Below are positions 1-64,000 of a DNA stretch of 64,000 nucleotides, in pieces; position 1 is the stretch's first letter, and every line of letters begins with the position of its first letter. The stretch spans positions 2,616,240 to 2,680,239 of the forward strand of contig FN649743.1 in NCBI GenBank assembly GCA_000310025.1, in the 5' to 3' direction. The notes under the pieces are model-generated. The model was not told where the DNA came from and did not search any database. It saw nothing but the letters and a program-made list of their open reading frames with translations. A program made the position numbers and the translations under genes. The stretch comes from Ectocarpus siliculosus (taxonomy: Eukaryota; Sar; Phaeophyceae; Ectocarpales; Ectocarpaceae).

Positions 1-304
1 ATCCCGCGGAGCAATCACTCCCCGGGGGAGGGTGAGGCGGGGTTCGGTGTTCCACGGTCCCCAGATGGAGGGCCCCTTGGAACAGTCCTCCCCCTCTGTG
101 CTCAGTCTACCTTTGAGAGCCAAGCAACAGCAAGCACTGCTGTTCCAAGAGATAAAAAACCTCCCACGACAGTGGAAATAGAAATACAGACGCGATACAG
201 TATTATTGCCTTAACGGCCTGAAGACAAGGGGTTGACGCTCGCTCTTTTCCCATACTTTAGTCCTATACAAAGAAAGAAAACAACCTTTCCGCCAAGGGT
301 AACG

Positions 305-370
305 TACAGTAGAGGTCCCTGTTTAGTGCCGGTTGCCGGTATAGTGTCGGTCAAATCTCGGCGCACAGAC
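305..370 (+). repeat. Inverted repeat arm R4, left
   Basis: AGTAGAGGTCCCTGTTTAGT, GCCGGTTGCCGGTATAGTG and CGGCGCACA form the reverse complement of 1940-2010. Related ATAGTGCC pieces occur at 700-800 and 1860-1940. Confidence 0.7.
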
Positions 371-663
371 GTCTTTCTTTGTCTGTGTCTTTCTCGTTTT
401 CTCTGCCTTCTCTCCATCTGCTCTCTTCTTTTTTTCCAATCTAGGGTTACCTTGCATAGCGCGTAGAGGCGAGCGGAGTGGCCTGGACTATCTGTCGTTG
501 ACTGCTACTGGCTTGCGGACCCTTCGGGTCCATTTTGTTTTCGTATACCTCTTTTGGGTAAGTTAGCCTGTGACCACGGGAATTTACCCCGTCAAGTGTT
601 AGACTAGTACGGACAGAAGAAGGTACTAGGCAGAAACAACGGGACGGTTTTTAATGTGAAGAC

Positions 664-692
664 AACAACAACAACAACAACAACAACAACAG
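664..692. repeat. CAA trinucleotide microsatellite
   Basis: A perfect run of ACAACA units, about nine or ten copies. Confidence 0.9.
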
Positions 693-1039
693 ACGGAGCC
701 TGATTTGTGCCAGACCGGCACTTTAGAGGGATGCCCACTATAGTGCCTGTTCGGGCTCTTCTGCACCCCATGATAGTGCCGGTTCTAGCACCCACACACC
801 TCCTCGAGTCGCAAAACATGGCCTTGAGAAGCATTTTCTGTTTTCAGACGGCTGGGACTGGCGTATTTATTTTCATTGTTCAGCCGGTAAGATTGCAAAT
901 ATGTACACACACTTCGAGAGAGTGTCCGCCAATAATAGTTGCAATATTTGGTGATGAGAATGTTGGCGAAAAAAAAAGGGCGGTGAAAGCACTCCGAAAA
1001 GAACGCACGTACAAAGCGGCAGCCTGGTAGACATGTGCA

Positions 1040-1215
1040 GTTTCTTCTGTTGCTGCCGTCTGTGTCGTTAGTGCGGAGAGTAGCTTAACCCCCGTGACGC
1101 CTCCTCACGGGCCTCCAGATCATGGCCTTCAGAAGAAATTTGTGTTGTCAACCGCACTCTGACTTTGACGTATTTTCATTGGTCAGCCGGTTAGCACGGT
1201 CAATCCCAACTACGA
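1040..1215 (+). repeat. Dispersed repeat R1, copy 1 (tRNA-like 3' part)
   Basis: A repeat of about 180 bases with CTCCTCACGGG, a middle reading GTTTTCAACCGCAC in other copies, and the conserved end TTTTCATTGGTCAGCCGGTTAGC. Partial copies lie at about 840-895 and 1325-1395. The end GGTTAGCGCGGTCGATGCTAAT of better copies resembles the D-arm and anticodon loop of a tRNA, which suggests a SINE. This is inference from pattern only. Confidence 0.6.
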
Positions 1216-1939
1216 AAACACACTAGTAAAAACGCGCATGCACGGGGTCGATGCTAGTAAAAAGTCACACCATGGGGTCCCACATGGGCTTTGGTATCTA
1301 GCATTAATTATTTCCTCATTCCACACTACTGAGACTGACGACATCTTTTCATCGGTCAGCCGGTTGGCGAGATCGGTGCTAATAATCACACACATTCCCC
1401 TGCTCTAGCTACATCGAAGGAGCGCAAGGAAATTTTGCTTCCTTTCGTTTAGTAGGAGTGTATGCATTGGAGTTTCACAAACAAACAGCATGACCGCCAA
1501 AGATGCATTGGGTGCCTGAGTGAGCATCTTCCTTTCGCTGTCGAGTAATTGAGCTTGCCCGGAATGGTTTGATCCCTGTAAGTCCAATGCCACAGCTGTG
1601 AGGTATGCTTCGTCTATCCTTAGCCATATACATAAGAATGATTTTCACGACATTTTAGGCTATGAAGTACGTGTCTGCCTACCCAGTTAACTTTCTACAA
1701 GCAATATCTGTGCGTTCGACAGGGTAGGACCCACTGCTATCGTGGCACAGTTTGCCCGCGCCGACCATGCGATGATCTCACCATTTACGTTTTATGTGGT
1801 TCTCTGTTGGCCCCGCAAAGCGTAAGCGCTGAACTCTGAAATCACACAGTTCTCCTCAATAGTGCCAAATCGGCGCTGTTGAGGGATTTCAGACCCTGAA
1901 TAGTGCCGCTTTGGCACTATTGAGGTACGCTGAACAATA

Positions 1940-2010
1940 GTGCCGGTGCCGGGTATAGTGACGGTGAAAATTCTGCGCACACCCGGCACTAAACAGGGAC
2001 CTCTACTGCA
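1940..2010 (-). repeat. Inverted repeat arm R4, right
   Basis: ATAGTGCCGGTGCCGGGTAT, ATTCTGCGCACACCCGGCAC and AAACAGGGACCTCTACTGC pair with 305-370. The 1.6 kb between the arms also has R1 copies. This may be one composite element, but its ends are not defined. Confidence 0.7.
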
Positions 2011-2835
2011 GTGCATTCTACTGTCATCAGTAGGGGACACAGTGAAGAGTCGTCGAGCGTGGTGGCACGTTCAGGTTTGCTACTGGAGCTGAAACATGGA
2101 AGGTCGCAGCGGCCTCTGAAAACAGTCCGAAATCTACGCCGGAACCAAGCGGCATCCAACATTTGTCACAGCTGTGTTCACCACCACGGAACATGAACCC
2201 CTGCACGGAGGGTTGAGTGGAGCGGTTCATCCCAGAGAAAGAGTCTTACGGGGCGGAGCGGTTTTATGTGTACATGGCAGGGAGCGGTGCAGAGGCGCCG
2301 ATCGGTCATTACGTCGCACGTAATTACGGGGCGGTGTACGTAGGAACAATACCGCTCGAAACCGTGGCCTTGACGGCGCGTGCACCGCCCGACCGACACA
2401 ACGTTAAAATCGCCGAAGTCTTGCGGATATCCGTACAACTTGACGAAGTACCTGCGATTTGGGTTTGGTAGACACATCGAGACCTGTTTTTTTCTGAACG
2501 GGGCTCTGCGTGGAGGCCGCCGGGGACACCGCATGCGTCCTCGCGGCGAGCCAAAAGAGTCAAAAAGAACGAAAAGACTGCTATTGCTCACTTATCGATA
2601 CTTCCTCGACCCATCCATTCGTTCTTGCATCACGTACAACGATAGCAGTTGATTCCTCACTTGCCTTTCTGAATAGAATTTGCCCGAACTGATGTACGGT
2701 AACACCAGGCCTATCAAGTACAGGAGTACGATTCATGAATTACGAAAGAGGACACCACGCCTAAATACATACACACATATGCATACACGCAGGTACACTC
2801 GAACGCGACGACCGGTTGCTCTCCCGTACGAGCAG

Positions 2836-3500
2836 CTAGGACAGATGAAGCTTTAGCTTCCCAACAGTCTGAACCGAAACCAGTTTCCCCAACTCATCGT
2901 CCAACTGCTTGATCGATATCTGCTGCAGGAGCGACTTCTCCTGTCGAACAGGCCCGTAGTATAGCCTAGTGGCCTCTGTGAACACGATTTTCAACTTCTT
3001 TTTTTTTATCGATGTGCGCATACCGAACCCGCCACCACTCAAGAACCTCGTAATTTTGTCTATGGGGTATCCCCATGGCGACTGTACAGGTTTTAGGGTA
3101 GCCTTCTCGACGGAGAACCCGTTCTTACGGCCAGATTCCTAAACTTGAGATTTTTTTTGCCTCAAGTTCTTAACTGCTATGTAAGCATATTCTGTGTCGC
3201 TTTCTGTAGTCTGTCCACATCTCGGGTGAAGAACACGTCCCCCCGTGACTTCCTGTACTGAGCTGCTGAAGGGACCGACGGCCTCGTCGATCGCACTAAA
3301 AACAGCATGTTCGTGCGACGTTACACACGAAGAGAAGTCCCGCACGCGGTGCTTGAAGGACGCGCCCCTTTCACCATCCAACCAAACGTCTCCCTCCACC
3401 TCGAAGCAACGGCCCGTGCGTATGTCGATGCCTGTTCCTTTCGTTTCGGTCTCTATGCGAACACCTGGACCGGCGCTGGGTGCTCCTGTTCAGGAGCTAT
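2836..3500 (-). pseudogene. Unrecognised ORF broken by one in-frame TAG
   Basis: One minus-strand frame runs from about 3500 (GVRIETETKGTGIDI) through WLDGERGASFKHRV and TESDTEYAYIAV to a TAG at 3139-3141. It goes on in the same frame through ESGRKNGFSVEKA, PWGYPIDKITRF, KKKKLKIVFTEATRL and LDDELGKLVSVQ to a stop at 2836. Both halves have protein-like composition, so the break is probably a recent nonsense mutation. Removing a 36-base GT-AG segment (GTTAAG to TTTAG) would also repair the frame, but that is very short for an intron. No domain is recognised. It may derive from a mobile element or virus, but nothing shows this. Confidence 0.4.
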
Positions 3501-4925
3501 GCAGAATTGTTGTTGTTGTCGTCGTTGTTATATCTCCATAGCAGAACACGAGCAGAAAACTCCAACTCAACAGCCCTTGAGCAGCACACAGCTTGCGCGT
3601 GCGAATTTTGACATCTTCAACTCGCGGGCCCCGCCTCTGCCTATCCCAAGGCCCCACCACGTAACCGTCATGCGCGTCGATTCGTTTCCCGCGTTCTCTA
3701 AAACGCATCCGAACTCTGTTTCCTCCTCCCAAGTTGTTCTGCCTTGTTTCAAGGACGTACCATCTTTCTTTATTCCGTTCGCGCTCGCGGTTTATGTTTT
3801 ACTTTCCCCCACTGTTGGCGTACCGTTTTCGCAGGCCATGAGTTTTTATTCTACAGGTGAGCTCTTACAGGGCTGTCATGGGGTCTAAGAGACGGGTTTA
3901 GGGATCGTGAGTCACCTAAGGTACGTATCATGCACTCGTTTTTTTTATTGGCGAAGCCTTCAGAAGTCGCGAAGGGGCACGTACTTGTAGAGGAAAGGTT
4001 ACTCAATGTTGTCGTTTCAGCCCCCCTCCCACAAGTGCACCGCACTATCCTCCCCTTCGCCGACCGTCGGCAGCTTGTCGTCTTTCGGCCGTGGCGACCT
4101 CTTCTCCGACCCCTATTCATGAGTTTTTGTTTTGTTTTCTAGTCTAGAGGTTTGGCCTCTGGCCGCCGCATTGCAGTCGGTTTTATACTCCGTGATCCCC
4201 GCGGTCTCCTGTATTGTGGCCTCACCGCCACCAGACTATGGCGCCTTCCTGCAAGGGTCTAAATCAGCGTCTCAGGTATCCCCTACTGCTCATACTTGGC
4301 CGCTTCGCGAATACGCTGGCCTTGCTTGCCGGGAGAGAGAGCGAAGGCGTACTCGTTGTGTTTCATGGAGTATGCAACATTTGGCTCTCCGAGATTGGAA
4401 ACAAGAGTCCTGAAATTCGAGATGGGGCTGTTGCCGATACGATTGGGCGCGTTTGAACCTCCCGAGCTGGAGGGGTTTGTTCAGGGGCCAATCGTATCAG
4501 CTGTAGAACTAGCAGCCGCAGTCGGCGACATTTAGCCATGCTCTCGATGTGTTTGAGAGCATGCAACCCAGCGGCAGCAGACATGCGCACATCCGGAGGA
4601 ACCACTCTATAGAGTGGCGCTATGCCTGCAATGTTAACTTAGATACAGGCCCAGACAACAAACGGCTGATCGGGGATATTATCTGATCTCTAGTGCGAAC
4701 CCCTGCGTCACATATTGCCCGTATGAACAGGCCGTAGCTTGTGTCCCGTAGGGCGCTTCGATGCATTTTTGACAGGTGTTGGTCAATAAACTGTGGACGC
4801 AGTGGTAGGAAATTATTTCACCCCCCAAATACAAAGAACCGTTTGGTATTCGAGGGGGTGATGCATCTGCGGCGGAACCCGTACAAAGAGAGCTGTGCGT
4901 GTTTTTAAACCCGTTTATTTGACGT

Positions 4926-5417
4926 TCAAGGTAGTTTTGTTTCGTTAGGGGACTCGCCTCCGCGAAAACCGATCAGATGCCTGCCTCGATTCTCGTGTTC
5001 CTTCGTTGCTTTCCCATGCTTGCACCGCGTGCCTGAAGGGCGTGCCTGACGCGGACCGTCCAGCCAAGGTTGACCCCGAGATACTTGTAACGTGCTGAAA
5101 CGTGTTCCCTTTTGTGCGCGAAGTATTAGCAAGACGTACACGTTTCCAAGGCCGTTCCATGTATTCGCTTTCACTCGAACGCGTATGTAGAGCTGTGAAA
5201 TTTGTATCCTACGCGCCGGGATGCCTTGATAGTGCTGGTGCACACTGAAGGCACAGATGACCCCACCCCGAAGCTTGCTTAACACAGCCCTCTTGCAAAT
5301 GATACCTCCTTGCACAGGTTGCAGCAGCTCATACATTTCGGATGGCTGGTGCGACAGTTGTGAGTAAACCTGTTGTGGGCCTCCTAAGCGCGAAGTTGTG
5401 GCCTTCCTTCTGTTCAT
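4926..5417 (-). CDS. Possible exon or ORF, unrecognised, 163 codons
   Basis: The longest minus-strand ORF in this part starts at a true ATG (MNRRKATTSRLGG). It contains GGIICKRAVLSKLRGGVICA and IRVRVKANTWNGLGNVYVLL, which look protein-like. A good donor (CAAG then GTATCTCGG) lies near 5085, after which the composition becomes less protein-like, so the real exon may end there. It could belong with the minus-strand ORF at 2836-3500, but no joining exon was found. Chance remains a fair explanation. Confidence 0.3.
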   Translation of the reverse strand: MNRRKATTSRLGGPQQVYSQLSHQPSEMYELLQPVQGGIICKRAVLSKLRGGVICAFSVHQHYQGIPARRIQISQLYIRVRVKANTWNGLGNVYVLLILRAQKGTRFSTLQVSRGQPWLDGPRQARPSGTRCKHGKATKEHENRGRHLIGFRGGESPNETKLP

Positions 5418-5419
5418 GC

Positions 5420-6920
5420 AATTCTCGTCTGGAGCCTCGTAAGAGCATGTTGGATGGCCGCGGAATTGTCGGCACTACTGCCTCCAGTGGATCCTCTGTG
5501 CTTCTGCGCGGCGGCGGTTTTGCTGAACCGGGAACCCTTCCCGTCCGTTTCATGCCGCACACATCTCCCGTTTCATTGCACTTTTCCTGCTTTTCTAGCT
5601 GCCAGTAGCAGCCTGTCTGTTGCAGGTTTCGCCTAAGACGTTTTTCACATGATACCCCGCTGAAGCAGTCTTTGACGAGCTTTGTTGTACTTTTTTTCCC
5701 AGTTCTGGCATGTTTACCGTATTGTCGCTGGGATGTAGCTTACTATTTCTTCGAACTTGGCGGATTCATCTCGGATAACGTAACCCCAGGCATTTTCCTG
5801 ATAAAATAGGGCGACGCCCTCCTAGATAGAACCCATTCAAGATCCAGGTAACCACAAACGCGTCTCTACGTTAATAATCCTGCGTTGAGTTTTTCGGCCA
5901 AAGAGTAAGGATCCCCTGGCGAGCATATCACCCGGGGCGATAAGAATGCATTCGCCAGGCTGCGAGCCTAGTAGAGAAGCTCTACCATCGCGTGAGCAAG
6001 CCCCTAGAAAGGTTCGGCTGTACGAACAACGCTAAGGGTTTGCAAGAAGCGTTCGATGGTTTGAGAAGTCGCAGAACTTGTTTATTCGTCGGTATGTTCC
6101 CGGGCGAAGGCTTTTGAGCACCGTCGGCCACCACGAGCGCTGAACGCATACGTCGGGCAGTAGTGTCACATGGTCGCTGGAATCCCGTGCCGTGTGTTGT
6201 CAACGACAGCCGCTTCTGGCTGCGACTTTGATTGGTGTGGTAGCAAGAAACCGATGTGCGGCCTACAGCCGGCCGGCTGGCGACCACCGCGAACGAGCAT
6301 TTTCCCCGTTGGGCATGCACCCCCGGTTTTGTGTCTCCCCGTGGCTGCTTTTCATGATGCCCTTTCGTCCCGGTTTTTCGCGTTTTCGACATTTGTTCCT
6401 CATGGCCAGATTATAACACCGAGGAGTGCGATTGGGATGGGGGAGAGTGAGTACCACCTTGCTGTTGCTCCCAAGAGTCGGGGGAGAGATGCGTGGGAAG
6501 TGGCGTGCTAGGGGGCACACAAAGCCTCTCTTTCGCGATGTCGCCTCGTGCAAGTAGTTACACCAGCTTATTCTCCTTGCTGTAGCCCCGCACCGAAGCT
6601 ATGGACGAGGTGGCGTGATCAAGCCGTTTGACAACTCTGTACACTCCACGGCCATGTAGGACATGCCGCGAAGGTCAATACCCGCCTGGACTGTTTCGCG
6701 TGCGTTCCGTTCCGTGCTCGCTAACGTGCCCCGTTGGCTAGCACCTGTCTCGCATGCCCCCCTGCCAACATACGACGAATGTAGGCGGTGAGTATTTCCC
6801 GCGCTGCTGCAGACCTGCTTCAATAGGTGCATACGACACAACGCGAGAAAGAACGTAGTTGGCCACCGTCCGTCCAACTTGGGCGTGTGTTTTTTTTGTC
6901 CTCGTTTCCACGTTGCCCAG
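5420..6920. other. No secure gene; should hold the first exon of gene A
   Basis: Gene A needs a signal-peptide exon ending in phase 2 in this stretch. The ATG at 6170 (MVAGIPCRVLSTTAAS) is a weak candidate with cysteines further on. Nothing else is convincing. Confidence 0.4.
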
Positions 6921-9900
6921 CTGCTGTGAGTGCGACTGCGTCGACGCACTTTATACCTGCGGCGTTGCCGATTACGACTGCCTCAACCCTTCCGCGTGTG
7001 GCGGAGGTGAGTTGACCTTGAGGTTGCACCGCTGGTCTACATCGGCATGTTTGCATGTACGCCGCCTATAGCGATGTGGTTCTGACAAGAAGCGTGCAGT
7101 AAGTCAACAATCCTTTCCCCGGTGAACCGGTCGTTCGCCGGTAACAATTTCATGTTCACGTGTGCACATGCTCCCGTGTTTTGCTTCTAGCCGGAGGTGA
7201 CGGCTGTCGAGGGCAAAACTGCCGGATCCGCTGCCGGCGATCAGGCGACATGAGGGTTTTCTCGAAAGGCCGCCTCGTAATCTACGTTTGAACGTTTCAA
7301 TAGTGTAGGACTCCTCCACATGTGTTCGTGGTTGCGGTTAGTTGGTTGGTGTCGTTATTGTTTTGTCGCCGTTGCTGCTTCTTTGCTGTCCGTACTGCGG
7401 TGCTGCCTACATTAAGTGGTGGCCTCTTTTTTCGTTTCGACCAGGCTTTGAACTGCTGTCGGCGCCGAGTTTTCCCTTCCGTTGGGCCACCACACTGACG
7501 AAGTGCCGAAGGTTGACGCAGACTGGAATATCCAGAGAGTACTGGCCGCTTTGGTCTAGACCACTGGGAAGTTGTTCTTCGAAGGCAGTGGATCGTCCGT
7601 TGCGTCCATGCGACACCAACGCACGTTGTTTGCCCTGTTTCATCTGCCCCACCCTCCCCGGCCCATTTTTTTCCCGATGCTGGAATGTGCAAACGATTTT
7701 GTCGCTGCCCCGTTTCCCAAATATATGCAACGAATATGATGCTATGCGCTACGCCAACCCCGACACCGACGCCGACGCCGACGCCAACTCCATCTCCAAC
7801 GGTGAGGAACTCGACATGACACGTTCATGATCTGCGCTGCTTGAGAATGAATCCTCCCACGCCGTTGACTCCTAACGCCGACTTCACACACACCCACACA
7901 GTATTGCTACCGTTTCTGTCTTTGATCCGGAGAATCGATTAGTCTCCCCCATGCCGCCCCCTCACGGGGTCCCAGCTAATGGTATTTAGAATTTTTTTGT
8001 GGTTTCAACCGCACGTAGACTGACGTCTTTTCATTGGTCAAACGGTTAGCGCGGTCGATGCTAACAATAAAAACACACACGCACACGCGTGCCAGCCGCG
8101 GAACGCGAATCGTGAAAGGATTTCCCTTGAGTGTGTCGGCGTCTTGCATGAGTACTCTCGCGTTTCTACCGCGGCAGCCAGGACAGACAAGTAGAGTATA
8201 TTTCTGGCTATCCGAGTGCCGCGCCACCCCACGCCACTGAAGCGTAGATGGTCCCTCATGCCGCGAGCACTGCGGGCAGGGAGTCATGTGTGGGCGATCG
8301 TCCATTCCCAGGGAGAACGGATGGTTGTTGTATTGGTATTTGAGGTAACCGCGTGATGGTTCGTTACCATGGTTATTTCGCGTTGTCAGATGTTTTGTTT
8401 TTTTTTTACCCCATGGCAAGATTCACGAGTTGTTCTGAGTCCCCTCGGTTCAGTGCGCCATTGGGTCTAGTGTTGGAATCTGGGCTGCATGGTGTACGTG
8501 GAATGCAATAGAAAGCTTAAATAGTCAGTAACTAAACGAAGGAAAACATCTGTGGTCGGACTATTCCCGCACATCCCAGGGTAAGAGAGCAAGTCACACT
8601 AAAACCTCATGTCATTCTTCCACCGATCAGGCAGGATCGGATCAACTGTGTCTTTTGGCGAGAGAATGTCTGAGCTGCACTCACTGGTTGGAAACCTCCT
8701 TGACTGGTGGAAATAGCCGTCGTGCTAAGCAGTGGTGACTCGTTGAACGTTCGCGTCCGTCTCGTGCAACGCATGACCTGTAAAGTGGTCTATTGCATTC
8801 ATCCGCTGTTTGCGGCTTTGCCATCGGTAGAAGTAGACTCTCTTGGTATTGCGAGCGGCTAGCCTCCATGCTGCATCAACCTGCAGGGCGCTTGATGACT
8901 TTTTCATGCTGGCGCCGTTCCCTCCCTTTCGTGTGCTTTCTCTCCGACCTTCTGGAAATCATCCGTGGCGGGACTCCGTCCTTTGCCGACGATACCGTCG
9001 ATATTGCCGACTTGAACAGATGAAGACGATGATGATGATGGTGAGCCCCTTTTGCCTTCGTGTGATCAGCGCAGCCCCGTTCAGCTTTGCATCATCGTTG
9101 CGAGACGGGTGTTCTGTGCGCGATTCCCTTTTCATTGGTAGTCGCGGGTTCTGTACGTTTTCCGTGTTGCGCTCTGACTCGATAGCACGGTGGTGTACTA
9201 GTCGTGTGGAGTAGAACTTGCACCGGTTCTGGATTTCGAGGCTTATGGTCTGGATGCTTGTCGCCAAGACTGCCCTTAAACAAAGGCTGTGATCGCGAGT
9301 TCGTTCGTCGAAAACTATTTTTTCCTGTTTTTGCTGGACCTCGTTGAATTTTCCACCCCGACTAGTGGGAGGCTCTTGACCCGGAATTGGGCAGCACGTA
9401 GCATACCCCAGCAGAAACAGAAACACCGGAACGCTCCTTCCTGCTTGGGCTCGTGTCATTAGACCAAAAACAAGCTCTCCCACCCCTATGCGGCGCGTGG
9501 ATCGCAAATCGGATGGTGCCGAAGGGCGTTCTCCTTTCCCCCTTCCGTGACGTGTCCCAGCTGCCTGCGGCAACCTGCGATGGGAATGTCAGGCAATGCC
9601 TCATACGCCATTTGCCGAAAAGCTATCAAGGATGAACTTGGTGATGCGATGGTGTTCCTGAGAAGCCTGGGAACTTTGCAGGAGAAGGAATATCCGCAAG
9701 AGACATTCAAAGGACGCGGAATACTTCCGGAGTTGATTGTCGTCGCACGCGGAGTTGTGCGTAGTTTGGGCTGAGGTCGCCTTTGAAATCAATCAGATTG
9801 TGTTCGATCTACCTTGACTCTGCGAAGCCGCTTGCGACGATGTATGTAATAACCCGTGTCTTCCCACACCCGTGCGGACGGAAGCGAACACCGAAAAAAA

Positions 9901-10391
9901 ACACCTTTCCTTGTCTCTGCCACCCCGCTCTTGAATCATTGGCTGTTTCTGTTACCTAGAACAACCCCCCCCCCCCATCTCTCGCTCGACGTACTATTTT
10001 TTCAGTGCCGGTGGGAGCCATCGTTGGCGGTGTGATCGGCGGGGTATTGTTTTTGGCCGCCGTGATCATCTTGGCGGTCTTGTTCAAGAAAGGTTGCCTG
10101 AAGCCTTGCGCATGCGGCGATTCTTGCGCATGCTGCGAGCCCGGCCCTCCTGCAACTCCTGCTCCTGCTCCTGCCTATGCTCCTGCTGGTGGTGGGTCGG
10201 CGCCGTCAGTTGTCAAGGGGTATCCCGAGGTGTACTCTTCCGCTGCAGTCGCGCAACTTCCCCCCGCTGCGTACGAGGGTCCTGGCAGCGTTCCGGCCCC
10301 CGGAGTCCAAGCGTACCCGGCGGCTGCAGCAACTGCGGCTCCTCCCGCTTACGGGGGCCCAGTGCGCAACCAGTATCCCGCGCCGGCATGA
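6921..10391 (+). CDS. Gene A: cysteine-rich single-pass membrane protein (5' exon not found)
   Basis: Predicted type I membrane protein of unknown function. Supported exons: 6921-7006, 7589-7801 and 10006-10391. Exon 1 carries seven cysteines (CCECDCVDALYTCG and onward). Exon 2 has six more, then an acidic run (DTDADADA). The last exon has a transmembrane helix of about 25 residues starting at VGAIVGGVIGGVLF, a KKGC stop-transfer and a tail rich in Pro, Ala, Tyr and Gly ending NQYPAPA. Phases fit: out 1 to in 1, then out 1 to in 1. A 21-base acidic micro-exon at 9020-9040 would also fit in phase. Exon 2 is also open in a Thr-Pro repeat frame, but that frame does not join the last exon. The signal-peptide exon upstream was not identified. 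The helix is nearly the same as in gene B. Confidence 0.55.
7905..8070 (+). repeat. Dispersed repeat R1, copy 2
   Basis: Shares TTTCTGTCTTTGATCCGGAG, CCCCATGCCGCCCCCTCACG, TTTCAACCGCACGTAGACTG and CATTGGTCAAACGGTTAGCG with the copies at 1040 and 34715. It sits in the intron of gene A before the transmembrane exon and is followed by a CA-rich run. Confidence 0.75.
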
Positions 10392-13300
10392 GTGCAGGCG
10401 GTTGTACGGTCGCGGTGTACGCGAACGTTTCGCCGTCGTATATGTTGTTTATTTTGTGTGACTAGTGTACTTTTCCGAGCAAGCAGCCTCTTGTTAGCCG
10501 CGTGGATGGTGTGTTGCATCGAAATCTGCCTACAAGAGATACGCGTAGCCGCGCGGTTTTCCCGAGTTACTTCATGCTGTGCTGTCGAACATTGAGTGTG
10601 TACGGAGCTTTCGTCATGTGCAATCTCTATTCCCTCTGGACGACATGTCGGCTGGTTTAGACGAGCCAACTATGGTCGACTACTCTGTAGGGTAGCAAAG
10701 GCTCGATAGAGTGTATGTACTCTTCGTTGTTTTTTCGCGGGGTTCATGTCAGCACGTTCACCTTGTCATTTTCTTCCGAAGGATGCAGGATCTCGCCTGC
10801 TACTTTCCTTTGGGCGCGGACTTTGGGTATATCGTCTGTTCAACATCTCATCTTACGGGCATCGGTTATTGTTAACCGGCTCCCGGGGGGGTAGCTTGTG
10901 AGGAATCATTTGGCGAGCATGTTTGTTCATGAACTACGCCATGAGTTCGGCGGCAATACCGCCGTCCACAATCCAAGTTCTCCGAAGGGGGAATGCTTTC
11001 ACGTGCTGCGTACGCCCGAATCGTTGAGCCCCCTATGCGTACAATAGTCTGGAGTATTTGCTGGGGTGAAGGATTCTTCTGCTTGATTTCGTTGGAACGA
11101 TGGCCTGATTCTTGCCAGTTTGTTTCCGTCCTCGTAGGCGCGCGTCAGAATTCAGGTATTCAGAGGTCGTCTGTTTGAATTCCGCCTTGCGTGTTTCTGC
11201 TCAGGGGACACCCCCGCGGACGGAAGATAGATAACGCGCGCACGAGAGCCAGAACATTTGCCCATCATTCGGTGAACGGTCGTCGCATATTGACTCTGTG
11301 TAGATGAGGTACAAAAACCAGTTCGTGTTGACCCGACTATTGGCCGACGAGGCCCGCCGGAAAAGACGGCGAGATCTCTCAAAATAAACGTGTGTCCGCA
11401 CATACTCCGAAATGTATCCACACATACACTACCCACAAATACCCGGTACATACATACGCGTACCACATTGAAAATACGTTTGTAAACTGAGGGAGATTGC
11501 ACGCCCTACGATTAAAAGGGTGCCACACACAAAACGCCCGACCAGTACCTAACACATATCATCTGCACCTTCCTAACATAACATATATGAGACACACAAG
11601 ACAGCTACCAAACTGTCTTGTTGAGCCTGTTACCCGCAGGGGAGATGTCCCTATATGCTGTCTGGGAAATCGTAGACATACAGGTACTTTCTGACGCTAT
11701 GAATCCATTGCTAATCTGTCTCAGACTATTTTCTCTTATAGAGATGGTTTCGTTGTGTCATATTAAGGAAAATAAAAAAAATAAACGGTTGTACTGGTCT
11801 GCCCGACCAGGCCCGACTCCTAATAATTTAAAAAGCACAGGGTGTTTCTATGTGAGGAGGTTTTTTCGTGGGGTTCATTTCCAGCAACTCAACGTAAGCA
11901 TCGGTCGTTCGTGAGTAAACACACTTTGGCTTCAAGGTCGACGAGGGACAGGGATCGCTCTTGCGATAAAAACCACGGCAAAAGTACTGCAGGGGATAGG
12001 TGGGGCACTCGAAACAAATAAAAATGTGAAAAGACTTATCCCAAAAAGAAGCGGATGAGGAGCTGTTCAGCAACGAGGAAACAAAAGCAAAGAGGTTTTC
12101 AGATCACCGGAACGACTGTGCTGTACTGCTGTGGGTGTCTTGGTCTCCCATCTTCTCTGGCGCCATTCAATGTACAGAGTAATTCTAGGACGGTGTGTAA
12201 ACTACATATGGTGTATCAACCGAGGGGTCAACCGTCACCCAAGAGGAGGTCGAACAGAAGACCCAACGAATCCATGTCTATTGAAGAAGAACAACTTTCT
12301 GTCAACGCAACAACGTCCCGTGCGTGTACGGCGCCGTTCTCACAGCGGGACTGTCGAATAGAACCGAAAAGAGTGCAAGTTTTTTTTATCTTCGCCGATG
12401 TATGAGGCGTGAAAACCTGAAGACCTCCCTCGCCACTCGCATCACGTTTCCCTCGACCCAGTCAGATCATCTTATCACTCACACCGGAAAAACAGCAGCA
12501 GTGCACCCTGCGAGAACCACCGTAAGCTGTCCCCTTGGCCCCTGGGTCTCGCAAGTGTTTCATTTGGGCTAATTTTGGCAGAGTGCGGGGGGGTCGGTAC
12601 GTCGGTACGATCACCAGGGGAGACCCAGCAAATCAGCAACTTGCACCGCTCTCGTCTTCTCCGGAGATACAATTGCATTGAACGCTAGCCAACCAGACAG
12701 GCTGACTTGGCGAGGGAAACGGGACCAGCTTTTTCGTATACAGAGAGAGGTGAGCGTGGAGGTCTTGGGGAGCGCAACTACTTCCTGAACGTGTGCAAAG
12801 CAGACAAATATTCATATTCGCACGTATGCAAAGCAGACAAATAGACCGCTTTGCCGACCCTCGGTGATTGGTGATATGGATAGACTACTGCTACTGTACA
12901 GGTACAAACTTCGGCTCGACAAACGAGAGACACACACGTGCATTGGTTCGAATGGAGGCATGGAGGGGTCATTTGTGTGTACTCCGTACAGCAGCTCTGC
13001 AGGCAACTTCTTGGCCGTCGCCAACTCCCCGCACTCCCCTGGCCGCCATCGCATTCTGAGAACTTGCGTCACTGCATGGTGCGGTTCACCCATCCACATG
13101 GAGGCATCTTCAGCGTTACCTCCTCTTGACTCTCAAACCATGGTTGCTACTGGTCTGACAGAGGGCCCGCCAATAAGGCTGATAGAGCGGATAGGCGCCG
13201 GGATTCATTTCCTATCTTCCTATTTAGCCTCGCGTTCAATCACAGCGCCCTTGCAACTTGCGTGCGGCGATTTTCCCATCAAGCAGCGACCAGCTTTTAT

Positions 13301-16300
13301 GTATCCTCTTCCGCATATCTACAGCCGCAGTAAATAAATACCGGTTGGGTACCATTTCTTATCCACCCCACCGGTCGGGTAGATAAGCCTTCCCCACCAC
13401 CTGGATCTCAGCCTACAAGAATCAAATCGCAACACAATCACCGTGGTTGGGATGTGGTTGATGATGCGCGCACAGCACAAACCAGCGGGCAGCAGCTGAG
13501 GAAGGGTAATAGGAACAGGGGGTGACAGATCCGTACTCTACATACTTGTACAACCCCCCGGACAGCGTTATAGAACTCGTGAAGTGGAAACTCGAAAAAC
13601 GCCTTCTCCAACCTTCCAGACAGATCCAAGTATGCTTCCACAACAAGGGCTTCCACAGTAACGAAAGAAACCCGACGCCTGACACCGTTCGTGACAAGGA
13701 CACAATCATTCATCGTAACGTTTGGGAAGGGCCTTCCACAACAACAATGTGCTTTTCCAGGCGGCTCAATGGGCAATGATGTTGTATCTCTGTATCTAGA
13801 CCATACAACAACCCTGGGACGGTGGACAGTGCCAGTTGTGTTGTACGTGAGAGATGCATGATGGGATGACTTCAACCAAGATCGGGCGCACGCTGGTAGA
13901 ACTACATCTTGCGGACAGAGGTCCGACAGAAGAACTCCCAGTTTTTATTGTTCCTTCGCCGGTACGATAATATTTGGAACACATTGAATTGGGCAAACGA
14001 ATGAATGAATATTTGGCGAGGATGTGCCAACTTTACGAAACGAAACTACGCCAAGCAACACTTTCACTGTTGCGTGCTCGTTTTTCCGGCGCTGGTGCAC
14101 GTATGCTTCAGCGTGCAGGGCTCCGCTGTGAAGTGCACCTCGACTCCGACATTCGCACGAGTCTGGGCTTTGAACTGTGTGCTACGGACGAATGGATGTG
14201 CCTACGGACGATTGGCATGTACGACGGCAGTACCTGTGGTAGTTGCGAATGAAAGTTCGACCTGGAAAATGCTCATACAGTTTTATACCAACCGACGAGA
14301 AGACTGCCACGAGGTGCACCTTGACGAAGTGGTGAAGACACCGCTTGTTTGGGATAGTAGGTCCATTCAGTTTCGACATGGGCAACAACAGACAGAGTTC
14401 TCTCGAGTGAGACTCCGTGGTTTCAATAAAGCACCTGGGCCGCTGACTTGATACATTCCCAGATTCCCAAGATGCTACTGCTACTGCTACTGCATGAGTT
14501 TCGAGTGGAGTACCACAGGTCCTTCGGTTTCTGAAATGTTCAGGTATTTTGCAACTGCTGTACCGCAACATTGAAGGTCATTGATTCTTAGTGTCCCAAT
14601 GAGATTGGACTGCAGTTGGTTGCGGCCCGCGAATATGAAAAATCAATTTGGGGTCGAGGCTCAACTTCTTTTTTCGTTACCACCGTCGAGCACAGGTCAT
14701 AGCATGGAGTCTTGTGGCGGATCCACGACTGAGTTGTGTTTCTTAGTCGATTTTTCTTACTTCTGGCGAATGTTGAATGGAGCCGAATTTTCTTGAGTCG
14801 GGCCCTAACTACTAGTCTACAACCGAATAGGTTACGCTGAGAGGTAGCCTGGAGAATACTCATTTCAGAAGTGCCGACCAGATCATAAAAAAGAATCTCG
14901 AAATATTTTGAGCGTCAAATTTTTTGTGGAAACCATAGGAATGCCCAAAATCGTTGTCCTCGGTCGCTGTTGCACACGTTGAGAATCCACCACCTGCAAG
15001 CCGGCGTGCCGCCCGCTAGTCACAACCGTCGATCGGCTCCATCAACGCTCATGCCCCTACGGCTGCGTTCACCTCGTCTACACGGTATAGAGGCGTATGC
15101 CAAGCTCACTGTACTTTGATCATAAGAAGCCACACCGCGGTGAAGTCACGTGCATAACAAGTGGCTGGTTTGTTGCTCTGTGGCCGCCCGACTGATGTGC
15201 CCCCGGAACTACATATACCCCAAACCAAGCCGCAAGAACACAAAGGGTGCTGAACCAATGCGTGGTCTTGGTTCGGTGGAGAAGACTCCTGAGGACGACA
15301 CCCCTCCGGAAGCTGCATCGAAACAATGCGCTCATCGGGTCGAGAGGTCGTGGCCGTTGTCGAGTTGTGTCGAGGGTCAGAATCCGGTTCTTCTTTCTGC
15401 GTCCGACCCCAAATCCATACATTTCCTGCCATTGGGAGGTTAGTATTGTGCGATATCGCTTCTGCCTTTCTCACCGCTGTCCATCTGATGAGCTCAATTG
15501 CTCACTAACTTTTCGTTCGGGGAAGGTTGTCCCTTGTCCTTTTTTCGCCCTCCGGAAAGATGGCCCTGTGGGTGCAGAAGGTTTGCCACAAACCATTGCC
15601 ACCAAGTACGAAACACTGCAAAATTGAACAGGCTACAGAAAGTACTGTAGTGATGTGGGGGCACGTTTTCCCCCAGGCAGTGGCTCGTTTTCGATAGAAT
15701 CACCGCTGTACCTCTGAGAACGGCAGAGGGCTGTTGTATCACGAACGTTTCGGCCCTTGGTGGATTTCTGGCCCCACCCAAGTCACCCTCCTTTTTGTTC
15801 CCCCTCCAGTTTTGTTTCTGTAGGCCTCGTTTCTCGGAGGGACGTCGTGAAGGCCGTTTCCTTCTGATTTTGGCATTCTAGCTTACGGCGAAGATAAATT
15901 GTTTGTTACTTCAAAACTACCAACGAGGAGGTATTAAATACAGGTTGAAAGCTATGGTGTCAAGATGAAAGCAGCAGAACCCAGGTGAAGCAGCATTGCA
16001 CCTTTCCACTACAACGCCGGGTGTGCGGCAGCCGGGTCCTATTCAGACTTGCAGTGTTCGTCTTGTTGGGGGATAGGACTTAGCACGCGCGCTGCTGCTG
16101 CTACCGGGTGGACCGGCCTTGCGATTTTTGCATTTATCTCCCGCGTGCTTTGAAGTCCATGTCGTTCTTTGTGGTTGTCATCTACGCTGCTCCCTACACA
16201 ACGCACTTCATGTTCAACCCCCCAGGAAATTATCATGCTTCTCACACTCTCTCGTTGTCGCTTTGCGCCCCCCCGCCCCCGGCTTGTGCAGGTTTGAATC

Positions 16301-16440
16301 TGGGCTTTATCCAGTGCGCCGGAAGCACCACTCGGTCTATTACAGATCCCACACCACGACACCGATATTTCTTGCCTGCTTTCGTCGCCACCCGCAGCCA
16401 CGTTGGTTCCCTGTAGCTGAAGGCCCTCACTCGCATACCA
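10392..16440. other. Long stretch between genes A and B, no secure gene
   Basis: Contains R3 copy 1 and several 90-157 codon ORFs on both strands without recognised domains. Examples are minus 13438-13875 (NDCVLVTNGVRRRVSFVT, LEKAFFEFPLHEFYNAV) and plus 14005-14451. The minus frame at 13438 is the most protein-like and may be a relic of a mobile element. Confidence 0.45.
11680..11800 (+). repeat. Dispersed inverted repeat R3, copy 1
   Basis: ATACAGGTACTTTCTGACGC, then CCATTGCTAATCTGTCTCAG and ATGGTTTCGTTGTGTCATAT match the reverse complement of 47355-47462. A poly-A-like AAATAAAAAAAATAAA follows the far end. Confidence 0.8.
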
Positions 16441-16444
16441 CCAC

Positions 16445-17966
16445 ATGACGACATGCGCGAGCGACAATTTTACCGTCAGTGCGGACGTCAGTTACCCCGG
16501 CGTCGTGAGCCTGAACGGTTGCTATGAGGGTGTGGATGAGTTGAACGGCGAAACCCAGTACTACTTGGATGGCGATGACGACGACGGCCAGCCCTCGGTC
16601 TTTGCTAGTTCGGGCCTTGATCCTTCTGAGGTGGGTGCCGTATCCCTCGTATTCGGAAGCGTGGCGTCACAGTGAGGTTGGGCTCACGTATCAACGGTTC
16701 GGAGGGCCGGGATCGGGGACTGCTGTCTGTGAGCGGCTAATCGTACGTGGCCTCGGTTTCGGCACAGATCTCAGTGCGCCTTTCAGAGAAAGGTATGGTG
16801 GGGAGCGCGGTCGTTATCTCGCGTATTCCCCCGTTCCGGGGCCTTGAGTTTTTCCAAGGAGCCCAGCACTAGAGCCAACAGCAAAATACAACAAATACCC
16901 AACAGGAGGGTTGGGTGGTACTCCAAGCAGTACATACGGCTATGATACTTCGATCCCGCTCCCAAGCTCTCTCGGGGAGTAAGTTGTTTAGATCGAATAA
17001 GTTTACATGGTTTTTCCTTTTTCAGAATGATATATCGCAGCACTGTCTGCTTCAGCATTGCCCTTTCGTCTACACCTCTCCAATGTTAACACTCCTACAG
17101 TAGGTCGTGTTATGTAGTGTGCCGTACAAAGTAGGTGACTTGTCCAAGCCGCGATGAACAGTGCGACCCGCCGGAATTGACAGCTGTGACCCGCTGCCTT
17201 CGTGAACAACGCAGGTCGTCTGGACGTTGGCGTACATCGGGGACAACTACAATTACACGTGCAGAGACGCGGATGAGAACGATGCGACCGCGTTGCTACA
17301 CCCAACGAACGTGGCACAGTGGAATTGCACCGAGGAACTCGGTGTTTCAGACTTCACCGTTCTCGACTCCATGACAGCCACGTGTGGCTGTGGAGAGTCG
17401 ACGACAACGGAAACATCATCTTCTGGAGAGTTGACGACGGAAACATCATCTTCTGAACAAGGTGAGTTCCGTCGCACATGTGTTGGTTGCTTCAGTCCGG
17501 GCAAGGTGGGGACATGTGTCGCTGTACGTGGAAACTTCGGAGCTTTACAAGTTGAAACCTACCCTAGCCTGGACGTCGAAAGAGGGGGCCAGACACCGTG
17601 GTTTGCTGGGTTCCCCTCGTTGCACCACAAGCCTCTTTGCCTTCAATGCTCCTTTGTTTGGCGGTCTCAACTGGTTTCGTAATTCGTGCGAAACAAGATA
17701 CGCCGGTGGGTGCCATCGCTGGAGGGGTGGTGGCGGGCGTACTGGTGATTGTTGCCGTCATCCTGGCCGTCCTTTTCAAGACTGGTCGCCTGAAGTCCTG
17801 CCGCTGGAGCTCTTCCAAAACCTCTGCCGATGACGTCACGCCGGCTCCTCCCCGTTGCCCGGTGCCGGCCGGCAACGCGCGACCTCAGGCCAGTGAAGGC
17901 CCCATTTCTCAGTATCCCCGTCCTCCTCAGTATCCCGTGGCTCACCAGTACCCGCAGGCGTTATGA
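16445..17966 (+). CDS. Gene B: single-pass membrane protein with a beta-rich NG/W ectodomain (5' exon not found)
   Basis: Exons 16445-16630, 17215-17461 and 17698-17966. The frame closes at both junctions (phase 0, then phase 1). The ectodomain reads GVVSLNGCYEGVDELNG at its start and later VVWTLAYIGDNYNYTC and NVAQWNC. This order (NG, second NG, W, Y, W) recalls short beta repeats common in algal and oomycete secreted proteins; that likeness is inference. A linker of repeated TTTETSSS and TTETSSSEQ follows, typical of an O-glycosylated stalk. The last exon has the helix starting PVGAIAGGVVAGVLVIV, then a tail ending in QYP repeats. The helix matches that of gene A almost residue for residue, so the two are paralogues about 7 kb apart. 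The first exon and signal peptide are unresolved; an ATG with a hydrophobic stretch at about 16157 is one candidate. Confidence 0.6.
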
Positions 17967-18381
17967 ATCGAGTTGCAGGTTGTGAAGCGGCGTTGGCCCC
18001 GGAAGCCTTGCTCTGTGGCCTGCGACCTCCTCCAAGCAAGCGTCGCTTGAACAAGAGTAGGCCTGTTGCAGGATTCCCGAGCAGAGACGACTCCGTGCGG
18101 TGCTCGACAATTTGAGTGACTCCAATTTGGGGGGGGGGCTGGTTTGGCCCAGTTGACACCGCCCTTGCCTCTGGGCCGTTTGTTGCCTGTAAGGAGACCA
18201 ACGCAGGGTAAGAATGGAATGTTTTCTTGGGGGCGGTAGCATGTGTTGTCGTTAGGTCGTAAGTGAGAGAAGTGAGAGGCCAAATCGAAGGCATTTTTTG
18301 CGTAGAAACTTGTTGTTCCGCGGGGGCGGCTGAAAACCTGTACTGTTTGATGTATCTCAACTTCCTCTTGGCGACAAAGAA

Positions 18382-18732
18382 GTGGAAGACTTGCTTGCTG
18401 TGGCAGCGTGTTGTATTGCGGGGGCATCAAGCGATTTGTGCAGCTCAAGAAGAGTACAGCTTCGGGAAAGACAGTCGCGTCAGATGTTGAAGGATTTTGA
18501 TGGCCGCATGCGCGATCATGAGGAATATGACGGGGAGGGGGAGTGGTATACTGGTATATTTGTCATCCAGGCGCCTGGTCTGGAACTTGTGGACACCACC
18601 CACACAGTAGCAAGTACTGACGGTGATCTTGCAGACCCAGTCCTAGGCGACTGCGTACACTACGCGCAAAGCGATTTCGTATGGAACGTCGTGTATGAAA
18701 TGTGTGCAAACCGGTCGTTTTCAAACCTCTGA
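18382..18732 (+). CDS. Uncertain ORF, 116 codons
   Basis: The frame is open with acidic, protein-like segments (RMRDHEEYDGEGEWYTG, TVASTDGDLADPVLGD) and ends with TGA after CANRSFSNL. It has no good ATG at the start; the first codon counted is GTG. It lies 0.4 kb downstream of gene B on the same strand. No family is recognised, and it may be chance or a relic. Confidence 0.25.
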   Translation: MEDLLAVAACCIAGASSDLCSSRRVQLRERQSRQMLKDFDGRMRDHEEYDGEGEWYTGIFVIQAPGLELVDTTHTVASTDGDLADPVLGDCVHYAQSDFVWNVVYEMCANRSFSNL

Positions 18733-18739
18733 TCCCGAC

Positions 18740-21700
18740 TGCGGTACTATGAGCACTGAAGAGTATGAGGCACCCACTGTTGCCGCAACGAGCCTGCCTT
18801 CGATACGATGATCGGATAATGACGGTGCTTGCAGTCCCGAACTCGTCTGAAACCCTCCTGGAATCGCCTGCCCCTCGCCGGAACAGAGTCAACGAAATGC
18901 TTGGGCCACGATCTGGTCGACCCTGCACCTTTTTCACCCTTTCTAAGCCTGTGTAAGACAAAAACTAATCCGATACGTTCGGTTGTATCAGTAAGGCGGT
19001 TTCCTGCCACATAATTGAGTCTTCTCTACGAAGCACTTTTATGCATCGTCTCACCGTGCGTCCAGCGTCACACGCATCCTGAGTGAATGTCTGCCTCTGA
19101 TCCCGTGGGAGAATGGATGAAAGGGTCGTGAAGACCCCAGTTTCTTTTAACCCGAAATCTCAAAACCGGTAGTACTTCACTTCTGGTTGTGATGGTACCT
19201 GTATTTTTTCCCGCTTTCTCGTTGGCCTCCAGACTATCGCTGGTCACTCATTGCCGAAGCGCCTGGAACTATTATGCCGCCCACGGCCAAGGATCCAGTC
19301 CAGAATTGGAATTGTTCATATATTTCGTGTTCGTAAACCAAGCAGATCTCCGAAATTCACTCCTCACCATTACGCGCGGCCCGATTGCAGGCTTTCTACG
19401 TAGTCGACATTCCACGCAAACTTCACACACCTGTGGATTTCTACCCCCTTCTTTCGCCCCTGCCCCGAGCCCTCGGTGCTGTTGTGTTGGCTTTGGTTGT
19501 TCCTCCCAACTCATGCCATTGTGTGGGTTGTGAATCTTACCGACCACTTCTAGTCTCAACTGCCACGAAAAAACAGAAGAAAGTGAACCTGGATTGTCAC
19601 GGTCGACAAGGATAGACGGCTGAGTTGTTCGCGGCAGATACAAAGGCAAGCACCGTACGAACAAGGAACGCGGATAAAACCCTCGATTTCGCGGTGCCCT
19701 AGTGACCCACGCTGGTCCATCGAAACATGTTGCAGGTTTCCATTGCGGGTGCAGATGACTATACGGTAAAGTTCCGACTACGTCACCTCGTTCCGAATTT
19801 TTCCGTCCCGAGCAGGTCACAACCGTGGTATCGAAAATGCACCTACAGTATCTATGCATAAGAGAACTCTTGGGAATGAAATATGTTGGCTTCGACTCTC
19901 GGCAATAGGGCGAGGGACCGCTGAACCATCTCGCGACAAAATCCGATGCTCAGACAGCAGGAGGTAGCCCAATAGGGAGTCCAGGTCTGTCTACAGAATG
20001 AACATGAGTTTTTTTTTTCTACAGCAATTTGGGCCGTCTACATCTTCCTGCGGATATAGAGTTGTGAACTATTATATTTTTCCCCACGCACTTGAGGCTA
20101 CCGTGTCTATTAATTCAGAGGGTCATTCAGATTTGTACTAAGGTCATGTTCGTGTCCGTACCCAAAAATACTTGCGGCAGGGGTCGCACAGTAGTTTACG
20201 TGCCGCATAAAACGCATGCTGAGTGAATATCAGCTGCTGATCCCAAGGGTCTGTAAAAGCGTCGAACCGCAAAGAGTTTTACACCAGCACAGCGAGAGTC
20301 ACTGGAGGCGCGAGAAAACAAACCTCGATCGTTCAGACCTGAGGACCAGTACTGTTTGTTGCCCTAGGCTCCTGCGGGAACCCTGCTACCAATGCGCTTG
20401 GCGTTTTCAGAGGACACGCCCGGGTGCGAGAGATGAGTCACTTGATGCTTATCTTGCTTTCTCTTCGCACTCCGCGCATTGTGCTGTGCGGCATGACAGA
20501 CCTCATGCGGCGCGTCCCGCATCAATGATTCCATGGTAGTGTGTGGGACGTTGCCATTGCTTCTGTTCACGCGCGCGCACCGGGGCCAAGTCGACGATCG
20601 CGGTGCGAAACTACCCCTGTTGGTCCCAGTGCGGGAAGAAGGTGGGTGTACACGAGTTTCAGGCCAACATGTGAAATTGCGGGTATTTCTGACGAAAATT
20701 GGGCATGTGATCCTCTACTTGCATTCTTTTTAGTCTAGACTTGAGAGAGGACGGTCACCGTAAATATTTTACTCGGAATCTGCCGCTAGCGGCTGAATTA
20801 TTTTCTCCTACCGAAGACGAAGTGCTTCACATGCAGGGCAACAGCCGGTGCCGGAGCAAACTGCTCGAACAGAGACGGGAACAGTTTCCAACTCCGTGAA
20901 ATATATATGAAAAAGTGACGTCTGATCAGAGGGATACTGTAGTTGAGACTGTGACACCATGTGGTCCCGGTTTATTCTTTGGTGAATCATGTATTGTCCC
21001 CGTCAATTAGCGCTAGCTAGGAGTTTCGATTTGAATATGTCTGGGTATGGCTCATGTTTTGTATGTTTTCACTAGCTAACCTCTTTCGACAAGTGGTGTT
21101 GCTGTGTGCAACAACAACGCCAGCATCTCGGATCTCAATCGCAAATTCAGATAACACTGTTGAGTGAAAAATTCGAATACATTAAATTCGAACTCAAAAT
21201 CGCATTGAGTTCACATGTGTATATGTTATACAATATGAAACTTCGATGTTGCGTACACCAATGGGTGGTACACTGCTATGCTACACGCAAAGGATTCCTG
21301 GGCACGGAGATCAACATGGCCTGAGTGCAAAATAGACCGACCCTCTGATACAATTCATAGTAGCATCAGTTCCATGGCGAGAGAACTGAACATTTTCGCA
21401 AATTGAATCCACTAGGAGCATGGAGACGTCCCAAAGGCGGTGGGATCATACACACGCGGTTCTGCAGACCGTGACCCATCTCCTGCTGTTCTAGCATTTG
21501 GTTTTGTAGCGAGAGGTTCAGCGGTCCCTGGCCCTCTCGTCGAGAGTGGAGTCGAAGTATGCTATTCAAGGAATGAATTTCATCGTTTTCCTTTCATTCC
21601 CGCAAGAGCGTATCAAACTCACACCCTGCTCTTCACTGCATAGATTCATTTTCGATACCACCGGGGCGACGTGGTAGGCACGGGATTAGTCGGACCGTGG

Positions 21701-24000
21701 TGACTCAACTGCACCCGCCAACAAGGGGACCTTCGGTACGTTTCGATGGACCAGCCCGGGACACCATGGGAACTGCCACATTTTCGCATTCCTTCCACGT
21801 ACAGCGCTTGCCTTTGAATCTGCTTCAAGAACCCCAGCCGTCTTTTCCGTGTCGACCGTGACAATGCAGATTCACTTTTCGACGCTGTCATGGCATATGA
21901 AACTGGAGGTTGAGTCCACTACCCACACGACGGCATGAGGTGGAACTAGCGGCCAAGGCAACCACAGCAGCACACGGAGGGGTGAAAGAAGTGGTACAAT
22001 TCTACAGTGTATGGAATTCCTATGAAACATTGACTGATCAGCCTGCAATCAGGGCGCGCGTAACTGTGGTGAGTGAATTTCGGTGATCTGCTTCGTTTAC
22101 GAACACGAAATATATTTATAGATCCGCTCCTCGACGGGATCCTTTAAAGAGGGCGGCGTAATATGCCTACAGGAAATAGGGGTGCGTTGTCCATGGATGA
22201 CCAGAGAGAGTCTGAGGACCAATGAGAAATGGAAACATGTACAGATACGAAACCAGCGGAACTGAAACATAATACAAGAGAATTCAGGTGAAAGAAACTG
22301 GGGTCTACACAACCCTCCCCAATTGATATAAAACCAGCGGACCGGAACTGATACACAATACAAGACAATCAGGTGAAAGAAACTGGGGTCTACGCAACCC
22401 CCCCCAACGGGTAATGACTGCTGTAGGTCATTCGACGGACGTTTTCACGCCGCCTCAGAAAATTCACTCTAATGCTCCTCAAGTTTCTTTGGCCCAGAAC
22501 AACGCAAAATGGCAGTGTATTTTTCCGCCGCTAGGCACGCCGTCGTTGAGAAAAAAGGAAAAAAAAACTTGCTCCGGAAAATAAATGGACATTTCTCGTC
22601 GCCAGAAACACCCTTATCTAACGTTTGTCAAAGGCATGGTTGTATAACAAAATGCCCGGCTTGTATAGTACAACAAGCGCAAAAGAAAGGTTCACAAATT
22701 TGAACATACTACATGAGCGTTGGTTTGCCCTCAACAAAAAAAGCTTGCACTCGGATCATTCGCACTCATTCGGGCACCCACCAAAGGACGCTGGTCCCTT
22801 ATGCAAACGAATCGCTTAGACAACCACTGCTGCACGAAACTCGACACCCCACATCAGAAACCGATATCCGCGCGCGTTTTCCTAACGTGTACCCGACGAA
22901 AAACGAACAAGCGGAAGCGACTAGCGACACCCAGCGAAAGGTACCCCCGATATCTGGACAGCACCCAAAAGTTCTGTGGACGGACATCTCTATCTCGGGG
23001 AGCTATTACTACAGCTGGTTTCTTCACGGCGTCGACAGAAACCAAATATGACAACATCCAACCTTGGGTAACCCTGCGTTGCAATCTCAAAATATCCTAG
23101 CAGGTTTGCTCGTCGCCACATGTGTCACTTTCAACAAGACCAACCACGGCAACCTGCCAATTCAAACTTATTCGGGCAACTCCATACAGGGGGGGAGGTA
23201 AAAAATGAGACGCGAAACGTGACCTAGCGATACCAGCTGCGAGCTTCATAAAGGCAGCACAGCCTTGATGGTTGGTTGCGCGTCTCAGCCCGACGGATTC
23301 CCCGCTTTGGGCAAGACACCCAACTGAAGGCTAAAGGCTCCCGTAAGCAGGGGGGGCGCCCTCGTGGCGAAGGAAGGGTACCGCTTGCTGCAGCATCACC
23401 TGGCCAGTATTTGATCTCACGCGGACATGAAGCTCGATCCCGCTGGCGTCGACGTGAGCGGCGGGGGCAGGAGGTGTGTGGGGCAGAACATGTATTAAAA
23501 AAAACGTACAAGTAGTAATATGACCAGCGCATATTACACATCACCACCGATTGTACATCAGGCTACTGCACCAACGTGGTGGTACGCGGCCCAACTTAGG
23601 CGGAAGCCACGCCGTAGTTTTGGGACCTGCCCGTAGAGACCTGAAAGTGTTGGATCTGTCTAGAGATCGCTCCACCAAAAGGCAGAGAAATATTGACACA
23701 CGAACATGGTGAAGCGGTAAATTTAGTCCGTGGGGTAGCATCCGTTTCGTGAATACATCCTCCTACGAGGGAGTACTGGAAACCTTCACCTGGTTTGCGG
23801 TGCGTTCCTGATTGGTCCGACCTCCGCCATACACCCGGCAGACATAGATGCCTCTCGGATGACAGAACTTCGCCCAACTCTACCCTGAGAACGCTGATCA
23901 ATGTACTGCTGTGGAATGCTCGGGTCACAGTACTTGCTTGACGGTCGTTCGCAAGCCATATATATTGACAAAAAAAATGATCACGAGGGCAAGCACAGTC
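18740..24000. other. Gene-poor stretch
   Basis: Only short overlapping ORFs and one tandem duplication (22250-22405) are seen. No exon with good borders and protein-like content was found on either strand. Confidence 0.5.
22250..22405. repeat. Tandem duplication of about 80 bases
   Basis: AAACCAGCGGA, then CAATACAAGA and CAGGTGAAAGAAACTGGGGT, then CTACRCAACCC, appear twice in a row with small differences. No gene is near. Confidence 0.85.
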
Positions 24001-24005
24001 GCGTC

Positions 24006-27000
24006 TCACATCAAGGAAAACTCCACGGTGATCTCGATCTTGTTTAGCTCTGTCCGAGCTTTGGGTTTCATCATGCCACAGCAACCGACCTCTGCTACTG
24101 GAGGCGGTGGCGGCACCTGCATGGGATCATGGCATTTCGCACGCGGCAGGAAAACATATGCCGGAGCGCAGCGGTCGTTGGTCAAAATCATTCGAGAGCA
24201 AGCGCCTACTCGAGACTGCAAACGGGCGAGAAACATTCGCCTCCGTACCGCGAATCGACAGTCCAACGCCGACGCATGAGCTCCGTGGCAGGTGGGCAGG
24301 GCCAAAATAGGACAGCGCATCACAGCGGTAGTGGTCCGCGGCGGACATGAGAACTAGACGTTCGTCACGAGACCCTGTCCTTGCTACAATAGTGAACGCA
24401 CCGAGAACTCCTGGCTCTGCAGCGACTTCAGGCCGCCGATGTCCGTCAACCGGTTGCAGCCCGGATGTACGTGTGGGCTAGCGCAAGAGCTGACCGACAA
24501 CGTGAACGGGATGTCGCTCTGGATTGTGTAGTTCTTCGTCACCTGAGGCCCGTACGTGCAGACAGACGTGACTGACTTGGTCAAAAGTCAAAAGAGGGGT
24601 GGGTGGGGCGCAGCATGTGCTAGGAAGCAAGCTATTTACCACCTGTTTGATAAACTTGGCCTCTGCTAGGTTCTAGAGCAACGTAAAGCGGGGCGTAGAC
24701 TAGCGCAACATATTGGCACCGGGGCAAAGAAAGCTTCTGCTCACCATGTGGTTCATCTCGTAGCCTTGGCCCTTGAGGAAGAAGGGGTCGAAGAATGCGG
24801 GTACGACCCCCCCCCCGGTCTGAAAAAAAACAAAAAAAGCAATTGCACGCATGACAGCGAACACAGCAGAGCACGGGCCCATAAAAATATATATATATTA
24901 TGCAAAAAAAAAAAAAAAAGCGTGAGCACGCACGTTCAAGCGGTCCAACTGGCACGGAAATATTCGCGAAGCCGCCCTAGAACGGGGTTGCCTTGATAAA
25001 AGACGGTGGCAATCGAGGGTGTGATGGCGCGGGAAAAGGAAGCAAAGGCCTCGAGTTGACGCACACGTGTACAGCTCGTCCCGAGAGGAGGCGCGCAACA
25101 GCAGTGAAATCACCACCACCCCCTCCCTCCTCCCTCCCCTGGCAAAAACATGCCCGCATCAATCGCCGGTAGCCGGTACCGCCCGAATAGTCCGCGGTCT
25201 CTTTCATTCCTTCCTTCGAACACCGCCGCCATGCTACAACTCACTCTGGACCCCGCCCTTGAGGGAAACCAATGTCTGCACCTACCGGAAAGATAAATAG
25301 CCTCATTACGTACGGAAACTCAAAGTTTTTGTGTTAGGTTTTTGTGTGGTTTTTGTGTGTCCATCGATCCGAAGAACAAACCGGTCCCGCATCCCTCCCT
25401 CCCTCTACCTACCTCAGAGACCACGATCCCGTACGAGTTCGCCGAGGTCACCGCGGCGAACCGGGGCGCGGCCGGGAGCTGCTGCCCCCCGGGGCCGACG
25501 GCGCCGGAGGCGGGGGGAGCCGAAACGAAGTGGGCCGCGCCTTCAACAATCGCCAGGTCCGGAGACTTAGGAATCGAAACCTCGACGCTTCCGTCGGGGT
25601 ACTTTCGAGCCACGCACGCCCTGACGGCCTCCTGCTCGTCAAAAAAAATATATATATATATTGCAATCCGCCGCCGCGGATGGTCGGGCCGTGGAGGTTA
25701 TGGTGCGGTGTGAGAGGGCACAAGAGACTGACTCGCAAGGTCGGTGCGGGACTACAGACACAGCAGTTGCGCAGGCAGAGGAGCCTATACCCCTGAGTTA
25801 ACTGTCTTCCAAGAACAGGGAAGCACTTCGCGGGCTGTGTCGAAGCGGGGAAAGCGAGACCATCGGGGCCGCAGTGTCGTGAAAAGACACGTGTATCGTG
25901 TCACCATCCGGGCTACGGATGGATGACCGGAGGCATCACCTGGACGTGCATGCTGCCCGAAAACCCGCCCACCATGACCACGGCCGAGAGGCCCTGCAGG
26001 TGTGGCCTCTCGAGCTGCTCTGACACGGCCCCAGAGATACTGCGGACATGTGTTAAGGGGGGTGATTAGGGTTAGGTTTAATCGTTGGGGTCGAAAACAG
26101 GGGCAACAAGCAGAACAGCACAACGCGTATTTTCACTCGACGCGAGTGTCTGGGTCCGGCGGCACAACAAGAGGTATGCAAACGCTCACGACCCTTGTCG
26201 CAACCTGCGTGACGTCACGTGCACGGAGTCCCGCACCCTCGGGATTCAAAAATACAAACGTAAGCCAACCAACGATTCGATCCCTCACTTCTTGCATTGC
26301 TCCTTGAAGAACTTGCGGAGCAAGGCTGGTCGCAAGACGAGGTCAAACGTCCCATGGCCGCCGACGAACTCCTGCGCGGCGTTTTTTCGGCGGACAGAGA
26401 CCACAAACGCGACAGGGGCATGTGAATGCGGTGCATGGGCGCGGTATCTCCTCCCCCCCCAAGGCTTGGTTTCCTCTCAGACACGGAACATCCCATGGGA
26501 TTGCACCGCTGCATTTATCACGAGGTACTGCTCCATGAGACCCGTACCAAAACAAAGCTTGGCGAAATGTTGCATACTGCCGCACCAGTTCCACGACGAT
26601 CGTTTCAGCATAGCCAAACAATCTCAAGCCTCACGATCCAGCATAGCCAAACAATCTTAAGCCTCATGATTTTGGTACAGCCAAACAAACGTTACGCCGC
26701 ATGATCTCAGTACAGCCAAACAATCTTGCGCCTCGTGAGTAAGCCTTGCCCCCCTCACCGTGCCCCCTCTGTTCTTGAGTCTCCGGCCTTCGTCCATTTC
26801 TTCCGTCGTCACCTCCAACGGCTCACGGCTCAGCTCGCTCAGGTCGATCCGGCAGTCGTGGTCAACGCTTCGCAAGCCGATCTTCGCTCTTTCCCAAGCC
26901 TGCCGTCAGTTGTTTCCAGTGTGAATGGATGGACCGCAGTAGCAAACAAATGTGTGTGGGGGTACTCATAGCCGTGCATGCTATATTTAGTCGTTAGACC

Positions 27001-30000
27001 ACTCACCTCGGGGGGGGGTACTTATAGTCGTGCATGCCGTAGTCGTTAGACCATTGACCTCGCATCCCTACGAAGCCGGGACGGAGCACGTCGGGTTCTC
27101 ACCGGACCAGGCTCTCACATCACCAAGCGCCGAGCGCCGTGAGGTATTCGGCGAGTCGCATGAAGGGTGCGCTGCATCCTGCTAAGGGTGTTCGGCATCT
27201 TGTGCTTACTTGCGTACGGATGACAGCTGCGTATGACTTAATTCATTTTCTGGTGCTTTCACTTCCAGAGACAGTTGGAAGCGCTGTGTACCTGCCTCGA
27301 GGGTGCTTGACCAATTTAACACAACGTGCGATTATCCCCTTTGCGCGGAGTGAGGGTTCTCGACCCCGCACAACATAATATCTACCCGACCACCATTCAT
27401 GGTTACCGCAAAAAAAAAAACAAAGGCAAAAACAAAAACGGTAACCTGGTTGCCGAGCTCACGAAGTGAATTGGCTTGTTTTACAACATCGTTGCCAAGC
27501 GACCAAAACCCAACCCCGATGGCAAACACCGGGGGGGGGGGGGGGTTGATTTAGTGCGTAGACCACTGCGCTATCCTTGTCCAAGAATGTACAAGGAAAA
27601 TTGCAAGAAACCCTGCTCGTTACTAATTCAAGCGCACATTCATCGCACCTGGTTAATCCGGTACGAGGCCGAGCTGGCGAAGAAGCTTTCCAGGCTCCTC
27701 TCCCCGGCTTCTTGAGCAACGGATAGCACGAAATCCTAATCGTAGGGGGACACACGCGGTGGCGGCGAGTTGACGGAAATTGTGCGCTGGTTACATGGGG
27801 AACAGCAGAAATCAAGGCAGCTACATACATAGATGCTGTTGTGGGCTTGCAACTCGATCAACCGACCGAACCGGGGAATTCCAGCAGCAGTTACTCGCTC
27901 GCTAGGCGGAATTTGTTTGTTTCGCTGCGTAACGCCCCCGCTGCAGAGCATGGCCTGCCTATACCAAGTCACACACAGAGCAGGGGCCAGCCTCCAGAGC
28001 TCAAAACGATACATACGCTGCATGTCTTTAGGTCGGGCGTGTTCAATGTTTGTTGGGTACCTTTTTTCTCACGTTTCGGGGGACACAGCACAGCCAAGCC
28101 AACTCGCCTTCAGGTAAGCCTCGAACAGCCTGTCCACGTTCGTGGACCCCCACGGCCCGCCGCTCGCCTCTCCGAGCTGCTCGAGGCTCGGCGGTGCGCT
28201 GCTGATCACCTCGAACGCGGAAATGTCCACCGTGCCGCCGCCGCAGTCGATAACCTGGTGACAGAGTGATGATCACCGTCGCCGTCGCCGCAACAGGCAC
28301 AGTACAAGTAGTAGTTCTAGTAGTGAGTGGAGGGCTATTCTTGCGCGCGTGCAAGCCTCGCAACTGATCGAACTGGACCGGTGGCTCCACAAGCAGACAA
28401 CAAATTTGTCCAGGAGGGTAATCGGTAAAATTAGACCATCCGACTAGTCAACGTTGACTAGTCGGATGGTCTTAACTTTACCGATTAAAAGATATGCTCA
28501 GAGCTCGTTAGCACCCGGCCGGATCACATGGGCTTTTTGCGGCTTTGTGGCTTAATCACTGGGATTGAGAGTAGGGATCTCCGGGGCGTACCCCTCGCCA
28601 GACGTCGCTGTTTGGTAAACAAATGGTGATTCTGTTGTAAGTGGACCACTGGGGTTCGAACCCGTGCGTCCATTAGACCAGACGTCGCTGTTTGGTAAAC
28701 AAATGGTGATTCTTTTGTAAGTTGACTTAGTGGTCTAATGGTCAAAGCGTTCTTACACAAGGTTCCACGCCCCGGAGATCCCTACTCTCAATCCCAGTGA
28801 TTAAGCCGCAAAGCCGCAAAGCCCATGTGATCCGGCCGGGTGCTAAGGGTGCTAACGAGCTCTGAGCATATCTTTTAATCGGTAAAATTAGACCATCCGA
28901 CTAGTCAACGTTGGTTGACTAGTGGTGACTAGTCGGATGGTCTAATTTTACCGATTAGAGGGGGCCACTCTCATTTTTCTTTTTTTTAGCTTGCTGCGGT
29001 GACAGCCACCGCCTCGAGGAATACACGGGTTTGTTTTGGTTTGTCCGCGGGCTCGACGGTCCAACGGCGGACTACGCCGTGCTTTTTGGGCCTTCGATCT
29101 CTTCGGCCGAGTATGCAGGTGGCATGTCAACATAACCCCGCGAGATAAGCAATACACCGCCCTCTCAGCAGAAAGAACGGGGCTCGAGGGACGGGCGCGG
29201 GTCTGATCGATTCCATATCTACAAAATCGACAAGACTGTATCAAGACAAAAGAACCCACAAACAAGCTGTCGTGCGCCAGAGAAGACAAAATACACGGCA
29301 GCCTTTGCATTTTCGCGTGAACTGCTCGTCTCTGCGCGTGAATACTACGGACAGACAGACTCACCAGGTACTTGTCCCTCATCCTCCATTGCAGCCTGTT
29401 TCCAAGGGCTAGGCAGGCGGCGATTGGCTCCATGCACAGAACGAGGCCCTTGGGGGGGAGGCAACACGAACAACAGTATTACCGGACGGGGAGCACACGA
29501 CCGGTTGCGTGTGTGTGTGTCAATTACTAGTATCGACCGCGCAAACTGGTTGACCAATGAAAAGACGTCAGTCTGTGTGTGTGAATGTGTGCGTATGTGT
29601 GTGTGCCAATTGTCTCGCACCAGGGATCGCATATCAACAGCAAACACCTGCTTTGGATCAACCTCTGCTGGTTTGCCCTAACCTTACAAATAATTGACCA
29701 TCCCTCCTGGCAAACGTCCAGCAACCGTGGTTCATGTTCTTAGCTCCGAAAATGGTGCTGGCATTCGCTTGGGTATCATAGGTACACCTGTCAAACCCAC
29801 CTGTTTTCATCATGAGCAAGCGTCAAAACAGGGCCGCATCTTTCGCCATCAGCCTAATGCCTGTGACCCGAGATGACACAAAAGAGCGTTCCGCGCCGGG
29901 CGTGCGGCGGAGCAAAGCCCTACCATAAATACATGGTCACCTCGTCGTCGTTTCCGCCCTTGATGAAGCCGGCCTTCGTCGCGGCCTCCCTCATGAAGTG

Positions 30001-33000
30001 CTTGGCCGGCTCGCTGCAGCAGACGGGCACGGTCAACACCCACGTCACGTCCTCGGCGGAGACCGCGTGGGTCAGTGTCATGCCCATGAGGGCAACCTGG
30101 CGGCGGCCGGGGGTGGCATCGACGCGCGGGACACGGGGGTATTGACGACAAGATTCAGAGCAGCTGCCAAAGCAGAACGAGAGGGCCAGTCGGAAGGAGG
30201 AGCGTGCACATCTGCGCCTCCCCATGGGCAAAGCCATAACGCGGAATACTCGGAACGCGCCAGAGTGGCCTGTGCTCAAAGAGGGGGAGGGCGTAACAGG
30301 GGAGGGCGGGGGGGAAGGCAAAGACGACAGAGACCAACCAGCGACCTCGGCACACACAAGTCGTCTTTACAGCACCATGTATACATGTATGCGTCTCACA
30401 CTCTTGATGTACTCCAAAGCGATGACGAATATGTCCATCAGCATCATCTCTGCCTTCCTGCTCGTGCTCTTCGTGACGGCGTCGACCAGGTCGTCGTAGA
30501 TCTGCTGGGAGGGCTTGTTGTGTAATTGCTACAGAGGCACGTGTTGTCGGCATTGGAGGGAGAAGGAAGAGGTTTACTCGGGGGGGCGGAACGCTCGGCG
30601 GTCGTCAAACGCATTGGAATGGCAAAAAACATCAACGTTATCGAGGAGAGTATGGGATGGTTCAAGCCCTACCAAGTATGAGATTGTGTCAGGCGAAGGA
30701 CTTATAAGTACGGGAGAAGTGTAAATACACCGCCCGTGGGAGGTGATGCAAGTGATGCCGCTCATCCCACACTGCAATACCTGAGGAGAAAGAACTGACG
30801 ACGTGAAAATTCTGTTCTGGTGGATACGTACCAAAATTTAAGTTTCTTGTGTACAATTTGTATCGAAAGCGGCGATTTGACAACAATTGTGGCTCGGCTC
30901 TCGAATGGTTCACTACTGCCATGTAGGCATACCAGGGATCAGACTACGTACGAAAATCCATACTTGTGTTTAGTGCCGTTCTCTACGATGCCTGCGAGTG
31001 TATGTAGTCGAACCCACGTTCCTTATTGGTCAGTTTCCCCCGAAGTGCCAACCACGTATACCCGCACTACCTGGGACCTCAACACCTCAAAAGGGGCCGG
31101 TTTCGGCACAATTCCAACCGCACTGCTGCGCCTGAGCATAATTACGCAGCAGCAGTGCCGTTACATCTTCTCCCGCGATACCAATACGCATGACTGCGAC
31201 TTCTGACGCCAAACCGTTCGTGTCTAATGCCACCATCTCCAGTAGTCTGGGCGGCTATGTACAGATCCGTCCGGCATGCGAAAGGCCTACAGCAGTAGAC
31301 TACTGTCTGCAGCAGCACAGCAGTGTGTACCACGGCGGGACGGGTCGAACACCGGGGAGGATCACGATTGCGACACATGGACGTTTCGTTCAGCAGTCCC
31401 AGATGAGACCTGCAGTTAATAAAAATTCTGGTAAGAAAAAATGGCTCAAATTCTTACGGAAAAAAATAAGAAAAAAGGGCTATAGACTAATAAGATACAC
31501 ACAACCACACAACTAAATCTATGAACGGATTTCTTACAATATTGGGCGACTCTTCGACTGCTCCTTCTGCGAAACAGGAAAATCGAGGCTCCACCCGATT
31601 TTGACGTTTCACATCTGCATATTTTCGGGTCCTTGTATATATATACAGCAGACTCGAAAATTAGAAAATTAGTATCTTGCGTGGCTGCAGTTCTTTCGGG
31701 TGTACCAAGGTGCAGCAGTTTGTACATATTCAGGAACTACAGCAGTAGACTCGCATTCGCTTTTCCACCGAAGCGCAAATCCTAAATTGCTGGTTATCTC
31801 TCCGAGAGTGAGCAACAGGATTAACCAAACTCAAGACCTGCTACAGTACTTCAATTTGTCCCGCGAGAAAGAGTTGACAAAAATCTCTGCGTGCTGCGTG
31901 CGTCTGGCAGAATCGTAAAAATTGATTTTGTTCACTCCGCAGAGAGAATCGAACCTATGAATCTATGCATAATTTACAGCAGTACAAACTTGCCGCAACA
32001 TACAGACGGTTTACGTAGGTTTACGAGGTTCGCCCACTACAGCAGTAGTAGTCTACAGAGCAAATGGCACACCCGATGGTTTGAACCAGGGGTGCCCGAA
32101 GGCAAGGGGGGCACGCGGGGCGTTATCGATCAAAATTGGTGACTGATGGTAATGATCGGCGATGCTCTATCAAGGCATAGTCGAGATGTCGCGAGCCGTG
32201 GGGGCCATAGGTGGGGATCGGCTTTCGAGACACGGTCGGGCAAGGATGGGGGATTCGGAACAAGAGGAGGGTCGGTCCGCGACAAAGCTGAATTAGGTCG
32301 GAGATAGATACGTAGAGAGTCCATGTATGTATGGAATTGATTTTGTTCACGCCGGAGAGAGAATCGACTTTTCAGCTTTTCAGCAGTAGCAGCATACAAC
32401 CTTGCCGGTACAGCAGTAGCGCAGCCGTATTAGTTGTATGTTCACGAGGTTGCCTACAGCAGTAGAAGTCTACAGAGTAAATGGCACACCCGATGGTTTC
32501 AACCAGGGGTGACCGGAGGAGGAGAGGGGGTGGGGGGAGCAGGCTACACACCAAAAACAAGGCCACCAGTCGCACACTAGCTATCGCACACACGCAGCAG
32601 GCCACACGCACCGGCCATCCGGGCAGAACAAATGCGGCTCTCTCCCCTCTCTCTTTCTCTCTCTCTCACCATTTTGAACCGCTTGAACAGTTGCGCCCCG
32701 TGAGGGATGTCGCCGTTGGCGTAGCGGTGCTGCGCTTCTCGGCCGTACGCCTCGGCGCCGGTGGGCCTGAACATCTTGTCGGACCCCGTGCTGCCCGCGA
32801 TGAGGAGCGTGGTCGGGCTCTTCCCGATGATGTCCTCGTTTGGCTTCATGTCGGGCACTCCGATCGAAGGCCCCGCTGGGTCCACAATGGACTTCCAGCT
32901 GAAGGCGGTACATGACGTCCCGAGGTCGATCGCCACGACGAAGTCTTTTTCCCCCCGGGCGAGGTTGAGGGGGCGGCATGTTTTTGCGCGGAAAGAACAG

Positions 33001-33208
33001 GCAGGGTAAGGTCGAGGGCGTCAGAACTGCTGCTGCCGCTGCTGCCGCCGCTGCTGCTGCTGCTGCGTGAAACGAGACGCGTGTGTATTGCATCATCATC
33101 AGCAGAACACGGACTGCGTGTCTTCCGCTGCGGGGACTTCCTTGTTCAGGTCGCACGAACTCATGCAAGACGTATCCCCGCGCAAGCACGTCGGCGCTCA
33201 CCTTTCAT
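24006..33208 (-). CDS. HSPA12-like Hsp70 family ATPase, 13 exons
   Basis: Predicted ATPase of the Hsp70/actin superfamily, HSPA12 branch, probably cytosolic or nuclear because no signal peptide is seen. Exons on the minus strand: 33202-33208, 32670-32944, 30400-30528, 29941-30096, 29365-29448, 28108-28254, 26759-26899, 26289-26371, 25940-26039, 25413-25631, 24745-24819, 24402-24575 and 24006-24089. All phases close and give about 557 residues, near the usual size of the family. Seen motifs: phosphate-1 loop AIDLGTSCTAF near residue 7, WVLTVP and FMREAATKAGF in exon 4, phosphate-2 loop VIDCGGGTVDIS near 218, GGPWGSTNVD near 248, adenosine motif VMVGGFSGS near 362, and LKGQGYEMNHM in exon 11. 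No EEVD tail or classical substrate-binding domain is visible. Exon 1 codes only ATGAAAG, and intron 6 needs a GC donor. The exact 3' exons are the least certain part. Confidence 0.9.
24890..24920. repeat. AT dinucleotide run followed by poly-A
   Basis: AT repeats are followed by 15 or more A residues in intron 10 of the Hsp70-like gene. A second AT run lies at 25648-25661, just before the acceptor of exon 10. Confidence 0.85.
26607..26738. repeat. Tandem repeat of about 35 bases, four units
   Basis: Units begin CAGCATAGCCAAACAATCT or CAGCCAAACAA and end near CCTCRYGAT. They lie in intron 7 of the Hsp70-like gene. Confidence 0.75.
27011..27545 (+). repeat. Repeat R2 bracketed by G runs, copy 1
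   Basis: Runs from a G homopolymer and TACTTATAGTCGTGCATGCC to a second G homopolymer near 27532-27545. It shares GACCTCGCATCCCTACGAAG, AGGGTTCTCGACCCCGCACA and a pyrimidine/purine-rich A tract with the inverted copy at 53.2-53.8 kb. A short extra head copy is next to it at about 26957. It sits in intron 6 of the Hsp70-like gene. No ORF of note. Confidence 0.75.
28106..28107 (-). other. Non-canonical GC splice donor after exon 6 of the Hsp70-like gene
   Basis: On the minus strand the exon ends CTGAAG and continues GCGAGT, so the intron starts with GC. No GT at this point would keep the frame into the next exon at 26899. The surrounding bases (AG before, AGT after) fit the known GC-AG intron class. 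A missing small exon, or a sequencing error changing GT to GC, are the alternatives. Confidence 0.55.
28419..28957. mobile_element. Non-autonomous DNA transposon (MITE-like) with long inverted repeats that are themselves palindromic
   Basis: The left end (28419 to about 28590) and right end (about 28770 to 28957) are inverted copies of one another. Each outermost 70 bases also folds on itself: TAATCGGTAAAATTAGACC leads into CCGACTAGTCAACGTTGAC and back out to the same bases inverted. The middle holds two tRNA-like pieces. GGTCTAATGG followed by an A-box-like AAAGCG lies near 28730, and GGGTTCGAACCCC, a B-box-like sequence readable on either strand, lies near 28655. No transposase ORF is present. 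The element sits in intron 5 of the Hsp70-like gene. The target duplication is not clear by eye. Confidence 0.8.
29520..29585 (-). repeat. Dispersed repeat R1, partial inverted copy
   Basis: Reads GACCGCGCAAACTGGTTGAC and AATGAAAAGACGTCAGTC, the reverse complement of the R1 end, flanked by GT runs. It lies in intron 4 of the Hsp70-like gene. Confidence 0.65.
31919..32520. repeat. Direct repeat pair of about 190 bases
   Basis: TTGATTTTGTTCAC with GAGAGAATCGA, then CTACAGCAGTAG, GTCTACAGAG and AAATGGCACACCCGATGGTT occur in the same order at 31921-32115 and 32338-32520. The motif ACAGCAGTAG is also scattered at 31298, 31740 and elsewhere between 31 and 34 kb. The pair lies in intron 2 of the Hsp70-like gene. 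Confidence 0.8.
33027..33066. repeat. CTG/CCG trinucleotide microsatellite
   Basis: An imperfect run of CTG with some CCG units lies in intron 1 of the Hsp70-like gene. Such tracts are often length-variable. Confidence 0.85.
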
Positions 33209-33209
33209 G

Positions 33210-36200
33210 TTGGAACTGTGCGGTAAGAACGGCGGCTTCGCGCTAGCTGGGCAAGTACCAACGATGCACTGGGGCGTGGAACCTGGCGGCCTCTGCTCTC
33301 CGATGACGAGGGAAGAAGTCGTCGGTAGAATTCCTTCGTGGCGGCAGAGATGCGGGCAGCTTGCGGCTCATGAGAGACCAGAAAAAAAAAATCAGAATCT
33401 TTGAGGAAATTTCGCTGGACCCTCTTTTTTCTGCTGTGGTGCGAACCCAAGAACCCCCACTACTGCCTGCCGCCTCATCGACCAGCCGACACCACCCCGC
33501 CGGGAGATTTAGTTGGGTCGCGAAGTCCGAACAGCACCACCTAGCGGGCGCTAAAAAGATGATGGTGAGTCCGCGTGTTCGCCGCGCCGGTGGTGTCTGG
33601 TTCTGTCACACGACATGTATGTGTGTGTTGCATGAGGAACCAAAAAAATGGAAGGCGGGAAGAAAAAATCTGTGACTTCTGGTTTGATGTGTGCAGCCGC
33701 AAGAAGTGGTCCGTTGTCCCACAGGGTGTTTCTGTCTGCCTCCCCCTCTGCCTGTCTCCACCTCTGTCTTGAGCCCTCGGTATTTGGAAATGGTGGCTCT
33801 ACCCACATACCCAGGTGTTGCATTCCTTACGGAGGGTGCAGACGGTGGAGGCGGCATGCCGATTATAACACAGCGGCAGCACGCTCCTTCAGCTGTCGCG
33901 CCCTTGGTGATTGATGTCTTCCCTGCCCACACGAGGCTGTTCGTTCCAAATTTGCACACTACAGCAGTACAGTAGTTCGGACGTCAACTGAGTTGTGTCG
34001 GCAACCGTAAGCAGACGCAGCAGATGGTTGGGACTGCCGCAAGGCTGGTGATGATGGTCACCGAGTGTACAGCAGGAACGGGATGTACATTCGTACCGCA
34101 CGACGCTGCTGGTACAGGTATGCAGTCTATGCGGAGACTACTTTACATGCGAGAAATTTGACCAATGGGTACAGCAGCACAGCACACCATCCACAAAAAG
34201 GTTCAAATCATGGTTTCGGTGCCGGGCGAAGCTCTTCGTGCCGGCTGGGCATCACTTCAGCGCCTCAGACCCACGCGGTGTCCACCGACGCGATGATGAG
34301 AACAGCAGTGGCAACGGGCTAGCATTCTGATGGGAAATCCGCACACCTTTGATTCTGCTCTCTCTTGCTTCTCCGCCGGTCTAAGTTTCTTACGTAAACA
34401 GCAGCATGTGTCTGCTAGCCTACCACATGCTACACGTTGCATCTGAATCGGGATGTGGCTACCGTTTACAAGACATACCCTCCCCGGCTGATTCGTCAAC
34501 CCTATTTAGCGAAAGGTGCCTACTAGACTGGCGCCAGAATAGATGCGACAAACATAAACAGAGAAGAACTGCCAACGAATTGCTGTCAGCATGATGATGA
34601 GAATGATGGTAGCAGTGCAAGCATGGAGGATGATATTCAAAGCACTCCGAAACGAACTCCCAAGGGGGTGCAAAGTATTTGGCAGCCTTCGTAGACGCGG
34701 GCAGTTTTCTTCTGTTTCTGCCGTTTCTGTCTTTGTTCCGGAGAATAGATTAATCTCCCCCATGCCGCCCCCTCACGTGGTCCCAGTTAATGACATTTGA
34801 AGGTGCGTTGTGTTTTCAACCGCACTTATATTTAGACTGACGTCTTTTCATTGGCCAGCCGGTTAGCGCGGTCGATGCTCATAAAGATAAGATAATTAGC
34901 TGTCGCTGCAACGAGCGACAGCTGATCGATTTAATCGCCAGACGTGTCATCCACGGTCGGAAATGCGTGTAACTGAGAGACGTATTCCTACGTATCGACC
35001 CCCCAAATAATCCAATCATAGAGAGGTGGCGGCGCTGAGGGTCAGTAATATATAGAAGTACATGACCAATCCGAAAGAATTAGCGCGTCGGGGGCATGGC
35101 TCTACTGCTGCGTGGTGCCATGGGTTTGTGGGGCTGTGTCCAACCCAAAACCCAAAACAGCAAAACAGGCCATCTCACCGCATTTTTTCAAACGGCAGTT
35201 TGGCGAGGTGGTACACATCTCTCACACACCTTCTAGAGCAGCACCCAAGCCCCTAATACCGACGAAGCAGCAGGGCGCCGGGAGTGAGGATCATATAGAC
35301 AGCCGAACAAACGGAATCAGCGCGTTGGAGGCCTTGGGGCTGCTGCTGTCCTCAATCTACTGTTTCCGTGTTTGTCATGTGTGGTACGAAAAATCCCCGC
35401 GCGTCAATAGCAGCAGCAGTCGAAGACGAGGGGACCATGCCATGTCTCGGTTTGGACAAACAACGACCTGAACGCGGCTTTTACCGCTGTTCTGTCCGCT
35501 GTGCATGTGTCGCTGTGCCCGCTGGGCGTGTGTTGTCTGCTTTGCGTGTGTGCCTGTGCGCGTGTTCTGCAGCTGCAATCTGCTGTGTGCTACGAAAAAA
35601 ATATGTGCTGACCCCCTGTATAGTCAATTGATGTACTCTAAAACCTAGATAAAGCGCGTACAGACACGCAAGATTTTTGTTTTGCAGCGAATCCTTGCAA
35701 CTCGGGGGGGCGGCAGTCCAGATTAGAAATCTCGCTTCGCTCGAATAAAAACATAGACATACACAGCAATTCAGTAATGGGGGTCATCTGATTGGGCAAG
35801 ATATCATCGATCTCCGCAGCGGTACATATCGGGGTTCTACCTAAAGTCAGGAACCAAAATATCTTAATTAACGATAGCTTCTGCATAGTCTATGTATGTA
35901 ATACTCCACAAGGCGCGAAAAAAACTCCTGTGTGGCCTTCCTCGTGTGTAACCCTGGCCTGTGAGCGTCCGGAAAGTGTCCCGAAAGGTATAACGGGGGT
36001 GGGGGGTGGGGGTACTCTTGTGTTTTGCATGATGCCTTAGCGGTTTGACCATTGACCGCGCGTCCCCGAGCGGACAGAGCGTTGTTCCCAAAGGACCGAT
36101 CACCGATGATGGCCAATCGTTCCTTCCTACTTTGCCAAAGGTGGCTCAATAATCTTTTACCTGGCCTACGTATCTATCCTTTCGATGTCACTTCCCGCCT

Positions 36201-36280
36201 TTTCAACCCACTTTTTCTACCCAGGTACAGCCACGTCTTCTCCTCTGGCTATTCCATGCCTCAAACGTCTCCCTGTATCT
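33210..36280. other. 5' flank of the Hsp70-like gene and intergenic DNA
   Basis: Promoter and 5' UTR of the minus-strand Hsp70-like gene should lie just above 33208; no clear TATA box was recognised. The rest holds R1 copy 3, scattered ACAGCAGTAG motifs and short ORFs without support. Confidence 0.45.
34715..34890 (+). repeat. Dispersed repeat R1, copy 3
   Basis: Nearly the same as the copy at 7905: CCCCATGCCGCCCCCTCACG, then TTTCAACCGCACTTATATTT, GACTGACGTCTTTTCATTGG and CCAGCCGGTTAGCGCGGTCG. It lies upstream of the gene C region with no gene nearby. Confidence 0.75.
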
Positions 36281-36285
36281 TACTT

Positions 36286-36551
36286 CTACTTTCTCAGCTC
36301 AGTCATGTACATGTCAAATTTGTAATCCTTGAACTCTATTTCTTCTTTCATCATTCCGTACACATCTAGACCCTCCTTATCCTTGGTTTCTTTGGGTAGA
36401 TTCTGCCCTGTTCTTTCGGCGTCTTCGGGTGGCGTGTTTTGGGGTTGAGTCGCAAGAGGCTTTTTTCCCGAGGGTTGTGTATCACCACGGGGCGTTCTTC
36501 CTTCCTTTTTTTTCTTTTCCCTTCTTCCTTGAATTGGCGTGAGGAGCACGG
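36286..36551 (-). CDS. Possible 3' exon with hydrophilic, charged product
   Basis: On the minus strand the frame reads REKKKKEGRTPRGD, TPPEDAERTGQNLPKETKD and GLDVYGMMKEEIEFKDYKF, ending TELRK and a TAG at 36286. Its charge pattern is typical of real protein or of a mobile-element ORF and unlike the flanking noise. The 5' boundary is uncertain; an acceptor near 36535 (CAATTCAAG) is one choice. No partner exons or domain are recognised. Confidence 0.35.
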
Positions 36552-36935
36552 TGACTTGTGTGCATCCCTCCTCCTGGCTAGCTCTTGTACACGAACGATA
36601 TGCCATATGCACAGCAGTCTGCCAACACGATGGGTGCACAGAGAGCGAGAGAGAGCGAGTGCGACCGTCAGCTATCAATGGCCAACAACAAATGCCCTTA
36701 CCAACCACCAGAGAAGAACAGATGGAGGAGATCTTCTGTGGCTCTGCAATTCACTTCCGCTAGCCAACTTTGGTCTACCTGCGCAACGCATGCAAGGCGC
36801 AGCCACCCCAAGCACCCCGCACAAGACAGGCCAAACGCAGGATAGCGGACGAGCTTGGTTGACAAGGGGTCTCACGACTCTAACTAAGGACATGTTTTCC
36901 GCCCTCCGCGCTTCTCACGTCCCTGATGTTGACAG

Positions 36936-39900
36936 ATCCCGCGGACCCGTTGGTCGGTGTTGGCCGTGTTCGCCGTGTTCGTCAAGACGGCGGTGGCAGC
37001 AGGTGTGCGATTTGCCGTGATGCTAGGAGCTTCGATAGCATGATGGCGATCAATTTACCTTTGAAACGGCCACAGCACATCGTCGGCGATGAGAGGGCTT
37101 TTGAGCCGCGGCTTCTGCGCCGGCAATGAGTTGCTGGACACTTTTGTTTTCTGTCTCTTCTTCGGAGGAAGCACTCGGAATGTTTCATGCTTGTCGTACA
37201 ACTGAAAACCGACTCAGGAAGTAGGCCCTGTCGCCCGCCACCAAAGCGGAAACGCGGCGATATGACTTAACCCTAGAAGACGTTATTCGATGTATTGTAG
37301 AGCAATGCATCCACAAGCAACTCCGAGCCTGCTCTGACTTGGAGGCTGATGAACCTAAAGCAAAGCATGCTGTATGCGTAGGAACACCGGTTCAAATTTG
37401 CGGAATCCGAGAACCTGTTTTGTTGTCGTGTCCTCGTGCGTGCCCCCGAACCATTGCGATTGAAGACTGCTCGGCAAGACCGCTGCAAGAAAGCCGTCAT
37501 AGCACTCTATCGTAGTTTAGACAAATGCTGCCCTGCAACGCGGGGAGCACTTGGCTAGAGCGAAGCAGTGGACTCGATAACGTGGTGCCTGCCACATGTC
37601 CGAGTAGCTGAGCACATTCGTGCCCAGCCGTACGGTTGCAGGGCGGGCACCGGCGCTGAAAAGAGGTATATTTGTCCTTCCACCGCTCGAAGTAGTGGGG
37701 CACACGTATCATACTAGATGTCAAGTCCCGGCGCACGAAATGCGCACGAAATTGCTGAACAAGTCTTCTGTTGTTTTGGCCACGCCTTTTCTCCTAGGGG
37801 TAGACACACCTGGCTGTATGAGGACTACATCTCGTCCTCGTGTCCAACACGTAGTCACCAGTGTTTCGTGATACACCCTGCTTCTCGACGGATCATTCGT
37901 AAAACTTGAGAAAAACAATTTTGGCTTGCCGTTGTGTTTGACTCGTTGTGGAGTCTAGTGTGCTGTTATCGTCAAAAGCTGTGTGTTGTTTGTCTGCGCT
38001 GACCTCTCGTTTTCTAGCTGTTTCCTTTGGCACGGTTCCTTGGTCGTGGGCAGACGTTTCGCGTCTCTTCCCGACGTGTCTTTTTCGAGGGGACGGGCAC
38101 ATGCCTCGTGTCATAGACAAGATACATTCTTCGCGGCAGGGGATGTTCCCTTACCAATGTGTCTTGCAGTGTCTCGTTCCACCCATCTTGTGTCTTCTGG
38201 AGTCTCTGGGTTGTGGCGGCGATCGACGGCGCGTTTTGACCATAGGTCTGCATTTGGAACGATTGCTCGGACACGGAAGCGCTATCGTTTTCGTCAATGT
38301 GGAAAATCCCTCCGTGGCCTGTGGCCGACCCGCAGACCCGCAGAAACGACGGAAGCGACCAAAGCAGGGCGCAATCCATTTTCTGCGTGAAAAAGGTTTT
38401 GCGGTTGGGCGCGATCGCATGCATTTTCCCGCTCAAGAATGACGTAGGTAGTGTTCAGACCAGCATCGACGACACGCTTGCTACCTTGTGCGGACCAGGG
38501 TGCGAGAATTTTGAAGGGACTGCTGGCACCAACACCAACGGCGATGTCCAAGTCTGCTGTGCTTCTGAAACATGTCAAAGTACCTGCGATCAAAACAACT
38601 GCTCTATTCATGAGGATGGCGACAGCTGTTGCCCCGACAGCATTGCCGAGTCGGACACGGAGTGCGGAGTCGACGGCGGTGCTGCACCATGTATCCTTGG
38701 TAAGCGCCCGAGGTAGCTTGTACGCTGTCATGCGAGAGTCGACACCGCTCCACTTGAATTGGACAGTGTACTCCTGAATGTATGCGTGTGCATTGTGCTC
38801 TTAGTCACTTGCAACGTTTCCGAGAGAACAAGTAATCATGGCGTTGGTCGTAGATGTAAAGGTTTTATTGGCAGCTCGCAGAAGCAAGAGCGTGCGTCGT
38901 CAGGCGTGACCTCTTGCTAGAACGTCGTGCTGGTTCTAGACTGCTGTGGGTGTACCGACGTCGTTTTCTTCTCCACCCTGTCCCACTTTGATAATCGATG
39001 CCAGTCGTGACTCTCCAGATGTGCACCCCCCATCACATGCCGCCCCTGCACACCCATCCATAAAGAGATGGTCTTCGGAACTTTTGTGTTTTTTTCTTCC
39101 CGTCACTTTGGGGTGTGACCCACTCTCTAACGTCATTTTGATCGCAACGGTGTTTTTTGGATTAGAGCCAAGGGCTGGTGCTTTTTGGAGAGCTTCAAGC
39201 GTGCGTGCATTCCATTGTAGTTTTTTCCGCCGGAACGCAAGCCATTCGAGGGTGAATGTCCGGGGGAGTGCATTTCCAAACTTGATTTCGCACAAACTAC
39301 CAAGCACACGTTGGTCGGTGTTGGCCGTCCTCACCGTGTTCGTCGTCAAGACGGCGGTGGCTGGTGTGCGATTTTCTGTGCTCATCTCCCGTTGTCCTGC
39401 TTTTGCTTGCACACGTCCTTGGTCGTGGGCCGGCGTTTCGCGTCTCTTCCCTGCGTGTCTTTTTACGGGAAGACGGGCGAATTGTTCGTGGCTAGGGGGA
39501 TGGTCTCTCACCATTAGTGTGCCATGCAGTGTCTCGTTCCACCCACCTTGTGTGTTCTGGATGCTTTGGGCTGTGGCTGCAATCTACGGCGGCGCGTTTT
39601 GACCATAGGTCTGGGTTTGGAACGATTGCTCGGATGCGGAAGCGCTGTCGTTTTGGTCAATGTGGAAAATCCCTCGGTGGCCTGAAAAATGACGAAAGCG
39701 ACCAAAGCAGCGTGCAGTCCATTTTCTGCGTGAAAAATGGTTTGCGGCGGGGCGCGATCGCGCGATCGCATACATGCTCACTTGTGATGCGTTAATCGTT
39801 TCCCGACAAAGATGACGTAGTGTTCAGACCAGCATCGGCGACACTAGTTTTACGGGTTGCCACTTTTGCGGACCAGGGTGCGAGAATGATCACAAAGGGA

Positions 39901-42415
39901 TTACTGGCACCAACACCAACGGCGATGTCCAAGTCTGCTGTGCTAACTCTTGTGGCAACACCTGCGATCAAGACACCTGCTCCACTTATGGGGATGACGA
40001 CAGCTGTTGCCCCGACAGCATTGCCGAGTCGGACACGGAGTGCGGAGTCGACAGCGGTGCTGCCCCGTGTATCCTTGGTAAGTGCCGGAGATAGCTTGTA
40101 CGCTGTCATGCGAGAGTCGCCGCTCCACTTACATTGGACAGCGTACTCCTAAATGTATGCGTGGGCGTTGTGCTCTTAGTCACTTGCAACGTTTCCGAGG
40201 GAGCAGCGACAATGCTGTTGGTCGTAGATGTAATGGTTTTGTTGGCAGCTCGCAGAAGCAAGAACGTGCATCGTCAGGCGTGGCCTCTTGCTAGAACGTC
40301 GTGCTGGTTCTAGACTGCTGTGGGTGTACCGACGTCGTTTTCTTCTCCACCCTGTCCCACTTTGATAATCGATGCCAGTCGTGACTCTCCCCATGCGTAC
40401 CCCCATCACATGCCGCTCCTGTCACGCCCAGCCGTGGAGAGATGGTCTTCGGAACTTTTGTGTTTTTTCTTCCCTCCACTTTGGGGTGTGACCCGCTCTT
40501 TCACGTCGCCTTGATCACAGCGGTGTTTTTTGGATTGGAGCCAAGGGTTGGTGCTTTTTGGGGAGCTTCAAGCGTGCTTGCATTCCACTGTAGCTGCTTT
40601 CGCCGGAACGCAAGCCATTCGAGGGCGAAGGTCCGGGGGAGTGCATTTCCAAACTTGATTTCCGGAACTACCAAGCAGCTAGCGAAGATCCCGGGCCATT
40701 GGAGTCGGACTGTCGTATGAGCACGTTTCCGGCTGCTCACGTGCCTGCAAAACACGGGTGTTTCGGCCGGCTGATTGTCAGGTAACCCAGTCTCCGATTC
40801 CTCCTCGGGTTTCTCGCTCTTGTGTTGTGGCCTATTGCCCCGTCAATGCCTGCTCTCAAACCAACTGAAGAAACAGCTCCCGCGCCTGCCGTATCCGAAC
40901 AAACCGAAGATGATTCGACCGAGGGTGACGACGATACACCAGCTCCCACACCTGCTGAGACCGAAAGCACCGAAGTCGATTTGAGCCAGGAGGCCGACGA
41001 TGACGACTCAAAATCCGCAGAAGGTGAGGGCTAACTGCAAACGGAGAAAAGGGTCGTCCCAACGTTGCCCTGCCGATAGCCCTCACGCGTCTTACAGTCC
41101 TCGCCATGTGCCACTGTCAGGCGAAACCTCTTCCTCGCTGTCCTGTGCAGCCAGCCTAGTTGGCGTCGCGTGACGTTTATGTACTAATTTCTACGACCAC
41201 ATGTACAAATAGCGACGCTGGCGTATGGCTCTCTTGCTCCCTTGTCGTACGCCATTCTTAGGGGAACGGGAAATCGTGCTTGCCTCTCTGGTTTAGTTCG
41301 CGAGAACGCAAGCCATTCGATGGCGAAAGTCCGGGCGTTTGCACTTCCGAACTTAGTCCAATAAATTACCAAGCGACTCAGCGAACGCCTACTTCGACCT
41401 GTCGTGTGTCCTGTGTACGAACCACAAGAACGAGCTCATGCGTCTATCACCGCAGGTGCTTCGGTCAGGTACCACTAACGTTAACTCGACCTCCGATTGC
41501 CTCCTCGCGTTCTCACTTTCTTTCTTTCTTTTTTCTGTCGACCCCATCAACGCCAGCTCCAGCACCAGCTCTCGCAGAACTTGTGTCCACATCGGATTCA
41601 GACGGTAAGGGCCTTCTGACAGGCCGCGAACGGATGAGTGTGGAACCTGGACGTTGCTCCGCCGATGTAGCCCACACGCGTCTTACCGTTCTTGCCGTCT
41701 GCCGCCGCCAGGCATACCTGTGCCTTCGTCGGTGCAGCCAGCCTAGTTGGTGTCGCGGGTTAGATTGTACCAGTGGCAACGCTGGCGTAGTTTTCGCACA
41801 CCGGTCTACGGTGAGGAACGAAGGGAGAGAACCTTCCACCATAGATAAGACAGCAGCTTCCCCCACGGTATTCTCGTCCGGCCAATCTATCTATGACTCC
41901 AGGGCGGCTAGGTTTCAGTGAGCAGGGGTTTGTCTCGCGAGATGAGTTATTTGTCCGGAGATGCACTGTATGGTCCGCGGGTGTATCGTGTCTGGCGCAA
42001 CGTGATGCCTGCAAGCTAGACATTCGAAACTAATTTGGTTCCTGAAACGGCTGTTTGATGCAAACGAATTGGTCTTCTTTCGATAAGGCAGACAAGGAAT
42101 CCCTAGTCTATTCTTCAGGTTAAGGGCGGGGGGGGGTACAGCAGTTGGGAATGTTTCCTGCAAAACGCTTTTTCATGGCAATCCTCCCGCGTTCCTTGCC
42201 CGTGTGCTTGCTCATCTTGTTTCCCCACTCTTGTTCGCGCACCAGGTACGTCATCGGCGGTCATCGCGCTTTCAGTGTTGCTGGCTGCTTTGGTGCTGGG
42301 TAACATAGCTTGCTTCGCATGGTGCCTCATGCGGAGGCGTAAGGAACCCCCGACTCCGCCCCCCGCAGGCCGCCGTGATGCCAACACCGAAGTGGAACTA
42401 GGTCGTCTTCGGTGA
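36936..42415 (+). CDS. Gene C: membrane protein gene with internal exon duplication, start codon apparently lost
   Basis: Exons that join in phase 1: 36936-37002 (signal-peptide-like, RWSVLAVFAVFV), 38448-38699 (cysteine-rich: CGPGCENF, CCASETCQSTC, CCPDSIAESDTECG), about 40871-41023 (Pro/Glu/Thr/Asp linker), 41557-41604 (PAPAPALAEL linker) and 42246-42415 (helix [20 protein letters not shown], then RRRKEPPTPPP and end GRLR). A second copy of the cysteine-rich exon lies at about 39821-40077, but with its matching acceptor it does not keep the phase-1 frame. The first exon aligns with the start of gene D, yet the ATG of D is ATC here and an in-frame TGA lies just upstream. It may use another 5' exon or be decaying. 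The acceptor at 38452 (phase 2) is a possible alternative. Extent is fairly sure; functionality is not. Confidence 0.5.
39297..39364 (+). pseudogene. Duplicate signal-peptide-like exon inside gene C
   Basis: The stretch reads TRWSVLAVLTVFVVKTAV and closely matches the first exon at 36936-37002. It has no ATG in frame. It belongs to the second unit of the tandem duplication and probably is intronic relic sequence, unless it begins a separate transcript with the exon at 39821. Confidence 0.5.
39821..40077 (+). pseudogene. Second copy of the cysteine-rich exon of gene C, out of phase
   Basis: This copy keeps the cysteine pattern (CGPGCEND, CCANSCGNTC, CCPDSIAESDTECG) and the same donor TTG then GTAAGT as copy 1. 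At the acceptor, copy 1 reads GTAGGTAG where this copy reads GTAG. The 4-base difference means that entry in phase 1 would shift the frame. Entry in phase 2 would keep the cysteines in both copies, so function cannot be excluded if the upstream exon ends in phase 2. Confidence 0.5.
41024..41760. repeat. Duplicated linker-exon block of about 0.58 kb
   Basis: Sequence just after the donor at 41023 (GCCGATAGCCCTCACGCGTC, then CAGCCAGCCTAGTTGG) recurs just after the donor at 41604 (GCCGATGTAGCCCACACGCG, then the same CAGCCAGCCTAGTTGG). The two neighbouring linker exons of gene C therefore seem to come from duplication of one exon with its intron. Confidence 0.7.
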
Positions 42416-43345
42416 GAGCCACCATGGAACTGCAGTCGTGTGTTTTGTCCATTGTCGAAACGGGCTACAGTCCCTCACGCGGGCATCCCAGTCAAGAAGT
42501 TTGAGTGTCGGGCGTCGCCAAAGAGTGTCATGTCATCGTAATGTGCCACGCAGAGCCTCTCTCTCAAGAGCAGCACGGAAAAATAACCGTAGAACGGTTT
42601 ACTCGAGGGTATCAGGCTAAAAGTAGGGGGGGTTGGGAGCTTGAGGGCAGGGATAGAGGTGCCATGATAAGTAGCATCCGTATCACTTCTGCCTCTTTGA
42701 CCGCTCAGCGGTGGTGTCCAAAGGCCGTAATGTTCTTCAAGCAGAAAGGGCATGTAGCTCGAGGTCGTTCTGAAAGTGCTTTGGCTGAGATTTTTCGTGG
42801 TGCTGGAAGGTTTTTCTCCGTGCTGCCGCGTATGCAATCGGAGCCTAACTTCTCTTTGTGCAAGGAAGAGAGAGTGGAAATACTTGCGCAACATGTGCTG
42901 CGTTTTTACACAATTTCGTGAAAACCCCTGTGGAGCAATTCAAGAAGCAGGAAGCGGAGGGAGGGAGGGAGGTGAAAGGGGAGATAAAGTCGGGCGTCAA
43001 AGAAAACAACGGTTGAAAAACCCACGGCGGGAAAGTGTCATTCGGGGTGGAATTGCGATTTGTTTTTTATTTCCCCGCATCTTCAAAAAGGAGACTTGCG
43101 GATATTTTCCAACGGCGTTTTCGAGCACCCGTTCTTTCTTGATCGGAACAAACCCGTGGTTGGTATCTACCCGAGTATCGTCGCGGTTGGACCTATTCTT
43201 TGATGGTGGGTGTGAAGCTCTGGGTGGGCACACCTAGACTACGTCATTAGCGTGCCCGTCTGTGATATTTTCGGTCCTCAACAAGTGCTTCGCATGTTGG
43301 TTGACCTTCTCGCTTCGTGCAAACGCGCGGCATCTTGCGCCGCAG

Positions 43346-44526
43346 GAGGGACCTCGAGACTGAGCACACAAGGCGCGTCAAGGCTGAGACCCTGGTGCAT
43401 CGGGCGAAGGGCGGCGGGCTACGCTCTGGCGACTTCCCCAGCGTCCGCGACGTGTATCAGCACGTGTATCAGCTGGCGGACGACGCGCTCGCGTGGACCG
43501 AGAAAGCCTGCGCCGTCGGCGGGTCCCACCCTGCCTTGAACGGGACGGTACTGAGCGTCCTGTACAACACTTTCCTGGTCTGCAGGGAGGAGGTGCAGCG
43601 GTGCTTGGACGAGCGGCTCCAGAACCTGTCGGCGTTCCTGGGCAACGACGAGCCCATCCTGCTGTCGGCGGGCGACGAGATGAACCTGGACACGCAGTAC
43701 GTGCTGTACGAGTGCCTCTGCAAGGACTACCAGAGGATCGTGCCCGCGGACCCGGACCGGATGGACGCGCTGGCTGGGGTCGTCCTTCAGCGCTGCGGGG
43801 AGCCTGCGGACAGGAGCCTCGCCAACGAGATCCTATCTGGCGCCACGTGGCCTTCCTTCGAGGCCCTCATGAAGAACTACTTGCTGGTTTTCGTCGAGGT
43901 GTGTTACAACATTAACACTTGCGTGAAGTTTGTCTTGGGGGTACGAACGACGGCACCCTTGCGTGAGTCGAATACCTCGTAGCGAATACATGGAAGTGAA
44001 TTAAGAATGCTAGTGCACGCTTGCACAGCGTGAACGCACACGTAGATGCGGGTGAATTCGCATGGGTTGGCGATGGCGGATCGAGGGGGCGGCGTGCGTC
44101 ACGAACGAGACGGCCTCCCACTTAGTTGTATGGCCCCTCCCGCCAAGTACGCATCGGATCTGACAACAGGACTGCCGACATCGTAATATCGATGGAGACT
44201 ATGTACTACGTTGGTTCTCCGCATTCCGATCGGCACTAATAAAAAAATGACCGCATTGTGTACATGCAAAACGCCATTAGACACAGCACCAATCGCTCCG
44301 AAATGTCGCGCCCTCCGCACAGATGGCCCTCCAGAAGCCAAGGGTGGAGTTCGAAGACAACTTGGGGGATGCCATGACCTTCGACTCTATCATTCACCGG
44401 GACTGGGCTCCATACTCCAAAGCACCCGCCGGGCAATCGTGTTCCATCGTTTTCCCGGCCATACGTCCTCAAGAGGGCCGGCCGACGTCAAACGCCAAGA
44501 TCGGAGTTGTGCGCCTCCCCGCCTAG
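43346..44526 (+). CDS. Gene E: unrecognised protein with GrpE-like tail (paralogue of F)
   Basis: Exons 43346-43898 and 44323-44526, joined in phase 0 after LLVFVE. The long exon is alpha-helical in character (ALAWTEKACAV, VLYNTFLVCREEVQRCLDER, LLSAGDE, VLYECLCKDY). The last exon of 67 codons has GDAMTFDSIIHRDW, CSIVFPAIRP and AKIGVVRLP. Its order (FDxxxH, hydrophobic strand, final hydrophobic strand) recalls the C-terminal beta domain of GrpE, the nucleotide exchange factor of Hsp70; this is tentative. Gene F has an ATG and a hydrophobic N-terminus upstream of the same AG. The matching stretch here is shifted and contains TGA, so E needs a separate 5' exon or is damaged at its start. Confidence 0.55.
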
Positions 44527-47354
44527 ACCTCCTTCGAAATTGCGATGGAGGAGGGACGGAAAAACCTGCGGGGTAGGGTCACAGCGGAGGCCAGTGGATC
44601 GCGGTATTTTTGCCGACTTGAGTTACAAAAGGAATACACGTGTGCGCGCAGGTGGTCGAGGTGATGGCCGTCCCATGTATACCTTTCGCGGACCATGTAC
44701 TCCGTTCCCTATGATGCACGCATGTTGCACAGCGACTTCATGTCGCACAAGGCGATAGGTTGAGGCCCACATATGCATGATGAGTAGAAATGTACTTGTA
44801 GATCTCTCGTTTGGGAAAACATACGCTAGAAATATTACGAAAAATGCTGAAATGCCGTTAAGGTTGGTGGGCGAGAGAAGGAGCAGCGTCACGTAGTTCG
44901 ATTAACTTTTCGTCATGTGGCAACGCGTGCGGTCGGCAACGTACGTGTACGAGATGTGTTTGGGTCTAAAGTAGGAGCACGCCATGCTCTAGAGCTCTCT
45001 GACCAGTTAGTGTTCGAGGGTCACGAAGCGGCATCCACGTCAATGGCTTGGTATTGTTTTGGATGACGAAAAACTATTTTATTATCGTGTAAGTTGACTT
45101 TGTTTTTTTTTTAGGCTGGAGTTGAGTCTTTGCGACGTTTTGGGTTGTCGTTTCCCTGGCTCACTACTGTAGGAGGTGGTACGCTCGTGTTCGGTGGTGC
45201 CGTACGACTCAAGTCCGTCGCACCTTGCAGCTGGGACCCAATCCGAAAGATGGAGTCTTGCGTCATGGAATGTTCGGTAGTGTTTTCTGTTTTTCTGTCT
45301 ACCGCACGGTGGAAGTAGCAGTACAATTGCCTCATCTATCATTTGCATCCAGGAGGGCTGTGCGGCTTGAGTGCACACGAAGCAAGTGTTACGATCATTC
45401 CTGTGTTGTCATTTAGAAGAAAGTTGAGGAGGCGGGCCAGCGAACCCCATGGTATATCAAATGCCAAGGTATGCGCGAGCGAGTGTTTTTGGAGCGCGAG
45501 TGATGAATGTATGTAGGAAATAGTGGGAAAAAATAGTAGCCGATAATTTCAACCAGACTTCGGGGGGTCGAGTCAGTCAGGTGCTTCAAACGAGGTCAAA
45601 ATTGTGATGGGTGTAACGAGGAGGGTTCTCGTGAAATCTGTGGCAGGAATATCACCTGCTGCACAGAAAAAGTTAGATGCAAGACAGGTGCAATTTATTT
45701 GTGCAAACATGTGGCCTAGTCCCCCTATCGCAAAACTGGGGTTTCTGATGCGACTAACAAAAAAAGCTTACGGAAGCGATCTGTACTACTTCATTTTATT
45801 GGTGATGGTGTGATATGATGCGATGTGATGTGACAGCCAATCAATAACCTATTTGAACAAACCGCACTTCGTTCCCAATGTCACGCTTTGGCTGCGCCAG
45901 CGTTGTGTGTTGAACATAATACTGTACGTACCCAGCGATATCACCTGGTTTGAACAACAAGGCGCTGATGGGTGTGGGAAGACGCGCTCTCCTCCTGCAC
46001 TCGGGAAAAGCCCAATCGGACTGAGTGGCGTCTCTTGCCGCCAAACCGGTTCAAACGGGGCACAAAACGGGCACGCACGCGGTCATTACACTGACAATAC
46101 ATGATTTTTTCGTACTTATTCGATGCTCTTTTTTATCGTTTTTCTTTTGGTTCTCGAAACAACAATGAACAAGAAGAGTTACGACCTACGCCTAACTATA
46201 TAAGCTGGCAAAGGTGAGTCTCGTTTGTGGTGCTTTTTTTGTTTGTTGTTGTGTCATACCGCTACACTGCCTGGCGGAAAATGTGTTGATTTTTGGCCCC
46301 CCCCAGCTCTTGGCGTGCCGAGAACAAGGTCACCCACCCCTATTGGTACGCCTGAAGAAAAAGCAAACTATACCAGGCCTGCTCGTTCATATAGACGGAA
46401 AGATCCTGCAGCCCTGTTACTGTAGCATCTTGTTGTTCTCGCTCTGGACAAAGTTCTTCCTCGTTCTCGAGCAACAAAAGTCAAAAAGTCGGGCAGATCT
46501 TGTACAAGTATGTACATGCTGCTTGATTGCGTTCGATTCTTCCACGCTTTTTCAAGAAGTTTGCGGGAGCTGGCTGATGGACCACAAATCTGCAGACCAT
46601 ATGCGTACGTACCATGAAATTTCCCCGGGCAGGAGTGCAAACGCGGCGTTTTTTGTTCCCCTCTTTTATTGCGGGTCATATTTCACCCAACTCTGCTGCA
46701 TCGACTGCGGCATCGACTGTGTTTGCGTTGACGCGCGTGAGTTTGGACGCGAGTTTGCGACAGGATGGTGAGTCCGCAAGGGTTTAAAGTTCGCCGCTCT
46801 AGGGGCTCTCTGTCTGATCATCTGCAATGATGCAGCTTGTCGTCAGCAGTTTTTCGTATTTTCTCTCATATTCTTCTCCCTTCTGACGGAGCAAGGCGGT
46901 CGCCCCGGTGGCCTGTGGGGTAGGTAGCCTCTCGTAAACCTAGATGCTCGCAGAAGGTAGTGGGTGTCAATCTCTCTCGGGATTGACGGTTTGCTGTTCT
47001 GTGGAGGAGAGGCGACTTTTCGCGAGGAAACGCAAACTACACAACTTTCTGTACGCTGAACCGTTCCTGCTGCTGAGTGACACAAGATAGCACACCCTCG
47101 ATGATAAAACCTGAAATCATTCCTGAAGCAACTTGCATAAACAGTAACTCCTCTATCTAACAACAACATAGTTGAGACCCCAGTGAGTTACAGGTTAATC
47201 ATCTAGCTTCAGACAACATATCGCATCCGCTCATTGCTGTACAGTCTCGAAGGACGACTTGGTTTTATACCCACAAAGGTGTCCCCAAATAATAAGCGGA
47301 AACAAGCGGGCGGGGGACATTTTTCATTTTTCCCACTGAAGCCAAGTCGCATTT

Positions 47355-47462
47355 TTTTTTTTTTTTTCTTAATATGACACCACGAAACCATCTCCATCAT
47401 AGAAAAGAGTCTGAGACAGATTAGCAATGGATCCATAGCGTCAGAAAAGTACCTGTATTTTT
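47355..47462 (-). repeat. Dispersed inverted repeat R3, copy 2
   Basis: Reverse complement partner of 11680-11800. It reads ATATGACACCACGAAACCAT, CTGAGACAGATTAGCAATGG and GCGTCAGAAAAGTACCTGTA, and is preceded by an 18-base T run. The T run on one end suggests a retroposed origin. Confidence 0.8.
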
Positions 47463-47554
47463 TCTAAATTTTCAGGGCTGTCGCGGCAATTTTTCTGCGC
47501 GGTGATGACGGTAATTTGCGAAGGTGTATATATGCATACTGCTGTACGGCTGTA

Positions 47555-47870
47555 GGTATACCGATTCTGGTAAGAGTCAATCCACGGATACCCTGCTAAT
47601 CGGGTCCTCCCTAACACTCTTCTTGTGGCCAGGACGGGTAATTCGATGGAAGTGTCTCAAGGTTCTTCGTAGGATCGACTCCAAAGACTGATACACATTT
47701 GTATCCGCGGGGGGAACATGTCCCAAGTCAGGAGAAAAATGTGCCCGCCCAAGGAGATTCGAACCAGTATCCTGCTGACGCCACATGCGAAGGAGTATGC
47801 ATATACCGATTCTCTCTGGTAAAAGTCAATCGACGGATATCCTGCGAATTGGGTCCTCCTTAGCAAATTT
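47555..47870 (-). repeat. Direct repeats around a tRNA-like B box (SINE candidate)
   Basis: ATACCGATTCTGGTAAGAGT with CGGATACCCTGCTAATCGGG recurs at about 47802 as ATACCGATTCTCTCTGGTAA with CGGATATCCTGCGAATTGGG. Between them the minus strand reads CAGGATACTGGTTCGAATCT, a good Pol III B-box (GGTTCGAATC). No full cloverleaf can be drawn, so this is a relic rather than a tRNA gene. Confidence 0.5.
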
Positions 47871-49524
47871 CGGTTTACTTACGTTGTTACCAAAGAGTAA
47901 AAAAGTCCATGCGCAGACCCAAGCCGAAGGCGACATGCGGCCCCCAACAGGGGCCCCCCTGGAGGGCCCGCCGCCCGGGCAGGGCCCTCTCCCCGGAGGA
48001 GACCGCGGAGCGAAAAAAATGGGCTCTTCCGTATAAAAATCAACCAAATATATAGCGTAGAAGTGCCAATTATTGTGTTTTTCACGTGTGTGTTTTGATG
48101 GCAGATTATGTCTCTTTCTAGCACCAGCCCCCAAGGAAAAAAATTCGCCTCTGGCGAAAGAAAAGGGCCGCAAAAAAATTCGTCGAAAAGATGCGGCCCA
48201 AATTTTTTCTTGCGGCAAGCCGCAGATTGGCCCCCGGGGATCCTGCGCTGAGAACATATTTTCGAAGGAATCTGCGACCCCGCAGGGCCGCAGGGCCTTT
48301 TTTACTCTCTGGTTGTTACCATGACAAATCGGAATTTACCGTTCCGATCCAAATCGTTGCCTCACATAGGTTTTGCCGCCACCACCCAAATCATTACCGA
48401 ACAGATTGCATTGCCCCATTACCGAACCAAAAATCACCGCGCTATAATCGCAGGCGTTTGTACCTTAACCGCAAGATTGGTAGAACCCAATTAACCTGTG
48501 CGGTGCATTACCGTAAGCAAGAGATACTTCCTCTGTCGTCGCTAGGCCTACGGGGAACCACACGGCACTGAGATGGTGGAGGACGGGGGTTGAATCTCTT
48601 CTATAGCCTGGTTGAAAGATCCGGCACATGTTGTAGATAGGCTACCTACATACATTATGGTGTTTGCCTTTTCATTTTTTTAACTGATGATGGTATCATT
48701 GTAGCTGGCGTCAGCAGGCGAGTGAATCCAGGATGTTGCAGCGGCGTAAAAAAATCGCGTTGGTAGGCGCCGGCTCAGACTTTGCTGGCACCGCTGTGAG
48801 CCACGCCGTTCCTCCGCCAGGGTTGTCTACCTCCTCCGCTTCCGTGTTCACTGTGTTTGTGGGCATACCCATGCGGCTGCTCGTGTGTGTACAAGTCCTC
48901 ATCACCAGCTGTGATACTGGGGGCTCCATGGGTGAAATGCGGGAAGAGGTTTGGGGGTGTGCTATCTTACCACCGGCGTGACGACTTCTTCTGTACTGGC
49001 GGCGTTTTCTGCCTCGCCCAGTTAATTTTATCTCTCTGGGCTTGGTTTGGTGGTGATCTGTTCCTGTTCAGTTTTTTCGTTTGGGTTGGGGGGCATGCAA
49101 AGCTTGGTCCGCGCCTTTTCGCGTGGGAAAACTTTTCGCCCAAACATCGTGGCCATTTATTAGCGTCGAAGAGCGCAGAAGAAGCGAAGATAGTGGATAG
49201 ATGCATCGGGGAACGGATCGTATGGTGGAAGAAGTGCAGGGAGTTTCCATCGATTGCTGTTGTCGTCCTGAGACTCGGATGGATCTAAACCGCCGTTTTC
49301 TGTTCTCCCGCGCTTGTTTGCTCTGCGCTAGCCAGCGTTATTGGGGTAGTTTTCGATTTTTCAGGGCGCTGATTGGAGCGCCCTCCATGGCAAGGAAACA
49401 TTAATTATTTGGGTACACGCGCACAACATGCAGGGTAAGCTTGTTTGCCAGGGACCGCCTCCCGATACCCCTCACAACGGACAACTTCCGCCCTCCGCCT
49501 TTCGCACCTCCCACACGTGGACAG

Positions 49525-52500
49525 ATGCTGCGGACGCGATGGGCGACATTTGCCGTGCTCGCCCTGTTCATCATCCGTTCCGGGGAAGGTGTGAATATTG
49601 ACTGTTGTTCTGGGACCCCCAATAGGCGGTTAGCTACTGTAGTTACCTCTGAGGAGTGCACGACGCGTTGTCGGTTATTGCAACCCCGGGATGTTTTTTG
49701 TTTTTGGCGTGTCACTACGATGTGGATGCACCCGAGGGCTTCTGAACCATGCCCTCGGTGCCGACGGTAAGCGGGGAGCGCTGGTGTGAAGTCCTCAAGG
49801 CGTGCAGTTATTTGCTGACACGTGAGGACCAGCCGCATCGGAGTGCCGCCGCATGTTGTTGTTGTTGTGGTGGTTCGTGAGATGTAAAATTGCGTCCAGA
49901 CCCCCATCCGGTACATGTTCCGTACTGTTCCAAGCAAAGAAACGATGTCAACGGCGGCGTCAGGGTGACCCAAGAATTACGTGGTTAGAACATCCGCGCT
50001 ACTTGGTACTCGCGATACTCAGCAAGAACCGTCTGCAGTAAGCCGCAAAAAAGCACCTTTGCTTCCACCAGAGAACAGCGGATACGCCCTTGGCCGATGG
50101 ACGTACGTATGTGGAACGAGACGTTTCGATGGGCTGTTTGGTGGGGCTAAAGCGCAAACGTGGGGCGGTGCCTTTTGCACGCGATTCGTGCTGCTGCTTG
50201 GAGGATTTGGATGTTCCGAAGTTGTGTTTTCTTTCTCGACTTGCGCGCACCGAACAACTGTATCCAAGCGGATGAGAGGTGCACATACGACCGGGAGACG
50301 ACCCGCACCAGAATTTTAATTCCCTTCACGCGAATCGGGGCCGTGGCTCGCTTAGTAGCGACCTGCAATCGTACATGCGTTTTTTCTACTTTCACATCAC
50401 ACGCGACAGCCACTCCGAGCCGACGATGCCGCGATGTAAAAATCCGTCGTTCGACTGCAGCACAGTCCATCCGCCGAGCTGCCTTAGTGCATGGACAACG
50501 GGATTTGTTTTCATGCTGGCGAAGCGATCCGGGGCGAGCCGATTGGCAAACCCCTTTACCTGCATGCCTATACTTGCGCAGTTACCTTTGAATCCGGCTT
50601 TGGAGGCGGATATTTCATATGACCACGTTTGTTTCTCCACTTCCTTCACGTTTTTCGACCGCTAGTGCTTCGACCCGCTGACCCAAGATTAACCCAAACC
50701 TTCGCCTTCCTTCTCGTGCGACCCACCAGCACAAGGGGATCCTCCCGGAGGTGAGGTCTGTCTTCTGCCAGACAGAAAAGGGGGGAAAGGGGGCCGCCAC
50801 CAGCGTTTTCTGAAGCGACAGACCCTTTGCCCACATTGCAGTCTATCAAGCGACTGTCTCGCGAGCGCGTCCGTGCCTAGTTCTTGGAGCACGAAGTCTA
50901 TCAACTCCTAGATTGGAGCACTTTCTTTCATGGGCGTGATTCTCCTCCTCAAGTACCGGCAGGATTCCTTCTGTCGCTGGAAGCCCAGCGCTCAAGGTTC
51001 AGTTGTTGCTTTGACATCGTCGGAGCGTTTCGTTGTGCCTAGAGGTACGGCGCCTGGCGAACGACCCACACGTGTCAGTGCAGCTAATGTAGATTCTCTG
51101 ATCAACTTCGGGCTCTGATGGCGACCGTCGCCTGTTCTTGGTCAAGCACCCGGTGTCGTTTTCGACGTCGCAATCTCCTACCGCAACGGTGCTGGTTGAG
51201 GGCTATCTGTTGTGTGGCTTTCACCTTGAAGAAAATGTGGCTTTCCATCTTGTGCGTAAACGGCTCAGGCGTCCTTGCGGACAGCATCACGGAACAGCGC
51301 AGGGATGTCCTCCCACCTCATGCCGATGCTCCCAGGTCACAACCATGCCGAGCGTACTTTCCGGCAGGCCGCTGCTGTTTTTTCCAGAACGAAGCCCTAC
51401 GCCCGATCCCCACACATCCAGTGAATGCACGGCACGGCAGACGACTAAACCAACGCCCGACCTCCCACCTCGTGTTTGTCTCGCTTGTGTTTTGTCGAAG
51501 CCACCCCTTCAGGGCCTCCCACACCCACGCCCGTTGGCGACTCAGTAGGTCAGAGGGGGGAGCGATAAGGGTTAAGGGGCCTCCTGCCAGGCGGCAAATC
51601 ATGGGAGGAGGCGCCCCCAACGCTGTTGCTCCGCAGAAAAAAAGGAAACGGGTACCTTTGGTGCCGTCGTTGTGGTCTGTCCCCGTCAAGCAACAGTTCC
51701 GCGGGCGCCTCCTTACCTCTTTCGTGTCGCTCCGAGGTCTACGCCCTAACATTGGGCACCACCTAGCAGAAATATTTGACGCAAGTAGCATGCGTTTTTC
51801 CTCCCTGTACTTGGTAGAGACCACCGGGTGCAGGAAGGACAGCCCCCGCCCCACGACGCTACAACGGTTCCCGGCATTTAATGTTCGAAGCTTGGTGTTC
51901 AGCGGGGGGGGGGGGTAAGCTCTGTCTTTGGCAGAAGGTTAACTACACTACATTTTTTTGTTGTCAACGAGAGGTTTTCGTAATGATAACCGTCGACGGA
52001 GAAGCTGTTCAAGGGAAGACGGGGCCGGGGGGCGGCTAAAGCATCGGCGGTCTCCGACGAGAGGACTCGCGAACGCTCGCTCTAACGCCCTGCTGCTGCA
52101 GTAGCCCCACCAGATCTCCTGTTCGCACCTTTGCAACCGCACTCGTGCCTTTACCAGCTGAACCCATCGCCCCTTCTCCTCCTTTCGCTATGTTTTTCCA
52201 GGACCACTGCCTACACTATTGCCAACGGTGACTACGTCAGCACCAATGGGTACGCCAGCACCAATGCGTACGCCAGGACCAATGCGTACGCCAGGACCAA
52301 TGCGTACGCCAGGACCAATGCCTACGCCAGGACCAATGCCTACGCCAGGACCAATGCCTACGCCAGGACCAATGCCTACGCCAGGACCAATGCCTACGCC
52401 AGGACCAGTGCCTACGCCAGGACCAATGCCTACGCCAGGACCAATGCCTACGCCAGGACCAATGCCTACGCCAGGACCAATGCCTACGCCAGGACCAAAG

Positions 52501-54703
52501 GTGCCGCCTACGCCTGCCCCAACGCCTACGCAAGAACCCGCGGTGCTGAGTACGGATGACACTTCGGACAATGGCGGCAGCAGCACCACCAACGATGACC
52601 AGGCCAGTACCGACCGGGACATCACGAACGAAGGCGACGACGACGGAGCGGTGGTTGCCGCAAGTGACGCCTCCGACTCAGAATGTAAGTGCCTCACGGC
52701 CTCGCGCCACATAGACGCAACATACCCACCCAAGGAGACGCCTCTCGAATGCACCTCCGCCGACGAGCTGCTGTATGGGCACCTTGCCGTCGTTACGTCT
52801 GCCGCTGTCTTTGCAGTCGCTCCGTGGGCTCACCGTTCTATTAACTGGCACCGTTGTGAAGGGTCTGAGTTCCGTTGGTTCACCTAGCCCCGGGGCTCAA
52901 TATTGGCATAGGTTGTAAAAACACACACTGCCATTTTCCTGGCGAGAAAGGCAAACGGCCTGGAACGCGAGTTGCACAGTACAGGCGGATTTTTTCGATG
53001 CCATGTTTACATCCTGAAATCGATTGCCCCCCCCCCCCCCCCCCCCCCCCCGTTATGNNNNNNNNNNNNNNNNNNNNNNNNNNNNNNNNNNNNNNNNNNN
53101 NNNNNNNNNNNNNNNNNNNNNNNNNNNNNNNNNNNNNNNNNNNNNNNNNNNNNNNNNGGACGGGATTTCCCCGGACCGGGGGGTTTTTTTGGGCCCCATT
53201 TTTACCCCCCAAAAGGGTTTCCCCCCCCCCCCCCCCCCCCCCCCGGTGTATGTGACCGGGGTTGGGTTTTCGTCGCTTGGCAACGACGTTGAAAAACAAG
53301 CCGATCGCTTTGTGAGCTCGACAACCAGGTTACCGCTTTTTTTTTGTTATATTTTTTTTGCGGTAATCCTAATGGTGGTGGAGTAGATTGTGTTGTGCGG
53401 GGTCGAGAACCCTCACGCCGCACAGGGGATGATCGCACCACGTTGTGTTAAAATTGCCAAGCTCCCTCGAGGCAGTTTCACGGTGCTTAAAACTCTGAAA
53501 GTAGAAGCACCAGAATATATATTAAGTCGTTCGCAGCTGTCATCCATTGCAAGGAGGCAAACACATTCTGCCACACACCCTTAGCACGATGCAGCGCACT
53601 CTCCATGCGACTCGCCGAACACCTCACGGCGCTTCGCGCTTGGTGATGTGAGAGCCTGGTCCGGTGAGAACCCGGCGTGCTCCGTCCCGGCTTTGTAGGG
53701 ATGCGAGGTCAATGGCCAAACGACTACGGCAAGCACGACTTTGAGTACACCCCCCCCCCCCCAGTGTATTCTCGATGGAAACAAGCCGATGTGTATATAT
53801 ATTGCAAGATCTCGACAACCCCATGCGAAAGCGGTTTGCGGTGCATCCATTTTACATCTTCATCTTCAGGCATGGTCACGCAACGTGCGCCGCACGCGCA
53901 GCGCGAGATTGGAAGCTGGGCTGTCCATGCGGACGGGAGAGTGCACAGGGCACTCATCCCAAGGCCTAGGCTCTCAGACCCGTCGTCGCTGGCAGTTTCC
54001 TTGTGCCGACCGCTTTTTTGGCCCAGAGGACTAGAACGCCCGCACACCCCGTCCCCACCAATGATTGTCGCCGTAGCATATTTCGTGTGGGATACAACCA
54101 AGCAACGCTGCCACTTTTTTTCCTCAGGCTGCGTAGCACCCCAACTGAAAGTTGGCAACATGACGACGGGGGGGAAACACCTCAACATGGCTCAACGGAA
54201 GCCCCGTTACTTTAGACACTTTCCCGCGAAGCTGTCTTCTGTCCACAGGTCGGATACAGCTCGGCAGGGGCTCTAAGGCTGTGCCGCGCGTTGAGCAAGT
54301 GCAAGGTTGTCCAGACGTGGGATATGCGCATGTTGATGGTACCGGGGTTTGCGCTCAAAGTCCGCACGCGACCGTTATCTCGTACACAAAACTCGTGGGT
54401 CTTTTGACGCTTCTGAAGGAGAAACCATCTGTTTTACAGGGCTGGGGTTTTTAAAACGCGAGAATCCCTGCTGCAAGAGCGTGCATTCGCTTAACTGCCC
54501 GGCGGGCTCTTTTTCCCCAACTCTTGTTTCTCACACCAGCTTCCACGACTGGAGTCGTCGCGCTCTCGGTCATCCTGGCTGCTTTGGTGCTGGGAAATGC
54601 AGTTTGGCTCGCGTGTTGCCTCCGCAGGCGCAAACCTCCTCCGACTCCGCCCGCGGGCGGCCATGGCGCCACTGAAGACGTCGAGGTGGGCCGCCTTCGG
54701 TGA
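49525..54703 (+). CDS. Gene D: membrane protein with hexapeptide-repeat stalk (paralogue of C)
   Basis: Predicted type I membrane protein. Exon 49525-49766 starts at an ATG with a signal peptide ([15 protein letters not shown]) followed by a cysteine-rich segment (CCSGTP, EECTTRC, CPRC) and ends in phase 2. Exon 52202-52684 has 14 hexapeptide repeats of the MPTPGP type, then an acidic Thr/Asp region. Exon 54540-54703 has the helix [20 protein letters not shown], the basic stop [13 protein letters not shown] and end GRLR. The last two exons join in phase 1. The phase-2 end of exon 1 means that at least one exon between 49767 and 52201 has not been found. The stalk is probably extended and O-glycosylated. 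The stop TGA lies in a CTTCGGTGAGT context that could also serve as a splice donor. Confidence 0.6.
51118..51918 (+). CDS. Long uncertain ORF inside the gene D intron region, 266 codons
   Basis: An ATG-started frame stays open for 266 codons ([15 protein letters not shown] at the start, ending in a poly-Gly run coded by a G homopolymer). The same stretch is open for 136 codons in another plus frame and 178 codons on the minus strand, so the openness may reflect low stop frequency in GC-rich DNA. Gene D lacks an exon between 49767 and 52201 and part of this stretch could hold it, but no phase-consistent exon with the family's cysteine pattern was found. Confidence 0.2.
   Translation: MATVACSWSSTRCRFRRRNLLPQRCWLRAICCVAFTLKKMWLSILCVNGSGVLADSITEQRRDVLPPHADAPRSQPCRAYFPAGRCCFFQNEALRPIPTHPVNARHGRRLNQRPTSHLVFVSLVFCRSHPFRASHTHARWRLSRSEGGAIRVKGPPARRQIMGGGAPNAVAPQKKRKRVPLVPSLWSVPVKQQFRGRLLTSFVSLRGLRPNIGHHLAEIFDASSMRFSSLYLVETTGCRKDSPRPTTLQRFPAFNVRSLVFSGGGG
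52246..52497. repeat. 18-base coding minisatellite, 14 units
   Basis: The unit ATGCCTACGCCAGGACCA codes Met-Pro-Thr-Pro-Gly-Pro. By translation the units are one MGTPAP, three MRTPGP, five MPTPGP, one VPTPGP and four more MPTPGP. Near-perfect copies point to recent expansion. The repeat length is a multiple of three, so length changes keep the frame of gene D. Long ORFs on the opposite strand here are artefacts of the repeat. Confidence 0.95.
53058..53157. other. Assembly gap of 100 N
   Basis: A run of exactly 100 N, the conventional size for a gap of unknown length. It lies beside long C homopolymers (53028-53051 and 53220-53244), so the sequence next to it is also doubtful. It falls in the intron between the repeat exon and the last exon of gene D. 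Confidence 0.98.
53215..53765 (-). repeat. Repeat R2, copy 2, opposite orientation
   Basis: Reverse complement of the 27.0-27.5 kb copy: TGTTGTGCGGGGTCGAGAAC, then GTTCTCACCGGACC inverted, and TAGGGATGCGAGGTCAATGG near 53697. It is bounded by long C homopolymers on both sides, and the left one abuts the assembly gap. Short heads of the same element occur near 36000 and 59450. Confidence 0.75.
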
Positions 54704-55608
54704 GTATCGTACGACCAATACTGGCGTATACATTGTGTGTCCATGCGCATGGTGGGAGAGGGCTGCAGTTGTTCGTGTGGGCATCCCGGACACGCGAAAA
54801 GCGTCGAGTGGTTTGCACGTCGCTGACCACGGTTGTAACTTCCTCGCCGAACCTGTCAGGGGTACCTACCGCAGGCGCAAGAGTGGATAGTTGCTGAGCT
54901 CGACGCAAGGGAAGCCGTCCAACCATCCCTTCTTCGTCATCAATCTCTTTCCGAATAGAGCTGCAGTTCCCTATGGGCACCTGCTGAACGCGATGAGCAA
55001 TGGGATACAACTGCTGCGTTTAATGGTCCGCTCATGTTTCTCGCGCAGAGCAGGTGGCGTTTGAGGTTGTTCCGAAACTTCAAAATTTTAGTGTTCGCTG
55101 CGTTGTGTCGTGCATGGAACGAACACGAAGCGTCGCGATGAACATCCCCATGTTGAAGTATAGCACTAGACGCCCCCATACAGCTCATACCTGTCGCAAC
55201 AAATTCGGATGGGTGGACGGGGGCTACTATACAGGCGGGAACAGCGGTCTTCCCCGTTGGCAGTAGGGCTGAGAAGGACGGCACGTACGGTTTCCTGTGT
55301 GGTGAAATTGGAGATATACTGCGAATCCCAACCAATTCCTGCGCAGGCTGCTGAATAATTTGAAGATTGTTTTTGGAACATTCAAATGGTATATATTTTG
55401 TCAGCGATGCCCCTTAAATTCCTCAACATTTTCCTGTACAGTTTGGCCTGTCGGTACTTGTGTGGAGTGGGCGGACAGGCACTATTGAACAAGACTAGCA
55501 CGTCATCGCGTGTACGATTATATTGTGTGCATTCGTCTACGACACAAGTGTGTTTGGGACGGGATCGGCAGTCAGTAACAGCTGTTCGTCAACGGCGTCA
55601 GCGCGTTC

Positions 55609-56854
55609 ATGGTTGGATTGTTCCTCAACAAGTGTCTTGCGTTTTGGTTGGCGTTTCGCTTCACTGTCGTGCCCGGCATCTTGCACCGCAGGAGGGACCT
55701 CGACACTGAGCACACCAGGCGCGTCAACGCTGAGACCCTGATTCATCGGTCGAGCGGTGGCGGGCTACGCCCTGGCGTCTTCCCCAGCGTCGGCGATGTG
55801 TACCAGCACGTGGGGCACCTGGCGGATGACGCGCTCGCGTGGACCGAGAAAGCCTTCGCCGTCGGAGGGTCCCGCCAGACCTGGTACGGGACGACACGGA
55901 GTGTCCTGTACAACACTTTCCTGGTCTGCAGGGAGGAGGTGCAGCGGTGCTTGGACGAGAGGCTCCAGATCCTGTCGGCATTCCTGGGCAACGCCGAGCC
56001 CATCCTGCTGTCGGCCGGCGACGAGAAGAGCCTGGACCCGCAGTACGTGCTGTACGAGTGCCTCTGCAGGAAGTACCGGACGATCGTATCGACGGAGCCA
56101 GACCGCATGGATGAGCTAGCTCGGCTTATCCTTCAGCGCTGCGGGGAGCCTGCGGACAGGGGCCTCGCCAACGAGATCACCTCTGGCGCCACGTGGCCTT
56201 CCTTCGAGGCCCTCATGAAGAACTACTTGCTGGTTTTCGTCGAGGTGTGCTAACATGATGACTTTGTTTCTGACGAGGCAAGGCTTTTTCTGTGAGTCGA
56301 ACGTCGTGGCGACAAGGAAGAGTGAATTTGGCTGAATGATTCGCACTGCGCGACTAGGGCGATTTCTTGAATCGAGGGGGCGGCATGCCTCACGAACAAG
56401 GACCGTCTCCAATTTCGCTGCACGGCCCCTCCGGGTGAACACCTCTCAACGTATCTTCTTTGGCACATCGTTCCTGAAGACAGATGCCTCGACGCTTTTG
56501 TCCACCTTCAACGTGTTGAATCTATTTCCGGTCCGCACAAAACGATGGGTTTGTTCACTCCAGCTGATGAGGTCAATCTAAAAGTGTACCGTTACGTTTC
56601 GCAACAACCAACCGTTACGTTTCGCAACGTGTCCGGCCCATGAAACGCAGATGGCCCTCCAGAAGCCCGGCATCGACTTCGAGGACAGCTTGGGGGATAA
56701 CGTTGCGTTCGACCCGGCGGAACACTGCGACTTGGCCCCATACTCCAGAGCACCTACGGCGCAACACTGCAGCATCGTCTTCCCGTCAATACGTCCTCAA
56801 GAGGCCCACCCGCACTCCAACGCCAAGATCGGCGTTGTGCGTGTCCCCGCCTAA
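55609..56854 (+). CDS. Gene F: unrecognised 279-residue protein with GrpE-like tail (paralogue of E)
   Basis: Exons 55609-56244 (212 codons from ATG) and 56651-56854 (67 codons with stop) join in phase 0. The first 23 residues are hydrophobic with Lys and Arg (LFLNKCLAFWLAF), like a signal anchor or organelle signal. Then comes a helical body sharing DALAWTEKA, VLYNTFLVCREEVQRCLDER and LLSAGDE with gene E. The last exon has GDNVAFDPAEHCDLAP, CSIVFPSIRP and AKIGVVRVP. The FDPxxH then strand then VVRVP order fits the GrpE C-terminal beta domain, but the long coiled coil of GrpE is not evident, so this stays a hypothesis. Position just downstream of gene D mirrors E behind C. An alternative is that coding starts from an upstream exon spliced at 55692. 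Confidence 0.65.
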
Positions 56855-57568
56855 ACCTCCTGAAAATATTGCGATGGGGGGGTACCCAACCACGGAGCAG
56901 AGTCGTGTCGGAGGCCAGCTGATCTTGGTTGTCCTGCCGACCTGCGGTAGGAAGGCACGAGTAGTGTGCGCGGGTGGTTTTGTGCCTTTTGCGCATGCTG
57001 CTGTATTCCCTGTTTGTTTCTTACGGAGGTGAACGTAACACCACAGCTTGATCCGCCGCAGTGCAACCGACGAGGCCCACATCAGAACAACTGGAAGGAA
57101 AGCATTGATGTAACTTGTTTTTCAATAACTGTTTGAGGATCTGCCTCAGGAGTTTGTTGCGAAATGCGGACACGCTGCTGTTTTTGGTAACCCCCAGAGG
57201 GATATAAGATTCTGAGCGCCACGTGAAGGCGAAGATCGGTGGGTGCCCTAGTACATAGCTCGACTTTGATATTTAATGTAGCGTTTTTCTACGTGTTTCA
57301 TGTGGTGACGAATTCAGTCATCTTTAGGTTAAGAACAAGTGCTTGGGTTTGCGCGGGCGCAGGGAATGCTCTTCAAATCTTTTTGCAGCCTCTCGGTGTT
57401 CTAACGTTGGTACACGAAGGAGCGACGTCGATGCCATGGAGGCGTTTTTCGAAGGCAAATACGTTGTTGCTACAAGCAACCATTCAAAAGCGTGTAACCT
57501 AGGTTAATGCTCGATGTTTCCATTGTTGTTTGGAGTCTGACCTCACGAGTTGTCGTTTCGCTGGCTTG

Positions 57569-57738
57569 TTATGTACTGGAAAGCGATATCTGCGCTTGCT
57601 CGCCGGGGCTCCACGATTCAAGTCCGTTCGTGTCGCTGTATTTAGCACTATACGCCGCCGAGCCGAGGTCGTGTGCGTTACCTTCTTCCGGAAAGTCATC
57701 AACGAGGACATATTTGCCCTCTGCCGGGTGTATGTAGT
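57569..57738 (-). CDS. Possible terminal exon, unrecognised
   Basis: A minus-strand acceptor (CCACTGTAG, phase 1) is followed by YIHPAEGKYVLVDDFPEEG, then AHDLGSAAYSAKYSDTNG and WSPGEQAQISLSST, ending in TAA at 57569. The composition is strongly protein-like. A donor-like GGTAAC lies within it, so it may be two pieces. No neighbouring exon of the same gene was found. Confidence 0.35.
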
Positions 57739-59444
57739 CTACAGTGGTAGACACTTAGACACAGAGAGTGGGGTGACCGTAGTACGAGCTCCCACTACCA
57801 CGCAAGAGTTGATTGATGAATTGGGTCGGATCAAGGGAAAGTGGAAATTGACAATGTGTCTACCTGCCTACATACATGTAGAATGTATTCATGTTTTCAC
57901 TTGACCGAAATTCTTAGTACCAACGGGGTCGAGTCAGGTATCTACTTGTACTTGGAACCCACAGGCCGTGTAGGTAGTACTGTAGCTTACGCGGTCCTGA
58001 TATAGGTGGGTGGGCCATGATTCTAGAATTCTGAACGCTCTGCGTGCAAGAGTCGATGGTGTAGCGAGGGATGCTCGAAATGCCGCGAGGCTACGAAGTC
58101 GGAGAATTGACACAGGAGAGAAATATTCGTTTGGTAGAATGCAGATATTATCCTGATCAACTACGCCAGACTGCTCAGACAATACAAGGCGACTCTCTAT
58201 TCGTTTTAGGTTGTAGTGTTCAGGGTACACGCACCTCCCACTCCGGCGAGTTATCGTCCGGGACGTATTTGGGTTATCTTCTTCGTGGATACGGCGGTCA
58301 TGATGACAACACGAGGGCTTTGGGAGGTATTGTCAGTCGAAACAACTCGTAGAACAGCTTCCGCGCCCACAGTAGTAAAGCCTCGATGGTACAGGGCTTG
58401 AGGGTTCCATAATTTCGAAATACGAAAACTTCGTCTGTATTCTATCACGCTTTCAGCAACTAACGGATGAAGCTTCGATATGTAAGTCTGACAACGAAAG
58501 AAAGTTGGGGAGTTTTTCACTCTTTTTGCAGTGTACGAATCACCATATACACAAGAAATGAAGGAGTATATGACCCAAGCTTGAAACAGCGCATGAAAGC
58601 ACCAAGGCGAGTTCTCCCTGGCAGGCGGTGAAAGCAGCGGCGGCGGCCATCGCCGGTACGGACGTACGGACACGTGAGAGGTGTGCGAAGAGAGGCGATA
58701 GCGTCGGCGTTCTTCAATGATCCATAACCTTTGAACTTGGCTCATATGGAAAGAACCATCGCATGAAAAGTAACCTCATCAGAGCTCGTGTGTGCGCTTT
58801 TCGTGCTGCATTGCTCGTGTAGACCGCTCTCAAGGTTACGCTTGCGTTTGTACGCCTCTCGCTTCGGTTCGACACGAAAACCTATCTATAAGTAGTCAAG
58901 CTGGAGTAAGCGAAAGTGTGTCATTGTGCTGGCGGCTTGTTTGTGTTTTCTTCTGTGCTGGGCCTGTATCTGTGCCTGCGGTGAACGCTAGCTACATCGG
59001 CATGAAAGCGGGTATTTCCATCTTGGTTTGCCAACAAGACGACCACCGCCGCCGTTGTACGTCGATGCCAGCGGACAGTGGCAATGCGATGGCGGTTTCA
59101 TTGTTCCTGTTACTGCAGTTGTTCTTTGTGTGTGCACAGTTGTTCCATCACACCACGAATCGATCCAACAGGGTACTGCACTCGCACTCAACGAATTGAT
59201 ATGGTCTGTCTCAGCAGTTTTTTCAAGTCGAGGCGTGTTCAGCTACTGCGTGTTGGACACTACATACACCGGTTCCATTCGCTCTTGGAATACTAGCAGA
59301 TGCCACGTCATTCTGTATGGATATGACAAGAACTGAAGCCCTGACACAACGCGAGGGGGGAGGAGCATTGACAACAGCAACATAGACAATACGATTTGGT
59401 GCAGACTCCGTTTTCGAAGTTATGGCACGCATCGGAACTTTCGC

Positions 59445-59545
59445 GAGGGGGGAAGGGAGGGGTGAACTCGTAGCCGTGCATTCCGTAGGCGTTAGACCAT
59501 TTGCCTATGTAGCATCTCTACTAAGCCGGGACGGTGCATAACTCT
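59445..59545 (+). repeat. Repeat R2, head fragment
   Basis: GAACTCGTAGCCGTGCATTC, GGCGTTAGACCATTTGCC and AAGCCGGGACGG match the start of the 27 kb copy with several changes. Confidence 0.55.
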
Positions 59546-60024
59546 ACTCAAAGACCTGTTTCGTTACACGATGAGCAAGCCGATGGTGTTTTGGCCGAGG
59601 CGTGATTGCTTGTGTTGATCATTCTTCTTCTTAAGATGAACTTTGTCATGGGGCGGTACTTGATACTATTGGGTTTGGACATATTGTCTCGTCGCGCTAC
59701 CCTAATTGAGCAACATGTCCACAACTACGGCGTTGTTCCACGAACCACACAATGCAACTTCTTGATAATCTTTCATCGAAGAGCACGTTGAGAACGGTGA
59801 GTGCGTTGACCCGTGAGTGATGCTATGGTGTGGTGGTCACCTCGTCTTCCACCGCTGTCGGGTAGGGAGACACAGTCTACGCAAACCTAATGTCCACGGT
59901 CTATTTCGACGTACGGTCGCCGCAACAGGGTCACAGGTTTTCTCCCGACAAGCGAAAGATTTCACCCCAAAAGTGCACCCCCCGAGTGTAGCATCAGTCC
60001 GCGATGCTTTCGTTTATCTTGTAG

Positions 60025-60214
60025 GTGTCCAGTCCCCAGAGGCGGCGAGGGAGGTAGCGACGGCGAGGGAAGCGGCGAGTTTCCCGACCATTGGGCCAGC
60101 ACCGGCGCCTCACCATCAAGCAACCCGTCAATGGTAGCTCGTTCGGTTTCGGTTGCCTCAGATACTACCGATGTCAGTTCAATGGTCGAGGATATGGTCT
60201 ACGCCAGCAAATGA
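60025..60214 (+). CDS. Probable last exon of an unidentified gene
   Basis: A good acceptor (TTATCTTGTAG) opens a frame in phase 2 coding PVPRGGEGGSDGEGSGEF, then SPSSNPSMVARSVSVASD and SMVEDMVYASK with TGA at 60212. The Gly/Glu/Ser-rich then Ser/Val-rich make-up suits a disordered C-terminal tail. Another frame is open here (ORF 59817-60137) but is less protein-like. Upstream exons may lie at 58.8-59.3 kb, where a hydrophobic segment and cysteine codons occur, but the joins are not secure. Confidence 0.35.
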
Positions 60215-60798
60215 CTGCGGGAGGCGTAGGTGCAGCGGTTGAAGAAGCAGAACGTCTCACGAACAACGCTTGAATCGTCGCGGTCACACCCTATGCAGTT
60301 TGCGGTTGGCCAAACGCAAAGAGGACGCGCGGACGCTCTAGCTATCGCTCGAGCGTGATAGAAAACATGATGGCTCCTTCTCTGAAGAATAGGATCACGA
60401 TGTGGCACCGAAATCATGTCCTGATTATGCTGCGAGAAGCAGCGGGTGCCAGGGTAGACGAAGCGGCGGAAACAACGGTGCGTCTTTACCATGGTCGCAG
60501 CTCGGCAAGGTTCAAGCTCCCGAGCGTGTGGGTACTGGGAGAAGAGCAAACGGTCTGCGTTGTACACAGTGCAGCAACTGGAGGACGTAGATGGGGATGA
60601 TGAGGACGGCGTGCGGTTGGATGGAGGAAGAGGAGGGGAAGGAGGAGCAGGAAGAGCAACAACAGAAGGGTTGGGGGGGTCTTCTTCGCAATGGTGGCGG
60701 GTGGCGCAAGCGCACGAACAACGCGGGAGGTCGCACCTCGCCCATGAACAGAGATTTCAGCTCCAGGGCGTGGAGGTAGCGCCAAGGACAGCAAGTAG

Positions 60799-60911
60799 TA
60801 ATGATGCCTGTGGTGGACCCATCGGAGAAAGACGAGGATGTTGCGGAGGACGGGGGAAGCACCGAGGAGGATGCGGATGACGACGGCGACGAAGAGGGTC
60901 AAGAGCCATGA
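60799..60911 (+). CDS. Possible last exon with acidic C-terminus
   Basis: After an AG at 60797-60798 the frame reads MMPVVDPSEKDEDVAEDGG and then a Glu/Asp run ending DEEGQEP and TGA at 60909. It could equally be a short ORF in a purine-rich tract (60590-61130), which makes Glu, Arg and Gly codons in several frames. Confidence 0.25.
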
Positions 60912-62820
60912 CCGGCGGCACAAGATGATGAGTATGAACACGTGTGGCCGCAGCTCTCACAAGAACGGGGGCTTTCACGATCTCGGGGGTTGGGGCGCGG
61001 GGACGACAAGAAGCGAAGCCGCCGCGGCTAACCCGAGGAAGAAGGCGGAGGAATAAGGATGAGGGCGACCGAAGCAGCAGTGGAAACTGCTCGCGGTAGA
61101 GGTGGCACGGAGAAAGCAGGAGGAGGAAGAAGAGGAGGTTCTGGGATTGCTTATGTGGAAATTGAAGAGGTCTGGTGGGTGTTCATTAAATGCACTACGG
61201 GTCGTAAGGTTGGCGCTGAAAACATAGGAGGATGCTGGGCCCACGGTTGTCCGTTCGTGGTGTGCGTATCTTGTCCCTGCTATGTAGCGTGCGGATGCAT
61301 CACGCAGAGCTCAACCCCTGCCAATTACTTCGTAGGCCCATTCCCGGGACGCCTCCAAGGCACCTCAGACACGAGGCGAATTGTAATACAGAACGCGCCA
61401 CCTCCTAGTCTAAGAACCTCTGGGTTCATAATTCCTAGGGTCATGCTACGAATGGTCGCTTTATGGGTTTTATTGTACGGGTTCACAAATGGTGCTCGAG
61501 TTCTTTCTTTTTTATTTTATTTTACGCTCAAAGTTTCGTAACTCCTGAGTTCTCAAGCGCAGGCGTGTTCTGAACTGGATACTCCTACATGTCCAAAGCA
61601 GATAAATACGGAAACTGAGGGGTGCACCGGACCGCCGTTCGTGGTGGCGTTCTTCATCCGTCAAGGAAAGGAAATGGTGTGTTGTTGTTTGTCGCTCCAT
61701 GCCGCCGAAAAAATTGGGAACGTATAGCCAGGATGGGGCCATGACCCAAAGTAGTCTACTCCTAAATATAGCAATAAAGTTCAGGGGTGCACCGTTGCGG
61801 CTTTGTTTCCCCGTCGAGGACGGCAAAGTGGGGTTGGTTGTTTTGTCTCTCCATCCCATCCAAAGCTTTTGGGGACCTGTACTGTAGCCAGGATGGAGCC
61901 ATGACCCGAAGTGGCTATAACGTCGAAACCCTAATATAAATAACACTCCGCCCCTTTTTGTAGACTCGAAAACGAGACCGCGGGGTTTCTTGAGCACTCG
62001 AACCGCCCGGCGATTCGTTCCCACACCCCGCACAGCCTTGCTTGCTATTTTCTTGGCGACACAGAAGGCCCTGCAGCACCCGCATGCGTCACCCGCTCCC
62101 CCCGTGTTGCAGGAGGATCTCTGCCATTGAAATTCGTAATTGAACGTGTACAACTTTCAGGATGATTTGCAACATTGTGTGGTGTGTATCAGCGTCGACA
62201 GCCGACCGCGGTTGAAGTCATGATGAGCACTCAGTCCCTCGGTGGCACGGCAAAGTCTACATACTGTAGATTGCTTACCAAGATCATACTGTAGATTGCT
62301 TACCAAGATATCACACCGTTGCATGCCACTTCACACACTGGAATATTTCTGTACACACTCTGTAGCAGTATGTGGCTGTGCCGACAAAAATATGGCCGCG
62401 TTAGAACTTTGTCGAGAGCATGCCGACGACGTATCGTTTGATTTGGTATGCTGCTCGTCGTGAAGTATTCGAGTTAGGTACACGTAATCCAGCAGCAGAT
62501 CCAACATGAGAATCTCGAGTTCACACGTACGCTCGAAGACGGAGCGCGCTGGGTTCCCTAGCACAACCAAGGGGAGCTTAATTTGTACCAGGTAGACCTC
62601 AGCAGCAGCATACAGCAGCAACCCATGTGTAACATACATCTACGAACAAGATCTCCCGCACCGGCCGCCCAACCAAAAACCGATCAGCAGACCAGAACTT
62701 TACGAAACATTTGGAATTTTCTCTGGAGCAACAGGGCTCAAGAGGCAAGGCATCATCATCAAAGGAGGTTCGGTCGGCGCAACAGCAGGCAAGCTTGACT
62801 CACACACACTTCTTGTTGTT
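60912..62820. other. Purine-rich tract then intergenic DNA before gene G
   Basis: 60590-61140 is rich in GGA and GAAG on the plus strand, which opens several frames. The 160-codon ORF at 61059-61541 starts in it and has no recognised domain. The tandem repeat at 61617 follows. The promoter of gene G is not recognised. Confidence 0.4.
61617..61930. repeat. Tandem duplication of about 165 bases
   Basis: Both units run from GGGGTGCACCG through a stretch with TTGTCKCTCCATSCC to TAGCCAGGATGGRGCCATGA and CCCRAAGTRG. They are placed at about 61617 and 61785. Confidence 0.8.
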
Positions 62821-62827
62821 TGACCCC

Positions 62828-64000
62828 ATGGCAGCGAGGGCCCTCTCCAAAGTTGTCGCTCAGGAAGCAACAGAGGGGGCGGTGCTCAAAGTAGGAAGTT
62901 CAGTCACAGGCATCGACGACGAAGAAGGTATGTTTGAACGGGAGTGCGACTTCTTGTTGAGCAGAGAATGGTAGGTATGGCACCACCGACTTGGGGGGTT
63001 GTCAGTGTTGACGCCGAGGTGTGTTTAGCAACACACCGCGGTTGCGCTACTTATGCAACGAGGGCTACGTGACTCGGTGCCTGGGGCTACTGTGCTGTAC
63101 TGATGCTGGGCGGCCCGTTCCCATGGTTCCCTTCCGGTTGGTTCCCCTTCTTCCGCTGTGGGTCTCACTTTGCACTTCCCGTTTTGCGCGCGTGAATGAT
63201 ATGGACGGACTGATGACGGCTGCTTGCGACAACCCCTGATTGCTTTGAAGAGTCATCGGGTGGCGGCTCGTTTGCGAACAACCTCATCGACGGCATGGCG
63301 GAAGGCGTGGTACTCGCAGGTGCGCGCTGTCTGATCCATTGATCTACACACATTTTGGCAATGTCACACGAACCCCTCCAACCATCATTCGTAAAGTCAG
63401 CAGGTTCGTTGTTTTGTTGTGGGAGGCAGTTTTTCACGGGCCTGCCGGACGGGGGGCGTCTCGCAATAACCTCCTCTCGCCGCTGCAGCCGGGAAATCCC
63501 AGGGTTAGACACCCCGTGCCGCCTGCTTTTCTTTCTAGTTTATGGCGTTTGGGACGAGCCCGCCGGTGTCCCGGGTGATTGGTTGCATCAGCTGCTGATT
63601 GTAATCAAGCACGTTCGTGCGCGTTATAAGAAACCACATTTCTGATGTTTGCCTCTTCCACTCTTGCACGCAGCAAGCTGCCAAGCGGGAATTGGCGGTC
63701 TTACAAAGCTCGGGCCTGTGGTATGCCGCCTACTTGTACCCCTCTTGCGTGTAAGCGCCTATCGTGTTGCACGTATGCACAGCATTGCACTGACCTGGAA
63801 TCAACCAGTGGTGTTTGGGCTTTTGCTTATTTATATAGGCTTGGGTTCAAGCCAGGATGTTGAAGACGAGGTGTTGAGAGGACTGCGTGCGGTGTCTTCT
63901 TGTGTCATCATCAACAATTTCTTCTTGCGGTGCACCAGCACTCTCTTGCCGGAAGGGTCGTCTCCGATGGTCTCCGATTGGACACACACAAGATGGCGGG
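62828..64000 (+). CDS. Gene G: 5' part of an unrecognised multi-exon gene, runs off the window
   Basis: Starts at ATG 62828 (MAARALSKVVAQEATEG). Exons 62828-62927, 63251-63319 and a 36-base exon 63539-63574 all join in phase 1, giving SVTGIDDEEESSGGG, FANNLIDGMAEGVVLA and YGVWDEPAGVP. A fourth exon starts at 63674 in phase 1 (SCQAGIGGLTKLGPVVCRLL) and may end at a good donor near 63751. The same frame then stays open to the window end (DVEDEVLRGLRAVSSCV), perhaps a fifth exon from about 63859. Gly-rich and small-residue segments look like membrane-associated stretches, but no family is recognised. The 5' end fits a normal start with CCCCATGG context. Confidence 0.5.

Follow-up and report, generated by a model that had tools for sequence, protein, structure and literature searches.

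Brown algae became multicellular independently of animals and plants, and how their cells pass information to one another is largely unknown. Four genes for putative membrane proteins in Ectocarpus siliculosus, here designated A to D, raise the question of whether they represent a single group of modular surface proteins. A sequence-only reading had proposed exactly this, placing all four in one family between positions 6921 and 54703 of the window (the whole 64,000-nucleotide stretch of DNA that was analyzed, C18:2616240-2680239). On the basis of searches of the genome (189.5 Mb in 492 contigs), the four genes turn out, as far as sequence can tell, to be two unrelated pairs, A/B and C/D, and the idea of a single four-gene cluster has to be corrected. 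In the interpretation that we favor, A and B are part of a family of single-pass membrane proteins that is scattered over the genome and defined by a common last exon, with C and D as a separate tandem pair; taken as a whole, we consider this interpretation about as likely to be right as wrong. The gene models comprise the following features (window coordinates, all on the forward strand).

6410..6446 (+), A, LNR-like exon (DYNTEECDWDGGD), phase 1 in and 2 out, AG/GT ends; 37- or 39-nt equivalents in other copies
6921..7006 (+), A, second half of the LNR-like module (CCECDC...YDCLNPSAC), phase 2 in and 1 out
9020..9040 (+), A, possible acidic mini-exon (DEDDDD), tentative, phase 1-1, AG/GT ends; similar position in a 6-copy DNA alignment
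10006..10391 (+), A, helix-tail exon ending ...NQYPAPA, phase-1 start
16445..16630 (+), B, N-terminal half of the ectodomain, first codon ATG, phase 0 out
17215..17461 (+), B, second half of the ectodomain and Ser/Thr stalk, phase 0 in and 1 out
17698..17966 (+), B, helix-tail exon ending ...HQYPQAL, phase-1 start
36936..37002 (+), C, signal-peptide-like exon, first codon ATC (ATG in D), phase 1 out
38448..38699 (+), C, exon for the cysteine-rich domain, phase 1-1
39306..40273 (+), C, second, inner copy of the signal and cysteine exons (83% and 77% DNA identity)
40871..41023 (+), C, exon for an acidic Pro/Thr stalk, phase 1-1
41557..41604 (+), C, second stalk exon, phase 1-1
42246..42415 (+), C, helix-tail exon ending GRLR, phase-1 start
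49525..49588 (+), D, signal-peptide exon, phase 1 out
50730..50750 (+), D, short exon rich in proline, phase 1-1
51513..51548 (+), D, short Pro/Thr exon, phase 1-1
52202..52684 (+), D, exon for the stalk, containing an 18-bp tandem repeat (repeat unit, MPTPGP), phase 1-1
54540..54703 (+), D, helix-tail exon ending GRLR, phase-1 start

All introns within the models of B, C, and D, whose splice ends were taken from the DNA sequence, are bounded by GT and AG. The model of A consists of four exons and has an incomplete 5' part. Its ectodomain includes an additional exon at 6410 to 6446, upstream of 6921, that had previously been overlooked; spliced to the next exon, it completes CDWDGGDCCECDC (CDWDGGD joined to CCECDC). 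Helix and tail of A are encoded together by one 386-nt exon that closes with a stop codon. When spliced, the three exons of B form one open frame of 233 codons, and D is open from ATG to stop; spliced C is a single open frame as well, but its first codon is ATC. Several candidates for further parts of A were discarded: the acceptor of a TP-repeat stretch (at approximately 7778 to 7798), considered as a stalk, could not be settled; exon calling by a codon-position scan against two near copies was too noisy; and a search for a signal exon by likeness to the copy L013 gave only an 11-base match at 3830, where no signal peptide is encoded.

Much of the proposed anatomy stands. The four helix-tail exons lie where they had been placed, ending at 10391 (A), 17966 (B), 42415 (C), and 54703 (D), and each begins in phase 1 behind an AG; A and B have the helix start PVGAI(V/A)GGV and a YP-bearing tail in common, and C and D share a helix start of the form ALSV(L/I) and a GRLR-stop end. 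An ectodomain on exons of its own is present in A, B, and C; in D, no cysteine-rich exon was found, and the outer part is Pro/Thr-rich only. Similarly, a uniform phase-1 exon pattern applies to C and D, in whose models every intron is in phase 1, but not to A, with a phase 2 intron inside the LNR-like module, or to B, with a phase 0 intron inside the ectodomain.

What fails is the claim that the four genes form one family. The notion of a single modular receptor family that diverged by exon exchange draws on a common layout of outer exons, a low-complexity stalk (in B, C, and D) and a phase-1 helix-tail exon, as well as on the occurrence of signal-peptide-like exons in both groups; beyond this layout, no likeness between A/B and C/D was detected in tail searches, helix profile, or signal-exon profile. 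With the tail of B as the query, neither C nor D was found at an E value of ≤0.01, and at the same threshold the tail of D, searched against 189 Mb, returned D and C only; a profile of the A/B helix missed C and D at an E value of ≤1. As for signal peptides, D has, by reading, a signal-peptide-like start with an ATG, none was found for A or B (a signal exon of A was not found), and three loci, L025, L013, and L005 (the last without an ATG), as well as L020, which lies upstream of L006, contain signal-like exons able to end in phase 1. Among seven signal-like exons compared, six contain an RW motif (CW in L013), and a phase-1 end is, by reading, possible in all seven. However, a profile of four signal exons of the LNR family retrieved the second copy in C with an E value of 6.4 only, and D was absent among the 22 matches listed; since C and D were not significantly found in this way, signal exons do not unite them with A and B. 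Additionally, C and D have a duplication of their own (see below). The one-family view is thus largely refuted, and we would be very surprised if it were correct: layout by itself misled, and C and D, as a separate tandem duplicate, are to be treated apart from A and B.

Further genomic copies with the same plan exist for the A/B type, whose tail exon (helix plus tail) was located at 20 genomic sites, including those of A and B; for the C/D tail, there are none at an E value of ≤0.01. Sixteen of the A/B-type places, A and B included, were found genome-wide at an E value of ≤0.01 with the B tail as the query, and a pattern search added one (C18:2706991). The tail of L011, a near relative of that of A, gave 21 matches at an E value of ≤0.1, three of which are further members (C18:3003600, C69:28520, and C12:2474923, the last with an internal stop). 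Five weak matches (C3:4951261, two on C17, and one each on C16 and C26; E values of 0.015 to 0.034, query positions 9 to 65) were left uncounted. We read 19 copies, namely, A, B, and 17 fetched loci, leaving out C12:2474923, and counted tail features on the 17 intact ones, dropping L013 (broken tail frame), L014 (partial), and C12:2474923 (stop). In every intact copy, the nearest AG gives a phase-1 start of the tail exon, and [QR][YF]P lies near the C terminus, with the Y or F 5 to 7 residues from the end, even though helix and tail together range from 74 to 195 residues. A, B, and 15 further intact copies thus combine a phase-1 last exon, a helix, and a C-terminal [QR][YF]P; as the copies are related, this agreement does not amount to 17 independent events. 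This last exon encodes a helix, which mostly opens with a PVGAI-like sequence, then basic residues next to the membrane, in many copies FKTGRLK, and a tail of variable sequence that closes with the QYP-type motif. In the helix and tail of A, no Pfam domain scored over the cutoff, and no EGF-like exon was recognized in A, the 5' part of which is incomplete. YPxxL occurs at the C-terminal motif in 5 of 17 tails, and PPxY is present in 8 of 17, so that neither explains all copies; both resemble motifs bound by ESCRT- and ubiquitin-ligase-type adaptors.

Two ectodomains, at least, stand in front of the shared last exon: a cysteine module of LNR-like type (A and seven others) and the domain first seen in B (B and four others). 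The anchor-and-tail exon thus links LNR-like proteins to a second, as yet unnamed ectodomain. When profiles were run against the open frames of the 19 copies read, 8 had LNR-like modules (A, L005, L010, L011, L013, L015, L024, and L025), 5 had the B domain before the tail (B, L002, L003, L008, and L009), and 6 had neither (L001, L004, L006, L007, L012, and L014, inspected over approximately 5 kb upstream and, for all but L012, approximately 12 kb). These profiles were built from few copies, and seed loci match by construction; A, L024, L025, and, for the B domain, L009 were not seeds.

The LNR-like exons are of two types, one of 39 nt in phase 1-1 (six modules of five loci) and one of 37 nt, running from phase 1 to phase 2 (A and L013). 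The following exon makes up the difference between 37 and 39 nt, which is good evidence that the LNR exons are spliced; in L011, an AG is absent before the first of them. The core that they encode, C-x-[YWF]-D-G-G-D-C, is the calcium-site core of LNR and reads CDWDGGDC in A (after splicing) and CGYDGGDC in L005, with similar forms in others. Complete LNR repeats have six cysteines in approximately 36 residues. Their first half was found in L005 only (YPDC...GTGIC), where the joined repeat has fewer cysteines, and was not found in A. In a comparison with the Pfam model PF00066 (cutoff, 21.2 bits), in which the validly joined rows were the two modules of L005 and that of A, A gave no match, and the best copy, the second L005 module, reached 16.8 bits (E value of 0.0091), which is under the cutoff. 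Across the genome, PF00066 gave 30 matches, 25 of them over the cutoff and none at A-type tail loci. A profile of the module matched only two PDB entries at an E value of ≤10, both weakly: the LNR of Notch1 (0.47) and GlcNAc-1-phosphotransferase (2.4). Away from the tail-exon loci, PF00066 matches, mostly over the cutoff, form clusters at C11:871950-872606, C11:2488601-2523465, C351:8773-10047, and C17:5652637-5686940.

The B domain spans approximately 120 residues, with 16 invariant columns in a 5-row alignment, and had no useful match in Pfam or NCBIfam; a profile search against the PDB gave two weak matches of phage tail type (E values of 0.77 and 0.79), which we took as chance. It may be a divergent relative of an uncharacterized "NGxYE...W" domain of protists. 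The domain is present twice in the L018/L009 region and precedes other helices in L016, where domain and helix share an open frame, and, with less certainty, in L017, where the helix is in a separate downstream frame. In B and in six further copies in which the domain comes first (seven of seven), an ATG stands directly at the domain start, and reading revealed no consistent acceptor there; an internal copy in L009 lacks this ATG. The ATG may accordingly be the start codon, in which case B would have no signal peptide. Profile scans of viral contigs returned 16 pattern stretches for the B domain and 23 for the LNR module, among which no relatives were confirmed. A literature search, with most subscription papers outside its scope, yielded no paper on the shared tail or the B domain, neither of which has a name. 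Just downstream of B, positions 18334 to 18732 contain an open frame, the end of which is acidic and includes cysteine (EYDGEGEWYTGIFVIQAPGLEL...).

A tree of 17 tails places six LNR tails together with L012, with support of 93/89 (below the 95/80 mark of the tool), and on the other side the five B-domain tails, among which the LNR copy L005 and four copies without a recognized ectodomain are also grouped; L006 sits on a long branch. The LNR label requires three changes on this tree, two of which are forced by well-supported branches, and the B-domain label behaves in the same way. Shuffled labels did equally well in 15 of 500 cases (LNR) and 37 of 500 cases (B domain). Few joinings are thus needed, and with one tail found on two ectodomains, exon exchange in the A/B family is supported in a weak form, that of few events. 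Diversification by positive selection was not seen in the LNR exons, which are short stretches. For these exons, dN/dS was 0.13 to 0.74 in six pairs of L010 type, 0.51 between the L005 repeats, and 0.32 to 0.82 in three pairs of A type (second exon only), i.e., below 1 in 10 of 10 pairs (range, 0.13 to 0.82); given the short stretches and the pairwise values, a few selected sites could be present. In the helix region, two of three A-type pairs were below 1 and the third, which includes the broken L013, was at 1.36; among 10 pairs of L010 type, seven were below 1, two were at 1.05 and 1.16, and one had a dS of zero.

PMC11378527 and PMC8307928 deal with exon shuffling and surface proteins in brown algae, and the LRR-ROCO and other shuffled-exon genes in the former resemble the present ones in having one module per symmetric exon and in exon shuffling. 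They differ in that LRR-ROCO genes have 72-bp phase-2 LRR exons with positively selected sites, whereas here phase-1 exons are combined with a helix for the membrane, and omega did not exceed 1 in the LNR exons. This precedent (PMC11378527), together with the modular exons, the multiple dispersed copies, and helix-region dN/dS values above 1 in 3 of 12 measurable pairs (1.05, 1.16, and 1.36), might suggest a fast-diversifying repertoire of immune receptors. That reading is weakened by the LNR-exon values and by a tail tree sorted mostly by ectodomain type, according to which exchange was rare. Nor did the loci that we read contain alternative ectodomain exons arranged in arrays; we give this reading very little credence. 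Equally little speaks for the view that these are partly decaying copies or misread exons without protein products. C does have an ATC in place of the ATG of its signal exon and an inner duplicate that is out of phase by reading, and among the dispersed copies L013 has a broken tail frame, L014 is partial, L011 lacks an AG, and the signal-like exon of L005 lacks an ATG, but B and D are complete open frames, the LNR exons show a purifying pattern, and the tail ends are fixed in 17 of 17 copies.

How, then, might the proteins work? The Pro/Thr or Ser/Thr stalks that B, C, D, and some of the remaining copies possess, the very short C/D tails, and the 18-bp repeat of D would all suit pure wall-to-membrane tethers of a mucin- or glycoprotein-like kind, without signaling. 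However, a QYP-type end is kept in all 17 intact A/B-type tails while the rest is variable, which suggests a cytosolic partner, and we consider mere tethering unlikely, if not negligibly so. A more specific alternative is offered by animal Notch, which consists of EGF repeats, three LNRs with a heterodimerization domain, and ankyrin repeats. Like metazoan Notch, A has an LNR-type core outside a single helix, but none of these other Notch features (EGF repeats, a set of three LNRs, heterodimerization domain, ankyrin repeats) was recognized in A, with its incomplete 5' part. Were the LNR members Notch-like, the LNR would shield a cleavage site and regulated proteolysis would free the tail; core and helix do occur in one gene, and Le Bail et al. 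in 2011 reportedly found LNR membrane proteins to be reduced in the etoile mutant of Ectocarpus. According to PMC3879662, moreover, the gamete transcripts of Ectocarpus include Presenilin and Nicastrin. Yet the tails are short, those of A and B are without a Pfam domain over the cutoff, five members carry the unrelated B domain instead, and A shows neither the first half of a canonical LNR nor any known cleavage site, all of which makes release of the tail by proteolysis quite improbable. The same source (PMC3879662) reports Notch-domain genes in Ectocarpus and cites one etoile-linked LNR gene, so the epithet "undescribed" fits the A/B genes in part only; the accessible text of PMC4333798 and PMC4299406, both of which cite Le Bail et al. 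(2011), contains reference lines or nothing on Notch. The etoile-linked LNR proteins, of which Esi0061_0098 is one, share the LNR-type core CxYDGGDC with the A type, but A-type LNRs are under the Pfam cutoff and their tail exon is shared with proteins in which an LNR was not found.

In the interpretation that we prefer, that of a dispersed family defined by its last exon, A/B proteins would cross the membrane once, with the QYP end in the cytosol. The outer domain might bind ligands of the wall or cell surface, and the QYP fixed at the C terminus could dock an adaptor in the cytosol by which the protein is placed or removed; we infer such an adaptor from the conservation of one short motif. 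A bolder version, in which the QYP exon acts inside the cell as the mobile "plug" of a system for cell-to-cell communication that evolved independently in this lineage and the LNR and B ectodomains are alternative inputs to one adaptor, strikes us as a long shot. If it were true, a single pathway would unite proteins of the etoile-reduced kind with a domain family that as yet has no name. For a test, the 17 intact tail exons now provide a defined gene set, and the C-terminal QYP provides a defined motif.

C and D have a history of their own. A Blastn comparison of the two halves of their region gave five colinear matches at offsets of 12.29 to 12.59 kb, comprising the signal exon, the tail exon, an open frame downstream of these, and, beyond that frame, another two stretches. 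The downstream frame (43275 to 43906 versus 55622 to 56252) is 87% identical at the DNA level, with open reading frames of 225 and 224 amino acids, and had no Pfam match at an E value of ≤1. Since these matches are colinear at approximately 12.3 kb, C and D are the products of a tandem duplication of about that size that included the neighboring downstream gene. Their layout consists of a signal exon, a cysteine module (in C), a Pro/Thr stalk, and a helix, all in phase 1, and the proteins might be stalk-dominated surface proteins that span the wall; the 18-bp repeat of D runs to 14.8 units.

Within C, a further duplication relates 37990-38899 to 39372-40273 (77% identity, with 83% for the signal exon; the query ended at 38899), and the cysteine frame of the inner duplicate is, by reading, unfit for a phase-1 acceptor. 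As a full query, the cysteine exon found itself and the inner copy only at an E value of ≤0.1, and a shorter query gave 12 further places with E values of 0.04 to 6.8. Aligned with copies on contigs C207, C229, and C4, it shows 14 invariant columns in six rows, 10 of which are cysteines. To judge from this alignment, the domain is a divergent copy of a module (CC..CG.C..C..CC..C..APC) that is present elsewhere in the genome; it differs from those copies in that C has one in-phase divergent module and a seemingly out-of-phase duplicate, with a stalk, helix, and tail of its own. Searches with Pfam (C and the module copies) and NCBIfam (one module copy and the L005 LNR) gave no useful match, and the PDB gave none for the C domain at an E value of ≤10. 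An AlphaFold2 model of the C cysteine domain, made from a two-row alignment, had a mean pLDDT of 42 and was discarded.

Some observations on neighboring sequence may be added. On C207 (28500-37500, L026), the cysteine modules form an array of separate open frames, three of which are nearly identical and spaced at approximately 1.3 kb. On C229 (L027, 2450-4000), a frame of more than 500 amino acids, extending to the end of the fetched piece, has tandem HYPD/NYAC and PYVCRW units and lies beside two cysteine modules. The last intron of D contains 100 N at 53058 to 53157, next to poly-C stretches, which represent an assembly gap or a withheld stretch, and, at approximately 53250 to 53770, a translated match of up to 92 to 94% to stretches of L003 and L007 that is probably a dispersed repeat.
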